Assembly: GCF_015476545.1 (NCBI RefSeq)
Contig: NZ_JADMKV010000045.1
Location: 1 to 38,057 of the forward strand
Length of the DNA stretch: 38,057 bases
Origin: Methylobacter sp. BlB1
GTDB lineage: Bacteria > Pseudomonadota > Gammaproteobacteria > Methylococcales > Methylomonadaceae
Direction: 5' to 3'
Below are positions 1 through 38,057 of this stretch, piece by piece. The notes under the pieces were generated by a model that ran no database searches, was not told the DNA's origin, and worked only from the letters and a program-made list of their open reading frames with translations. A program made the position numbers and the translations under genes. Position 1 is the first letter of the stretch, and each line of letters opens with the position of its first letter.

Positions 1-151
1 CCCTATTAAGCCCTAAAATCAAGTGCTCTGTCGGGTCGAAAAACGCGTCTTTTAGTGGTCTTTTACTTTTTTTGGCAATTCAGCGAGGAAAATGCGGTTT
101 TTGACGGGCATAAAAAAACCGAACACTGAAAAATCAGGTTCGGTTTTGGTG
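1..151. repeat. Left terminal inverted repeat
   Basis: Matches the reverse complement of 37907-38057 over 151 bp with about 11 mismatches counted by eye. Bases 2-46 are identical in both arms; base 1 differs (C against G). The arm holds the 17-bp motif GTCGGGTCGAAAAACGC at 30-46 and an intrinsic terminator at 117-145. The differences between the arms argue against a simple assembly fold-back. It is a candidate telomere; if the molecule is circular, it is half of a palindrome of about 300 bp. Confidence 0.85.
110..145 (-). terminator. Outward-facing intrinsic terminator in the left arm
   Basis: AACCGAAC (117-124) pairs with GTTCGGTT (138-145), with an inner CTGA/TCAG extension. On the minus strand the stem is followed by a run of seven T. 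It lies just downstream of the last minus-strand gene and would stop leftward transcription before the terminus. Confidence 0.75.
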
Positions 152-176
152 GTGGCATAAGCGCTAACATGAAAAT

Positions 177-446
177 TTAGCGCCTTTTTTGCCCATAAGT
201 CTCGATAATCTCAAGCAATACTTGGCTGTAGTTGCCTGAGATTTCGAGAGGCCTTCGCAATCGAACGGCCCGGATAGCGATACCCAGTCTTTGTTTCAGA
301 TTAGGATCGATCCGGTACCGATTCCGAAGCCATCGAACGTAGTGCCGATCGTCGACTCCTTGCCAATCAGCAGGAGGCGAGAACGGCGACAGCAGGTTAC
401 CCGGCGAGGTATCGATCCGACTGGCGTCGAACACATATTTACTCAT
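177..446 (-). CDS. Small basic protein of unknown function (89 aa)
   Basis: Last gene of the leftward operon 4, starting 12 nt after the stop of the primase-like gene. The Shine-Dalgarno AAGGAGG lies 5 nt before ATG, so it is probably translated together with its upstream neighbour. The C-terminal half is rich in Arg and Lys (RLRRPLE, YGQKRR) and may bind nucleic acid. No family recognised. Confidence 0.7.
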   Translation of the reverse strand: MSKYVFDASRIDTSPGNLLSPFSPPADWQGVDDRHYVRWLRNRYRIDPNLKQRLGIAIRAVRLRRPLEISGNYSQVLLEIIETYGQKRR

Positions 447-458
447 AGTAACCTCCTT

Positions 459-1544
459 CTAAATGACAGACCGGAACGCGAAAGCATTCGGCCCGTCCTG
501 GTTATAGATATCCAGCCAATCGATGCTTTTGGCATCCACAGGCAAAGGGCCTTTAGGCTCACGAATGACGGGTTCAACACCTTGAGCATTGGCACGCTCA
601 GCTAGCTTGCTCGCAGCCTCAGAGCCGGGCCGAAGGCCGGTCTTCTTGTTAGGCTGATCCAGATCCGCCCAGATGATTAGCTTTTCAACGCCTGCAGGTA
701 TCTCAAAGCCTTGCATGAAGGTGGAACTGATTAACGGCCAGGTGACCATGCCCGTGGCTTCAATAACAGCCAAGGCTGTTTCGATGCCCTCAGTAACATT
801 CAGCACCCGGCCAGGCCGGCCAAGACGGACAGCCGCGCCCATGATCGAGCGATCGGAAGGGATCGACATCATCTTCTTGGGCGAATCCACAGGCGCCTTA
901 CGACCATCGCGCGTCAGAAACGTGCGATGAATGGTAATCGCCTGGTCGCCTTTTTCGACCAGAGCCAGCATGGCCGGGAAATAGCCAATGATCCGATTGT
1001 CTTCATCCCGGTATTGAAGCCGGGGATGAAAACGCAGGGTAGGCCAATCCGATAACCAGCCATCCAGACCGCGGGACTCTAAATACAGCCTGACCGGTTC
1101 CGCATCGGGATGATGAAGCGATTTTGATTCACGCCAAAGCGTCCTCAAACTGCGCTTGATTTTCTCATCGTCCGAGGCCGATCTTGATGGCGCAATCATC
1201 GCCGGTTGCCGATCAAGGATCGGTTTCTGATACGAATCGCAAGACAGTCCGAGCACATCGGCCACAGCCGACAAGGCTTCCGGAAAACTCCAGCTTCTTA
1301 ACCACATCAACAATGAAAACCCGTCGGCATAAGGCCCACAGGTATTACAAATGCCGCCTCCGTAAATATCCGCATTACGGAACAGCTTGAAGCCATCTTT
1401 TCCGCCATGGACAGGGCAACCCACGTGCCTGCCGGGTTTTGAGATCGCTTTTTCCAGTTCGGGCGCCAGGGAGTCCAGGACGGACAACCAGACACCGCGA
1501 GCGGCATTTCTGACAACATTAGACTCAATCGGTTTAGTGCTCAT
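459..1544 (-). CDS. Primase-like protein with P4-type zinc ribbon and Toprim domain (361 aa)
   Basis: The N-terminal zinc-binding region has CPVHGGKDGF (about residues 43-52) and later GGGICNTCG, the C-x2-H...C-x2-C layout of the zinc ribbon of phage P4 alpha/TraC-type primases. The C-terminal half fits a Toprim fold: NVTEGIETALAV supplies the acidic residue of the first motif and LIIWADLDQP the DxD motif. It probably makes primers or otherwise handles DNA ends during replication; no helicase domain is present. The ATG overlaps the TGA of a 24-aa leader ORF (ATGA), suggesting translational coupling. The 89-aa gene follows in the same unit. Confidence 0.8.
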   Translation of the reverse strand: MSTKPIESNVVRNAARGVWLSVLDSLAPELEKAISKPGRHVGCPVHGGKDGFKLFRNADIYGGGICNTCGPYADGFSLLMWLRSWSFPEALSAVADVLGLSCDSYQKPILDRQPAMIAPSRSASDDEKIKRSLRTLWRESKSLHHPDAEPVRLYLESRGLDGWLSDWPTLRFHPRLQYRDEDNRIIGYFPAMLALVEKGDQAITIHRTFLTRDGRKAPVDSPKKMMSIPSDRSIMGAAVRLGRPGRVLNVTEGIETALAVIEATGMVTWPLISSTFMQGFEIPAGVEKLIIWADLDQPNKKTGLRPGSEAASKLAERANAQGVEPVIREPKGPLPVDAKSIDWLDIYNQDGPNAFAFRSVI

Positions 1545-1615
1545 GCCAGTACCTCTTCGACAAGAACACCAACGGGACTCACTTGGGTACCACTTTTAAG
1601 TTTTGGGTAAAACAT
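1541..1615 (-). CDS. Short ORF coupled to the primase-like gene (24 aa)
   Basis: Begins MFYPKLKSG and ends with TGA overlapping the ATG of the primase-like gene. Its ribosome binding site (GAGGAGAAAAACC-ATG) belongs to the leader at 1616-1763, so expression of the primase-like gene probably depends on translation of this ORF. The RBS-to-ATG arrangement matches that of the other leader-controlled genes. The peptide has no recognisable family and may act only as a coupling ORF. Confidence 0.5.
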   Translation of the reverse strand: MFYPKLKSGTQVSPVGVLVEEVLA

Positions 1616-1763
1616 GGTTTTTCTCCTCGTAAAAGTCCCGCCTTCCGGGACTTCCTTGATCCCCCTACCGGAGAGAATCAAGGAAGTCCCGGAAGGCGGA
1701 CAGGATGAGAACCATCCGAGAAAAACCATGAGCCCAGCCGGGAGGTTTTCCCGGATGGGTTAA
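1616..1763 (-). promoter_or_regulatory. Leader element of the primase unit, with an extra 22-bp hairpin
   Basis: Segment x GGGAAAACC can pair with x' GGTTTTTC. Alternatively CATGGTTTTTCTC pairs perfectly over 13 bp with GAGAAAAACCATG, which covers both the ribosome binding site and the start codon. Unlike the other leaders it has a perfect 22-bp inverted repeat (arms 1639-1660 and 1677-1698, loop 16 nt) between the switch and the RBS. Confidence 0.7.
1639..1698 (-). repeat. Perfect 22-bp inverted repeat
   Basis: Arms 1639-1660 and 1677-1698 are exactly complementary around a 16-nt loop. The stem sits inside the leader of the primase unit. It has no T run, so it is not a normal terminator; it could be an RNase III or stability element, or a small insertion. 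Confidence 0.85.
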
Positions 1764-1772
1764 TTGAAACGC

Positions 1773-1946
1773 CTAGTCAACTAGACGCTTAAAGCCTGAC
1801 TGTTCAAAACATGCGATGACGCACTCTTCAATAGTCAACAGAGAACAAGCGTACCGTTCCAAAATACGGTCCAATACAACATGCCCCGCAATACATACTG
1901 CTATAAAAATCAGCGGCAGCCTCCAAGCCTTCTTCATCGATTTCAT
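1773..1946 (-). CDS. Possible small membrane protein (57 aa)
   Basis: Starts MKSMKKAWR and continues with one hydrophobic segment (LPLIFIAVCIAG), then a cysteine-containing tail ending FKRLVD. The stop lies just before the next leader, as for other genes here. However, the strongest Shine-Dalgarno (AGGAGG) sits 5 nt before a different ATG at 1962 in another frame, which opens a 44-aa ORF (1828-1962, starting MWREVDEID). One or both overlapping frames may be translated. No family recognised. Confidence 0.4.
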   Translation of the reverse strand: MKSMKKAWRLPLIFIAVCIAGHVVLDRILERYACSLLTIEECVIACFEQSGFKRLVD

Positions 1947-1971
1947 CCACTTCGCGCCACATCAAAACCTC

Positions 1972-2811
1972 CTAAACAGTGCGTTCACGGAGAACTTTGA
2001 CGGTGACGGGACGATGAACCGTTTCCTCGACCACGTCATAACCGATCAGCAAAGCGATGAAGTTATGGCGGATCTGATCGCAAGCGGCATCAAAGGCGCA
2101 AACCAAATCGACACGCTCGCGCAGCGCTTCCATTGACCATTCTTCGGCATCAAACGCTTCACCGTGATCAATGCCTTTGCCCGGGTAAACGGCCAATTGC
2201 ACAGGTGGCGTGCTGAAATTACGCCGTGGCTTTCCGCAGACACCACAAGCATCGGTCAGGGAGCAATCCACTAATAGGGCTTTCAGGCGTGTGATTGTCG
2301 ACAATTTCTCATCATTGGAAAGCGGCAAAGCTTCAATGGAAGGCTGACTCAAATAAACACCTAACTGCCAAGCGTTTCGGCTTTTAAGAATTTCCTGAGC
2401 CATAACCTGCTCGTTAGCATCCTCGAACGTGGGCGGCACTTTCTTGAAGTTCCGCTGACCACAGGAAGGACAGTAACTGAGATGCCCCGTTATTTCGAAA
2501 CGAGACTCATATAGCACCAGGTAACCGCCAGAACGGCCATTGGTACCGATGGTATAAAAGCCGTTTTGAGAGTCAGTGAACTCATTGATCGGCCACCGGA
2601 TTTCCTCCCAGAAATCGGTATCCAGCATGTCATAGGCTTTGTCTGATTGCTCAGACGTCAAGCCGAGACGATGGATCTTGATGCAATGGGCATAAGACGA
2701 AGCGCCATTCCATGAATTCATGGTGTTATAGCAATAATGGTCTCTTAAAAAATCAACCATGGCCGAACGGCTGCGACGGTCAACTTTCTTGGCCCAAAAT
2801 GAATTAGTCAT
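1972..2811 (-). CDS. Conserved plasmid-type hypothetical protein with paired Cys motifs (279 aa)
   Basis: The N-terminal half (YNTMNSWNGASSYAH, IKIHRLGL, TNGRSGGYLVLYES) resembles hypothetical proteins I recall from large gammaproteobacterial plasmids. Two CxxC pairs, CPSCGQ (about residue 115) and CGVCGK (about residue 190), suggest one bound zinc. Function unknown. Translation starts directly after the leader at 2812-2894. Confidence 0.75.
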   Translation of the reverse strand: MTNSFWAKKVDRRSRSAMVDFLRDHYCYNTMNSWNGASSYAHCIKIHRLGLTSEQSDKAYDMLDTDFWEEIRWPINEFTDSQNGFYTIGTNGRSGGYLVLYESRFEITGHLSYCPSCGQRNFKKVPPTFEDANEQVMAQEILKSRNAWQLGVYLSQPSIEALPLSNDEKLSTITRLKALLVDCSLTDACGVCGKPRRNFSTPPVQLAVYPGKGIDHGEAFDAEEWSMEALRERVDLVCAFDAACDQIRHNFIALLIGYDVVEETVHRPVTVKVLRERTV

Positions 2812-2894
2812 GATTTTTTCTCCTGCTTAAAAGCAAAAAAGCGGGAAAAATCATGAGTCCCGGCCGGGAAAAAGATTTTTCCCGCGGGGATTAA
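2812..2894 (-). promoter_or_regulatory. Leader element before the 279-aa gene
   Basis: GCGGGAAAAATC pairs perfectly (12 bp) with GATTTTTCCCGC, followed by TTTTTT, a textbook intrinsic terminator. The same downstream arm, read CATGATTTTT, is perfectly complementary (10 bp) to AAAAATCATG at the ribosome binding site and start codon. The loop holds CCCGGCCGGG. Confidence 0.8.
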
Positions 2895-2910
2895 ATAATT
2901 AATTTTTTAA

Positions 2911-3297
2911 TTAATTGATGGCGTCAATTGAAAACTTGTACGATCCTGTTTCATTTCTATCGAAACCGGACGTGTAGCCTTCGCTGACCAGTTTCAACAC
3001 TTCATTCAAAGCAAGCTCCAGATCAAATGCCTCAACGCCTTCGATAGCCAAGCTCATCATCAAACGTTTCTGGGCGCCATGGGCGTAATGCCAGGCTTCC
3101 GCCTGGTTAAATGCATCTTCAGGTGTGGGGGCCGTTGCGGCAATACTGCCTATCGCCCCAAACAGCTGGATGGCGATCCAGGTATGATCCGGCATTTTGC
3201 GGATGACATAATCGCCCAGATGCCCCACCGCATCGCATTGCAAATCACCGTTTAGATTTTCATACGGCTGGCCAATCGAAGTAGAAATTTCTTTCAT
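2911..3297 (-). CDS. Hypothetical acidic protein (128 aa)
   Basis: Starts at MKEISTSIG, right after the leader at 3298-3378. It has a likely alpha/beta core (GDYVIRKMPDHTWIAIQLFG) and a helical acidic C-terminus (LELALNEVLKLVSEG). No catalytic motif or family recognised. Confidence 0.7.
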   Translation of the reverse strand: MKEISTSIGQPYENLNGDLQCDAVGHLGDYVIRKMPDHTWIAIQLFGAIGSIAATAPTPEDAFNQAEAWHYAHGAQKRLMMSLAIEGVEAFDLELALNEVLKLVSEGYTSGFDRNETGSYKFSIDAIN

Positions 3298-3378
3298 CGT
3301 GTTTCTCCAAAATATAGAAAAAATAAATCGGGAAACACTTACGCCGCGACCGGGAAAATGTTTCCCGAACGGGGTTAA
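3298..3378 (-). promoter_or_regulatory. Leader element before the 128-aa gene
   Basis: CGGGAAACA pairs with TGTTTCCCG, followed by a T-rich stretch. The downstream arm GTGTTTC is complementary to GAAACAC of the ribosome binding site GGAGAAACACG-ATG. Confidence 0.7.
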
Positions 3379-3386
3379 AAAACGAA

Positions 3387-4988
3387 TTAAACAGCGGTTA
3401 CCGAAGCTACTTCGCCATTGTCATCCAGCACAACTTCAAATGCTTTGCCATAAAGGGCAGGGCAGCCTTGAAAGCTGGGCAGCAATCGTTGGAAGGCATG
3501 GCTAGGATCTTTCAGCACATTGGCGATAACGAACGTGGCAAAATCATCACAATCCGTATCATGCGTGGCTTCCTGATAATCGTCATGTTCTGACTGGAAC
3601 GTTGATACTTGATTAAGGACCGCTGCAGAACCATCGTCTTTAGGCATGACAATGCAATCACCGTTTCCGCTTCCTTGGTAGAAAGCGTGGTCGGCGATCT
3701 CAACAACATCGTTGCCAATCCGAATGCGGTATGCATCGCAGAACTTAACATCAACCCATACCCAACTGCCTTTAAATTGTGAGATATGCGTTTCATGAAC
3801 CAGATCAACAGTGACTTCTTCCTCATCGAGATAGCGAATCATCGAATGAATCCAATGCCCGTTATCCAGATGTCCATAGTAAATCAGGGAATCCCGCATC
3901 CAGGCAAACATGAAACGCGCAGCGCCATCGCTTTGGATATCGCCTTCAATATCGACAATTTCCACCTGACGACTTTCAACTTCTGCGCGAGTCACGGGCT
4001 TTTTCGGATAAGCCGTGAAGCAGCCGTACAGCTCGGAATTGCAGACAGGATAGGACGTGATCTTGCAAACTGCCTGCTGTGGAAGTACATCCACATCATT
4101 GAGCAAAGCTGACAATCCCCAGTGCCTCATCATGTCGAAAAACTGCACAAAATCCTGAGCGGACAATGTGCTTTTGAGCTGAAGCAGACGACTTTCGATG
4201 GCCTGTCTCAACGCAGCCTTAATGAGCTTGAGAACATCAGACTCATCAATGAGCTTGTCCCGATCCGGCAACCGCGCATGGAAACGCGCAGAATCGAGAT
4301 GGACGATATGCGTCGTGCTGCAATACAGATGGGATCGGTAAATAGGTAAGCCCTGCAGATAAACTTCAAAGGCATAATGAGCGCCATCAGGTTTATCCAG
4401 GCCAACCAGATGAATTGAGCCAACCTCAGTATCGATAAAGTCCAGACCGGAATCCAACGCATGCTCTCTTTCCAGGCTTTCACCATTGAAAAAAACCGGA
4501 ATTGGAAAGCCCTTCGCGAAGCGTTTGAGCGTTGATTCGATCAGTTTCGATTCAAACTCAACACCTATCATCGTGATGCGGGTGATGCCATCCCAATCAG
4601 TGACGGGGAATACTGTCACCGGCTTGAACGCCAGAACATCCTCCGTATTAACGGAAATGCGGCCGTTTTTGCTGACGACAGCGATGTGCCGGCAGGCAAA
4701 CAGAGCCGACAGGAAGCCAATACCGAATGGATGCTCTTGAGCAACGACATCCGCATCCCAGCCGGATTCTGCCACAGTTAGCAGCGTTTCGAGGGAACTG
4801 ATGCCACAACCGTCGTCCGTAATCTGAAGAATATTAGTCTCCGGAGCGAATTCGAATTGAACGGCAGTTGCGTCGGCACGACGGGCGTTCTGCAGGAGTT
4901 CGCCAAGTACAGTGGTCTGGTTGGTAAAGCTGAACTTCAAGCTTTTTACCAGGTTGCCTTGGTTCACTTGCATTGAGATTTGTTTCAT
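3387..4988 (-). CDS. GHKL-type ATPase, Hsp90/MutL-like N-terminal fold (533 aa)
   Basis: The start MKQISMQVN at 4988 is chosen because it follows GGAGACAAAACT at normal spacing; the longer reading frame upstream runs through leader RNA. Bergerat-fold motifs are in order: LGELLQNARRAD (about residues 28-39, N-box with the catalytic Glu), ITDDGCGI (about 56-63) and PFGIGFLSALFA (about 86-97). The remaining 430 residues have no recognised domain. Free-standing GHKL ATPases of this size act as conformational clamps in repair or in phage-defence systems; the role here is unknown. First main gene of operon 4. Confidence 0.8.
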   Translation of the reverse strand: MKQISMQVNQGNLVKSLKFSFTNQTTVLGELLQNARRADATAVQFEFAPETNILQITDDGCGISSLETLLTVAESGWDADVVAQEHPFGIGFLSALFACRHIAVVSKNGRISVNTEDVLAFKPVTVFPVTDWDGITRITMIGVEFESKLIESTLKRFAKGFPIPVFFNGESLEREHALDSGLDFIDTEVGSIHLVGLDKPDGAHYAFEVYLQGLPIYRSHLYCSTTHIVHLDSARFHARLPDRDKLIDESDVLKLIKAALRQAIESRLLQLKSTLSAQDFVQFFDMMRHWGLSALLNDVDVLPQQAVCKITSYPVCNSELYGCFTAYPKKPVTRAEVESRQVEIVDIEGDIQSDGAARFMFAWMRDSLIYYGHLDNGHWIHSMIRYLDEEEVTVDLVHETHISQFKGSWVWVDVKFCDAYRIRIGNDVVEIADHAFYQGSGNGDCIVMPKDDGSAAVLNQVSTFQSEHDDYQEATHDTDCDDFATFVIANVLKDPSHAFQRLLPSFQGCPALYGKAFEVVLDDNGEVASVTAV

Positions 4989-5058
4989 AGTTTTGTCTCC
5001 AAAAAGCCGGGAGACAAAACTTCCCCCACTGGGAGCAGAATTGTTCCCGGCGGGTTGA
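4989..5058 (-). promoter_or_regulatory. Inner leader element before the GHKL ATPase gene
   Basis: CCGGGA-ACAA pairs with TTGT-TCCCGG. The arm AGTTTTGTCTCC is perfectly complementary over 12 bp to GGAGACAAAACT, the ribosome binding site. This is one of the longest RBS-masking helices of the family. Confidence 0.75.
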
Positions 5059-5109
5059 TAAAGTAAAGGTCGCCTGCCATACGGAGCATGGGGCGATAAT
5101 GGCCTGAAG

Positions 5110-5167
5110 CCAGACAAAAACCATGAGTCCCGACCGGGAAAACATAGATTTCCCCTGGACAGGTTGA
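5110..5167 (-). promoter_or_regulatory. Outer leader element at the head of operon 4
   Basis: A second leader copy (CAACCTGTCCAGGGGAAA ... CCCGGTCGGGACTCATGG) lies directly downstream of the operon-head repeat. It is not followed by its own long gene. An ORF starting MLRMAGDLYF runs from here into the inner leader and ends with TGA overlapping the ATPase start, so it may be a coupling ORF. Confidence 0.5.
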
Positions 5168-5171
5168 AAAC

Positions 5172-5280
5172 ACGGCAAAGCCGTTTAAAAAATAATCACG
5201 CCGTAGCGCTTCATCGATTCCTTATTTAAAGTGCTGAACTGGCACTATTTTTGAGTTCTCTCAGAGAACTACAAAATTCC
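5172..5280 (-). promoter_or_regulatory. Operon-head repeat, copy 1 (operon 4 promoter and leader)
   Basis: One of four near-identical blocks. On the minus strand it holds a palindrome GTTCTCTGAGAGAAC, an imperfect palindrome AGTGCCAGTTCAGCACT, an AT-rich stretch (TTTAAATAAGG), a tiny ORF with its own SD and the hairpin ACGGCTTTGCCGT followed by GTTTT. I read it as promoter, operator and attenuator; clear -35/-10 boxes are not visible, so an activator may be needed. Confidence 0.6.
5185..5214 (-). CDS. Putative leader minigene MKRYGVIIF
   Basis: AAGGAATCG-ATG gives a Shine-Dalgarno site at usable spacing. The 9-codon ORF lies between the palindromes and the small CGGC/GCCG hairpin. The other three copies encode only MKRD, MKRV or MKRF at the same place. 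Translation is inferred only. Confidence 0.3.
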   Translation of the reverse strand: MKRYGVIIF

Positions 5281-5321
5281 GTCTTTCCAGAATATTCGAG
5301 CCAAGCATTCTGGAAAGACGG
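5279..5321 (-). terminator. Operon 3 end: perfect 15-bp stem-loop
   Basis: CCGTCTTTCCAGAAT (5279-5293) and its exact complement (5307-5321) flank a 13-nt loop. On the minus strand it is followed by AATTTTG, making a likely terminator between operons 3 and 4. A GACGG segment just upstream could compete for the 5' half of the stem. Confidence 0.6.
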
Positions 5322-5392
5322 CTCAGACATATTATGCCTGAATCCGTCTAAATGTTAAGTTCTAAAGACGCCAAAACTGCGCGACTTTTGAA

Positions 5393-6031
5393 TCACTGTT
5401 CAGGCGATGGGTTCTTTCGCCGCCTGAACTCATTCATATCGCCATTATCAACGCGATCATAGATTTCCTCAACGGACAAAGTTAGTCCGATGGAATTGAA
5501 GGTCACAGCACCGCCCAGGTAATAGTATTCAGACCGCCAATTGCTAGACTTCCGGAATACTTGCACGGCAACGATTCCCGACTCTATCAGGACGTATTCC
5601 TGCAAAGATGGCAGGTTAAGATACCGTATCAATTTAGTCGTGGTATCTCTCTCGCGGGTTGTTTTCGATAGGACCTCGACAATAATTACTGGCGAGTTGC
5701 AGAAATAATCGCTGCTGGCCATTTTGTCGCAGGAAACCAAAACATCTGGATACGTGTAATCCTTGCCTATGCGGACTTTCATGTCCGATGAAAAGGTAAC
5801 GCAAGGCGTGCCTTTCAAGTGATTTCGAAACTCACCCAGGACATTAGCGGTTATACAATTATGGTTGTATCCGGCTCCAGCCATTGCATAGGCTCGGCCA
5901 TCGAAATATTCGTGCTTCACCTCTGATTCGGCTTCCGTGTCCAGATACTCCTCCTCAGTCATGCAGATCCCATCTTGATCATCTTCGATAGCCATAGAAT
6001 TCACTCCGGCTGATGTAGTATTTAGTTTCAT
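5393..6031 (-). CDS. Uma2-family (DUF820) PD-(D/E)xK-like nuclease (212 aa)
   Basis: Shows the usual Uma2 layout: YLDTEAESEVKHEYFDGRAYAMAGAG at the N-terminus, then DMKVRIGKDYTYPDVLV with the Asp and the PDV signature, VIIVEVLSKTTRERDTTTK (the ExL...K part), and LPSLQEYVLIE. Such proteins are predicted restriction-type endonucleases with mostly unknown targets. Start taken at 6031 (MKLNTTS), which follows AAGGAAAACA; an in-frame ATG (MAIEDDQ) lies further in. Last gene of operon 3. Confidence 0.85.
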   Translation of the reverse strand: MKLNTTSAGVNSMAIEDDQDGICMTEEEYLDTEAESEVKHEYFDGRAYAMAGAGYNHNCITANVLGEFRNHLKGTPCVTFSSDMKVRIGKDYTYPDVLVSCDKMASSDYFCNSPVIIVEVLSKTTRERDTTTKLIRYLNLPSLQEYVLIESGIVAVQVFRKSSNWRSEYYYLGGAVTFNSIGLTLSVEEIYDRVDNGDMNEFRRRKNPSPEQ

Positions 6032-6108
6032 TGTTTTCCTTGTATTGTTAGCAAAAAAAACAGGGAAAACAAGAACCCGAACAGGGATTGTTTTCCCTGC
6101 GGGGTTAA
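6032..6108 (-). promoter_or_regulatory. Leader element before the Uma2 gene
   Basis: AGGGAAAACA pairs with TGTTTTCCCT, followed by G and eight T. The arm TTGTTTTCC is complementary over 9 bp to GGAAAACAA at the ribosome binding site and the A of ATG. Confidence 0.8.
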
Positions 6109-6129
6109 AAACTACTAACTACTCAGCAA

Positions 6130-6924
6130 TTAACTGAGTTCATGCGCAAAAACTTCGACTTCTGAATCATGCGCGCTTTTGATTGTGCAAATATCGTCCT
6201 GATGAAGCAGCTTTCCAGACGGAATATCAACAATGGTATAAACACCGCTACAGATTCCGTCATCAGGATCGTTCCAGAAAACCTCATCACCGATCGACAA
6301 CTCACTCGGCAAAAAATCTTTGGCCGATTTTGCATCGACATACACGGCATCCTTACCAGAGGCATTGGGCACAAATGCGGTATTCTCAGGCAATTTTGTG
6401 GCCGAGGCGACATCAAGTACCCATCCCTTGTCATTTGACCAGTAACCACGCTCAGAAACGGATCTGATAACGTACAGAGGTGTAGCGTCTAAGTCGGTAA
6501 AACCGATGAGCCGGTACTGGTCTTTCCATGTGGAATCGCAGTTGGAACAACCCACTTGGCCTTTGGCAGTCAGACCATCAGCATCCAGTACAACATTGGC
6601 TTCAATATCTCTGCTGCCGCAATTTGGGCAACATTGTCCGTGCTGGACAAGATAATTGGCCTGCTGTTTATCGATTGCCGGAACGTCTTCGCCCAAAGCT
6701 TTAAAAACACTGGAAACAAGTTCAGCGTTTTCAATAGTCGAATGCATGATGCCGACAAACTCCGTATCATCTTCGAGGACTGCTATCTCGTCAGCATCAG
6801 CGCCTTCCACATCGAGATCCTGAATAACGACCCGAATGGGTGTTGAACAGTTCGCGTAAATAGCATGCACCAGGCCGCCTTCAAGATGAATGACAAGGCG
6901 AATTTCGTTGGTATTAATAGTCAT
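6130..6924 (-). CDS. Hypothetical zinc-ribbon protein (264 aa)
   Basis: The N-terminus (MTINTNEIRLVIHLEGGL) is followed by an acidic region. A central zinc ribbon is visible as CCPNCGSRDIE (about residues 97-107) and VGCSNCDSTWKDQYRL. The C-terminal third (DEVFWNDPDDGICSGVYTIV) resembles a small beta-barrel. No family recognised. Preceded by the leader at 6925-6997. Confidence 0.75.
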   Translation of the reverse strand: MTINTNEIRLVIHLEGGLVHAIYANCSTPIRVVIQDLDVEGADADEIAVLEDDTEFVGIMHSTIENAELVSSVFKALGEDVPAIDKQQANYLVQHGQCCPNCGSRDIEANVVLDADGLTAKGQVGCSNCDSTWKDQYRLIGFTDLDATPLYVIRSVSERGYWSNDKGWVLDVASATKLPENTAFVPNASGKDAVYVDAKSAKDFLPSELSIGDEVFWNDPDDGICSGVYTIVDIPSGKLLHQDDICTIKSAHDSEVEVFAHELS

Positions 6925-6997
6925 AGTGTTTCTCCAAAAATAAAAAAAGGGGAAACACCATGCGCCCTGATGGGGAGTGTTTCCCCAGTAGGGTTAA
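6925..6997 (-). promoter_or_regulatory. Leader element before the 264-aa gene
   Basis: A clear example of the family. ACCCT can pair with the loop's AGGG. GGGGAAACAC pairs perfectly with GTGTTTCCCC, followed by seven T. GTGTTTC pairs alternatively with GAAACAC of GGAGAAACACT-ATG. Confidence 0.8.
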
Positions 6998-7011
6998 GTT
7001 ATTTCAAATGG

Positions 7012-8106
7012 TTATTCGCTCATAAGAACGGCATTAAGGTTGGGTAAAATATCACCCCAATTCCAATCTTCCTTTTCAGGCCGATTAATACTCGTCGTGT
7101 TGAGCGCAATACCCAAAATACCAGCCAGATTGCTGGCGGCTTCATTAACCTGATCAACGGAATCGAAGTCGGGATCTGCCGTTAAAACAATCTTGCCATC
7201 AAGCACCAAGCCAACATCACCCGAGGAGAGATTGACCAGAACCAGTGAGTGCGCTGGGGTCTTAGCGTCGGTCTCAATCATGGCGCTACTGGAGGCTTCG
7301 GTGGCATACAGCTTCCGTTTCTCAAGCAGCATTTCCTCAGTAATATCGGTCAGTTTTTCGACGGCAAAGAACTCGAGAATCGAATCCTTCACTTCGACGT
7401 AGTGAGGCCCCACATGCTCAGTCAAGCCATACACCAATTCGTCGCTTGGGTAATCATCGTCCTCAAGCATGAGTATGTCCTTCAAAGGCAAGTCCAGAAG
7501 CCGGTCAGTGACATCCAGATCGCAGTCGCCATCGATATTCATCGCGGTATCGTGCACCCAGGCTTGCGGCTGGAAGCGCGCGATCACACGACGAAGAACA
7601 ACATATCGACTACTGTCGGCTAGTTCCTCAGGTCTACGAAACGTAACAACTCCATTAGGAAAAGCAATCAAATACCAAAGACCGTCCTCATCAATAGAAA
7701 CTTGGGATATAGTGCCTTTGGCATTGGGAGCGATAAAAATACAATCGCCGGATTCGGTCGACATTTCGCCTTTGATGGAAATAATGCGGGTGCCGGCCAG
7801 GATAGGGCTCAACCTGGTTTGGTAAGTCTTATCAGGCGTGAAGTCTTGATATTTCCAGTTGTACTTCGAAGCAAGATTTCTTGCGAATGCACGAAGCTCA
7901 TTAAGCCAGACTGCACTTGCATCGGCGCAAACAAGACAAGTGTCATCGGCATGCCTGGCATAGATGGAGAAAAACTGAGGGTTGTCATCATCTACCCAGT
8001 GTTCTTGGCCGTTATTCTGCACGCCATGAATCTCCAGCGCTGTGTAAGTGCCATGATTATGCTCAACAGAGTCGGTATACAGATTTAAAAAGTGTTTAGT
8101 TTCCAT
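7012..8106 (-). CDS. Hypothetical protein (364 aa)
   Basis: The start METKHFLNLY at 8106 follows GGAGAACCCTA. The N-terminal part (GTYTALEIHGVQNNGQEHW, FSIYARHADDTCLVCADAS) looks alpha/beta; the middle has a beta-rich stretch (ISQVSIDEDGLWYLIAFPNG). No catalytic motif recognised. Similar in style to the other acidic unknowns of operon 3. Confidence 0.7.
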   Translation of the reverse strand: METKHFLNLYTDSVEHNHGTYTALEIHGVQNNGQEHWVDDDNPQFFSIYARHADDTCLVCADASAVWLNELRAFARNLASKYNWKYQDFTPDKTYQTRLSPILAGTRIISIKGEMSTESGDCIFIAPNAKGTISQVSIDEDGLWYLIAFPNGVVTFRRPEELADSSRYVVLRRVIARFQPQAWVHDTAMNIDGDCDLDVTDRLLDLPLKDILMLEDDDYPSDELVYGLTEHVGPHYVEVKDSILEFFAVEKLTDITEEMLLEKRKLYATEASSSAMIETDAKTPAHSLVLVNLSSGDVGLVLDGKIVLTADPDFDSVDQVNEAASNLAGILGIALNTTSINRPEKEDWNWGDILPNLNAVLMSE

Positions 8107-8182
8107 TAGGGTTCTCCAAAAAGTAACGGGGAACCCAATACGCACCCCATGGGAAACGATTGAAGTTCCCCAGGTGGGTTAA
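8107..8182 (-). promoter_or_regulatory. Leader element before the 364-aa gene
   Basis: GGGGAAC pairs with GGTTCCCC, followed by a T-rich stretch. The arm GGGTTC is complementary to GAACCC of GGAGAACCCTA-ATG. The upstream AACCCA can also pair with TGGGTT. Confidence 0.7.
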
Positions 8183-8200
8183 TTTAAAATCCGTGACGAA

Positions 8201-8857
8201 TTATTTGGCTGTAGCTTGAGCAATCCTTTGTTCAACATCCTCATGCTCATTACATACGGCCTGAATGGCGCCGTCTTCATCCTCGAACATGCCAAGCATT
8301 TGCTCAATCTGACATCTCATGCTCTGCATAACATTGCCAGCAGAGTAAAGAGCGGATTCAAGCTTACCTGCGCGATCTCTGACTCGATGCAATTCAGCTT
8401 CCAGCCATTGCAGCCGTTCGATCTCTTCCAGTAAGGATGGAAGCGTATTGTGCGCTTTTACGATAAAGAAAAGATTCGCTATGGCTTCATCTTCTGAAAT
8501 GAAAGCGGAACCCTTATTCATGACCTGAACAATTTCGGGTAGATACTGGCTCATGGACTGGACATATTCACAATCATCGCTCACAACCCAGTAATCACTT
8601 GTACATTCATTCAGGGCTGATTTCAGATCCTTCAGATTGGCTTCCAATGCGGAATCCATGCCGTTTCGTTTCAGCACTTCGTCAATCTGCTGCAGGCGCT
8701 GAAGATCCGCCAGAATGTCCGGCATCAGATTTTGAGCCTGGCCGATAAAAGTGACATTGTTCTCCTCATGAATGAGTACTGGCACTTGGTCGGCGGCCCA
8801 TTGTCCTTGAGTAGCATTTGAGAAAGCCGAAATTAAAGTTTGATATTTATTATTCAT
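8201..8857 (-). CDS. Hypothetical coiled-coil protein (218 aa)
   Basis: Start at MNNKYQTLISAF (8857), behind GGAGATCACACC. Several heptad-rich stretches, notably LLEEIERLQWLEAELHRVRD near residues 148-167, suggest coiled coils. The C-terminus is acidic (MLGMFEDEDGA). First gene of operon 3; function unknown. Confidence 0.7.
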   Translation of the reverse strand: MNNKYQTLISAFSNATQGQWAADQVPVLIHEENNVTFIGQAQNLMPDILADLQRLQQIDEVLKRNGMDSALEANLKDLKSALNECTSDYWVVSDDCEYVQSMSQYLPEIVQVMNKGSAFISEDEAIANLFFIVKAHNTLPSLLEEIERLQWLEAELHRVRDRAGKLESALYSAGNVMQSMRCQIEQMLGMFEDEDGAIQAVCNEHEDVEQRIAQATAK

Positions 8858-8935
8858 GGTGTGATCTCCAAAAGTTAAAAAACTCAGGGAAACACCGGCC
8901 ACCGTAACGGGGAATGTTTCCCCGTTATGGGTTAA
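8858..8935 (-). promoter_or_regulatory. Leader element before the 218-aa gene
   Basis: GGGGAAACA can pair with TGTTTCCC. A strong competing hairpin TAACGGGGAA/TTCCCCGTTA (10 bp, 3-nt loop) uses the same upstream arm. GGTGT pairs with ACACC at the ribosome binding site. Confidence 0.7.
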
Positions 8936-8940
8936 AAAAT

Positions 8941-9049
8941 ACGGCAAAGCCGCTAAAATAATCACGCTAATCACGCTTCATCGATTCCTTATTTAGAGTG
9001 CTGAACTGGCACTTGCTTTTGAGCTCTCTTAGAGAACAACAAAAATTCC
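8941..9049 (-). promoter_or_regulatory. Operon-head repeat, copy 2 (operon 3 promoter and leader)
   Basis: Same layout as the other three copies: near-palindrome GTTCTCTAAGAGAGC, AGTGCCAGTTCAGCACT, CTCTAAATAAGG, tiny ORF and a CGGCTTTGCCG hairpin followed by TATTTTTT. Precedes the leader of the 218-aa gene. Confidence 0.6.
8967..8981 (-). CDS. Putative leader minigene MKRD
   Basis: ATG-AAG-CGT-GAT-TAG behind AAGGAATCG. Four-codon ORF at the same place as in the other operon-head repeats. Translation inferred only. Confidence 0.25.
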   Translation of the reverse strand: MKRD

Positions 9050-9094
9050 GTCTTTCCGCAATGCTCGATCCAGGTAAGCATTCTGGAAAGACGG
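9048..9094 (-). terminator. Operon 2 end: 18-bp stem-loop
   Basis: Arms 9048-9065 and 9077-9094 are complementary except at two positions, followed on the minus strand by AATTTTTG. Same element as at 5279-5321 and 18876-18918. Confidence 0.6.
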
Positions 9095-9206
9095 TACAGA
9101 AATGAATCTGTGCCGTCTAAATGTTAATCTACCCAGAGAAGGAAAAAACGCCTTGTCCAGGCAGGGAAAAATGGCCAATCAAAAAAGATTGGCCATAAGG
9201 CAAAGA

Positions 9207-11054
9207 TCAAGCTGTCAACAACAGGTCTCGGCTGATTCTGAATAGTTCAGTTTTCAACTCGGAGACGTTGCTGATGCAGATCGAGTTATCGAACAAATGG
9301 CTGACATTATGGCAGATGCCAATGCCAACCAGCTCAATGCCAGTCGCTTCACAACGATTGATGATCGCTTTAGTCAAGCTTCGATCATCGGGTTCGCCAT
9401 CGGTCAGAACGATGATGATTTTCCGCTCTTCACGCGTGGCAAGCACAGATGCTGCCGCATACCACAGCGCAGAGTGCAGTGGCGTACAGCCATCCGTAAC
9501 CGGTAAAAACACCGCCGCATTAGGACGAACCTTTTGCCCGTGCCTCAACAGTGGAATCACGTTGGACGTATCACCAGACGGAAATCGCGTCACAGCCGGA
9601 TTGACGCCCGAGATGCCTTCCAGCGCCAATGCCAATGCCACAGACGATTCAATGGCGATATCGATCAACCGTGACTTTGACTGCTGATCATGCACGCCGC
9701 TCATAGAGCCGGAGCCGTCAATCAACAGGTGAATTGCGGTATTTGGCGCCCGGTGATGAAATCGGCGTTCGAAAACGCGCGTATCACCTTGAACCAATCG
9801 GGACAATTTTCCACCGACAATACGATTGCCTGAACGCTTGGCCACAGGCCTGTCATAACGGCTTGATTGCACCAGACCTTGAAGAGAAGCCCGGATTTTG
9901 CCGGAGTGACTCAGCACCTTATTTAACACCGCATTTCCAACAGCAGGATTCCTGGAAGGGTCCACGGCAATAGGCATTTCAACATCCGCATCATAAGCGT
10001 TTCTAGGCTGACTGCCCAAAAGCGCTTGAACGGCTTCAAACAAGTCATCAGGCACATCGTTTTCACCGGCTGATAATACAGAGGCAAGAGCTTGCGCCAA
10101 TTGCTCGCTATCCTGGTCCTGTGATTGATCGCTACTGCTGCCGGCGGATTGTGTATGGCCCTGACCAGATTGTTGATCATTATCATCACCGTCATCATCA
10201 CTCGATTGAGCTGGAGTCTGGCTTTGATCCTGACCATCATCCTGATCGCTTTGAGAATCATCAACCTGAGATGAGTCATCCTGTTTGGAATCGTCATCGC
10301 TTGAATCATCATCCTGATCAGAATTACTGGAAGCAGCCTGCGATTGCGATGACGAATCATCACTCTCTTGTGGCTGAGACTGCTGCTGTTGTTGCTGTTG
10401 TCGTATTTTTTCCTGTTCCTTTTCCTGCTCTTCTTCGATCATGCGCAGGATGCGATCAGCAAGCCGAACACAAGCACGCGTAGAATCAAGATCTGGGACT
10501 TCGGAAAGAAGACCAATAAGTCGGGTTACAGCACCAACAGGGAAGGTTTCTTCCAACAAGGCTTCGGCGGTATCCGCATAAGCTGACAGGGCATTCTGCC
10601 CCAGCACATCATTGCGAAGACGAAACAGCAAAAACTGACCCAAAACGGTAGCGGGATGAACCTCCTGATCTTGATTGACGACTTTAAAATCGCCCGTCTT
10701 AATCAAATGCTCAGCCACCTTTTCCGTCGTCCGTCTGGTACCCGGATAAGTTTCCTGCATCTGCTTCTCGATACGGATATCTTCCAGAATATTGAGGATG
10801 TGCTTCCGGACCGGACTGGTAGCGGCATTACCAAAATCAGCGAAATCGGTAAACCGCAGATGGGCCGCTTCATGCGCCAGATAGCCCCAGGCCACATCCT
10901 TGTAAGACGAATCTTCAAGGTTGTAAGCCGGCAGAGTAATTGACTTGCCATCGGTATACGCATCTTTGCCGCCCACTCTGACCTTGACACCAAATTTGTT
11001 GCCTAAGGCTGCCGCAACAATGGGAAAGGCGCTGTTCAATGTGTTATTTCTCAT
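9207..11054 (-). CDS. CobT-like VWA protein with HExxH motif (615 aa)
   Basis: The N-terminal domain carries YLAHEAAHLRFTDF with HEAAH at residues 61-65, a zincin-like HExxH motif. Residues about 205-320 are a Gln/Ser/Asp-rich low-complexity linker (DSSSQSQ-type repeats). The C-terminal VWA domain has the MIDAS motif LLIDGSGSMSG (DxSxS) and later LTDGEPDD. Such proteins pair with MoxR/CobS AAA+ ATPases, here the gene at 17709-18677 at the head of the same operon. The pair resembles the cobS/cobT genes of SXT and IncC elements; cobalt insertion is not implied. Last gene of operon 2. Confidence 0.85.
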   Translation of the reverse strand: MRNNTLNSAFPIVAAALGNKFGVKVRVGGKDAYTDGKSITLPAYNLEDSSYKDVAWGYLAHEAAHLRFTDFADFGNAATSPVRKHILNILEDIRIEKQMQETYPGTRRTTEKVAEHLIKTGDFKVVNQDQEVHPATVLGQFLLFRLRNDVLGQNALSAYADTAEALLEETFPVGAVTRLIGLLSEVPDLDSTRACVRLADRILRMIEEEQEKEQEKIRQQQQQQQSQPQESDDSSSQSQAASSNSDQDDDSSDDDSKQDDSSQVDDSQSDQDDGQDQSQTPAQSSDDDGDDNDQQSGQGHTQSAGSSSDQSQDQDSEQLAQALASVLSAGENDVPDDLFEAVQALLGSQPRNAYDADVEMPIAVDPSRNPAVGNAVLNKVLSHSGKIRASLQGLVQSSRYDRPVAKRSGNRIVGGKLSRLVQGDTRVFERRFHHRAPNTAIHLLIDGSGSMSGVHDQQSKSRLIDIAIESSVALALALEGISGVNPAVTRFPSGDTSNVIPLLRHGQKVRPNAAVFLPVTDGCTPLHSALWYAAASVLATREERKIIIVLTDGEPDDRSLTKAIINRCEATGIELVGIGICHNVSHLFDNSICISNVSELKTELFRISRDLLLTA

Positions 11055-11120
11055 GGTCTACTCCAAAAAAATGGGCAAACCATGAGCCCTTGTGGGGTAA
11101 TGGTTTACCCCAAGGGTTAA
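11055..11120 (-). promoter_or_regulatory. Leader element before the VWA gene
   Basis: GGGGTAAACCA pairs with TGGTTTGCCC, followed by ATTTTTTT. CATGGT is complementary to ACCATG at the start codon. The loop has ACCCC...AGGG pairing options. Confidence 0.75.
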
Positions 11121-11151
11121 AAATTAAAATGACAAATTAAAGTAATCTAAC

Positions 11152-11502
11152 TCATACAATTAATGAGTATTTTAAAAATAATCTAACAGCGTAGCTATCA
11201 GCTATAGCTGATTCGACATTTTCAATAAATTTAATACATAACTCATGCAATTGATGAGTGCCACAATCTATAGGAATAAGCACGGCTTGGGTTTCCAAGA
11301 TGTTTCGCCCTTGACTGTAATACTGACCAGAAAGTCTCCACTCATATTTACCTCCACTAAGATAAGCTTGGGCCTCTTTTAAACCAACCGCTGATTTGTA
11401 CATTTTAAATAACAAAGCGGCACAGGGCTGATCAAAAAGTGTCCATCCATTCGATTGGAGGATAGTGCAAATAAATTGCGTAATTTCTTCTTCAGATTTC
11501 AC
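11152..11502 (-). CDS. Hypothetical protein (116 aa, GTG start)
   Basis: Starts at GTG (MKSEEEITQF) behind AGGAGGCTGGCA, 17 nt after the preceding gene's stop and without a leader element, so it is likely translated with that gene. Ends VRLFLKYSLIV. No family recognised. Confidence 0.6.
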   Translation of the reverse strand: MKSEEEITQFICTILQSNGWTLFDQPCAALLFKMYKSAVGLKEAQAYLSGGKYEWRLSGQYYSQGRNILETQAVLIPIDCGTHQLHELCIKFIENVESAIADSYAVRLFLKYSLIV

Positions 11503-11519
11503 TGCCAGCCTCCTAAAAA

Positions 11520-12002
11520 TTAATCGAGGCGATCAAAAACGCTGATCAAATATTCTGTATACGCTTTCGACTTGAGGCCTGGAACGGCTTTATCGGAGGC
11601 CCGCTTTGCCCATTTGAACAAGCGTTCCTCGACCATTCCCCGAGGGCTTTCCTTCACATCGATGCCTGCATTGGCAGGATCGAATAACCAAGCGTTCTGC
11701 TTACCTTGCAGCACTTGACTTCTTAAGCAAATGGAAATTTTCCGACGAAAATGACGGTAAATTTTCGCAAAGCGATACAGGCTCGAATTGCGGTTTTGCT
11801 CACATAATTCGTTTATATGCGCCAGCTGCTCATCAGACAAACAGCCTTCGACTTGAATTGGCGGCATCGAGACGCCGAAAAAGTCAAAATGCAAATAATC
11901 CGATGAGATGATTGAATTCTCATGTACCGGGTGTAAGGAAAGCTCAGAAAGCACCATCGTACAGTAGGCAATGGCTTTTTCCGGAGTCAGGACTTTTACC
12001 AT
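11520..12002 (-). CDS. Hypothetical protein (160 aa)
   Basis: The start MVKVLTPEKAIAYC at 12002 follows GGAGCCAATC. Mainly helical; contains a basic stretch (IYRHFRRKISICLRSQ). No family recognised. Heads a two-gene unit with the 116-aa gene. Confidence 0.65.
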   Translation of the reverse strand: MVKVLTPEKAIAYCTMVLSELSLHPVHENSIISSDYLHFDFFGVSMPPIQVEGCLSDEQLAHINELCEQNRNSSLYRFAKIYRHFRRKISICLRSQVLQGKQNAWLFDPANAGIDVKESPRGMVEERLFKWAKRASDKAVPGLKSKAYTEYLISVFDRLD

Positions 12003-12074
12003 GATTGGCTCCAATAGAAAAAAGAGGGGCAAATCATGATTCCCAAAGGGACATGTTTGCCCCTTGAGGGTTAA
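12003..12074 (-). promoter_or_regulatory. Leader element before the 160-aa gene
   Basis: GGGGCAAA pairs with TTTGCCCC, followed by CTTTTTT. CATGATT is complementary to AATCATG at the start codon. Confidence 0.7.
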
Positions 12075-12096
12075 AGTTTAAATCATCAAAATCCGT

Positions 12097-12537
12097 TCAT
12101 TCCTTTTTTGGCCGGATCACAGAATCTGCAAACATGTCATCCAGAATGGCTAAAAGCTCATCCGGGATACTTAGTTCGTCTTTGTGATCATAGAGTGAAA
12201 ACAGATTTGAAGCTGATACAGTCATTTTCCCGAAATCTGTATCAAACTGGCGTTGTGCGTTGTACTGTTCCAACCCCTCAGCGTCTTCGGTTATAGGCTT
12301 GATGTTAGCAAACAGCTGAAGTAGTTCGAGCGTTTTTCTCGCATTCACTTCAGAGTCGCATGTCGCCGTATTAAACATCAGATGGCACCCGCTGATTAAT
12401 TCATCAAACAAGTGACATTGAATCCAGTTGAAAGCAATATCAAATTGATGGTTATACCTCAAGTCAATATGCCATTCTCCTTGCAAGCGAGTAATAACTT
12501 TTTTTTGCATGCTTGCACTTAATTTTAATGTACTCAT
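12097..12537 (-). CDS. Hypothetical protein (146 aa)
   Basis: Starts MSTLKLSASMQKK at 12537. It has a motif-like stretch (IDLRYNHQFDIAFNWIQCHLF) and an acidic C-terminus (IPDELLAILDDMFADS). No family recognised. Confidence 0.65.
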   Translation of the reverse strand: MSTLKLSASMQKKVITRLQGEWHIDLRYNHQFDIAFNWIQCHLFDELISGCHLMFNTATCDSEVNARKTLELLQLFANIKPITEDAEGLEQYNAQRQFDTDFGKMTVSASNLFSLYDHKDELSIPDELLAILDDMFADSVIRPKKE

Positions 12538-12602
12538 ATTCTTTCCAAGAAATAGAGGCGAGGACAAAACACCCCTGCGGGATGAATTGCACTCGCCGGG
12601 TA
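12538..12602 (-). promoter_or_regulatory. Leader element before the 146-aa gene (weak form)
   Basis: GGCGAG pairs with CTCGCC around a loop containing CCCGCAGGG. RBS masking is weak here: the RBS GGAAAGAAT has little complementarity to the downstream arm. Terminator-like pairing is kept, RBS pairing is not. Confidence 0.5.
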
Positions 12603-12647
12603 GAATGAAAAAAGCGAGATTAGAACCAGAAATAGCCAGTTACAGAA

Positions 12648-12965
12648 TTACGCATCCAGATCGAGATTAGAAACATTATTTGCCACCTTAATAGCAATAT
12701 GACGTATTTCATTAGCTCGTGGAACGTCTGGAACATTGTGCAATTCAGCCCATGCTTCATAGGTATAGTCCAAACGAGATTGGGTGATGTTTTCCGGCGA
12801 CACAACATCAATGTGAGCCCAATATTCACCATTACTGCATCTGGTAACCTCTACATGCCCTCCAGGAAACTTAATTACAGCCGTACTTGGCTCTGGGGAT
12901 TTCTTATCACCTCTAAAATGGATCATCACAGCATCATCACTGTGAATAACTTTTGCTTTTGCCAT
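12648..12965 (-). CDS. Hypothetical protein (105 aa)
   Basis: The start MAKAKVIHSDD at 12965 follows CGGAGGCTAT. Beta-rich N-terminus (VIKFPGGHVEVTRCSNGEYWAHIDV) and helical C-terminus (EIRHIAIKVANNVSNLD). No family recognised. Confidence 0.65.
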   Translation of the reverse strand: MAKAKVIHSDDAVMIHFRGDKKSPEPSTAVIKFPGGHVEVTRCSNGEYWAHIDVVSPENITQSRLDYTYEAWAELHNVPDVPRANEIRHIAIKVANNVSNLDLDA

Positions 12966-13038
12966 ATAGCCTCCGAAAATTATAGAAGGCGGATTGGCAA
13001 TGCAACCCATACGGATTGAAAGACAACCCGCCGGGTAA
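12966..13038 (-). promoter_or_regulatory. Leader element before the 105-aa gene
   Basis: GGCGGGTTG pairs with CAATCCGCC over 9 bp including one G-U pair. The stem sequence is unrelated to the GAAACAC type, showing compensatory change. RBS complementarity is weak. Confidence 0.6.
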
Positions 13039-13054
13039 AATAAAAAAAGAAATG

Positions 13055-13735
13055 TTAGAACCAGAAATCTCCCGCTTCAACAGAAGCAACGGTTTCCTCA
13101 GTCTCCGCCTCATCAGTATTGACGTCCCGATCATCCTGAACGGATTCAGCAGGGATGGCTGAGGCTGATTGAGCTGCGGCATTTACAGTTTCCTTAACGG
13201 ATTCCATAAAGCCGGCTGCAGCGGGAGTTTCGAATACATCTTCCGGAATGGTGCTGACTTGAACATCGGCAACAGCGGCTGGGGCGACATCGAAAACATC
13301 CTGTCCAGGATTGAAAGCCGCCAGGAAATCGTCAAACCCAGGAATATCATCGATGTCAGCACTTTCGGATGGCGCTTCAGGTTGTTCACCCAAAGTGCTC
13401 TCTTCAGTAACAGCGACAATCGCTGGCGCAGACGGTTGAATCACTTCCGGGGCAGAAACAGGCGCAGGAACAGCAACCTCGGAATCGGCCGCGAGAATGA
13501 CCTGGTCATCAGAAATAACCTGCTCATTCACAACAGCATCATCGTCAGCTTCCTCTTCTTCAGGGAAGATACCAGGCGCCTGCAGCAAGCCGCTGCCATG
13601 ACGTTTGATCTTGTCCGGATCGGACAACAGCAATCCCAACCTGAACAGGCTATGGAACGCCACGCCGTTATAAGGACCTTTAGCCGGTAAAGCGCGCAGA
13701 ACCGCATCGATCTCGTCGACAACCGGCATGCACCG
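13055..13735 (-). CDS. DUF3150-like protein, exon 2 (C-terminal 226 aa)
   Basis: Continues in frame from exon 1 (16163-16879) once the group II intron 13736-16162 is removed; the junction reads FLDH/RCMPVVDEIDAVLRALP. The conserved stretch LPAKGPYNGVAFHSLFRLG and LSDPDKIKRHG is followed by a long acidic, Ala/Pro/Val-rich disordered tail. It ends AGDFWF, a tail shared with the exonuclease (RDFWF) and similar to the WGR protein (DDFYF). Full spliced length 465 aa. Confidence 0.75.
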   Translation of the reverse strand, partial: RCMPVVDEIDAVLRALPAKGPYNGVAFHSLFRLGLLLSDPDKIKRHGSGLLQAPGIFPEEEEADDDAVVNEQVISDDQVILAADSEVAVPAPVSAPEVIQPSAPAIVAVTEESTLGEQPEAPSESADIDDIPGFDDFLAAFNPGQDVFDVAPAAVADVQVSTIPEDVFETPAAAGFMESVKETVNAAAQSASAIPAESVQDDRDVNTDEAETEETVASVEAGDFWF

Positions 13736-13776
13736 ATCGGGTAAGGAAAAGACATTGCTGACTTTCCCTCCCCTAA

Positions 13777-13810
13777 GAACCGTGCGTGAAAGTTTCCCTT
13801 CACACGGCTC
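13777..13810 (-). ncRNA. Group II intron domain V
   Basis: 34-nt hairpin GAGCCGTGTGAAGG...CACGCACGGTTC with a GAAA tetraloop-like apex and the catalytic AGC-type triad in the lower stem. It lies 8 nt after the stop codon of the intron-encoded protein. Confidence 0.85.
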
Positions 13811-13817
13811 AAGCCTT

Positions 13818-15533
13818 TCAAAGATCGGTTTCCCGATCCGGCTTACCTACTTTCAAATTTCGGCTGTGAACCTTTCTGTGGCAGTTAGGATGGAGTATTA
13901 CAAGATTGGAGTTAATGTCCTTTCCGCCTTTTGCTTTTTCAACAATGTGATGAATATTGAAATTCTCCACGTCATCAATTCGCATATTGCAAACCGGACA
14001 TATTCCTTTCTGTTGTACCCATAACCTAGCGAGTTTCGTCTTTCCGACCTGACCCTTTGTCATTTTGGCGTGGAGTCTTTTTTCAAAATATTGTTCATAT
14101 TTTGGATCGTAAGGATTGGCATTCGCTTGAATCTTGATGTGCCGTTCGATAGGAAATTCTGACATTGATGCCAGCCTAGTCGATTGTTCACCTTGATTAT
14201 CCCCAGAGAAGACCCAATGTCGGTTATCTACAGATTTGAAGTATTTTTCCTTAATCCATATCTTTCCTTTGTTGGGGTGTCTTCTTACTGCCCATTGCCA
14301 CGTTTTCATCCAAATTTGGTGATCTACATAGCTAAATGTTTCCTTTGCCACCGTGCCTTTATGGTAATTCGCCCATCCTGTTATTACAGGATTCAATAGG
14401 TTAATAACATTTTCGGTTTTGGTAGTCTTATTACTATCTAAAATTTCCTTCACTTTCCTCAGAATGCTCTTAACGCTTTCTTTGGACGGTTTAATGAGAA
14501 GTTTAGAGTTGTATTTCCTGAAATTCCAACCCAAGAAATCAAAACCATCTTTTATATGAGTGATTTTTGTTTTCTCTGGTGATAGTTCCAAGCCTCGTTC
14601 CTTGAGGAAATTTTTAACTAACGGTTTGACCTCGTTTTCCAGTAATTCTTTCGATATTCCTGTTATGATGAAGTCATCCGCATATCGTATGAAATTCACT
14701 TTTGGATTCTTAGATTTCTTCACTTCATTTTCCCAATAACGCAGGGTTTTGAAGTTATGATTGATGACTTTTTCAAGCCCATCTAAAGCCAGGTTTGCCA
14801 GCGTAGGAGAAATAATTCCTCCTTGTGGCGTTCCTGTTTCCGTTTCATTGAGTTCACCATTGTAGATAACACCAGCCTTTAGCCATTCCTTTAGAATCTT
14901 GCGATCTGTTGGAATGTTTCCTAGAAGCCATTCATGCGAGATGTTGTCGAAACATCCTTTTATGTCGCCTTCCAGTATCCACTGTGGACTTGCTGCTTTT
15001 GCTAGGGCATTGAAAGCTTGCTCTCTAGCATCCGCTGTGGATCTCTCTGGCCGAAAACCGTAAGAGTTTTGGTCGCCCGTTGTTTCCGCCACTGGTTCAA
15101 GGGCTAGCAGATGTAATGCCTGCATCGCTCTGTCCTTCATGGTCGGAATGCCGAGTTTCCTTTTCTTACCATTTTTCTTAGGTATCTCAACACGTCTCAG
15201 CGGTGAGGACTTGTATCCCCTCCGTTTCAGACTATCTATAGCATCAGCCTTGGATTCTGGTGTGTTCCAGGTTTCCCCGTCTACACCAGCAGTTCTTTTG
15301 CCTAAATTTTCAGTAACGCGTTTCACCGCGATTGCCTTCGCGGAAAACGAGTGCGTTAGGATACGCTGGAGATTTTTAACTTTCCCCCATCGTCCTTCCG
15401 CAGTAGCCTTCACAATACGCGCTTGCAGTCTCTTAACATTTTTGTGACATTCGGCCCAATTAATGTCGTGCCAATGTTCCAACATGTCAGAGGATGCTCC
15501 CACTTCATCAATTTTCATTGTTGTAGCTGTCAT
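13818..15533 (-). CDS. ltrA: Group II intron reverse transcriptase/maturase (571 aa)
   Basis: The start MTATTMKIDEV at 15533 is chosen for its AGAGGAAAAG ribosome binding site. RT motifs are present in order: RPLRRVEIPKKNGKKR-type entry, GFRPERST, EGDIKGCFDNISH, GTPQGGIISP, and the catalytic FIRYADDFII. A maturase X domain follows (NLLNPVITGWANYHKG). The C-terminal HNH endonuclease has CPVCNMRID and HHIVEKAKGG...HPNCHRKVH with both Cys pairs and the His. All catalytic residues appear intact, so it should support splicing and retrohoming. Confidence 0.95.
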   Translation of the reverse strand: MTATTMKIDEVGASSDMLEHWHDINWAECHKNVKRLQARIVKATAEGRWGKVKNLQRILTHSFSAKAIAVKRVTENLGKRTAGVDGETWNTPESKADAIDSLKRRGYKSSPLRRVEIPKKNGKKRKLGIPTMKDRAMQALHLLALEPVAETTGDQNSYGFRPERSTADAREQAFNALAKAASPQWILEGDIKGCFDNISHEWLLGNIPTDRKILKEWLKAGVIYNGELNETETGTPQGGIISPTLANLALDGLEKVINHNFKTLRYWENEVKKSKNPKVNFIRYADDFIITGISKELLENEVKPLVKNFLKERGLELSPEKTKITHIKDGFDFLGWNFRKYNSKLLIKPSKESVKSILRKVKEILDSNKTTKTENVINLLNPVITGWANYHKGTVAKETFSYVDHQIWMKTWQWAVRRHPNKGKIWIKEKYFKSVDNRHWVFSGDNQGEQSTRLASMSEFPIERHIKIQANANPYDPKYEQYFEKRLHAKMTKGQVGKTKLARLWVQQKGICPVCNMRIDDVENFNIHHIVEKAKGGKDINSNLVILHPNCHRKVHSRNLKVGKPDRETDL

Positions 15534-15563
15534 CAGCTTTTCCTCTTTAAAGATTAAAAACAA

Positions 15564-16162
15564 ACTTTCTTATGAAGAAAGACCATGCGAGAAGTCTGCC
15601 CGGTTTCCCGTGGAATGATGTCGCATTGCTGCTCAATTCCTATGTCCATGCCATTACAGCTTGACCGTTCGCTTTCTCTCGCGTTCTTCTACCCCCTAAG
15701 TCAACAGATTACCTTGCGGCTCTCCTGCCATTGCAGGCAACTCGTGGGGCTTACCTTGTTCCACCTAAGTAATAATGTGGATGTTTTAGGCTCTATCTCT
15801 TTCCCGATGGACTTGTTGTTCCTGTGATTGATGACCATATTCAATCAACCTGTCCATATACCTTTTGGTTCAGGCTTATCAGCATCTTTAGCCTGTCTTT
15901 TCCTGACGAGATTTAAACGATAGTTCACATATGTTAGCCATGACATCCTTAGCCTAGAGCCTATACCCCCTTGATGCTGGGAGAGTTCGGTTATCCTCAC
16001 GGAGTCACCTAGACCTTGTGGTCAAGCTTCATTGTCTTGGCAGCTTCACACCTTTCCGTTACCAGAAACGCATGTGCCAATAGGCTCGGAGTAAGGAAAT
16101 ACTCGGTTTCAATTGAAATATTCATCAATTAAAACAATTACTTAGGCAACTTCAAGTCACAC
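15564..16162 (-). ncRNA. Group II intron 5' domains (I-III and start of IV)
   Basis: About 600 nt without a credible protein ORF between exon 1 and the intron-encoded protein, as expected for structured domains I-III. Exon 1 ends CCTTGACCAT, the likely IBS region; the EBS partners were not mapped. Confidence 0.75.
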
Positions 16163-16879
16163 ATGGTCAAGGAAACCCAAGCTGTCCAGCTTGTCCCGCA
16201 TACGACGGAAAGCGTTCAACGCTTTGGCTGTAACGGTGTCTTTGCCGACAAACGATCGCTCGACCAGCTGGTTAGCTTCCTGGGCGATCTCATGAAAAAG
16301 CTGATCACTCATGGAGTTAGTACGCCGAACCAATGCTTCATCCGCCTGCTTCGCGTGCTGAGCCAACGATTCATCCGCTTTCCCGTCCGAATCCGGTCGG
16401 GTAACACGAAAGATAACGTAGTCAAAACGCAATTTGTTGGCCACGCTGGCAACGGGCTCAATGGCACGACGGATAGCATCGCCGAATTCCGGATGGCGGG
16501 CGATCCAATCCTTGGTGTCATTGTCATAGGTCGAGATGAAGTCTTTCTTGGCCTTCTCAAAGGTTTGGGAAAGGTCATCCAGCTCTTTAATAATACGAGG
16601 AATTTCGCTTCTGGGATTGGCAAAACCGCCGAGAAAACGGGTGCCCGATTCCAGGCAAATCCGTTCCGCTTCCTTTTTGATCCGGTTGAATTCCTTCAAC
16701 TTTTCAGGATCGACGGTTTTCTTGGTACCGAGATGCGCCAAATCTTCCGGTGGAAGCTTTGAACCATCGCCGAGCACCAGGTCCTCGGGGCGTAATTTTT
16801 TCGAACTGGTCCAGAGGTTGATGTCCAATTTAACAACATCGATCTGGTCCAGAATAACTTCTGCATTGTGTGTTGACAT
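16163..16879 (-). CDS. DUF3150-like protein, exon 1 (N-terminal 239 aa)
   Basis: Starts MSTHNAEVILDQID behind GGAGACGCAGCT. Helical, with DLSQTFEKAKKDFISTYD and a conserved-looking end ALNAFRRMRDKLDSLGFLDH; reading on into the intron gives only Val and a stop. DUF3150 proteins lie between MoxR-type ATPases and CobT-like VWA proteins in phages and SXT/IncC-type elements, exactly the arrangement here. Function unknown; probably part of the AAA+/VWA complex. Confidence 0.75.
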
Positions 16880-16958
16880 AGCTGCGTCTCCAAAAGAATA
16901 AATACAAGAGAGGGCAGACTACGCCCACCAGGGACGATAGTTGCCCCCTGTGGGTTAA
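16880..16958 (-). promoter_or_regulatory. Leader element before the DUF3150-like gene
   Basis: GGGGGCAACTA pairs with TAGTCTGCCCTC (one bulge), followed by a T-rich stretch. The downstream arm is partly complementary to the RBS region (CTGC/GCAG). Confidence 0.65.
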
Positions 16959-16971
16959 ATACAAAAAGTTG

Positions 16972-17706
16972 TCAGAAATAAAAATCGTCGACTGAGGTCT
17001 CGACCGTAGAGAGGTCAAGCCTTTTGTCGAGCAGATCAAGGCTTTCTGCAATCGAACGGACGGATTCCAGATCCGTGTCGAAGAATGACAAGGCCTGACT
17101 TTCCAGTTTCAGTTGGTCACTGATCTCGACCCCATCTTCATGGCAGAGGGTCACAATGACACCGCTGGGTGCACCTTTTTTCTTCAGCGCCATCAACAAG
17201 AGCAGAGAACCTACTCCGTTTTCTTTCAGCAAAGAGCCGGCACCCGGCTTAATAAGATCGCCAAGATCGTCTTCGATTTTCTCTGCCCATGCGCAATCGG
17301 GATAAGCTCGCAAAATAGCAATCGCGTAACCCGTGACAAGACCCATTAACAGTGAAACAGCTGTGCTGTCCACGTTACTGGGTATCTTGATGCGCCAATA
17401 AATGCGCGCCTCATCCTGGGTAGGCTGGGGATCTTCGCCGGCAGGCTTTGAAGAGGCCGGGGAAGCCTTAGTAATGTTCCCATCATCATCAATCATGACC
17501 TGACCAACATATTGATAGCCTTTCTTCGTTTTCTCAAGAATGCGATTCTGCAAAGGCTGCGCATTCTCAAAGGCTTTCGTCTGTAATTTAGTTCCAGTCT
17601 TGCCCCATCGAAGTGTATAGGTACCATCACCATTGTTGTGAAAAGCCCAATCCTTAGATGAGCCATCGCCATGAATGAAGCGATACAGATCATATTGCTT
17701 TGACAT
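16972..17706 (-). CDS. WGR-domain protein (244 aa)
   Basis: Residues about 1-75 form a WGR domain: KDWAFHNNGDGTYTLRWGKTG holds the WGK variant of the Trp-Gly-Arg signature, then NRILEKTKKGYQYVG. WGR domains bind nucleic acid or protein partners (PARP family, MolR, RecG-associated). The rest is helical and unrecognised. The start ATG is 2 nt after the AAA+ gene's TAA, without a leader, so it is co-translated with the ATPase and probably works with it. Ends SVDDFYF, similar to the DFWF tails of two other proteins here. Confidence 0.8.
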   Translation of the reverse strand: MSKQYDLYRFIHGDGSSKDWAFHNNGDGTYTLRWGKTGTKLQTKAFENAQPLQNRILEKTKKGYQYVGQVMIDDDGNITKASPASSKPAGEDPQPTQDEARIYWRIKIPSNVDSTAVSLLMGLVTGYAIAILRAYPDCAWAEKIEDDLGDLIKPGAGSLLKENGVGSLLLLMALKKKGAPSGVIVTLCHEDGVEISDQLKLESQALSFFDTDLESVRSIAESLDLLDKRLDLSTVETSVDDFYF

Positions 17707-17708
17707 GA

Positions 17709-18677
17709 TTAGTTACTCCAGGCATCGCCGAACACGTCTTGAGCGATACGGTGGATAGCTTCGCGTTGGGCCGGTTCCGCACGCAAGGTGAGGGCACGAT
17801 CCAGCGAGTAAGCCAGCGCATTGGGAGCGCGCTTGTAAGCAATCATGAGATTGGTCCAGCGTACCAATGTTCGGGTGGACATCGTGACACTCAACTCGCC
17901 TGAACCATCAGCACCACCGATAAACAACTTACGGATCTCATTGGCAACCTTGATCATGTTCTCTGTCAACGCTTCCATCACGGAATCGACAGGAATGCCC
18001 ATGCTGGCCAAGACGGATTTCAGGATGTCCTTCTCAACAGAAGCTTCGGGATAACCGACTTCCATTAATCTGAAGCGATCGAGAAACGCAAGGTTCTGCT
18101 GCATGATGCCTTGATAGAGGCCGCTTTGATCGCCTTGGCCGGCCGAGTTGCCGGTAGCAATCAAACGGAACTTGGGATGAGGCTTAATCACTTCGCCGCC
18201 ATTTTGAGGAATCATCAAAGGCTGCCCTTCTATGATATCGTTCAACCCGGCCAGTTCGGCCGGGTCCATCAAGTCAATCTCGTTCAAGATCAACAGATGT
18301 CCATCCCGGACAGCCTTGGCCAAAGGACCATGGACGAAAGTCATGGATCCGTTGACGAGCATGAATTGACCAATGAGGTCATTCAATTCAAGACGACCAT
18401 GGCAGGTCGCTTGTTGAACGGGCCAATTAAGACGGGATGCCACCTGGCAGATCAGCGAAGTCTTGCCGGAACCTGTAGGTCCGGTCAGATACAACGCATC
18501 ACCGAGCGGATTGGCCAGAAAAGCCAATACATCCCTTAGATGTTCATTTCTGAACAAGTATTCCTTTTTGGCCGGAATGGAAGGATGTTGATCATCCTCA
18601 AAACCTTCCACCATCATGGTAGCAGGTGCCTGAATTCCGAATGTTTGGCCGATTGGGAATTTTTTTTGAGTATTCAT
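17709..18677 (-). CDS. MoxR/CobS-like AAA+ ATPase (322 aa)
   Basis: The start MNTQKKFPIGQ at 18677 follows AAGGAAATACACA; upstream in-frame sequence is leader RNA. Walker A is GPTGSGKTS (about residue 70), Walker B LLILNEIDLMD with Asn in place of the usual first Asp, and sensor 1 LIATGNSAGQGD. The C-terminal lid includes VTMSTRTLVRW. It probably forms a hexameric remodelling ring acting with the VWA protein (9207-11054), the WGR protein and the DUF3150-like protein. First gene of operon 2. Confidence 0.9.
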   Translation of the reverse strand: MNTQKKFPIGQTFGIQAPATMMVEGFEDDQHPSIPAKKEYLFRNEHLRDVLAFLANPLGDALYLTGPTGSGKTSLICQVASRLNWPVQQATCHGRLELNDLIGQFMLVNGSMTFVHGPLAKAVRDGHLLILNEIDLMDPAELAGLNDIIEGQPLMIPQNGGEVIKPHPKFRLIATGNSAGQGDQSGLYQGIMQQNLAFLDRFRLMEVGYPEASVEKDILKSVLASMGIPVDSVMEALTENMIKVANEIRKLFIGGADGSGELSVTMSTRTLVRWTNLMIAYKRAPNALAYSLDRALTLRAEPAQREAIHRIAQDVFGDAWSN

Positions 18678-18756
18678 TGTGTATTTCCTTAGTTGTTGAC
18701 CAAGGAAAACACACGTAGCCCGACCGGGGAACATGGATTTCCCCTGGACAGGTTAA
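18678..18756 (-). promoter_or_regulatory. Leader element before the AAA+ gene
   Basis: AACCTGTCCAGGGGAAA, then CCCGGTCGGG in the loop, then GTGTGTTTTCCTT. The last arm pairs with AAGGAAATACAC at the ribosome binding site (TTTCCTT plus GTGT). Confidence 0.7.
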
Positions 18757-18765
18757 AAATATAAA

Positions 18766-18877
18766 GGCGGCAAAACCGCTTAAAAATAGTCACGCTAAAC
18801 GCGCTTCATCGATTCCTTATTTAGAGTGCTGAACTGGCACTTGCTTTTGAGTTCTCTTAGAGAACTACAAAAATTCC
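18766..18877 (-). promoter_or_regulatory. Operon-head repeat, copy 3 (operon 2 promoter and leader)
   Basis: Perfect palindrome GTTCTCTAAGAGAAC, AGTGCCAGTTCAGCACT, CTCTAAATAAGG, tiny ORF, then GCGGTTTTGCCGC followed by a T-rich stretch. The terminal hairpin differs from copy 1 (ACGGC/GCCGT) by compensatory base changes. Confidence 0.6.
18795..18809 (-). CDS. Putative leader minigene MKRV
   Basis: ATG-AAG-CGC-GTT-TAG behind AAGGAATCG, at the same place as in the other operon heads. Translation inferred only. Confidence 0.25.
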   Translation of the reverse strand: MKRV

Positions 18878-18918
18878 GTCTTTCCAGAATACTCGGCACA
18901 AGCATTCTGGAAAGACGG
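18876..18918 (-). terminator. Operon 1 end: perfect 15-bp stem-loop
   Basis: Arms 18876-18890 and 18904-18918 are exactly complementary, with a 13-nt loop, followed on the minus strand by AATTTTTG. Nearly the same sequence as the ends of operons 2 and 3. Confidence 0.6.
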
Positions 18919-18998
18919 CTCAGGCATATTATGTCCTGTATCCGTCTAAATGTTAAATGCTAAAGACGGCAAAATTGCACGCCTTTAGCAAAGAGGAC

Positions 18999-19445
18999 TT
19001 ACCGCTTGCCGCCTGCACTACAAACCAGGATCGCCGCCATCGTCTTTTCGGAAGCAAACTGCCAGTTGATGCTGGACCAATAAGCAAGCTCGAAACCTGA
19101 CTGTACCACGCGAACGTAAGTGCAAGCTGCCGAAGGCCAGCGAATCTCGCGGCCGTTTGCGAGCTTAACCGCTCTCTCAGCGTCATAGACATGGTCTATC
19201 GCAGAGATGGCGTGAGCAAGTTCTTCTTGCGTCCATCCGTGATAATCGGCCAAACGTTTCGCAGTCGCCTTAGGAGGCATGATGTCGACCGTTTCAGTGA
19301 GCTGAGCCAATGAGCTATAGCCCAGATCGGCACAAGCTGGATTGTCCACGTAATGACCATTGCTTACCCTGAAGAACAGATAACCGTCTTCAGTCAGTAC
19401 CGCTTCGGGCTCAACAGGTTTTATAGTGTCTTTATCAAATGACAT
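18999..19445 (-). CDS. Hypothetical protein (148 aa)
   Basis: Starts MSFDKDTIKPVEPEA behind GGAGTTACTAAT. A middle segment, YHGWTQEELAHAISAIDHVYDA, looks helical. No family recognised. Last gene of operon 1. Confidence 0.7.
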   Translation of the reverse strand: MSFDKDTIKPVEPEAVLTEDGYLFFRVSNGHYVDNPACADLGYSSLAQLTETVDIMPPKATAKRLADYHGWTQEELAHAISAIDHVYDAERAVKLANGREIRWPSAACTYVRVVQSGFELAYWSSINWQFASEKTMAAILVCSAGGKR

Positions 19446-19513
19446 ATTAGTAACTCCTTGAAAAGTAAAAATCGCGGAGTTACTCCCTGGCGGGAATAAG
19501 TCCGCGAGGGTTC
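19446..19513 (-). promoter_or_regulatory. Leader element before the 148-aa gene
   Basis: CGCGGA pairs with TCCGCG around a CCCGCCAGGG loop, followed by ATTTTTA. AGTAACTCC is perfectly complementary over 9 bp to GGAGTTACT, the ribosome binding site. The stem sequence differs completely from that of its neighbours. Confidence 0.75.
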
Positions 19514-19551
19514 AAAAATGAAACACGCTTCCTGGAAGGGAAGGTGCCTGA

Positions 19552-19824
19552 TTACATCTGTATGGCTGAATCGATTAAATCCAGCAATTCCCGTGAAACG
19601 CCGCCATGGTTAATCCAGGCTGTAGGTAACGCTTCTCTCGCATCCATTAACGCAAGTTTCAATACCTCATAATCATCAGAGCTATGCAAAACGCAGTTGA
19701 TACGAACGATCAGGTCCGGATCAATGCCTTCCTGTTCAGCAAAGCTTACATCCGGCAATGCGGCTCTGGCTTGTTCCAAAGCCTGCTTTAACCGAAAAAA
19801 ACGATTAGTCAAATATTCCAGCAT
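19552..19824 (-). CDS. Hypothetical protein (90 aa)
   Basis: Start at MLEYLTNRFFRL (19824), 2 nt after the upstream stop, with no leader; probably co-translated. Two similar helical halves (FRLKQALEQARAALPD... and YEVLKLALMDAREALPT...) look like an internal duplication. Function unknown. Confidence 0.6.
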   Translation of the reverse strand: MLEYLTNRFFRLKQALEQARAALPDVSFAEQEGIDPDLIVRINCVLHSSDDYEVLKLALMDAREALPTAWINHGGVSRELLDLIDSAIQM

Positions 19825-19826
19825 AG

Positions 19827-20075
19827 TCAAAATCCCCACGCCTTCAAATTATCCAGAACATCGCCAGCTACCGTAAGGTATGAGCGAATAGGCCGGAGCG
19901 TATCGGCGTCGAGGATCGTGGCAATCGTGTAATGTTTGCCATCATATACAGCGCCCCAGTTCTGACCAGTTTCTCTGTAAATGACAATATCGCACTTCCC
20001 GTTTCTGTTTGTGTAAATACTGGGCTTTTTCACAATCCGAAAAGGACCGAATGTTTTCAGTGTATTAACTGACAT
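19827..20075 (-). CDS. Hypothetical protein (82 aa)
   Basis: Start at MSVNTLKTFGPF behind GGAGACAATC. Small beta-rich protein (KCDIVIYRETGQNWGAVYDGKHYTI). No family recognised. Confidence 0.6.
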   Translation of the reverse strand: MSVNTLKTFGPFRIVKKPSIYTNRNGKCDIVIYRETGQNWGAVYDGKHYTIATILDADTLRPIRSYLTVAGDVLDNLKAWGF

Positions 20076-20130
20076 GATTGTCTCCATAAAGGGGAAAGGT
20101 TATTTTCCTAAAAGAAAAATAAGCTCTCCC
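20076..20130 (-). promoter_or_regulatory. Divergent leader/terminator before the 82-aa gene
   Basis: Arms 20114-20130 (GGGAGAGCTTATTTTTC) and 20091-20107 (GAAAATAACCTTTCCCC) form a long imperfect stem followed by TTT. It lacks the CCC/GGG inner hairpin of the family and has no clear RBS complementarity. Confidence 0.5.
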
Positions 20131-20147
20131 TCAAGATAAATTGAATG

Positions 20148-20315
20148 TTAGGCATTCAATACCGGATGCACTGTCACGCCCTTTTTCATCCGTCTGGCAA
20201 TGTATCGGCGCAGCCGTTCCGCTGTTGTGTCCGGGTCCGTCTTCGCCATTAACTGTATGGTTCCGAGAAAAAATCCGCTGTATGGGTTGCGGAGATTGAA
20301 GGTCTGTAGCTTCAT
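20148..20315 (-). CDS. Small basic protein (55 aa)
   Basis: Encodes MKLQTFNLRNPYSGFF at the start and ends MKKGVTVHPVLNA, behind a good GGAGGATAAC ribosome binding site. The middle is basic (AERLRRYIARRMKKG). Its stop lies in a short perfect hairpin ATTGAATG/CATTCAAT. It is preceded by an imperfect inverted repeat rather than a family leader, and may be a later insertion. Function unknown. Confidence 0.6.
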   Translation of the reverse strand: MKLQTFNLRNPYSGFFLGTIQLMAKTDPDTTAERLRRYIARRMKKGVTVHPVLNA

Positions 20316-20321
20316 GTTATC

Positions 20322-20400
20322 CTCCATGCCTAACCACAGCGTCGAGCAGACGCGGGAAAGCTAGGCAGTTTTCGTTAAGTTCAGTGGCCGCGCTGCTCAC
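20322..20400 (-). repeat. Imperfect inverted repeat upstream of the 55-aa gene
   Basis: TGCCTAGC ... GCGTC-TGCTC-GACGC ... GTTAGGCA gives an outer 8-bp pairing with one mismatch and an inner 5-bp stem. An additional GCGTGAGCAG/CTGCTCGACGC pairing is possible. It superficially resembles an integron attC, but is probably a local regulatory hairpin. Confidence 0.35.
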
Positions 20401-20408
20401 GCTTACTG

Positions 20409-20933
20409 TTAGATTAAGTGCGTCAAAGGCGAGAAAAACGCCAATAACATCAGTTTCCGATCAATATATTGCCGAGCTGCTCGAAAACCGTTCAGCAACG
20501 AATTTGTCATCGCTTTGGGATCGACGCGCAAAACACTGACCATAAACTGATCGGCCTGTTTGGCTGGCGTTTTACTATCAACACGCCAGACATCGCCTTG
20601 TGAGAGCGGGTAAGCGCTCAGAAACTCATGCTCTTTAATCATTTTTGAATGGCCGTCGACTCTTCTGAAAAGGTAATGATCGCCGGATTTCGCACCCAGG
20701 AAAATGTTCGTCAAAAATAAATCCTCATTAACGAACAAACTGAGCTCAAGGTCATGATCTTTAGCAAGATCAATCACTTCCAAGCTGGTAAAAAGGTCTT
20801 TCTCCAGATTTTTTATAGTGCCTTGGCAAGCCTTTTTGGCAAAATCCTGGGCTATTTCGATATCGCCAGCCAGTAAAGCCTGGCAAGCTTCAATCGCATA
20901 TTTCTCTACATCGGATACAGATAAAGTGTTCAT
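20409..20933 (-). CDS. Hypothetical protein (174 aa)
   Basis: Starts MNTLSVSDVEKYAIEAC behind GGAGAAACACC. N-terminal helical pair (ACQALLAGDIEIAQDFAKKACQG), then a beta-rich middle (DLELSLFVNEDLFLTNIFLGAKSG), and a hydrophobic C-terminus (LMLLAFFSPLTHLI). No family recognised. Confidence 0.65.
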   Translation of the reverse strand: MNTLSVSDVEKYAIEACQALLAGDIEIAQDFAKKACQGTIKNLEKDLFTSLEVIDLAKDHDLELSLFVNEDLFLTNIFLGAKSGDHYLFRRVDGHSKMIKEHEFLSAYPLSQGDVWRVDSKTPAKQADQFMVSVLRVDPKAMTNSLLNGFRAARQYIDRKLMLLAFFSPLTHLI

Positions 20934-21013
20934 GGTGTTTCTCCTAAATCAAAATCAGAATGGTGAAACACCAAGCCCCAGACCGGGAAATGGTGTTTCC
21001 CCGGTTGGGTTAA
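20934..21013 (-). promoter_or_regulatory. Leader element before the 174-aa gene
   Basis: GGGGAAACACCA pairs with TGGTGTTTCACC. TGGTGTTTC is also perfectly complementary to GAAACACCA at the ribosome binding site and the A of ATG. Loop CCCGGTCTGGGG. Confidence 0.75.
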
Positions 21014-21014
21014 G

Positions 21015-21362
21015 TTAATGCAAGAACTTGCGTATTTTTGCCAGACGGTACAGTACCGAATCCCGAATGGTATCGGGATCAAGTCCTGTCAATCGGCAGC
21101 AATTGTCAAAACTGAATGGATTGGGATCATTGTCATCCGTTATCCACTTGTGTATTTCGACCACGGTTTTCAATGAGCAGCGGTTGTCAAACAGATTCCG
21201 CAAAGAATCCTGCAGAAGACATTCGCAGACATGGATAATCTCCTCTTCAGACCAAGGCGGTGTTTCTTCCAGCAAGGGTTCCGTGCTGTGAAGCCATAGC
21301 CACTCATCCTCGATCCAATCGAGATTAAGCGAAGGATCAAATCCTCGGGATCGTCGGCGCAT
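21015..21362 (-). CDS. Conserved hypothetical protein (115 aa)
   Basis: Start at MRRRSRGFDPSLN behind GGAGGCACT. The C-terminal stretch NPFSFDNCCRLTGLDPDTIRDSVL resembles a motif I recall from proteobacterial hypothetical proteins of similar size. Probably helical. Function unknown. Confidence 0.65.
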   Translation of the reverse strand: MRRRSRGFDPSLNLDWIEDEWLWLHSTEPLLEETPPWSEEEIIHVCECLLQDSLRNLFDNRCSLKTVVEIHKWITDDNDPNPFSFDNCCRLTGLDPDTIRDSVLYRLAKIRKFLH

Positions 21363-21424
21363 AGTGCCTCCAAAAAAAGGGGAACACATGCACCCAGCGG
21401 GGACAGTGTTCCCCGGTGGGTTAA
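21363..21424 (-). promoter_or_regulatory. Leader element before the 115-aa gene
   Basis: GGGGAACAC pairs perfectly with GTGTTCCCC, followed by eight T. ACCCA upstream can pair with TGGGT in the loop, a pseudoknot option. RBS complementarity is short. Confidence 0.75.
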
Positions 21425-21446
21425 AAAATTACCGACTAAAGGCTCG

Positions 21447-22445
21447 TCAGAACCAGAAATCGCGCTCTAATGTAGACATGACCGCATCCATTGAGAAGGG
21501 CACAGTTGCCTTGTCCTCGTCCTTGGTCGTAACACGCGTTCGTTCCGAGGACGGCTTACGAAATTGCTCCAGAAAGGCGGGATCGACATCGGGTTGCAAG
21601 GCCATTAACGCCGCCTTGTAATCGACGCTGCCCTGAACCAGAAAGCGGCTGACTCTAAGTCCTGCGCTTTCGGCCTGGGCGTATTCACCCATCAAGTCCA
21701 GGAAGCCTTTTTCAATGTCGGCCTGCTGCCGCAAAAGAGGCTCGATCCGGGCTTTCAATTCCCTGATCGTTTCCTCATTCCGATGGTAATCGGCTGCAAG
21801 CAATTGCCATTGATCCAACTCCTGGCCGGGCGGGATGTAGATATCTCTGTCCGGATCCGTTGGCGGCGGCTGATTCTTTTTCAAACGCTCGACAAACTCG
21901 CGCGCTTTAAAGATCAGCTCATGAATCAATTGATCATCTCTTAGAATCAAGAAATCGAGTTGCTCCTTGTCGTTCCAGTAGAGCGACAAATAACCTCGAT
22001 CGGTCTCGGCAACCGCAATCTGCTGCTGGACTTGATAGTAATACCGCTGGTAAATCTTCGAATTGACGCCGTTTTGTTGCGCGTCACGAAAATTGGCTTC
22101 CATCGGCACTTTCAATTCCACCGGAATCCCGTCATCGTCCAGGCCATCAAACGAGGCCCGAAGAAATGGGAATTCTTCAGATTCGGCACAGATCGGCAAA
22201 AGCAGGGTGTTATGCCGGCGTTCAAAAGAACTGCGCGCGGTGGATTCAAGGCGAATGCCACGTTGAACAAAGGGATTGTTGGCCAGATTATCTGGCAGCG
22301 TAATCCCTTTTTTCTCCGTATACAGACGGTAAATTGTCCTTGCCGAACACTTCCCAAGCACCACGATAGCTTCCGATGCCGAAACACCGGAAGTCCGCCA
22401 TTCATGCCATTCGGGCGTGCGCTGCGGAAAGTTGACAATTTTCAT
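21447..22445 (-). CDS. YqaJ/lambda-type exonuclease (332 aa)
   Basis: Begins MKIVNFPQRTPEWHEWR. Family motifs: RTSGVSASEA (GxxAS-like), FVQRGIRLES with the conserved Glu, ASFDGL (metal-binding Asp), VELKVP (ExK) and YYYQVQQQIAV. It digests one strand of double-stranded DNA ends so that the Bet protein (22860-23888) can load and anneal, with SSB in the same operon. Length exceeds lambda Exo (226 aa) by a helical C-terminal region ending RDFWF, a tail shared with the DUF3150-like protein. The start overlaps the stop of a 45-aa ORF, implying coupling. Confidence 0.9.
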   Translation of the reverse strand: MKIVNFPQRTPEWHEWRTSGVSASEAIVVLGKCSARTIYRLYTEKKGITLPDNLANNPFVQRGIRLESTARSSFERRHNTLLLPICAESEEFPFLRASFDGLDDDGIPVELKVPMEANFRDAQQNGVNSKIYQRYYYQVQQQIAVAETDRGYLSLYWNDKEQLDFLILRDDQLIHELIFKAREFVERLKKNQPPPTDPDRDIYIPPGQELDQWQLLAADYHRNEETIRELKARIEPLLRQQADIEKGFLDLMGEYAQAESAGLRVSRFLVQGSVDYKAALMALQPDVDPAFLEQFRKPSSERTRVTTKDEDKATVPFSMDAVMSTLERDFWF

Positions 22446-22579
22446 TGTCGATCTCCCGTTTCACGCAAGCTCCAGAATTTTCTGAGGACGCCGAACCCTT
22501 GGCGACGAATAATCGTCGGGGTGTCGTACTCACGGTAGTCAATGCCGTACCACAACTTGTTGATTATTATTATCGTCAT
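22442..22579 (-). CDS. Small protein coupled to the exonuclease (45 aa)
   Basis: Starts MTIIIINKLWYGIDYREYD behind GGAGGCATT and ends LRETGDRQ, with its TGA overlapping the exonuclease ATG. It is the leader-controlled first cistron of this unit. Function unknown. Confidence 0.65.
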   Translation of the reverse strand: MTIIIINKLWYGIDYREYDTPTIIRRQGFGVLRKFWSLRETGDRQ

Positions 22580-22645
22580 AATGCCTCCAAAAAATAATGG
22601 GAAGCACGATGAACCACAAGGGAACGATGCTTCCCAAGCGGGTTA
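22580..22645 (-). promoter_or_regulatory. Leader element before the 45-aa ORF and exonuclease
   Basis: GGGAAGCA pairs with TGCTTCCC, followed by ATTATTTTTT. The downstream arm is partly complementary to GGAGGCA of the ribosome binding site. Confidence 0.7.
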
Positions 22646-22666
22646 ATAATTTAGTAATGAAACTTA

Positions 22667-22777
22667 CTTAAGAACCGTTCCGAATAACTCAGGAAAGGTC
22701 AGATCTCCGATTAATGCCAGCGTAAAAGTCAGCGCGATGAACAAAAAGGATATGCAGTTGATAAGTATGTCTTTCAT
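22667..22777 (-). CDS. Small single-pass membrane protein (36 aa)
   Basis: MKDILINCISFLFIALTF begins a hydrophobic stretch of about 20 residues, ending PELFGNGS. The ribosome binding site CGGAGCATCTT lies in a leader element, which supports it as a real gene. Function unknown. Confidence 0.55.
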
Positions 22778-22847
22778 AAGATGCTCCGAAAAAATAAAGG
22801 GCATCCTTGATCCCCATGCGGGCATTCAGAATGCCCGAAAGGGTTGA
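22778..22847 (-). promoter_or_regulatory. Leader element before the 36-aa gene
   Basis: GGGCATTC pairs with GGATGCCC, followed by TTTATTTTTT. GATGC is complementary to GCATC of the ribosome binding site. A short competing hairpin GGGCATTC/GAATGCCC is also perfect. Confidence 0.7.
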
Positions 22848-22859
22848 TACAGTTAACAA

Positions 22860-23888
22860 TTAAGCTAATGTGGCTCTTGTTTCACTTAGAGGCGTTTTAC
22901 GTTGCCTGTTGACAGTAGCGTTTTGGCCCTGAGCTTGCTTGCCAGAATCTGATGCAGAATCGGTGTTCTGAGCTACATCAGTTTTTGGCGCAGGTGCTTG
23001 CTGTGCTGAAGCTGGCTTAGCGTTAGGGCCAGCATTGGGCGCAGAGGCTTGTCGTGTTGGACCTGGCTTGGCATTGGTATCAGCAGGAAGCTGAGCTACT
23101 TCAACCGCCACTTTAGCCGCTTTCAGTCCATGTCTCATGAAATCCAGATCGAATCCTGAGAAAGTTTCACCCGCATACTCCAGCGCGGCTTGCCAAGAAC
23201 CTTCTTGGGTAGCGCGCTTGATCAGGCGGGGCAACATCTGCTTGGCTCTCTCACTGGCTTCGGCTTGAGCTTCATTTTCAATAATGCGCTCAGCCTGGCC
23301 TTCGATAATGCGTTCAGCTTCGTCCTGGTCATAAATACCGGTGAAACCGAAAGCAATACGGGAACACTGGATTAAGGCTTTATGGCGCAACATGCGTTTT
23401 GTATGCGACTGCCAGGGGCCGTTAATACTGTAAGGCTGGTTGTTTTTACCTATGCCGTGGAAAGGAGGTCGATACACTTCATCAAGAAATTCCGGGATAC
23501 GGACCGGATGCGTTCTGCCTTTGCGGTAGATCACACACTCGATTGATGCAGGACAAGGTTTGGCATCCGGCTCAGTCACGATGTTTTCATCGTAAATGAA
23601 CTCAAGGCCATCCATATCAGGATGCTGGTTGATGATGCGTGACCAGCCATCGACAGAAACCACAGGTACGATACCGTTCTGTTTGTCGGGGTAAGCGAAG
23701 ATTTCCTTAGTGAAAGGATTAAGTCCGTATTGGTCAGCAACGATCAATAAAGCCGTCATCTGGGCATCAGTGACTTCGCCGTCTTTGACTTTGAAAGCGG
23801 TCGCCTTCAACGTACTGATCAGCTCTCTTTCATCCGAGAAATTGAATTTTTCTGCGAATTTCTGAAACAGTGATGATTGCTTGCTCAT
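22860..23888 (-). CDS. bet: Bet/RecT-family single-strand annealing protein (342 aa)
   Basis: The start MSKQSSLFQKFAEKF at 23888 follows GGAGTCACACC. The Bet core is clear: LKATAFK, MTALLIVADQYGLNPFTKEIFAYPDKQNGIVPVVSVDGW, the PASIECVIYRKGRTHPV segment and GPWQSHTKRMLRHKALIQCSRIAFG. The C-terminal 90 residues are a Pro/Ala/Gln-rich linker and basic tail. It anneals complementary single strands during recombination, with the exonuclease and SSB of the same operon. Confidence 0.95.
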   Translation of the reverse strand: MSKQSSLFQKFAEKFNFSDERELISTLKATAFKVKDGEVTDAQMTALLIVADQYGLNPFTKEIFAYPDKQNGIVPVVSVDGWSRIINQHPDMDGLEFIYDENIVTEPDAKPCPASIECVIYRKGRTHPVRIPEFLDEVYRPPFHGIGKNNQPYSINGPWQSHTKRMLRHKALIQCSRIAFGFTGIYDQDEAERIIEGQAERIIENEAQAEASERAKQMLPRLIKRATQEGSWQAALEYAGETFSGFDLDFMRHGLKAAKVAVEVAQLPADTNAKPGPTRQASAPNAGPNAKPASAQQAPAPKTDVAQNTDSASDSGKQAQGQNATVNRQRKTPLSETRATLA

Positions 23889-23968
23889 GGTGTGACTCCT
23901 AAAATAAAAATGAATTAATGCATGGACACCATGAGTCCCAAGGGACAAATAGTGTCCCAATGGGAAAA
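23889..23968 (-). promoter_or_regulatory. Leader element before bet
   Basis: GGGACAC can pair with GTGTCC. CATGGTGT is perfectly complementary over 8 bp to ACACCATG at the start codon. The loop holds GTCCCTTGGGAC, a 5-bp inner hairpin. Confidence 0.7.
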
Positions 23969-24030
23969 TTTAAAATTAAGCGATGCTCAGAACAGACGGA
24001 GCAACGCCGTGATTAACCAGCTAAAGACGC

Positions 24031-24447
24031 CTAGAACGGCTCCTCGTTATCAAAATCATCGTAGCCTGCATAAGCATCCGATGGAGTTGATGATGGCGCA
24101 GGGCCGGAAGTTGCCTTATCCGATTTGGAACCGAGCATTCTCAAGACATCGGCATGGATTTCAGTTGTATACCGATCAGCGCCACTGTTATCTTGCCATT
24201 TCCGGGTACGGCTAGGTCCCTCAAGCAAGACTAGAGCGCCACTTTTAAGGTGATCGCGGGCAATTTCGGCAAGCTTGCCGAACAGAACAACACGGTGCCA
24301 TTCTGTCCGTTCTTGACGCTTGTCAGATTTGTCTCGCCAGGTTTCCGTCGTGGCCACGCTCAAGTTGGCAATTGCCTTTTGCTGCGCGGTGTACCGAATT
24401 TCTGGATCAGCGCCTAAACGACCAATAAGAACTGTTTTGTTGTACAT
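24031..24447 (-). CDS. ssb: Single-stranded DNA-binding protein (138 aa)
   Basis: OB-fold SSB: MYNKTVLIGRLGADPEIRY, then IANLSVATTETWRD, TEWHRVVLFGKLAEIARD and LLEGPSRTRKWQDNSG. The C-terminus is a short linker and the acidic tip DDFDNEEPF, the usual partner-binding tail. It works with Bet and the exonuclease in the same operon. Confidence 0.97.
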   Translation of the reverse strand: MYNKTVLIGRLGADPEIRYTAQQKAIANLSVATTETWRDKSDKRQERTEWHRVVLFGKLAEIARDHLKSGALVLLEGPSRTRKWQDNSGADRYTTEIHADVLRMLGSKSDKATSGPAPSSTPSDAYAGYDDFDNEEPF

Positions 24448-24524
24448 TTGAAAGTCTCCTAATAGACAAAAAAGAAAAAAGGAGACCATGCCCCGTTGCT
24501 GGGAATGATCTCCCAGAGGGGTTA
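24448..24524 (-). promoter_or_regulatory. Leader element before ssb
   Basis: GGGAGATCA pairs with TGGTCTCC, followed by TTTTTT. GTCTCC is perfectly complementary to GGAGAC of the ribosome binding site. The first segment TAACCCC contains the stop codon of the upstream 43-aa ORF, so a terminating ribosome would cover it. Confidence 0.8.
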
Positions 24525-24653
24525 GTTGGATGTCAGCGCTTCAATTAAAGCGTGACGATTGGCAATTAAAGCCGAGCCTGTCTTCAATGTCTGATTGGCA
24601 GACCAAACAGCGCCAATACTGAACATCATCAGAACAAGAATTAATAGTCTCAT
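24522..24653 (-). CDS. Small secreted or membrane protein (43 aa)
   Basis: MRLLILVLMMFSIGAVWSA looks like a signal peptide or membrane anchor; the remainder (NQTLKTGSALIANRHALIEALTSN) is about 24 residues. First gene of operon 1, behind its own leader with RBS GAGGGAAATAAC. Function unknown. Confidence 0.6.
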   Translation of the reverse strand: MRLLILVLMMFSIGAVWSANQTLKTGSALIANRHALIEALTSN

Positions 24654-24729
24654 GTTATTTCCCTCGGAAAATACCAGAGGAAACACACGAAGCCCGGCCG
24701 GGGAACATGGATTTTCCCTGGACAGGTTG
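24654..24729 (-). promoter_or_regulatory. Leader element at the head of operon 1
   Basis: CCAGGGAAA pairs with TTTCCTCTGG (one bulge). TTTCCTC pairs with the RBS GAGGGAAA. Loop CCCCGGCCGGG. The sequence closely resembles the outer leader of operon 4 and the AAA+ leader, the other operon-first copies. Confidence 0.7.
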
Positions 24730-24731
24730 AA

Positions 24732-24846
24732 AATACGGCAGAGCCGCTTAAAAAATAATCACGCTAAAAGCGCTTCATCGATTCCTTATTTTGAGTGCTG
24801 AACTGGCACTTGCTTTTGAGTTCTCTTAGAGAACTACAAAAATTCG
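24732..24846 (-). promoter_or_regulatory. Operon-head repeat, copy 4 (operon 1 promoter and leader)
   Basis: Palindrome GTTCTCTAAGAGAAC, AGTGCCAGTTCAGCACT, CTCAAAATAAGG, tiny ORF, then GCGGCTCTGCCGT followed by ATTTTC. Unlike the other copies it has no 15-bp stem-loop upstream, as no operon precedes it. Confidence 0.6.
24764..24778 (-). CDS. Putative leader minigene MKRF
   Basis: ATG-AAG-CGC-TTT-TAG behind AAGGAATCG. Fourth member of the minigene set. Translation inferred only. Confidence 0.25.
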   Translation of the reverse strand: MKRF

Positions 24847-24849
24847 TTA

Positions 24850-25177
24850 TTTTTGAGTATGCCAATATAGAAACAGCGAAAATTACATGTCGTTTTCGCT
24901 TTTTCAATTTTTTAGACGACTCAAATGTTATCTGTATTCAATACAAAAATACTCTATGTCCGGCTAAAAATCAAAAAAACGTTCTGTCTCAGTTAGAGCC
25001 AAAGACAAATATAACGTGCTCCATAAATTGAAGCAAACACACTGATTTTCGAAAATTTCAATTTTCAAATTGCATGTGTTCCATCAAAAGAGACCGTTTT
25101 TAGGCGTTTTTCGACCCGACGCATTTTCAAAAATGCGCATAATATAAGCGATCACTGAAACAACTGATCAGAGATCG
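24850..25177. other. Divergent intergenic region between the two arms
   Basis: AT-rich; no credible gene. It holds the 17-bp end motif at 25104-25120, a GCATTTT/AAAATGC hairpin (25121-25136) and an AT-rich stretch (ATAATATAAG) that could be the rep -10 region. Confidence 0.5.
25104..25120 (+). promoter_or_regulatory. End motif copy upstream of rep1
   Basis: GCGTTTTTCGACCCGAC is identical to the motif in both terminal arms (30-46 and 38012-38028). It ends 57 nt before the rep1 ATG. A 12-bp version (26893-26904) ends 59 nt before the rep2 ATG. Likely an operator or protein-binding site. Confidence 0.6.
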
Positions 25178-26269
25178 ATGAAAACGCCTCAAATAGCAAA
25201 AACCAAACATGTTCGGCCATCAGTTGCCGCTTTCAAATGCCAGCAGATAGATCTGTTCCAGGATTTTCTGGTTAACCATAATTTCCAGCGGGAGCCGCTA
25301 TCCAATACGATTGAGTTATGGGATGCCTTGCCGAAATATTCGATTTCACAGGTCGAACAAAACAAGATGCGTACAAAAGAGGGATTACTGCCGCTACTTC
25401 GAAGAGATGTAACATTCATGGGGAACAGCTATAGCATTTATATTTCGCCCGCATTGCTATCTGACGAAAACGGGCGAGCCTACTACCCGTCTGCGAATGA
25501 ATCTCTCATTGAGGACGCACTAAGAAAGATCGCGACCTTTCAAAACCAATGTTTTCACGATCTTAAGGACATGCAATGCGGAGTCACTTTCAGCCTACAT
25601 CAATTGAGAACCGAACTGAAAAATCAAGGCCATACCCGTTCTTATCAGGAAGTCATTAAATCGTTACTCATACTATCCGGTTCAGACATCGAAATCCGAA
25701 CTAAAAATGCAAAAGGAGAGGGCGTTTCTATCGAAAAATTCATCTCCCTGACTGGCTTTTCAAGAAAAGACAGGCTTGAAAATCCAGATTCGCAATGGGT
25801 TGCATATTTTCATCCGCTTGTAGAAAAAGCCATGAGATATGTTGATTACAGGCAATTTAACTATAGCGAAATGATGCACTTGAAATCACATTTGGCACGC
25901 TGGCTATACAAGAGATTGGCGCACTACTACACCAATGCCAGCTTAACGACCCCAATTACCCTGTCTTACGCCGCTATCCGGCAGGAAAGCGGTATGCTGG
26001 AGCGTGCGCGAGGAAATGACGCTATCAAGGAACTAGAAGAAATTTTCAAAAATTTCCAAGCTATTAACGTGTTTTCATCCGTAAAAAGAATAGAGGACAA
26101 ACGAGGTCCCCGGAATAAAATTATCAATATTGTTTACGAAGCCAATCCACATCAGAATTTCATTAAAATGGTCAAGGCAGCCAACAAAAGACAATCTGAT
26201 GCTAAAGAAAAATTACTGCATGTGACAACCGGTAAAACCATCACCCAATCTACTAACCAGCCACTGTAA
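25178..26269 (+). CDS. Replication initiator protein (Rep, 363 aa)
   Basis: First gene of the right arm. Features typical of theta-type plasmid initiators with winged helices: CGVTFSLHQLRTELKNQGHTRS, a specificity-type segment YRQFNYSEMMHLKSHLARWLYKRLAHYY, and a basic C-terminus. It lies directly upstream of an iteron array with a DnaA box, which supports the role. Exact family (RepA_C or Rep_3-like) not settled by eye. ATG has no strong Shine-Dalgarno. A truncated paralogue follows at 26964. Confidence 0.8.
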   Translation: MKTPQIAKTKHVRPSVAAFKCQQIDLFQDFLVNHNFQREPLSNTIELWDALPKYSISQVEQNKMRTKEGLLPLLRRDVTFMGNSYSIYISPALLSDENGRAYYPSANESLIEDALRKIATFQNQCFHDLKDMQCGVTFSLHQLRTELKNQGHTRSYQEVIKSLLILSGSDIEIRTKNAKGEGVSIEKFISLTGFSRKDRLENPDSQWVAYFHPLVEKAMRYVDYRQFNYSEMMHLKSHLARWLYKRLAHYYTNASLTTPITLSYAAIRQESGMLERARGNDAIKELEEIFKNFQAINVFSSVKRIEDKRGPRNKIINIVYEANPHQNFIKMVKAANKRQSDAKEKLLHVTTGKTITQSTNQPL

Positions 26270-26509
26270 CTACTATCCGCCCACATCTTTCTCAACTTCT
26301 TGCCATATCCCGGTAGTTGACGCACCAACAAGCAAGCATCATTCCGATCTTGCGCATTGGCAACCGGTCAACCTACGACCAGCAATAGCCCCAGTGCATC
26401 CCCCGCAGAGGGCGTCAGCAGCCCTCGATCAGCTTCCCAGCATCGAAACCAACAGCCATCAGGACTGAGCGGCAGCTTAACCGCGAACCGTTCGTTGACT
26501 AATCTGACG
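26270..26509. other. Intergenic region, nothing recognised
   Basis: 240 nt between the rep1 stop and the first iteron. No ORF, repeat or hairpin of note seen. Confidence 0.4.
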
Positions 26510-26751
26510 GTAGGTTTAACCCGCAGGTGACGGTAGGTTTAACCCGCAACTAGCGGTAGGTTTAACCCGCAGGTGCAAAATCGGGCTAACTTATCCACAG
26601 ATTTTTCAGAAAAAGACAGTAGGTTTAGCCCGCAGGTGATCAAAAAAGCGGTAGGTTTAGCCCGCAGGTGATCAAAAAAGCGGTAGGTTTAGCCCGCAAC
26701 TGAAATGCGAAAGTAGGTTTAACCCGCAACTGACGGTAGGTTTAACCCGCA
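26510..26751 (+). repeat. Iteron array of the replication origin
   Basis: Eight direct repeats of the core GTAGGTTTARCCCGCA begin at 26510, 26533, 26556, 26619, 26651, 26683, 26713 and 26736. Spacing is 23 bp for tight pairs and 30-32 or 63 bp elsewhere. The 32-bp units include GATC. This is the expected binding array for the Rep protein. Confidence 0.92.
26591..26599 (+). promoter_or_regulatory. DnaA box
   Basis: TTATCCACA matches the E. coli consensus exactly and sits between iterons 3 and 4, flanked by a partial inverted iteron (GGGCTAA). Confidence 0.85.
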
Positions 26752-26767
26752 ACTGACGCCGTATCTA

Positions 26768-26845
26768 ATTGAAAAGTAGAATGTTTTTCAACCCCTCCTT
26801 ATATATCCTTTCTTAATATCCTTATATATCCTTAGTTTTTTCGAA
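26768..26845 (+). other. AT-rich stretch, candidate unwinding element
   Basis: Directly after the last iteron. Contains two copies of CCTTATATATCCTT (26797-26810 and 26820-26833). Position and composition fit the strand-opening region of an iteron origin. Confidence 0.65.
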
Positions 26846-26892
26846 AAAAGTGCACAAATGTATCAAATCAAAACAGGCCGTTTTTGACCTTC

Positions 26893-26904
26893 TTTCGACC
26901 CGAC
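26893..26904 (+). promoter_or_regulatory. Short end-motif copy upstream of rep2
   Basis: TTTCGACCCGAC, the core of the 17-bp motif, 59 nt before the rep2 ATG. Confidence 0.5.
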
Positions 26905-26963
26905 ACAACGTTAAAAAAATGCTTATCATTGCGCGTAGGTATTCTCTGCGTCGTGTAAAGCCA

Positions 26964-27677
26964 ATGTCATCTAAAAACACAATTCCAACAAAAAAATATC
27001 TTCCTCCGTCATCTGGCTATTTCAAATGTCAGCAGATCGATATGTTCCAGGATTTTCTGTACAACACGCCGAAGGAATTAGAGAGCTTGTCCGATTCCGT
27101 TCCACTCTGGGACTGTTTGCCGAAATATGTTCTTTCTAGCCAAACAGCAAACGAATCAGGAAGGAAAAATCATTTTCCTCCAATGATTAAGCTCAAATGC
27201 CAGCATTTCGAGCAATGGTTCTCTGTTAAAATCTTGCCAGCTCTCATTTCTGAAGATGAAGACGATGTCTCTGTATATTATCCAAGTACCACGGAAGAGC
27301 TTGTTGAAGAGGCGCTTCGTCGCATTGCGACCCTTCAAAATCATGGTTTTTACAAAGATGACGACTCGAACCTCAGAAGTAGCGGCGTAGCGTTCACAGT
27401 TTCCCAACTGAGGGAAGAATTAAGCAGGCATGGACACACAAGATCTCACAAAGAAATTGTATTAAGCCTGGAAATTCTCGCTAAAAGCATCATAGAAATA
27501 AAAACTGAAGGTGAAGATGACAGTGGTTACATCGTCAGCCCCTATTTCACGCAATTACAGGCGGTCTCTCGAAGAGATTTCAAAAGTGATCCTCACGCCA
27601 GATGGTATGTCGATTTTCACCCGCTGATCGACCAGGCCATCAGTATGGCAACGGGCTATCGAAGGTTGGAGGTTTAG
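26964..27677 (+). pseudogene. Truncated second Rep protein (237 aa)
   Basis: Start at MSSKNTIPTKKYLPP, aligned with the start of rep1. Shares YFKCQQIDMFQDFL, ATLQNHGFY, GVAFTVSQLREELSRHGHTRS and DFHPLIDQA with rep1. Similarity stops at about residue 230, where rep1 continues with its DNA-binding C-terminal domain; here the frame ends RRLEV-stop. The break coincides with AGGTTTAGCGCAC, which resembles an iteron core. It might survive as a dimerising regulator of copy number, since it keeps the N-terminal winged helix and its upstream motif. Confidence 0.7.
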
Positions 27678-27770
27678 CGCACCGACGACCACCCGCCTCA
27701 ACAACATCTACCCGATCGACCGCGAATGTCTAGCTAAGAGCATGCCCGTGGTCCTGGAGAATACGTAGTA
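27678..27770 (+). other. Short GC-richer patch, possible foreign gene remnant
   Basis: One frame reads TRLNNIYPIDRECLAKSMP without a start codon. Composition differs from the flanks, and it may be the C-terminal end of another gene joined to the broken rep2. Confidence 0.3.
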
Positions 27771-27804
27771 ATTAAACAAAGACAACCCAAAATTGAGAAA
27801 AGAA

Positions 27805-28368
27805 ATGTCAAAACAACAAGAAAAAAAACATCCTTACAAGCCTGAAGGCCTAAACCGGATTCTCTGGATTGTCGCAAAGAATATTGCTATTCCTCATCCC
27901 GATTTTGGTCACAAAGACAATGCCCTTTTTGCTATCTCTCAGTACTCTGGTGCCAAATTTGAAAGTATTCACATGCACATCATTGTCGACAGCGTTATCG
28001 ATGCTCTGGGCGAATATTACGAGCATTCAGGAATCAGCAGATACGAGCTTCGGGAATTATTGAAGACGTTTAGAACCGACTACGCAGCGTTGACTAATCA
28101 AAAGTGGACTCAGGACATAGCATCAGAAAAAATCATTGACGCCTGTATGACCAGGATGGCCCTGGCTCGGGTAAAAGATGGCGACACGGTTCTAATAGAT
28201 TTAAGTGGTCCTGAAGTTAGTTTTGAAGAAGCGTGGAAAAAAGCGGATGAATATGAAAAGTCGATATTCCAAAAAATCTTGGAAGATGAAGATAAAATCC
28301 ACGAAAAATGCAGAAACAACGGAGAATTCACTAAACGGCTAATCGTGAAACCATTTGGCTATGTATAA
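27805..28368 (+). CDS. Hypothetical protein (187 aa)
   Basis: Start at MSKQQEKKHPYKPE. Helical throughout (DSVIDALGEYYEHSGISRYELRELLKTF), with an acidic C-terminal helix (FQKILEDEDKIHEKC). No Tyr-recombinase or other catalytic signature seen. Position next to the origin could suit a partition or replication accessory role, but there is no direct evidence. Confidence 0.65.
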   Translation: MSKQQEKKHPYKPEGLNRILWIVAKNIAIPHPDFGHKDNALFAISQYSGAKFESIHMHIIVDSVIDALGEYYEHSGISRYELRELLKTFRTDYAALTNQKWTQDIASEKIIDACMTRMALARVKDGDTVLIDLSGPEVSFEEAWKKADEYEKSIFQKILEDEDKIHEKCRNNGEFTKRLIVKPFGYV

Positions 28369-28438
28369 TCAATTTCTCTTAACCATGTCGAAGCATGGTG
28401 AGATTTGCATCATGGACCGGCCGGTATCGGCATTCATG

Positions 28439-28475
28439 AAAACAGCACTCCAATTACCCATAACAGCTGTTTTTT
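28439..28475 (+). terminator. Intrinsic terminator after the 187-aa gene
   Basis: AAAACAGC (28439-28446) pairs with GCTGTTTT (28466-28473), followed by further T. Separates the rep region from the membrane-protein pair. Confidence 0.6.
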
Positions 28476-28497
28476 CCCTTATTATTAGGAATGAAGT

Positions 28498-28920
28498 ATG
28501 GATTATTTTATCAATCTGCCTAATATTTCGCTATATTACGGCAGTGCAATTCTCATTTTTTTGATATTCATTGGCATCTACGCGTGCATAACGCCATACC
28601 GCGAGTTGATTGAGATCAGAAACAATCGCAATGCCGCCGCTGCGGTCGCGCTGTCAGGCGGCATGATTGGCTTTTCTCTGCCAGTCGTCAGCCTCATTGC
28701 CAACTCTGCTAATTTAATCGACTTTTTTGCCTGGGGCACTATGACGAGCGTGGTACAAATCGTGACGTTTTTCCTGGTAGCTATTGTCTTCAGAGACAAT
28801 CAGGAACGCATCAAAGAGTGTGACATCATCATAGCCGTCATTCTGGCAAGTTCTTCAATTTTTGCCGGCATTTTTGTATGCGGCCTGCATGACTTATTAA
28901 GTTTTGCCTTAAACCCGTAA
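28498..28920 (+). CDS. DUF350/YjfL-family membrane protein (140 aa)
   Basis: Matches the YjfL pattern as remembered: ITPYRELIEIRNNRNAAAAVALSGGMIGFSLP, then DFFAWGTMTSVVQ. Four hydrophobic segments are expected (about residues 13-33, 48-68, 77-95, 106-128). Function of the family is not established; E. coli yjfL lies in a membrane-associated operon. RBS TTAGGAATGAAGT. Forms a pair with the next gene. Confidence 0.8.
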   Translation: MDYFINLPNISLYYGSAILIFLIFIGIYACITPYRELIEIRNNRNAAAAVALSGGMIGFSLPVVSLIANSANLIDFFAWGTMTSVVQIVTFFLVAIVFRDNQERIKECDIIIAVILASSSIFAGIFVCGLHDLLSFALNP

Positions 28921-28942
28921 ACTAAGGAAATTTGAAAGATCA

Positions 28943-29563
28943 ATGAAAATCGATACCAATAAACCAGTAAAAGAAAAGGCCGACCCAGCACTTCCTCAAG
29001 GCGTAAGCAAGGAAGAAGTGACAAAAAATGGCTCAGTGTTGCGGGGTGTATTACCTCTGGTGTGTGTCGCGCTAATCGCGCTCCAGGTGCTGCTCTACAA
29101 CCTCTCTGCTAACGGTCCTGTCTCGGAATCAATAACAGGCAACGATCCTGTTTTGGGAACACTGACTACTAACCTAATGCGCTGGACCAATCTGTTTCCT
29201 ATATTCATCGCGCTGGTCCTGCTGGCATTCTTCTTGATCATACCCAGCAAAAAGTACGTGGCTGACTTATCGGCGGCCGCCATTGCCGAAAGTGACGCAC
29301 TAATCAAAAGCGCTTGGAAAATCATCCTCAAGGTGAAAAATCATGAAGAGGATTTTATTGTGACGGAAGAAAATTGGTGGTCAGCAGCACTGGTGCTGAT
29401 CACCATCGAATTACTTGTCCCTGGTTTTTACTTTATTGGGCTGGCGAGCGCGGGATTTGTCACTGGCTGTCTGTTGTTTCTGATACCGACTATTAGTTTT
29501 GATATACAGGTGGCCATATTCTCAATAATATCCGTGCTAATTAATCAGATCATCCTTTATTGA
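28943..29563 (+). CDS. Membrane protein with NfeD-like C-terminal region (206 aa)
   Basis: Polar N-terminus of about 30 residues, a first membrane helix (GVLPLVCVALIALQVLLYNL), a second (LFPIFIALVLLAFFLIIP), a soluble stretch, then WWSAALVLITIELLVPGFYFIGLASAGFVTG, a pattern like NfeD/YbbK membrane segments. No cysteines suitable for redox. Probably acts with the DUF350 protein at the inner membrane. Confidence 0.6.
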   Translation: MKIDTNKPVKEKADPALPQGVSKEEVTKNGSVLRGVLPLVCVALIALQVLLYNLSANGPVSESITGNDPVLGTLTTNLMRWTNLFPIFIALVLLAFFLIIPSKKYVADLSAAAIAESDALIKSAWKIILKVKNHEEDFIVTEENWWSAALVLITIELLVPGFYFIGLASAGFVTGCLLFLIPTISFDIQVAIFSIISVLINQIILY

Positions 29564-29754
29564 ATAAGCGTGGCGCACAATATATCGGCAGAGTATTTGA
29601 TTTGTATGCGCCGATCATCAAAGGCACAGGGCGAAGACTGTGGAATCGGCGCCAAAGTCAAAGTTACGGCCATTCGTGGCACTATCTTCGATGTTGAAAA
29701 AATCCAATAGCTAATAACCATAGCAATCAAAAATATCAATTTTAGACCTTGCAT
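29557..29754 (-). CDS. Possible small exported protein on the opposite strand (65 aa)
   Basis: Starts MQGLKLIFLIAMVISYWIF (signal- or anchor-like) behind AGGAAGCTGATT. Lies in a 250-bp gap between plus-strand genes and against their direction. The coding case rests on the RBS and hydrophobic start only. Confidence 0.3.
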   Translation of the reverse strand: MQGLKLIFLIAMVISYWIFSTSKIVPRMAVTLTLAPIPQSSPCAFDDRRIQIKYSADILCATLIQ

Positions 29755-29757
29755 AAT

Positions 29758-29807
29758 CAGCTTCCTGTTTTAGCGTGTTTTTATCAAAAATACAAAACAG
29801 GGAGCTG
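29758..29807 (+). promoter_or_regulatory. RBS-masking hairpin before the DUF4942-like gene
   Basis: CAGCTTCCTGTTTT (29758-29771) pairs over 14 bp (one G-U) with AAAACAGGGAGCTG (29794-29807), which contains the ribosome binding site of the gene starting at 29812. Internal GTGTTTTT/AAAAATAC lengthens the stem. Right-arm analogue of the left-arm leaders. Confidence 0.65.
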
Positions 29808-29811
29808 AGAA

Positions 29812-30687
29812 ATGACAATCACTGCCAATTCAATCGAATCTGCAATCAAAACCCGCCTGCTCGAAATGTCGGAGGCTCGGCATGAATTAATCAAGCAAGT
29901 CTCTCGCTTATCAAGCCTGGGTGTTGATGTAAAAAACACGAGCTTATGTATCGGAGGCTATCTGGAGTCCGTGACGGACGCATACATAAATAATCTGTGT
30001 AGAAAATTAACAGCTGAACATGCAGGAGGAACACCCGCTGAAATTCGTGTTGCTCCTGACCTATACAAGATCATAAGTGATAGATCCTGCGATCGTGATT
30101 TCTCCTACAGCTTCCAAGAGCACGCTGATGGAGATCTGGACGCCGATAAAGAAATGGTGTTGAAATTCCTTAATGCGGTCGATTTTGAAAAAATAGCCGA
30201 GATTATCAATGAACAAATGGCTGGGTTGGTGGAAACCGGCCTGAATATTTTCGCAAAGAAAATCATCAGTCTGCTTAACCTGGATAGTTCACAAGGATAC
30301 TACGAGCCTTACCGCGGGCGATCAAACCGGATTGTCTGCCCAGCATGGGCTTTCAACTATTACGATTCGCATTCCAAAATCCGCGATCTGCTTGTTTTGA
30401 AAAACGCCTTTAAAGTCGTCGAGCGAGAGGCGGTCTTATCGTTTGGTGTGGCGCTGGATGAATACATCCAGGCAGCCCAGCAGCTGAACTGGCAATGCGA
30501 GAAGATCCCATCCCGGTCGGTCTTTGGTAAAGGCGGGCATTTAGAAATCCATTGCTTCAAAGACAAGCACGAGTATCGATTCAGCATCCAGACTTTTGAT
30601 GCCATCCTAGCTTTTTTGACTATCAACGGTGAAGCCGACATCGCGGATAAATTGATGAGCAAAGCCGGTTTGCTGGAGGCTGCGTGA
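29812..30687 (+). CDS. DUF4942-like protein (291 aa)
   Basis: The C-terminal half (FNYYDSHSKIRDLLVLKNAFKVVE, then GHLEIHCFKDKHEYRFS and DKLMSKAGLLE) resembles DUF4942 proteins of plasmids and integrative elements, often next to methylase/helicase genes. Family assignment from memory. The stop overlaps the start of the methylase-helicase gene (TGATG), so the two are translationally coupled and probably act together. Confidence 0.55.
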   Translation: MTITANSIESAIKTRLLEMSEARHELIKQVSRLSSLGVDVKNTSLCIGGYLESVTDAYINNLCRKLTAEHAGGTPAEIRVAPDLYKIISDRSCDRDFSYSFQEHADGDLDADKEMVLKFLNAVDFEKIAEIINEQMAGLVETGLNIFAKKIISLLNLDSSQGYYEPYRGRSNRIVCPAWAFNYYDSHSKIRDLLVLKNAFKVVEREAVLSFGVALDEYIQAAQQLNWQCEKIPSRSVFGKGGHLEIHCFKDKHEYRFSIQTFDAILAFLTINGEADIADKLMSKAGLLEAA

Positions 30688-33600
30688 TGCTGGTGCGGTA
30701 TTTGCCTGTCGAGCTTGATCAATTGCAGTCAAAGGGTAGTACGGCCAGCAAGGCGGGATCGCTGGCCGGCTTGCATCAAAAAAGGCAGGAAACGCTCTCG
30801 CAATTTTTTACAGCCGATTGGGTAATTCAATTTATATGGAAATCGCTACTGCCCGCCTTTAATGCCACCGAAGGCCGTTACAGCCTGCTGGATAACAGCA
30901 TAGGTGCCGCCGGCATGTTCCGTTATGCCGATCCCAAGCGCTTCCACTTGTGCGGTCTTGACGTTGACGGCAAGCTTGTCGAAGACGTTGTCAGAATTCT
31001 TGACGGAAACGGGTACCGGTTCGATGTCGTGCATGCCTCTATGGAGAATGTAGAGCTGGACAGGTTCAGTGCGGCGTTAGTCAACCCGCCATTTTCAATT
31101 CCACTTGCTAGTCCATTCCTGAAGGCGTTCCCAGCAATTACTCATTATGGCAAATTTGGCCCCAACAGCTCGGCTTTATCCCATGAATACGCATTGGCCC
31201 AGGCCTTGGCTCATTGCGATATCGTCGCGGCTGTTGTGCCGTCTACCACCAAGGATGTGATCGCCCAAAATAGTGAGATGTACGGCCGCTTGCGGGCTGT
31301 CTATGAACTCCCCAAGGACACCTTCAAACACGAAAACGTCAAGTCGGTAAAAACCGACCTGCTTATCTTTGGCCGCAAGCTAATAGGGCCCGCGGCATCA
31401 GCGCCTGAAAGCCTGCGGATCAAACGCGGCCAAATCAATGAGCATTCGCCAGTTCCTAAACTGTTCCAGCTGGCGTGCCGTACTATGGATGAGCTTGGTT
31501 TCAGCCGATATCCGATCAGGGCCAAGGAGATCGAACACAGCAATCCCGTGATTACCACACCGATTACTGGTGACAAAACGGTTACTTTGGACAGGGCAGG
31601 ACGCTGGATTAAATTGTCGTTTAAAGACGGGGCCACTGAAGCGCGCGTTATGAACGCGCTGTACCGGAATCGTCTGTTCTCGAGCCATGAGCATAAATAT
31701 CCCAGAAAAACGCTTTATGGCGGCCAGTTTCAGCTGAATCTGGATGTTATATCCATGCAGAGCGACCCTTATCTGGCCTTATCCTCGGTTTGCACGGTGA
31801 TCCGTGATGCCGGCGGCAATCCGGTAATTACTGGGCAACTCCAAAGCGGTTTACGCAGCATACTGAAAGAAAACCGGAAAATGGGAATCCCGTTCGGACG
31901 CACCGTTTATCGCAAAGGGGCACCCAGCTTTAAGGCGACGGCGAATCGCATGGGACTGATCAATCGCAGTGAGAAAGGCGCCGCTGTCAAGCCGGGTGAA
32001 ACTGTTAAGGCATTGCGAGTGGATACCGGTTTTCTGGTTGAGACATCAAGAGGCACATTTTCTTGTGAGCATGATACGTTTTTCTCGTTATTCCAGCCCG
32101 AAAACGACGCGCTTGATGCGGGCTATTGGGAAGAAATCTTCCCGCCGCTAGCGACAAAATTCCCCACGGAAATTGGACGGCTTAAAGCCAAGGCCAAGCG
32201 GCTCGGCATTGATCAATGGTTGAATTGGAACTATCAGCTCGATGATCTTTGTGAGTTGGCGTTTAGGCCTAATGGGGCCGTTTGCGGCTGGCAGATGGCA
32301 CTGGGTAAATCCAGGCTGGCGGTTTCCCTGGCGCTACTTCTCAATGGAAAATCACTGATCGTTTTGAAATCCAGACTGGTGCCGGAAATGGTCAACGAGC
32401 TGAAATCGCTTGGTATCACGGATTACAAGGTAGTGAAATCCAAGGCGGATACCGATCAGCTGGGCAAGGTCAATATCGTCAGTTACGAGCGTTTGAAAAG
32501 AACCATCGATCCCAGATTCCCCAAGCTGACTTTGGCTAAATTTCTGCGTAAGAAAATCAAAAACGTGCTGTGCGATGAAGGGGGCTTGCTGGCCAACTAT
32601 TTCTCGCAACAGACTCAGGCCGTTTGGGCGCTTGGCGCTAAGCGCAGATATATTCTGGACGGCACGCCTTGCCCGAATTATCCCAGGGAGATGCTGAATT
32701 TAGCCGCTTTTGTCGCCGGGCAAGAACGAGCGTACCAGCCGTTCTCGATGAATGGCGGCTTTATCGAGCCTCGGCTTTTTAACAGCGCAGAGCTTCAGCC
32801 AACGGGTAGGGAGGAATTTGCGCGCCGCTATATTACCCTGGAGTGGGCAACCAACGAATTTTTGGACAATCACGAGCGAGGTGCGAAGCGCGAGGTCCCC
32901 AAAATTAAAACAGCGTTCTTGCAAGACTATAGGGAATGGGTGGCTCCGATGATCAAGCGACGGGTCCAGCAAGAACCCGCCGTCAGCAAGTATGTGAAAT
33001 TTCCGATACCAACCCTGTGCGATCCGATCGAGGTGGATTGGGACCTGGAGCATTTGGCGCTCTATGTTAAAACAGCTGAAGACTTCGCTCACTGGTACAA
33101 ATCCTACGCCAAGCAGCGCGGCGAGGAAGGCAAATCACTCAACCTTACGATGATTCTGGCCCGGCTGGAGGCCTGCTTTAAGGCGACCAATGTGCCGAGT
33201 TTAGTTGAAGGCTACGGCAAGGGCTTCAAATCCCTGACCAGGAAAGAAGCGGCCTGCCTGGACTTGATCGAGCGTGAAGTCAAAAAAGGCTTGCGCCCCA
33301 TCGTCTTTGCCAGAAACCCTGTCGTTTTGCACCGACTGTCGGCGGAACTGGACAAGCGTGGCATCAGCAATCTGGTATTCACGGGCGAGGAGACGATCGC
33401 TAAGCGCACCCTAAAACTCAACGAGAGAATCCGCAACGGAAAAGATCAGGTCATGCTGGCAAGTCTTGGCGTCACGCAGGACGGGCTAAACCTGCCCATG
33501 CTCAACAGTGTAATCTTTTACAACCGCAGCTATAAGAGCCGGGAGGAAATGCAGGCCATTTACAGACTCATACGCCCCCAACAGACCAGCGACGTGTTCT

Positions 33601-33806
33601 GTTATTTTCTGCACCTGAAAGGAAGCATCGACTGTTATATGGCTCAGCTAATTCGCTGGAAAACCTTCGCGGCGGAAAGCGGATTGGACTATGGCGAACA
33701 ACCTGATGATGAAGAATTTGTGCATTTTGACGCGTTTATCTACCGTTTTATCAACTCGATTCCCGAGCTAAAAGAAATCATAAAATCCTTGAAAAAAGTG
33801 GCTTAG
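30687..33806 (+). CDS. DNA methylase-SNF2-like helicase fusion (1039 aa)
   Basis: The ATG at 30687 follows GGAGG. Residues about 30-270 form an N6-adenine methylase-like domain: FFTADWVIQFIW, SIGAAGMFRYAD (motif I) and VNPPFSI (NPPF motif). From about residue 530 a SNF2-type helicase follows: CGWQMALGKSRLAVS (Walker A-like), VLCDEGGLL (motif II, DEGG), YILDGTPCP (motif III), then VMLASLGVTQDGLNLP and IYRLIRPQQTSDVF (motif VI). Organisation resembles phage P1 DarB-type antirestriction proteins and methylase-helicases of large plasmids. A role in self-protection against restriction is plausible but unproven. Confidence 0.8.
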   Translation: MLVRYLPVELDQLQSKGSTASKAGSLAGLHQKRQETLSQFFTADWVIQFIWKSLLPAFNATEGRYSLLDNSIGAAGMFRYADPKRFHLCGLDVDGKLVEDVVRILDGNGYRFDVVHASMENVELDRFSAALVNPPFSIPLASPFLKAFPAITHYGKFGPNSSALSHEYALAQALAHCDIVAAVVPSTTKDVIAQNSEMYGRLRAVYELPKDTFKHENVKSVKTDLLIFGRKLIGPAASAPESLRIKRGQINEHSPVPKLFQLACRTMDELGFSRYPIRAKEIEHSNPVITTPITGDKTVTLDRAGRWIKLSFKDGATEARVMNALYRNRLFSSHEHKYPRKTLYGGQFQLNLDVISMQSDPYLALSSVCTVIRDAGGNPVITGQLQSGLRSILKENRKMGIPFGRTVYRKGAPSFKATANRMGLINRSEKGAAVKPGETVKALRVDTGFLVETSRGTFSCEHDTFFSLFQPENDALDAGYWEEIFPPLATKFPTEIGRLKAKAKRLGIDQWLNWNYQLDDLCELAFRPNGAVCGWQMALGKSRLAVSLALLLNGKSLIVLKSRLVPEMVNELKSLGITDYKVVKSKADTDQLGKVNIVSYERLKRTIDPRFPKLTLAKFLRKKIKNVLCDEGGLLANYFSQQTQAVWALGAKRRYILDGTPCPNYPREMLNLAAFVAGQERAYQPFSMNGGFIEPRLFNSAELQPTGREEFARRYITLEWATNEFLDNHERGAKREVPKIKTAFLQDYREWVAPMIKRRVQQEPAVSKYVKFPIPTLCDPIEVDWDLEHLALYVKTAEDFAHWYKSYAKQRGEEGKSLNLTMILARLEACFKATNVPSLVEGYGKGFKSLTRKEAACLDLIEREVKKGLRPIVFARNPVVLHRLSAELDKRGISNLVFTGEETIAKRTLKLNERIRNGKDQVMLASLGVTQDGLNLPMLNSVIFYNRSYKSREEMQAIYRLIRPQQTSDVFCYFLHLKGSIDCYMAQLIRWKTFAAESGLDYGEQPDDEEFVHFDAFIYRFINSIPELKEIIKSLKKVA

Positions 33807-33824
33807 AAGGGGTTGCATATTTCC

Positions 33825-33907
33825 CGGTCTCCGTAGAATGGATAATAGAAACCATTCAAACGGAGACCGAAAACATGTTCTATTTATGTTTTTACGGGTC
33901 TGCGTAA
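33825..33907 (+). promoter_or_regulatory. RBS-masking hairpin with 10-aa minigene
   Basis: CGGTCTCCGT (33825-33834) pairs with ACGGAGACCG (33860-33869), extended by AATGG/CCATT, and covers the GGAG before ATG at 33875. The tiny ORF MFYLCFYGSA ends at 33907, and its last codons (CGGGTCTGCGT) form a third segment that can pair with the GGAG arm. It may regulate the 122-aa gene that follows. Confidence 0.5.
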
Positions 33908-33934
33908 AACGTATTTATTTAATTAGGTGATGTT

Positions 33935-34303
33935 ATGGGTATCAGTGATGATTATTTTAAAAACGATAAACCTCCTGTTGAGCTGTGGGTTATTACACGA
34001 GATCGAGCAAGGGCAGGGAAACCGCCATTTAGAATAGCGCCGCAATCATGGGTTCGTACAGGCGAAACCAGTAAACCGTGGGGCGTTAGAGCAGGTAAAT
34101 CGGAGCGTTATCCAGAAGGGCGTATTTATTCACTACAACACTGTTTTATTTCCGTGCAAGCATCACGGAATCATCTATCACGAATTATTGATGATGAGAT
34201 AAATCACGAAATGCGCAAGTTGCAAGATTTAAAAAATAGGTTGAGACGCTCTATGGATTCTGCTCATCAAATTAATGAATTTCAACACGGACAGGAAAAT
34301 TGA
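33935..34303 (+). CDS. Hypothetical protein (122 aa)
   Basis: Starts MGISDDYFKNDKPPVELW behind AGGTGATGTT. N-terminal half looks beta-rich; C-terminal half is a charged helix (DEINHEMRKLQDLKNRLRRS), likely a coiled coil. No family recognised. Confidence 0.65.
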   Translation: MGISDDYFKNDKPPVELWVITRDRARAGKPPFRIAPQSWVRTGETSKPWGVRAGKSERYPEGRIYSLQHCFISVQASRNHLSRIIDDEINHEMRKLQDLKNRLRRSMDSAHQINEFQHGQEN

Positions 34304-34385
34304 ATCATTTATGATTTCCATGAAGATATTCCGCTTACCCCACTTTATTTACACCTTACAAATCCAATTTTAGTACAGAGGTTTT

Positions 34386-34658
34386 ATGTCAAGCATGTCA
34401 AGTCAAGAACAAGTATTCAAGGCAATTCAAGATGAACGCAGTTTTCAAGATCAAAAATGGGGATCAATAGATGAGCACCCGCATGAAGTCGGTTCATGGC
34501 TAACGATAATGCGCCAGCTACTCAATGATGCAGAGCGGGCCTATATGGGTCAGCGCGGCGACATTGGAGCACTTGATGAAATACGCAAGGTTGTCGCTAC
34601 TGGAGTTGCGTGTATGGAGCAGCATGGAGCAGTTCCAAGGGGCTATGAGTCGTTATAG
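34386..34658 (+). CDS. Phage-type hypothetical protein (90 aa)
   Basis: IQDERSFQDQKWGS, HEVGSWLTIMRQLLNDAERAY and DEIRKVVATGVACMEQHG form a pattern I recall from small phage and plasmid proteins of unknown function. Entirely helical by appearance, perhaps related to small all-alpha nucleotide pyrophosphohydrolases, but catalytic residues are not convincing. Confidence 0.65.
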   Translation: MSSMSSQEQVFKAIQDERSFQDQKWGSIDEHPHEVGSWLTIMRQLLNDAERAYMGQRGDIGALDEIRKVVATGVACMEQHGAVPRGYESL

Positions 34659-34766
34659 TTGGCGTTTACCACGAACCGGAAAGGAACTACGGAAATTGAA
34701 ATATATGAGGACAAAAAGACGGCATTGCGCCAATGCCCAACAAACCAATTAGAGCTGCTATAAAAA

Positions 34767-35042
34767 ATGAATTACCAACGTGTTATTACAAAAATCACAC
34801 TGACCGAAGAATCACAGGATGTTATCCTTCAGTTTCGGGGCAGTTCAAGTGCCATTCAAGCCAAAGCGCTGGAATTCAAAACAGATGAGGAAGGCAATAT
34901 CACATACCTGCTGCTCGACCGCCTCATTCACAAGGCCAATGAAAGTATGTTTGAGTGCTTTCTAAACGAACGATGGGAACAAGGATTCTCACTTTCCGGC
35001 TGTTATGTGAGCGAACTTAATCGATCTGTCGCTAACCGTTAA
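34767..35042 (+). CDS. Hypothetical protein (91 aa)
   Basis: Starts MNYQRVITKITLTEESQD. Small alpha/beta protein with a beta hairpin (VILQFRGSSSAIQAKALEF). RBS weak. No family recognised. Confidence 0.55.
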   Translation: MNYQRVITKITLTEESQDVILQFRGSSSAIQAKALEFKTDEEGNITYLLLDRLIHKANESMFECFLNERWEQGFSLSGCYVSELNRSVANR

Positions 35043-35102
35043 AAAAGGAACAAGCGCAGAAATTCTGTTGATTTCTGCGTATAAAAACATAGGATTTAGA
35101 AA

Positions 35103-35399
35103 GTGACTAAAAACTGGCTAGAACTCATCGTGAAAAATATCCAGCCTCCAACAACCATGGATGAAGCTATTGATCGGTTGATGTGTGTTCTGGAAGACGA
35201 ACAAAAGATCATGCTTGCGGCCATGCCAAAGGAAGATCTGATAATCTTGCACTTCAGCCTGGGAGCGGCGATCCGCAATGCTTTTGGCTTGCACAAACCG
35301 GGAAGCGCATTACTAGCTGATTGCGGAGTTACTCATCCGGATGATGCGGCCGATCTGATTATTCGAAAATTATGGGAAAATTTAGGCTATCTGGATTAG
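35103..35399 (+). CDS. Hypothetical helical protein (98 aa, GTG start)
   Basis: GTG start (MTKNWLELIVKNIQPP). Contains MDEAIDRLMCVLEDEQKIMLAAMPKEDLIILHFSLG, typical of small plasmid proteins in this size range. Function unknown. Confidence 0.6.
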   Translation: MTKNWLELIVKNIQPPTTMDEAIDRLMCVLEDEQKIMLAAMPKEDLIILHFSLGAAIRNAFGLHKPGSALLADCGVTHPDDAADLIIRKLWENLGYLD

Positions 35400-35450
35400 A
35401 GTGTATGTTTGTCCTTAATGAAATCCGGTTTTTGTATTGAAGGAGATCAA

Positions 35451-35747
35451 ATGAATCGTGAGAAAAAAATTCTCTTGGTGTCAATTTCGTTTGCTGTCGC
35501 GGGATGGTTTACAGCCGCTGAAATGGCAACCTCTGTAGGTGCTTTCAAGTTGCGCGCTATGAATGCGGAAGCAGACGCGGCAGACTGGAAGCGCCAGGCT
35601 GGTAAGGCATACACCGAAATGCTGCAAGCGCGCGCTGTTGCCAAAAGCACAGCCGTCCAGGTCCCGGCCGGCGCACGCATAGACTGCACCATGAAAACGA
35701 CCAGCAAGTGCGAAGATGGCACCATTTATCCTCCACAGGACTACTGA
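35451..35747 (+). CDS. Small membrane-anchored protein (98 aa)
   Basis: Start at MNREKKILLVSISFAVAGW behind GGAGATCAA. One N-terminal hydrophobic segment, a helical Ala-rich middle and a C-terminal pair of cysteines (DCTMKTTSKCEDG), suggesting a periplasmic tail with a disulphide. Function unknown. Confidence 0.6.
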   Translation: MNREKKILLVSISFAVAGWFTAAEMATSVGAFKLRAMNAEADAADWKRQAGKAYTEMLQARAVAKSTAVQVPAGARIDCTMKTTSKCEDGTIYPPQDY

Positions 35748-35788
35748 TGCGGTTGCCCACACATAAATCTTAATACCTAAAATTTACA

Positions 35789-35998
35789 ATGAAACCTATA
35801 AAAATAAAAATTAGCTGGACTGACTTTGCGTTAACGGCGATTGGATTACTTTCCGTCGGCTTTCTATTGGCAGTCATTGGTCCGTTCCCTGGAGAACCAG
35901 CGCTCCATGAGAACCCTTGGTATTATTTGAAGGTGTGCAGTATGGGACTTGCCTTCGGTTACATTCTGCGTTGGATGGTGTCTAGTTATAGGCAGTGA
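35789..35998 (+). CDS. Small membrane protein (69 aa)
   Basis: Two hydrophobic segments (FALTAIGLLSVGFLLAVIG and a later MGLAFGYILRWMV). Weak ribosome binding site. Function unknown. Confidence 0.5.
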   Translation: MKPIKIKISWTDFALTAIGLLSVGFLLAVIGPFPGEPALHENPWYYLKVCSMGLAFGYILRWMVSSYRQ

Positions 35999-36227
35999 TC
36001 ATCTCAGTATTTTGCCCAATCCAAAGAATGATTGGTTATTCTTGAAGAACCTCTCCCTAAAGGACGGTGCTTTTCGGCGATTTTGGTAAAACGTGGAGGA
36101 CATCCACAAATTATCGATTCGGCGGGTTCCGAGGTCTAAAAAAGATGAAAACTATTAAAATCACCACAAATGCAAATTGCCAAAGCCAATACAATACTGA
36201 AAAATAAATTATCAAAGGAATAAGTCT

Positions 36228-36518
36228 ATGATTTTAACACCCCATGAAATTCTTAAATATCTTGGGTTTGAAGTGCCGAAAGATGGCGTCGAAATTAACC
36301 CAAATGATGCTTACTTAATTTCTTCTTCATTAAGGCTCATAGGTCAGACTATGAGCGTTACAGCGATTCCTGAACCTTCCCTTGAAGACATTCATGCTGG
36401 GTTGGCCGGGTTGGTTGCCGCGTGGAGTAATGAAGATCTAGTTCCATTAAACGAGAATTCGGTTCTGAAACTTCGCACAACGATTGACGTTGTTTTGACC
36501 AGCTATTTTAAGAAATAG
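36228..36518 (+). CDS. Hypothetical protein (96 aa)
   Basis: Starts MILTPHEILKYLGFEVPKD behind AAAGGAATAAGTCT. Helical (PNDAYLISSSLRLIGQTM, LEDIHAGLAGLVAAW). No family recognised. Confidence 0.6.
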   Translation: MILTPHEILKYLGFEVPKDGVEINPNDAYLISSSLRLIGQTMSVTAIPEPSLEDIHAGLAGLVAAWSNEDLVPLNENSVLKLRTTIDVVLTSYFKK

Positions 36519-36717
36519 AGTGACCTATCATCCGTCTACGTTCAGATCCTTGAATATCGTTGAATAATTTTACCATAAAGCGCGAAAAGCCTCGTCCTTC
36601 AGGTCAAGGATGGATAGCGCAAATCAACACAGATTAAAAATATTGGTTGATATGATTGCGGAAATAATTAATAGTGTTAAATCTTGAATAAATATTTTCT
36701 GATTATTTATCGCAACA

Positions 36718-36981
36718 GTGGCTAAAAAAGCATCGACACCCTCGTTCATCGTGACCTTGCCGTTGAAAGTGACGGCTGATGATGAGCGTTTGTTGCTGGA
36801 TCGTTTTCTTTGCGCCAAGAAACTGAATAATACCCTGCTGCAAGTCGGCATCAACATCGTTCAGCGCATGAGGTCATCCGCTGAATGGCACGCGGCCGCA
36901 GCCATGCCTAACAAAACAGCCGAAGATAAAAGGTTAAAATCGGATGCGTTTGTCAGCCTACGGAAGGAGTCTATTTTTTAA
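36718..36981 (+). pseudogene. TnpB N-terminal fragment (87 aa)
   Basis: SFIVTLPLKVTADDERLLLDRF and NNTLLQVGINIVQRMRSSAEWHAA match the N-terminal region of TnpB/OrfB-type proteins, in which a small wedge/REC region precedes RuvC. The frame stops after LRKESIF, where the family would continue. GTG start. Confidence 0.6.
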
Positions 36982-37203
36982 TCAGTATTCACATCGTTCC
37001 CAACAACATGAATACTGATTTTTTATAAAGCTATTTTTGACATCACGTTTTAAATCAATGACTTATAATAAATAACTCACGCTAATTTTTGACAACTGTA
37101 ACCACTAAATAATTTGAGATCACAATTAAAATCAACAGGTTACATATTTTTGACATAAAAACAAAAATAGAAGTATTAAATTTCCCTCGCGGCTACTGCT
37201 ACA

Positions 37204-37722
37204 TTGCATTACGCAATTCACCTAGGGGGGCGTTGGCGTCATGCCGCCTTCAAAGCGCAGCGCTTTTATAAAAGCCATTTCGACGCCTTGGTTAAACATC
37301 ATGCCGAAGCCGCCAATCTGCATAAGCGGATCGGCTCCCATGAAGCGCAGGCACTGGCTGAAAAAGTATTCAATGCGTTGAATGAATGGGTATTGGGCAA
37401 ACGCGGTCGGCCGCGCTTCAAAGGCCATAAAAGGCCGCTTCACTCGATCCAGGATGTGTTTGGTGACGGCCGCGGCGTGGTGGATCGGGACGTGTATAGC
37501 GCGTTTCTGGCGCGAAATTGTGATGAAACAACCTACAATCCACCACGGCTTGAATTGGCGTGGCGAGCGCTGGAAAACGCGCTTGTGCAGTCGGGATTGT
37601 TTCTGCCTTCCACGTCCAGGCGTGAAGGCGAAACCGCGAGATTAAGCGATACTGTTGAGAAACAGATTCACACTGGCACGATAACTCCGTTATCGTCAGA
37701 GCGGTTCGACTGTGAGACGTGA
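37204..37722 (+). pseudogene. TnpB middle and C-terminal fragment (172 aa)
   Basis: EWVLGKRGRPRFKGHKRPLHSIQ is the typical mid-TnpB segment. It is joined to GVVDRDVYSAFLARN, which resembles the C-terminal end with the last RuvC Asp. Most of the RuvC domain and the zinc finger are missing, so nuclease activity is lost. Confidence 0.6.
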
Positions 37723-37852
37723 GACGATTCGACAACCAGCAGATTTAGCCATATTCGCCTGAATCTGCGTAGCCTGAGTCGACCGCGGTTATTGTCGATG
37801 CCCTACGGTTGCGATAGTCAGAATCCACTTCCTAAAGGAGTGGAGTTTTCAA
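37700..37852 (+). ncRNA. Candidate omega-RNA (reRNA) 3' part of the TnpB relic
   Basis: Ends GAATCCACTTCC-TAAA-GGAGTGGAGTTTTCAA: a terminal hairpin followed by TTCAA, as at the scaffold/guide junction of TnpB RNAs. The adjacent 16-20 nt from 37853 would be the guide. 5' boundary uncertain. Confidence 0.45.
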
Positions 37853-37906
37853 GCATACTTCTTCCAGCCAAATGTGGAAAATGTCGTTTTTTTCTGTTCA
37901 AACGAT

Positions 37907-38057
37907 CACCAAAACCGAACCTGATGTTTCAGTGTTCAGTTTTTTTATGCCCGTCAAAAACCGCATTTTCCCCACTGAACCCCCAAAAAAAGTAAAAGAC
38001 CATTTAAAAACGCGTTTTTCGACCCGACAGAGCACTTGATTTTAGGGCTTAATAGGC
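37907..38057. repeat. Right terminal inverted repeat
   Basis: Inverted copy of 1-151 with about 11 mismatches. The motif GCGTTTTTCGACCCGAC lies at 38012-38028, 29 nt from the end, exactly as on the left. Six of the mismatches fall in two clusters, at left positions about 52-58 and 75-77. Confidence 0.85.
37911..37949 (+). terminator. Outward-facing intrinsic terminator in the right arm
   Basis: AACCGAAC pairs with GTTCAGTT (one G-U) with an inner CTGA/TCAG stem, followed on the plus strand by a run of seven T. Mirror image of the left-arm terminator. Confidence 0.7.

Follow-up and report, generated by a model that had tools for sequence, protein, structure and literature searches.

Leaders with two mutually exclusive predicted folds in front of many genes of a Methylobacter DNA stretch and of related mobile elements: candidate self-decoy translational attenuators

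The stretch of DNA analysed here (38,057 nucleotides of Methylobacter sp. BlB1, called the window below) is plasmid-like and carries leaders of one common architecture at 22 start codons and in addition one tandem partial copy, as judged from the covariance model R1, folding and the sequence; most of its gene blocks start with such a leader. In each leader the order of the segments is CCC–GGG·x–CCC–GGG–x'–SD·x–AUG; the core CCC-GGG-CCC-GGG is constant and x varies among the leaders. We number the segments 1 (GGG + x), 2 (CCC), 3 (x') and 4 (the ribosome binding site, RBS, i.e., SD + x and often the AUG), so that 1:3 denotes the pairing x:x' and 3:4 the pairing x':RBS. The original prediction had spoken of about 24 leaders; the family was borne out, whereas the count came down to 22 plus the partial copy, and one of the 22, at the gene starting at 12537, is degenerate. 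At E ≤ 0.1 R1 lists 21 of the window leaders, every one of them on the minus strand, which is the gene strand; the leader at 19443–19512 is absent from this list and was recognised by folding. The model was built from 67 seeds (70 leaders, minus seven that were dropped, plus four window leaders added by hand), which had mostly been pre-selected by a complementarity filter, and 19 of the 21 window matches were themselves seeds, the exceptions being 1613–1760 and 12535–12601. The features are as follows, with R1 scores in bits, predicted folds, and protein domains from Pfam.

1613–1760, minus strand: leader of the ORF starting at 1615; 35.2 bits, non-seed; an inverted repeat of about 70 nt is inserted between x' and the RBS, and the x':RBS duplex across the insert has −18.9 kcal/mol
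2809–2890, minus strand: leader of gene 1972–2811; 29.2 bits; both folds
3295–3374, minus strand: leader of gene 2911–3297; 37.7 bits; both folds
4986–5055, minus strand: leader of the HATPase-domain gene starting at 4988; 42.5 bits; both folds
about 5090–5165, minus strand: tandem partial leader upstream of the preceding one, found in the sequence, no R1 match at E ≤ 0.1; its x' is complementary to the RBS of gene 4988 (duplex −14.8 kcal/mol)
6029–6105, minus strand: leader of gene 5393–6031; 39.7 bits; both folds
6922–6994, minus strand: leader of gene 6130–6924, the best example; 56.9 bits; both folds
8104–8179, minus strand: leader of the gene starting at 8106; 31.2 bits; both folds
8855–8931, minus strand: leader of the gene starting at 8857; 39.2 bits; both folds
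11052–11117, minus strand: leader of the VWA/CobT-like gene 9207–11054; 42.3 bits; both folds
12000–12071, minus strand: leader of the ORF starting at 12002; 36.3 bits; both folds
12535–12601, minus strand: degenerate leader of the gene starting at 12537; 25.9 bits, non-seed; weak x':RBS pairing, minimum free energy (MFE) fold 1:3 instead of 3:4
12963–13036, minus strand: leader of the gene starting at 12965; 21.1 bits; both folds
16877–16955, minus strand: leader of the DUF3150 gene 16157–16879; 39.7 bits; both folds
18675–18753, minus strand: leader of the CobS/CbbQ-type AAA gene starting at 18677; 26.3 bits; both folds
19443–19512, minus strand: leader of gene 18999–19445; closed and alternative fold; not in the R1 list
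20931–21010, minus strand: leader of gene 20409–20933; 47.7 bits; RBS-sequestered fold, pre-RBS fold 1:2 and not 1:3
21360–21421, minus strand: leader of the gene starting at 21362; 45.3 bits; RBS-sequestered fold
22577–22643, minus strand: leader of the small ORF starting at 22579, before the exonuclease gene; 35.4 bits; both folds
22775–22844, minus strand: leader of the small ORF starting at 22777; 38.8 bits; both folds
23886–23966, minus strand: leader of the RecT/Bet gene 22860–23888; 35.8 bits; RBS-sequestered fold, pre-RBS fold 1:2 and not 1:3
24445–24522, minus strand: leader of the ssb gene 24031–24447; 37.5 bits; both folds
24651–24727, minus strand: leader of the small ORF starting at 24653, the first in the gene block; 28.6 bits; RBS-sequestered fold

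The pairings were compared with chance by a joint duplex score for x:x' and x':RBS, the null being 230 dinucleotide shuffles with the RBS left unchanged. The score lies above the 5% tail in 21 of the 23 window candidates and above the 1% tail in 14 of them; 12537 and 20087 fail at 5%, and none of the seven genes classed as leaderless passes. For 1615, 21362 and 24653 the top-scoring triple does not use the leader's own x', and these three passes are therefore weak evidence. That leaders mark translation units, as had been claimed, is confirmed by gene positions in 11 elements: when a leader is taken as an R1 match at the annotated start, none of the 146 leader-bearing genes has its start 30 nt or less behind the preceding stop, compared with 90 of 182 other genes. 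Seven of the nine window genes without an R1 match overlap the end of the previous gene or start at most 17 nt from it; the remaining two are 19445, whose leader is missed by R1, and 20087, which has no canonical leader. For 72 of 73 R1 matches in nine fetched stretches the end coincides with a start codon that opens an ORF of 30 or more amino acids; nine of the initial 82 matches (E 0.011 and above) were left out of this count, which has no null, and the AUG is part of the model itself. The ORF check is a weak control, and two matches in the stretch L049 that lie against the gene strand passed it too.

These positions bear on the idea that the repeats work as DNA, for instance as single-strand hairpins in conjugation or recombination, the RBS copy being a by-product. 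The leaders do sit on conjugative elements and adjoin ssb, recT and exonuclease genes. Yet the predicted pairing includes the SD and often the AUG as well, genes close behind a stop codon lack leaders, and the R1 matches end at start codons (with the reservations just given), so that we consider a role as DNA hardly credible.

The original prediction also held that x, x' and the RBS copy change together, which would be expected of two exclusive folds. This stood up in own-partner tests, in orthologues and in column counts, in the window as well as in its relatives. Among 18 window leaders picked by the core pattern the own partner beats the partners of other leaders in both pairings with p = 5e-5, which is the floor of the permutation. 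Extended to the 11 elements with at least five leaders (160 leaders; L005 with two and L022 with none were left out), own x':RBS and own x:x' are stronger than foreign partners in 11 of 11 elements, p = 5e-5 each, although these are not 11 independent tests, L004/L006 and L007/L019/L021 being close relatives. The own partner ranks best in 67 (x':RBS) and 88 (x:x') of the 160 leaders, where 11 are expected. Outside the training set the effect appears in six of the seven elements tested, L052 with five leaders giving no significant result; two more elements had just three usable leaders. Between orthologous leaders the own partner is stronger in 57 (3:4) and 63 (1:3) of 72 cases, and in 39 and 45 of 53 when those picked by complementarity are removed.

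A small RNA or antisense RNA shared by all leaders would require the opposite, since x and x' are gene-specific and own partners win. The CCC and SD letters which the leaders have in common could provide a seed, and a foreign x' binds the RBS slightly better than a shuffled x' does (−10.58 vs −9.24 kcal/mol); all the same we regard a common trans-acting RNA as very improbable. Selection for orthogonality among the leaders of one element found no support in the duplex comparison.

A plain MAFFT alignment does not bring x, x' and the RBS into register and so blurred the column covariation; an alignment guided by the covariance model improved this. For both folds the paired cells, the two-sided changes and the covariation score are then higher than in any of the 500 shuffles and in any slid register, where relatedness of the sequences alone, without structure, can beat such shuffles and where the 1:3 register is the best diagonal on the very alignment later tested. 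Counting the pairs that show a two-sided change gives no excess over the shuffles (340 and 323 of 500 reach the observed value in the two folds), and the further pair types of the closed fold are reached by 30 of 500. Among 75 pairs of close orthologues (78–97% identical) two-sided changes that keep the pair, one-sided changes that keep it and changes that break it number 6, 23 and 37 for 3:4, 9, 30 and 71 for the core and 1, 16 and 24 for 1:3, and there is no triple compensation of x, x' and RBS in this set. A mapping of distant orthologues (397 pairs, mean identity 67%), in which just 32–40% of the changed pairs are kept, speaks against co-change; it was set aside, mapping being unreliable at such identity. 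To sum up, x, x' and the RBS copy change together within and between elements, and for the most part between orthologous leaders too.

The computations show that both pairings exist and exclude each other, with the closed fold as the predicted minimum of the full-length leader and 1:3 as the usual prediction for the RNA before the RBS. The RBS-sequestered fold is the MFE structure in 20 of the 21 folded window leaders, and for RNA ending before the RBS mostly x:x' is predicted, 1:3 being formed at this point in 137 of 146 leaders. Exposing the SD would cost a median of 6.4 kcal/mol and more than 2 kcal/mol in 140 of the 146. The predicted barrier from the open to the closed fold has a median of 14.1 kcal/mol. 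This is a findpath upper bound; it covers the 96 analysable leaders of the 146, the other 50 being dropped, and takes no account of proteins or ribosomes. Mean predicted SD accessibility is 0.22 with the native leader, 0.31 with another leader of the same element in front and 0.38 in leaderless genes, and 55 of the 146 native leaders lie below 0.2; by this measure native leaders moderately lower the predicted accessibility of the SD. Folds, energies and co-change together point to what defines a four-segment attenuator, namely two mutually exclusive folds of which one hides the RBS.

The x:x' helix had originally been called terminator-like and often followed by a run of 6–8 T. As a family trait this did not hold: with a U-tract defined as at least six T in the 8 nt that follow the 1:3 helix, such a tract stands directly behind the helix in only 16 of 146 leaders and in none of the 35 leaders of the SXT-type and Shewanella IncC elements (L004 0/8, L006 0/9, L007 0/18). 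"Often" applies in part, such tracts being found in six of 20 window leaders, in four of 12 of the Methylobacter plasmid L003 and in three of 11 of Methylomonas UP202 (L008). A transcription attenuator, with 1:3 acting as intrinsic terminator and the other fold as antiterminator, could draw on these three elements. As a family-wide mechanism a terminator/antiterminator was rejected on the rarity of the U-tract; moreover there would be no use for the copy of x at the RBS, an antiterminator that hides the RBS would leave neither state on, and many successive leaders would shut off the distal genes. We therefore judge this explanation improbable; in some window leaders with a U-run after 1:3 the "open" fold may nevertheless stop transcription.

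We think it likely that the leaders are cis-acting self-decoy translational attenuators whose default state is closed and which may open on nascent mRNA alone. Segment 1 would be a mimic of the gene's own RBS, segment 2 would keep it in a hairpin enclosed by the outer CCC:GGG pair, and segment 3 would be antisense to the RBS in segment 4. The RBS would be hidden while 1:2 and 3:4 are paired and free while 1:3 is. On nascent RNA 1:3 is possibly the first pairing to form; a fresh mRNA would then be translated until refolding closes the RBS, and the output would be a pulse coupled to ongoing transcription. Taken by itself, the attenuator reading seems quite probable to us; that a nascent-mRNA timer is the trigger is a conjecture we would sooner doubt than accept.

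The same attenuator might instead be opened by a trans-acting factor, a hypothetical protein binding to the core, or by ribosomes which terminate at the upstream stop codon and disturb 1:2. A constant core next to a variable x fits a common recognition site, and the core lies at most 12 nt from the upstream stop codon in 29 of 137 leaders and at most 40 nt in 54 more. There is also a precedent for coupling in the IncC-dependent SGI1, where, according to PMC7826253, translational coupling to an overlapping leader ORF opens the masked RBS of repA. On the other hand, 54 of the 137 leaders are more than 40 nt away from the preceding stop codon, the gap of the 18677 leader is 321 nt, and 24653 has no listed upstream gene; with so many leaders far from a stop codon, and some far from any upstream gene, coupling cannot be the general mechanism. 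A constant distance from stop codon to leader was not found among the 137 leaders either. Opening by such a factor or by ribosomes appears rather unlikely to us, though it deserves attention.

A covariance-model search, which the original prediction had proposed, finds the leaders in SXT-type elements, IncC plasmids and other elements, among them Alcaligenes, Halomonas and methanotroph elements and further islands. Against the 21 R1 matches of the window there are 20 in the IncC stretch L021 and nine, on the gene strand, in the SXT-type stretch L006; the class and phylum searches used stricter Infernal filters and scored few candidates per genome, which makes their counts minimum values. An R1 match precedes bet/recT in SXT-type, IncC, Methylobacter and Methylomonas elements, e.g., upstream of bet in L006 (17627–17690) and in the IncC stretches L019, L021 and L007, the bet leaders of the SXT-type and Shewanella elements having been R1 seeds. 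The cobS/DUF3150/VWA module was rejected as the defining context: L047, L048, L051, L052 and L054 have leaders, and the module is absent from the fetched stretches of 4.9–19 kb. The leaders co-occur with the MOBH relaxase TraI_2, which is the better correlate, yet it is not sufficient because a Providencia MOBH plasmid stretch (L022) is without leaders, 0 of 25 genes having one by pattern or energy and R1 giving none at E ≤ 0.1. Allochromatium (L005) has a single weak R1 match (E 0.031).

We thus have a leader family detectable by a covariance model, with one architecture and a gene-specific pairing code, in about 20 copies in some stretches, and common to SXT-type elements, IncC plasmids and islands whose fetched stretches lack the gene module. 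Tentatively, and with more doubt than belief, one may imagine that elements of the MOBH lineage run a distributed RNA timer, gene by gene, with a private RBS decoy for each gene block. Were the timer true, the gene blocks would be translated only from freshly made mRNA and be silent at steady state; recombination, replication and anti-host functions would be expressed in a pulse at induction or entry without a shared regulator.

According to the original prediction the leaders belong to no described regulatory family. This holds for Rfam, in that no bacterial Rfam 15 family matches at the leaders in the stretches scanned (the whole window, L007 and L010 at gathering, window positions 1–25200 at E ≤ 5, and L047, L048, L052 and L054 at E ≤ 2); it is not quite right for the member upstream of bet in SXT, on which a review reports. 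On the strand opposite to the leaders there are two eukaryotic matches below the cut-off: mir-616 overlaps the insert of 1613–1760 (E 0.032) and DAOA-AS1_2 overlaps an L052 leader (E 0.27). The radC RNA (RF01754) is likewise a cis element on mobile elements, but it differs in sequence and structure (a 149-position model) and was rejected as the identity of the leaders, having no match at them in the scanned stretches; in L054 it occurs at 712–854, directly before a separate leader at 877–955.

In the erm/cat attenuators a drug stalls the ribosome on a leader peptide, and the RBS is freed by 2:3 pairing. They share with the leaders the four-segment logic, the masked RBS and the two exclusive folds, whereas here the RBS is predicted to be freed by 1:3 and segment 1 to be a decoy of segment 4. 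In S004-repA of SGI1 a stem–loop masks SD and start codon (PMC7826253); the RBS is again masked, on an IncC-dependent element, but the available description concerns one gene and contains no decoy segment. For SXT/R391 the review PMC4542580 states that the bet leader is a strong translational attenuator which greatly hinders bet/exo expression, that it occurs in IncA/C plasmids too, and that the finding is due to Garriss et al. 2013. Upstream of bet, R1 and the aligned bet leaders indeed reveal a leader of the same layout predicted to sequester the RBS, and from its position we infer that the published attenuator is probably the same RNA stretch. Our literature searches found just this review statement on bet and no description of the leaders as a gene-by-gene family; what is reported there for bet would here be one member of a multi-gene, multi-element family.

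Most gene blocks on the minus strand of the contig are preceded by a leader of 62–82 nt (148 nt for the one bearing an insert) with the layout CCC - GGG.x - CCC - GGG - x' - SD.x - AUG. In the leader at 6922-6994 (-), for example, a GGGG:CCCC hairpin with x in its loop lies inside an outer CCC:GGG pair (segments 1 and 2), and x' (segment 3) is the reverse complement of the ribosome binding site (RBS, segment 4), in many leaders spanning it from the Shine–Dalgarno (SD) motif to the AUG. Two further arrangements were seen:

~1625-1700, inverted repeat of about 70 nt interrupting the leader of ORF 1615, with the x':RBS complementarity kept
5090-5165, second, tandem anti-RBS leader ahead of gene 4988, which likewise complements the RBS of that gene

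Compared with 230 shuffles, the joint duplex score of 21 of the 23 candidates was past the 5% tail and that of 14 past the 1% tail, with the leaders of 1615, 21362 and 24653 passing by pairings other than with their own x'; none of the seven leaderless genes passed. Folding of the full-length RNA gave as minimum the closed fold, in which 1:2 and 3:4 pairing hides the RBS, in 20/21 window leaders, the exception being 12537. When the RNA was cut after x', the alternative 1:3 fold, which leaves the RBS free, was obtained for 17/21; of the other four, 20933 and 23888 fold 1:2, and for 21362 and 24653 the cut fell at a misplaced x'. For 137 of the 146 leaders in 11 elements, the 1:3 fold is predicted to form before the RBS is transcribed. 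Freeing the SD motif has a calculated median cost of 6.4 kcal/mol, and its predicted accessibility is moderately lower in leader genes (mean 0.22) than in leaderless ones (0.38).

The pairing code differs from gene to gene. With genes selected by the core pattern and the RBS ignored, own x':RBS and own x:x' pairing exceeded pairing with other leaders' partners in all 11 elements with at least five leaders, some of them near relatives (each p 5e-5, the permutation floor); the Allochromatium stretch L005 and the Providencia MOBH plasmid L022 had too few leaders to be included. The own partner was the best one in 67 (3:4) and 88 (1:3) of 160 pooled leaders, where 11 were expected. Outside the training set the effect was found in 6/7 elements tested (p 5e-5 to 0.0072), and was not significant in L052 (p 0.25 and 0.15); these elements had been found by a model containing the 3:4 pairs, and one of them, L046, belongs to the SXT type (radC 98% identical). 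Two more, L051 and L054, had three usable leaders each. Among orthologous leaders self pairing was better than pairing with the orthologue's partner in 57/72 (3:4) and 63/72 (1:3) cases, and in 39/53 and 45/53, respectively, without leaders picked by complementarity. When the 150 best matches were aligned with guidance from the model, we counted 174 cells with two-sided changes for the closed fold (80.8 in shuffles) and 162 for the 1:3 fold (104.0), values reached by none of 500 shuffles, and the covariation score was lower in every slid register; the number of pairs showing two-sided change was not above shuffles. This alignment followed the closed fold and not the 1:3 fold, but the 1:3 register was chosen on it, and most seeds of the covariance model R1, built from leaders of this family, had passed a complementarity filter. 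The original prediction of two exclusive folds with x, x' and the RBS copy changing together is thus supported by the own-partner, orthologue and two-sided-change tests, but between close orthologues compensations are few and broken pairs many, which counts against co-change.

The leaders were also proposed to mark translation units, and this held: a stop codon lay 30 nt or less from the start of 0/146 leader genes and of 90/182 others. A terminator with a run of U is not a family-wide trait, the run being commonest in methanotroph elements.

At E<=0.1, R1 (67 seeds) matched 285 times over 21 loci, with many seeds among these matches; eight oppose the gene strand, and one of the eight (L018 46-108) stands ahead of a gene that runs in its own direction. 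Within the own genome, where 150 of 375 candidates were scored, the 14 matches at E<=1e-3 all lie on this contig. Own genome included, matches were found in at least 22/61 family genomes (E<=1e-3), at least 21/369 class genomes and at least 12/398 phylum genomes (both E<=1e-4). Of 82 listed matches in nine stretches from leader-positive genomes 73 were examined, and 72 end at a start codon with an ORF of 30 aa or more, a raw count from a model itself containing the AUG. The cobS/VWA/DUF3150 genes are absent from five fetched stretches (L047, L048, L051, L052, L054); in these, the proteins preceded by leaders include some taken by eye for DUF3577-type, helicase and methyltransferase proteins, and in L048 a RadC relative. 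An Rfam radC RNA (L054 712-854, 85.8 bits) ends 22 nt ahead of a leader of this family, and the two may work in series.

The MOBH relaxase TraI_2 was present in 12/21 leader-positive vs 34/348 other class genomes (Fisher p 4.5e-7; 2.1e-6 without the own genome, where TraI_2 lies on a different contig, C193). The control relaxase TrwC showed no link (2/21 vs 26/348, p 0.67).

The window is the entire contig C167 (38,057 bp) of a 4.87 Mb genome in 227 contigs, and in the plasmid collection Methylobacter sp. YRD-M1 provides its best match, a 349-kb plasmid (49% of query at 92.5%). Minus-strand genes encode, by Pfam, ssb, recT/bet, YqaJ exonuclease, a CbbQ/CobS-type AAA ATPase, DUF3150, a CobT-like VWA protein, a HATPase-domain protein and a toprim primase. 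The order of common genes is that of the SXT-type element L006; some are rearranged in IncC elements. Other features are:

1-160 and 37898-38057, inverted copies at the contig ends, 144/160 bases identical
~5200-5330, 8960-9120, 18780-18950 and 24750-24850, similar block of ~150 bp with a AGTTCTCTTAGAGAACT-like palindrome upstream of four gene blocks (by eye), which may be a shared promoter/operator
13736-16106 (-), group II intron (RF00029 and RF02012) with a long ORF, 13818-15563; the corresponding place in the YRD-M1 plasmid stretch L003 is annotated maturase
26500-26760, repeated GTAGGTTTA(A/G)CCCGCA(A/G) units (by eye) between ORFs 25178-26269 and 26850-27677, resembling the iterons of replication origins

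For ORF 25178-26269 the match in L003 is annotated as a replication protein. Because the first 40 bases of the window are also found within L003, the inverted ends may reflect a repeat at which the assembly broke, rather than the ends of a linear plasmid.

The anatomy of the leaders likely represents a translational attenuator with segment 1 acting as RBS decoy. Predicted stability favours the closed state, the 1:3 fold would be the first that a growing transcript can adopt, and closing would have to overcome a high calculated barrier (median, as an upper bound, 14.1 kcal/mol, in 96/146 leaders); from these points we infer that fresh mRNA would be translatable and old mRNA would not.

An attenuator masking the RBS is a known kind, and one member is known as well: according to a review (PMC4542580), experiments showed that bet in SXT is preceded by a strong translational attenuator, and IncA/C plasmids have it too. 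This was the only statement on such leaders in the literature searched, mostly outside subscription journals. The original view that no described regulatory family has this form therefore stands for Rfam, which has no bacterial family at any leader in the stretches scanned, but not for bet. As far as our searches reach, new are the family with its per-gene pairing code and a decoy scheme whose two folds both show co-change, its occurrence in SXT-type, IncC, Halomonas, Alcaligenes, methanotroph and other island elements, and its link to MOBH.
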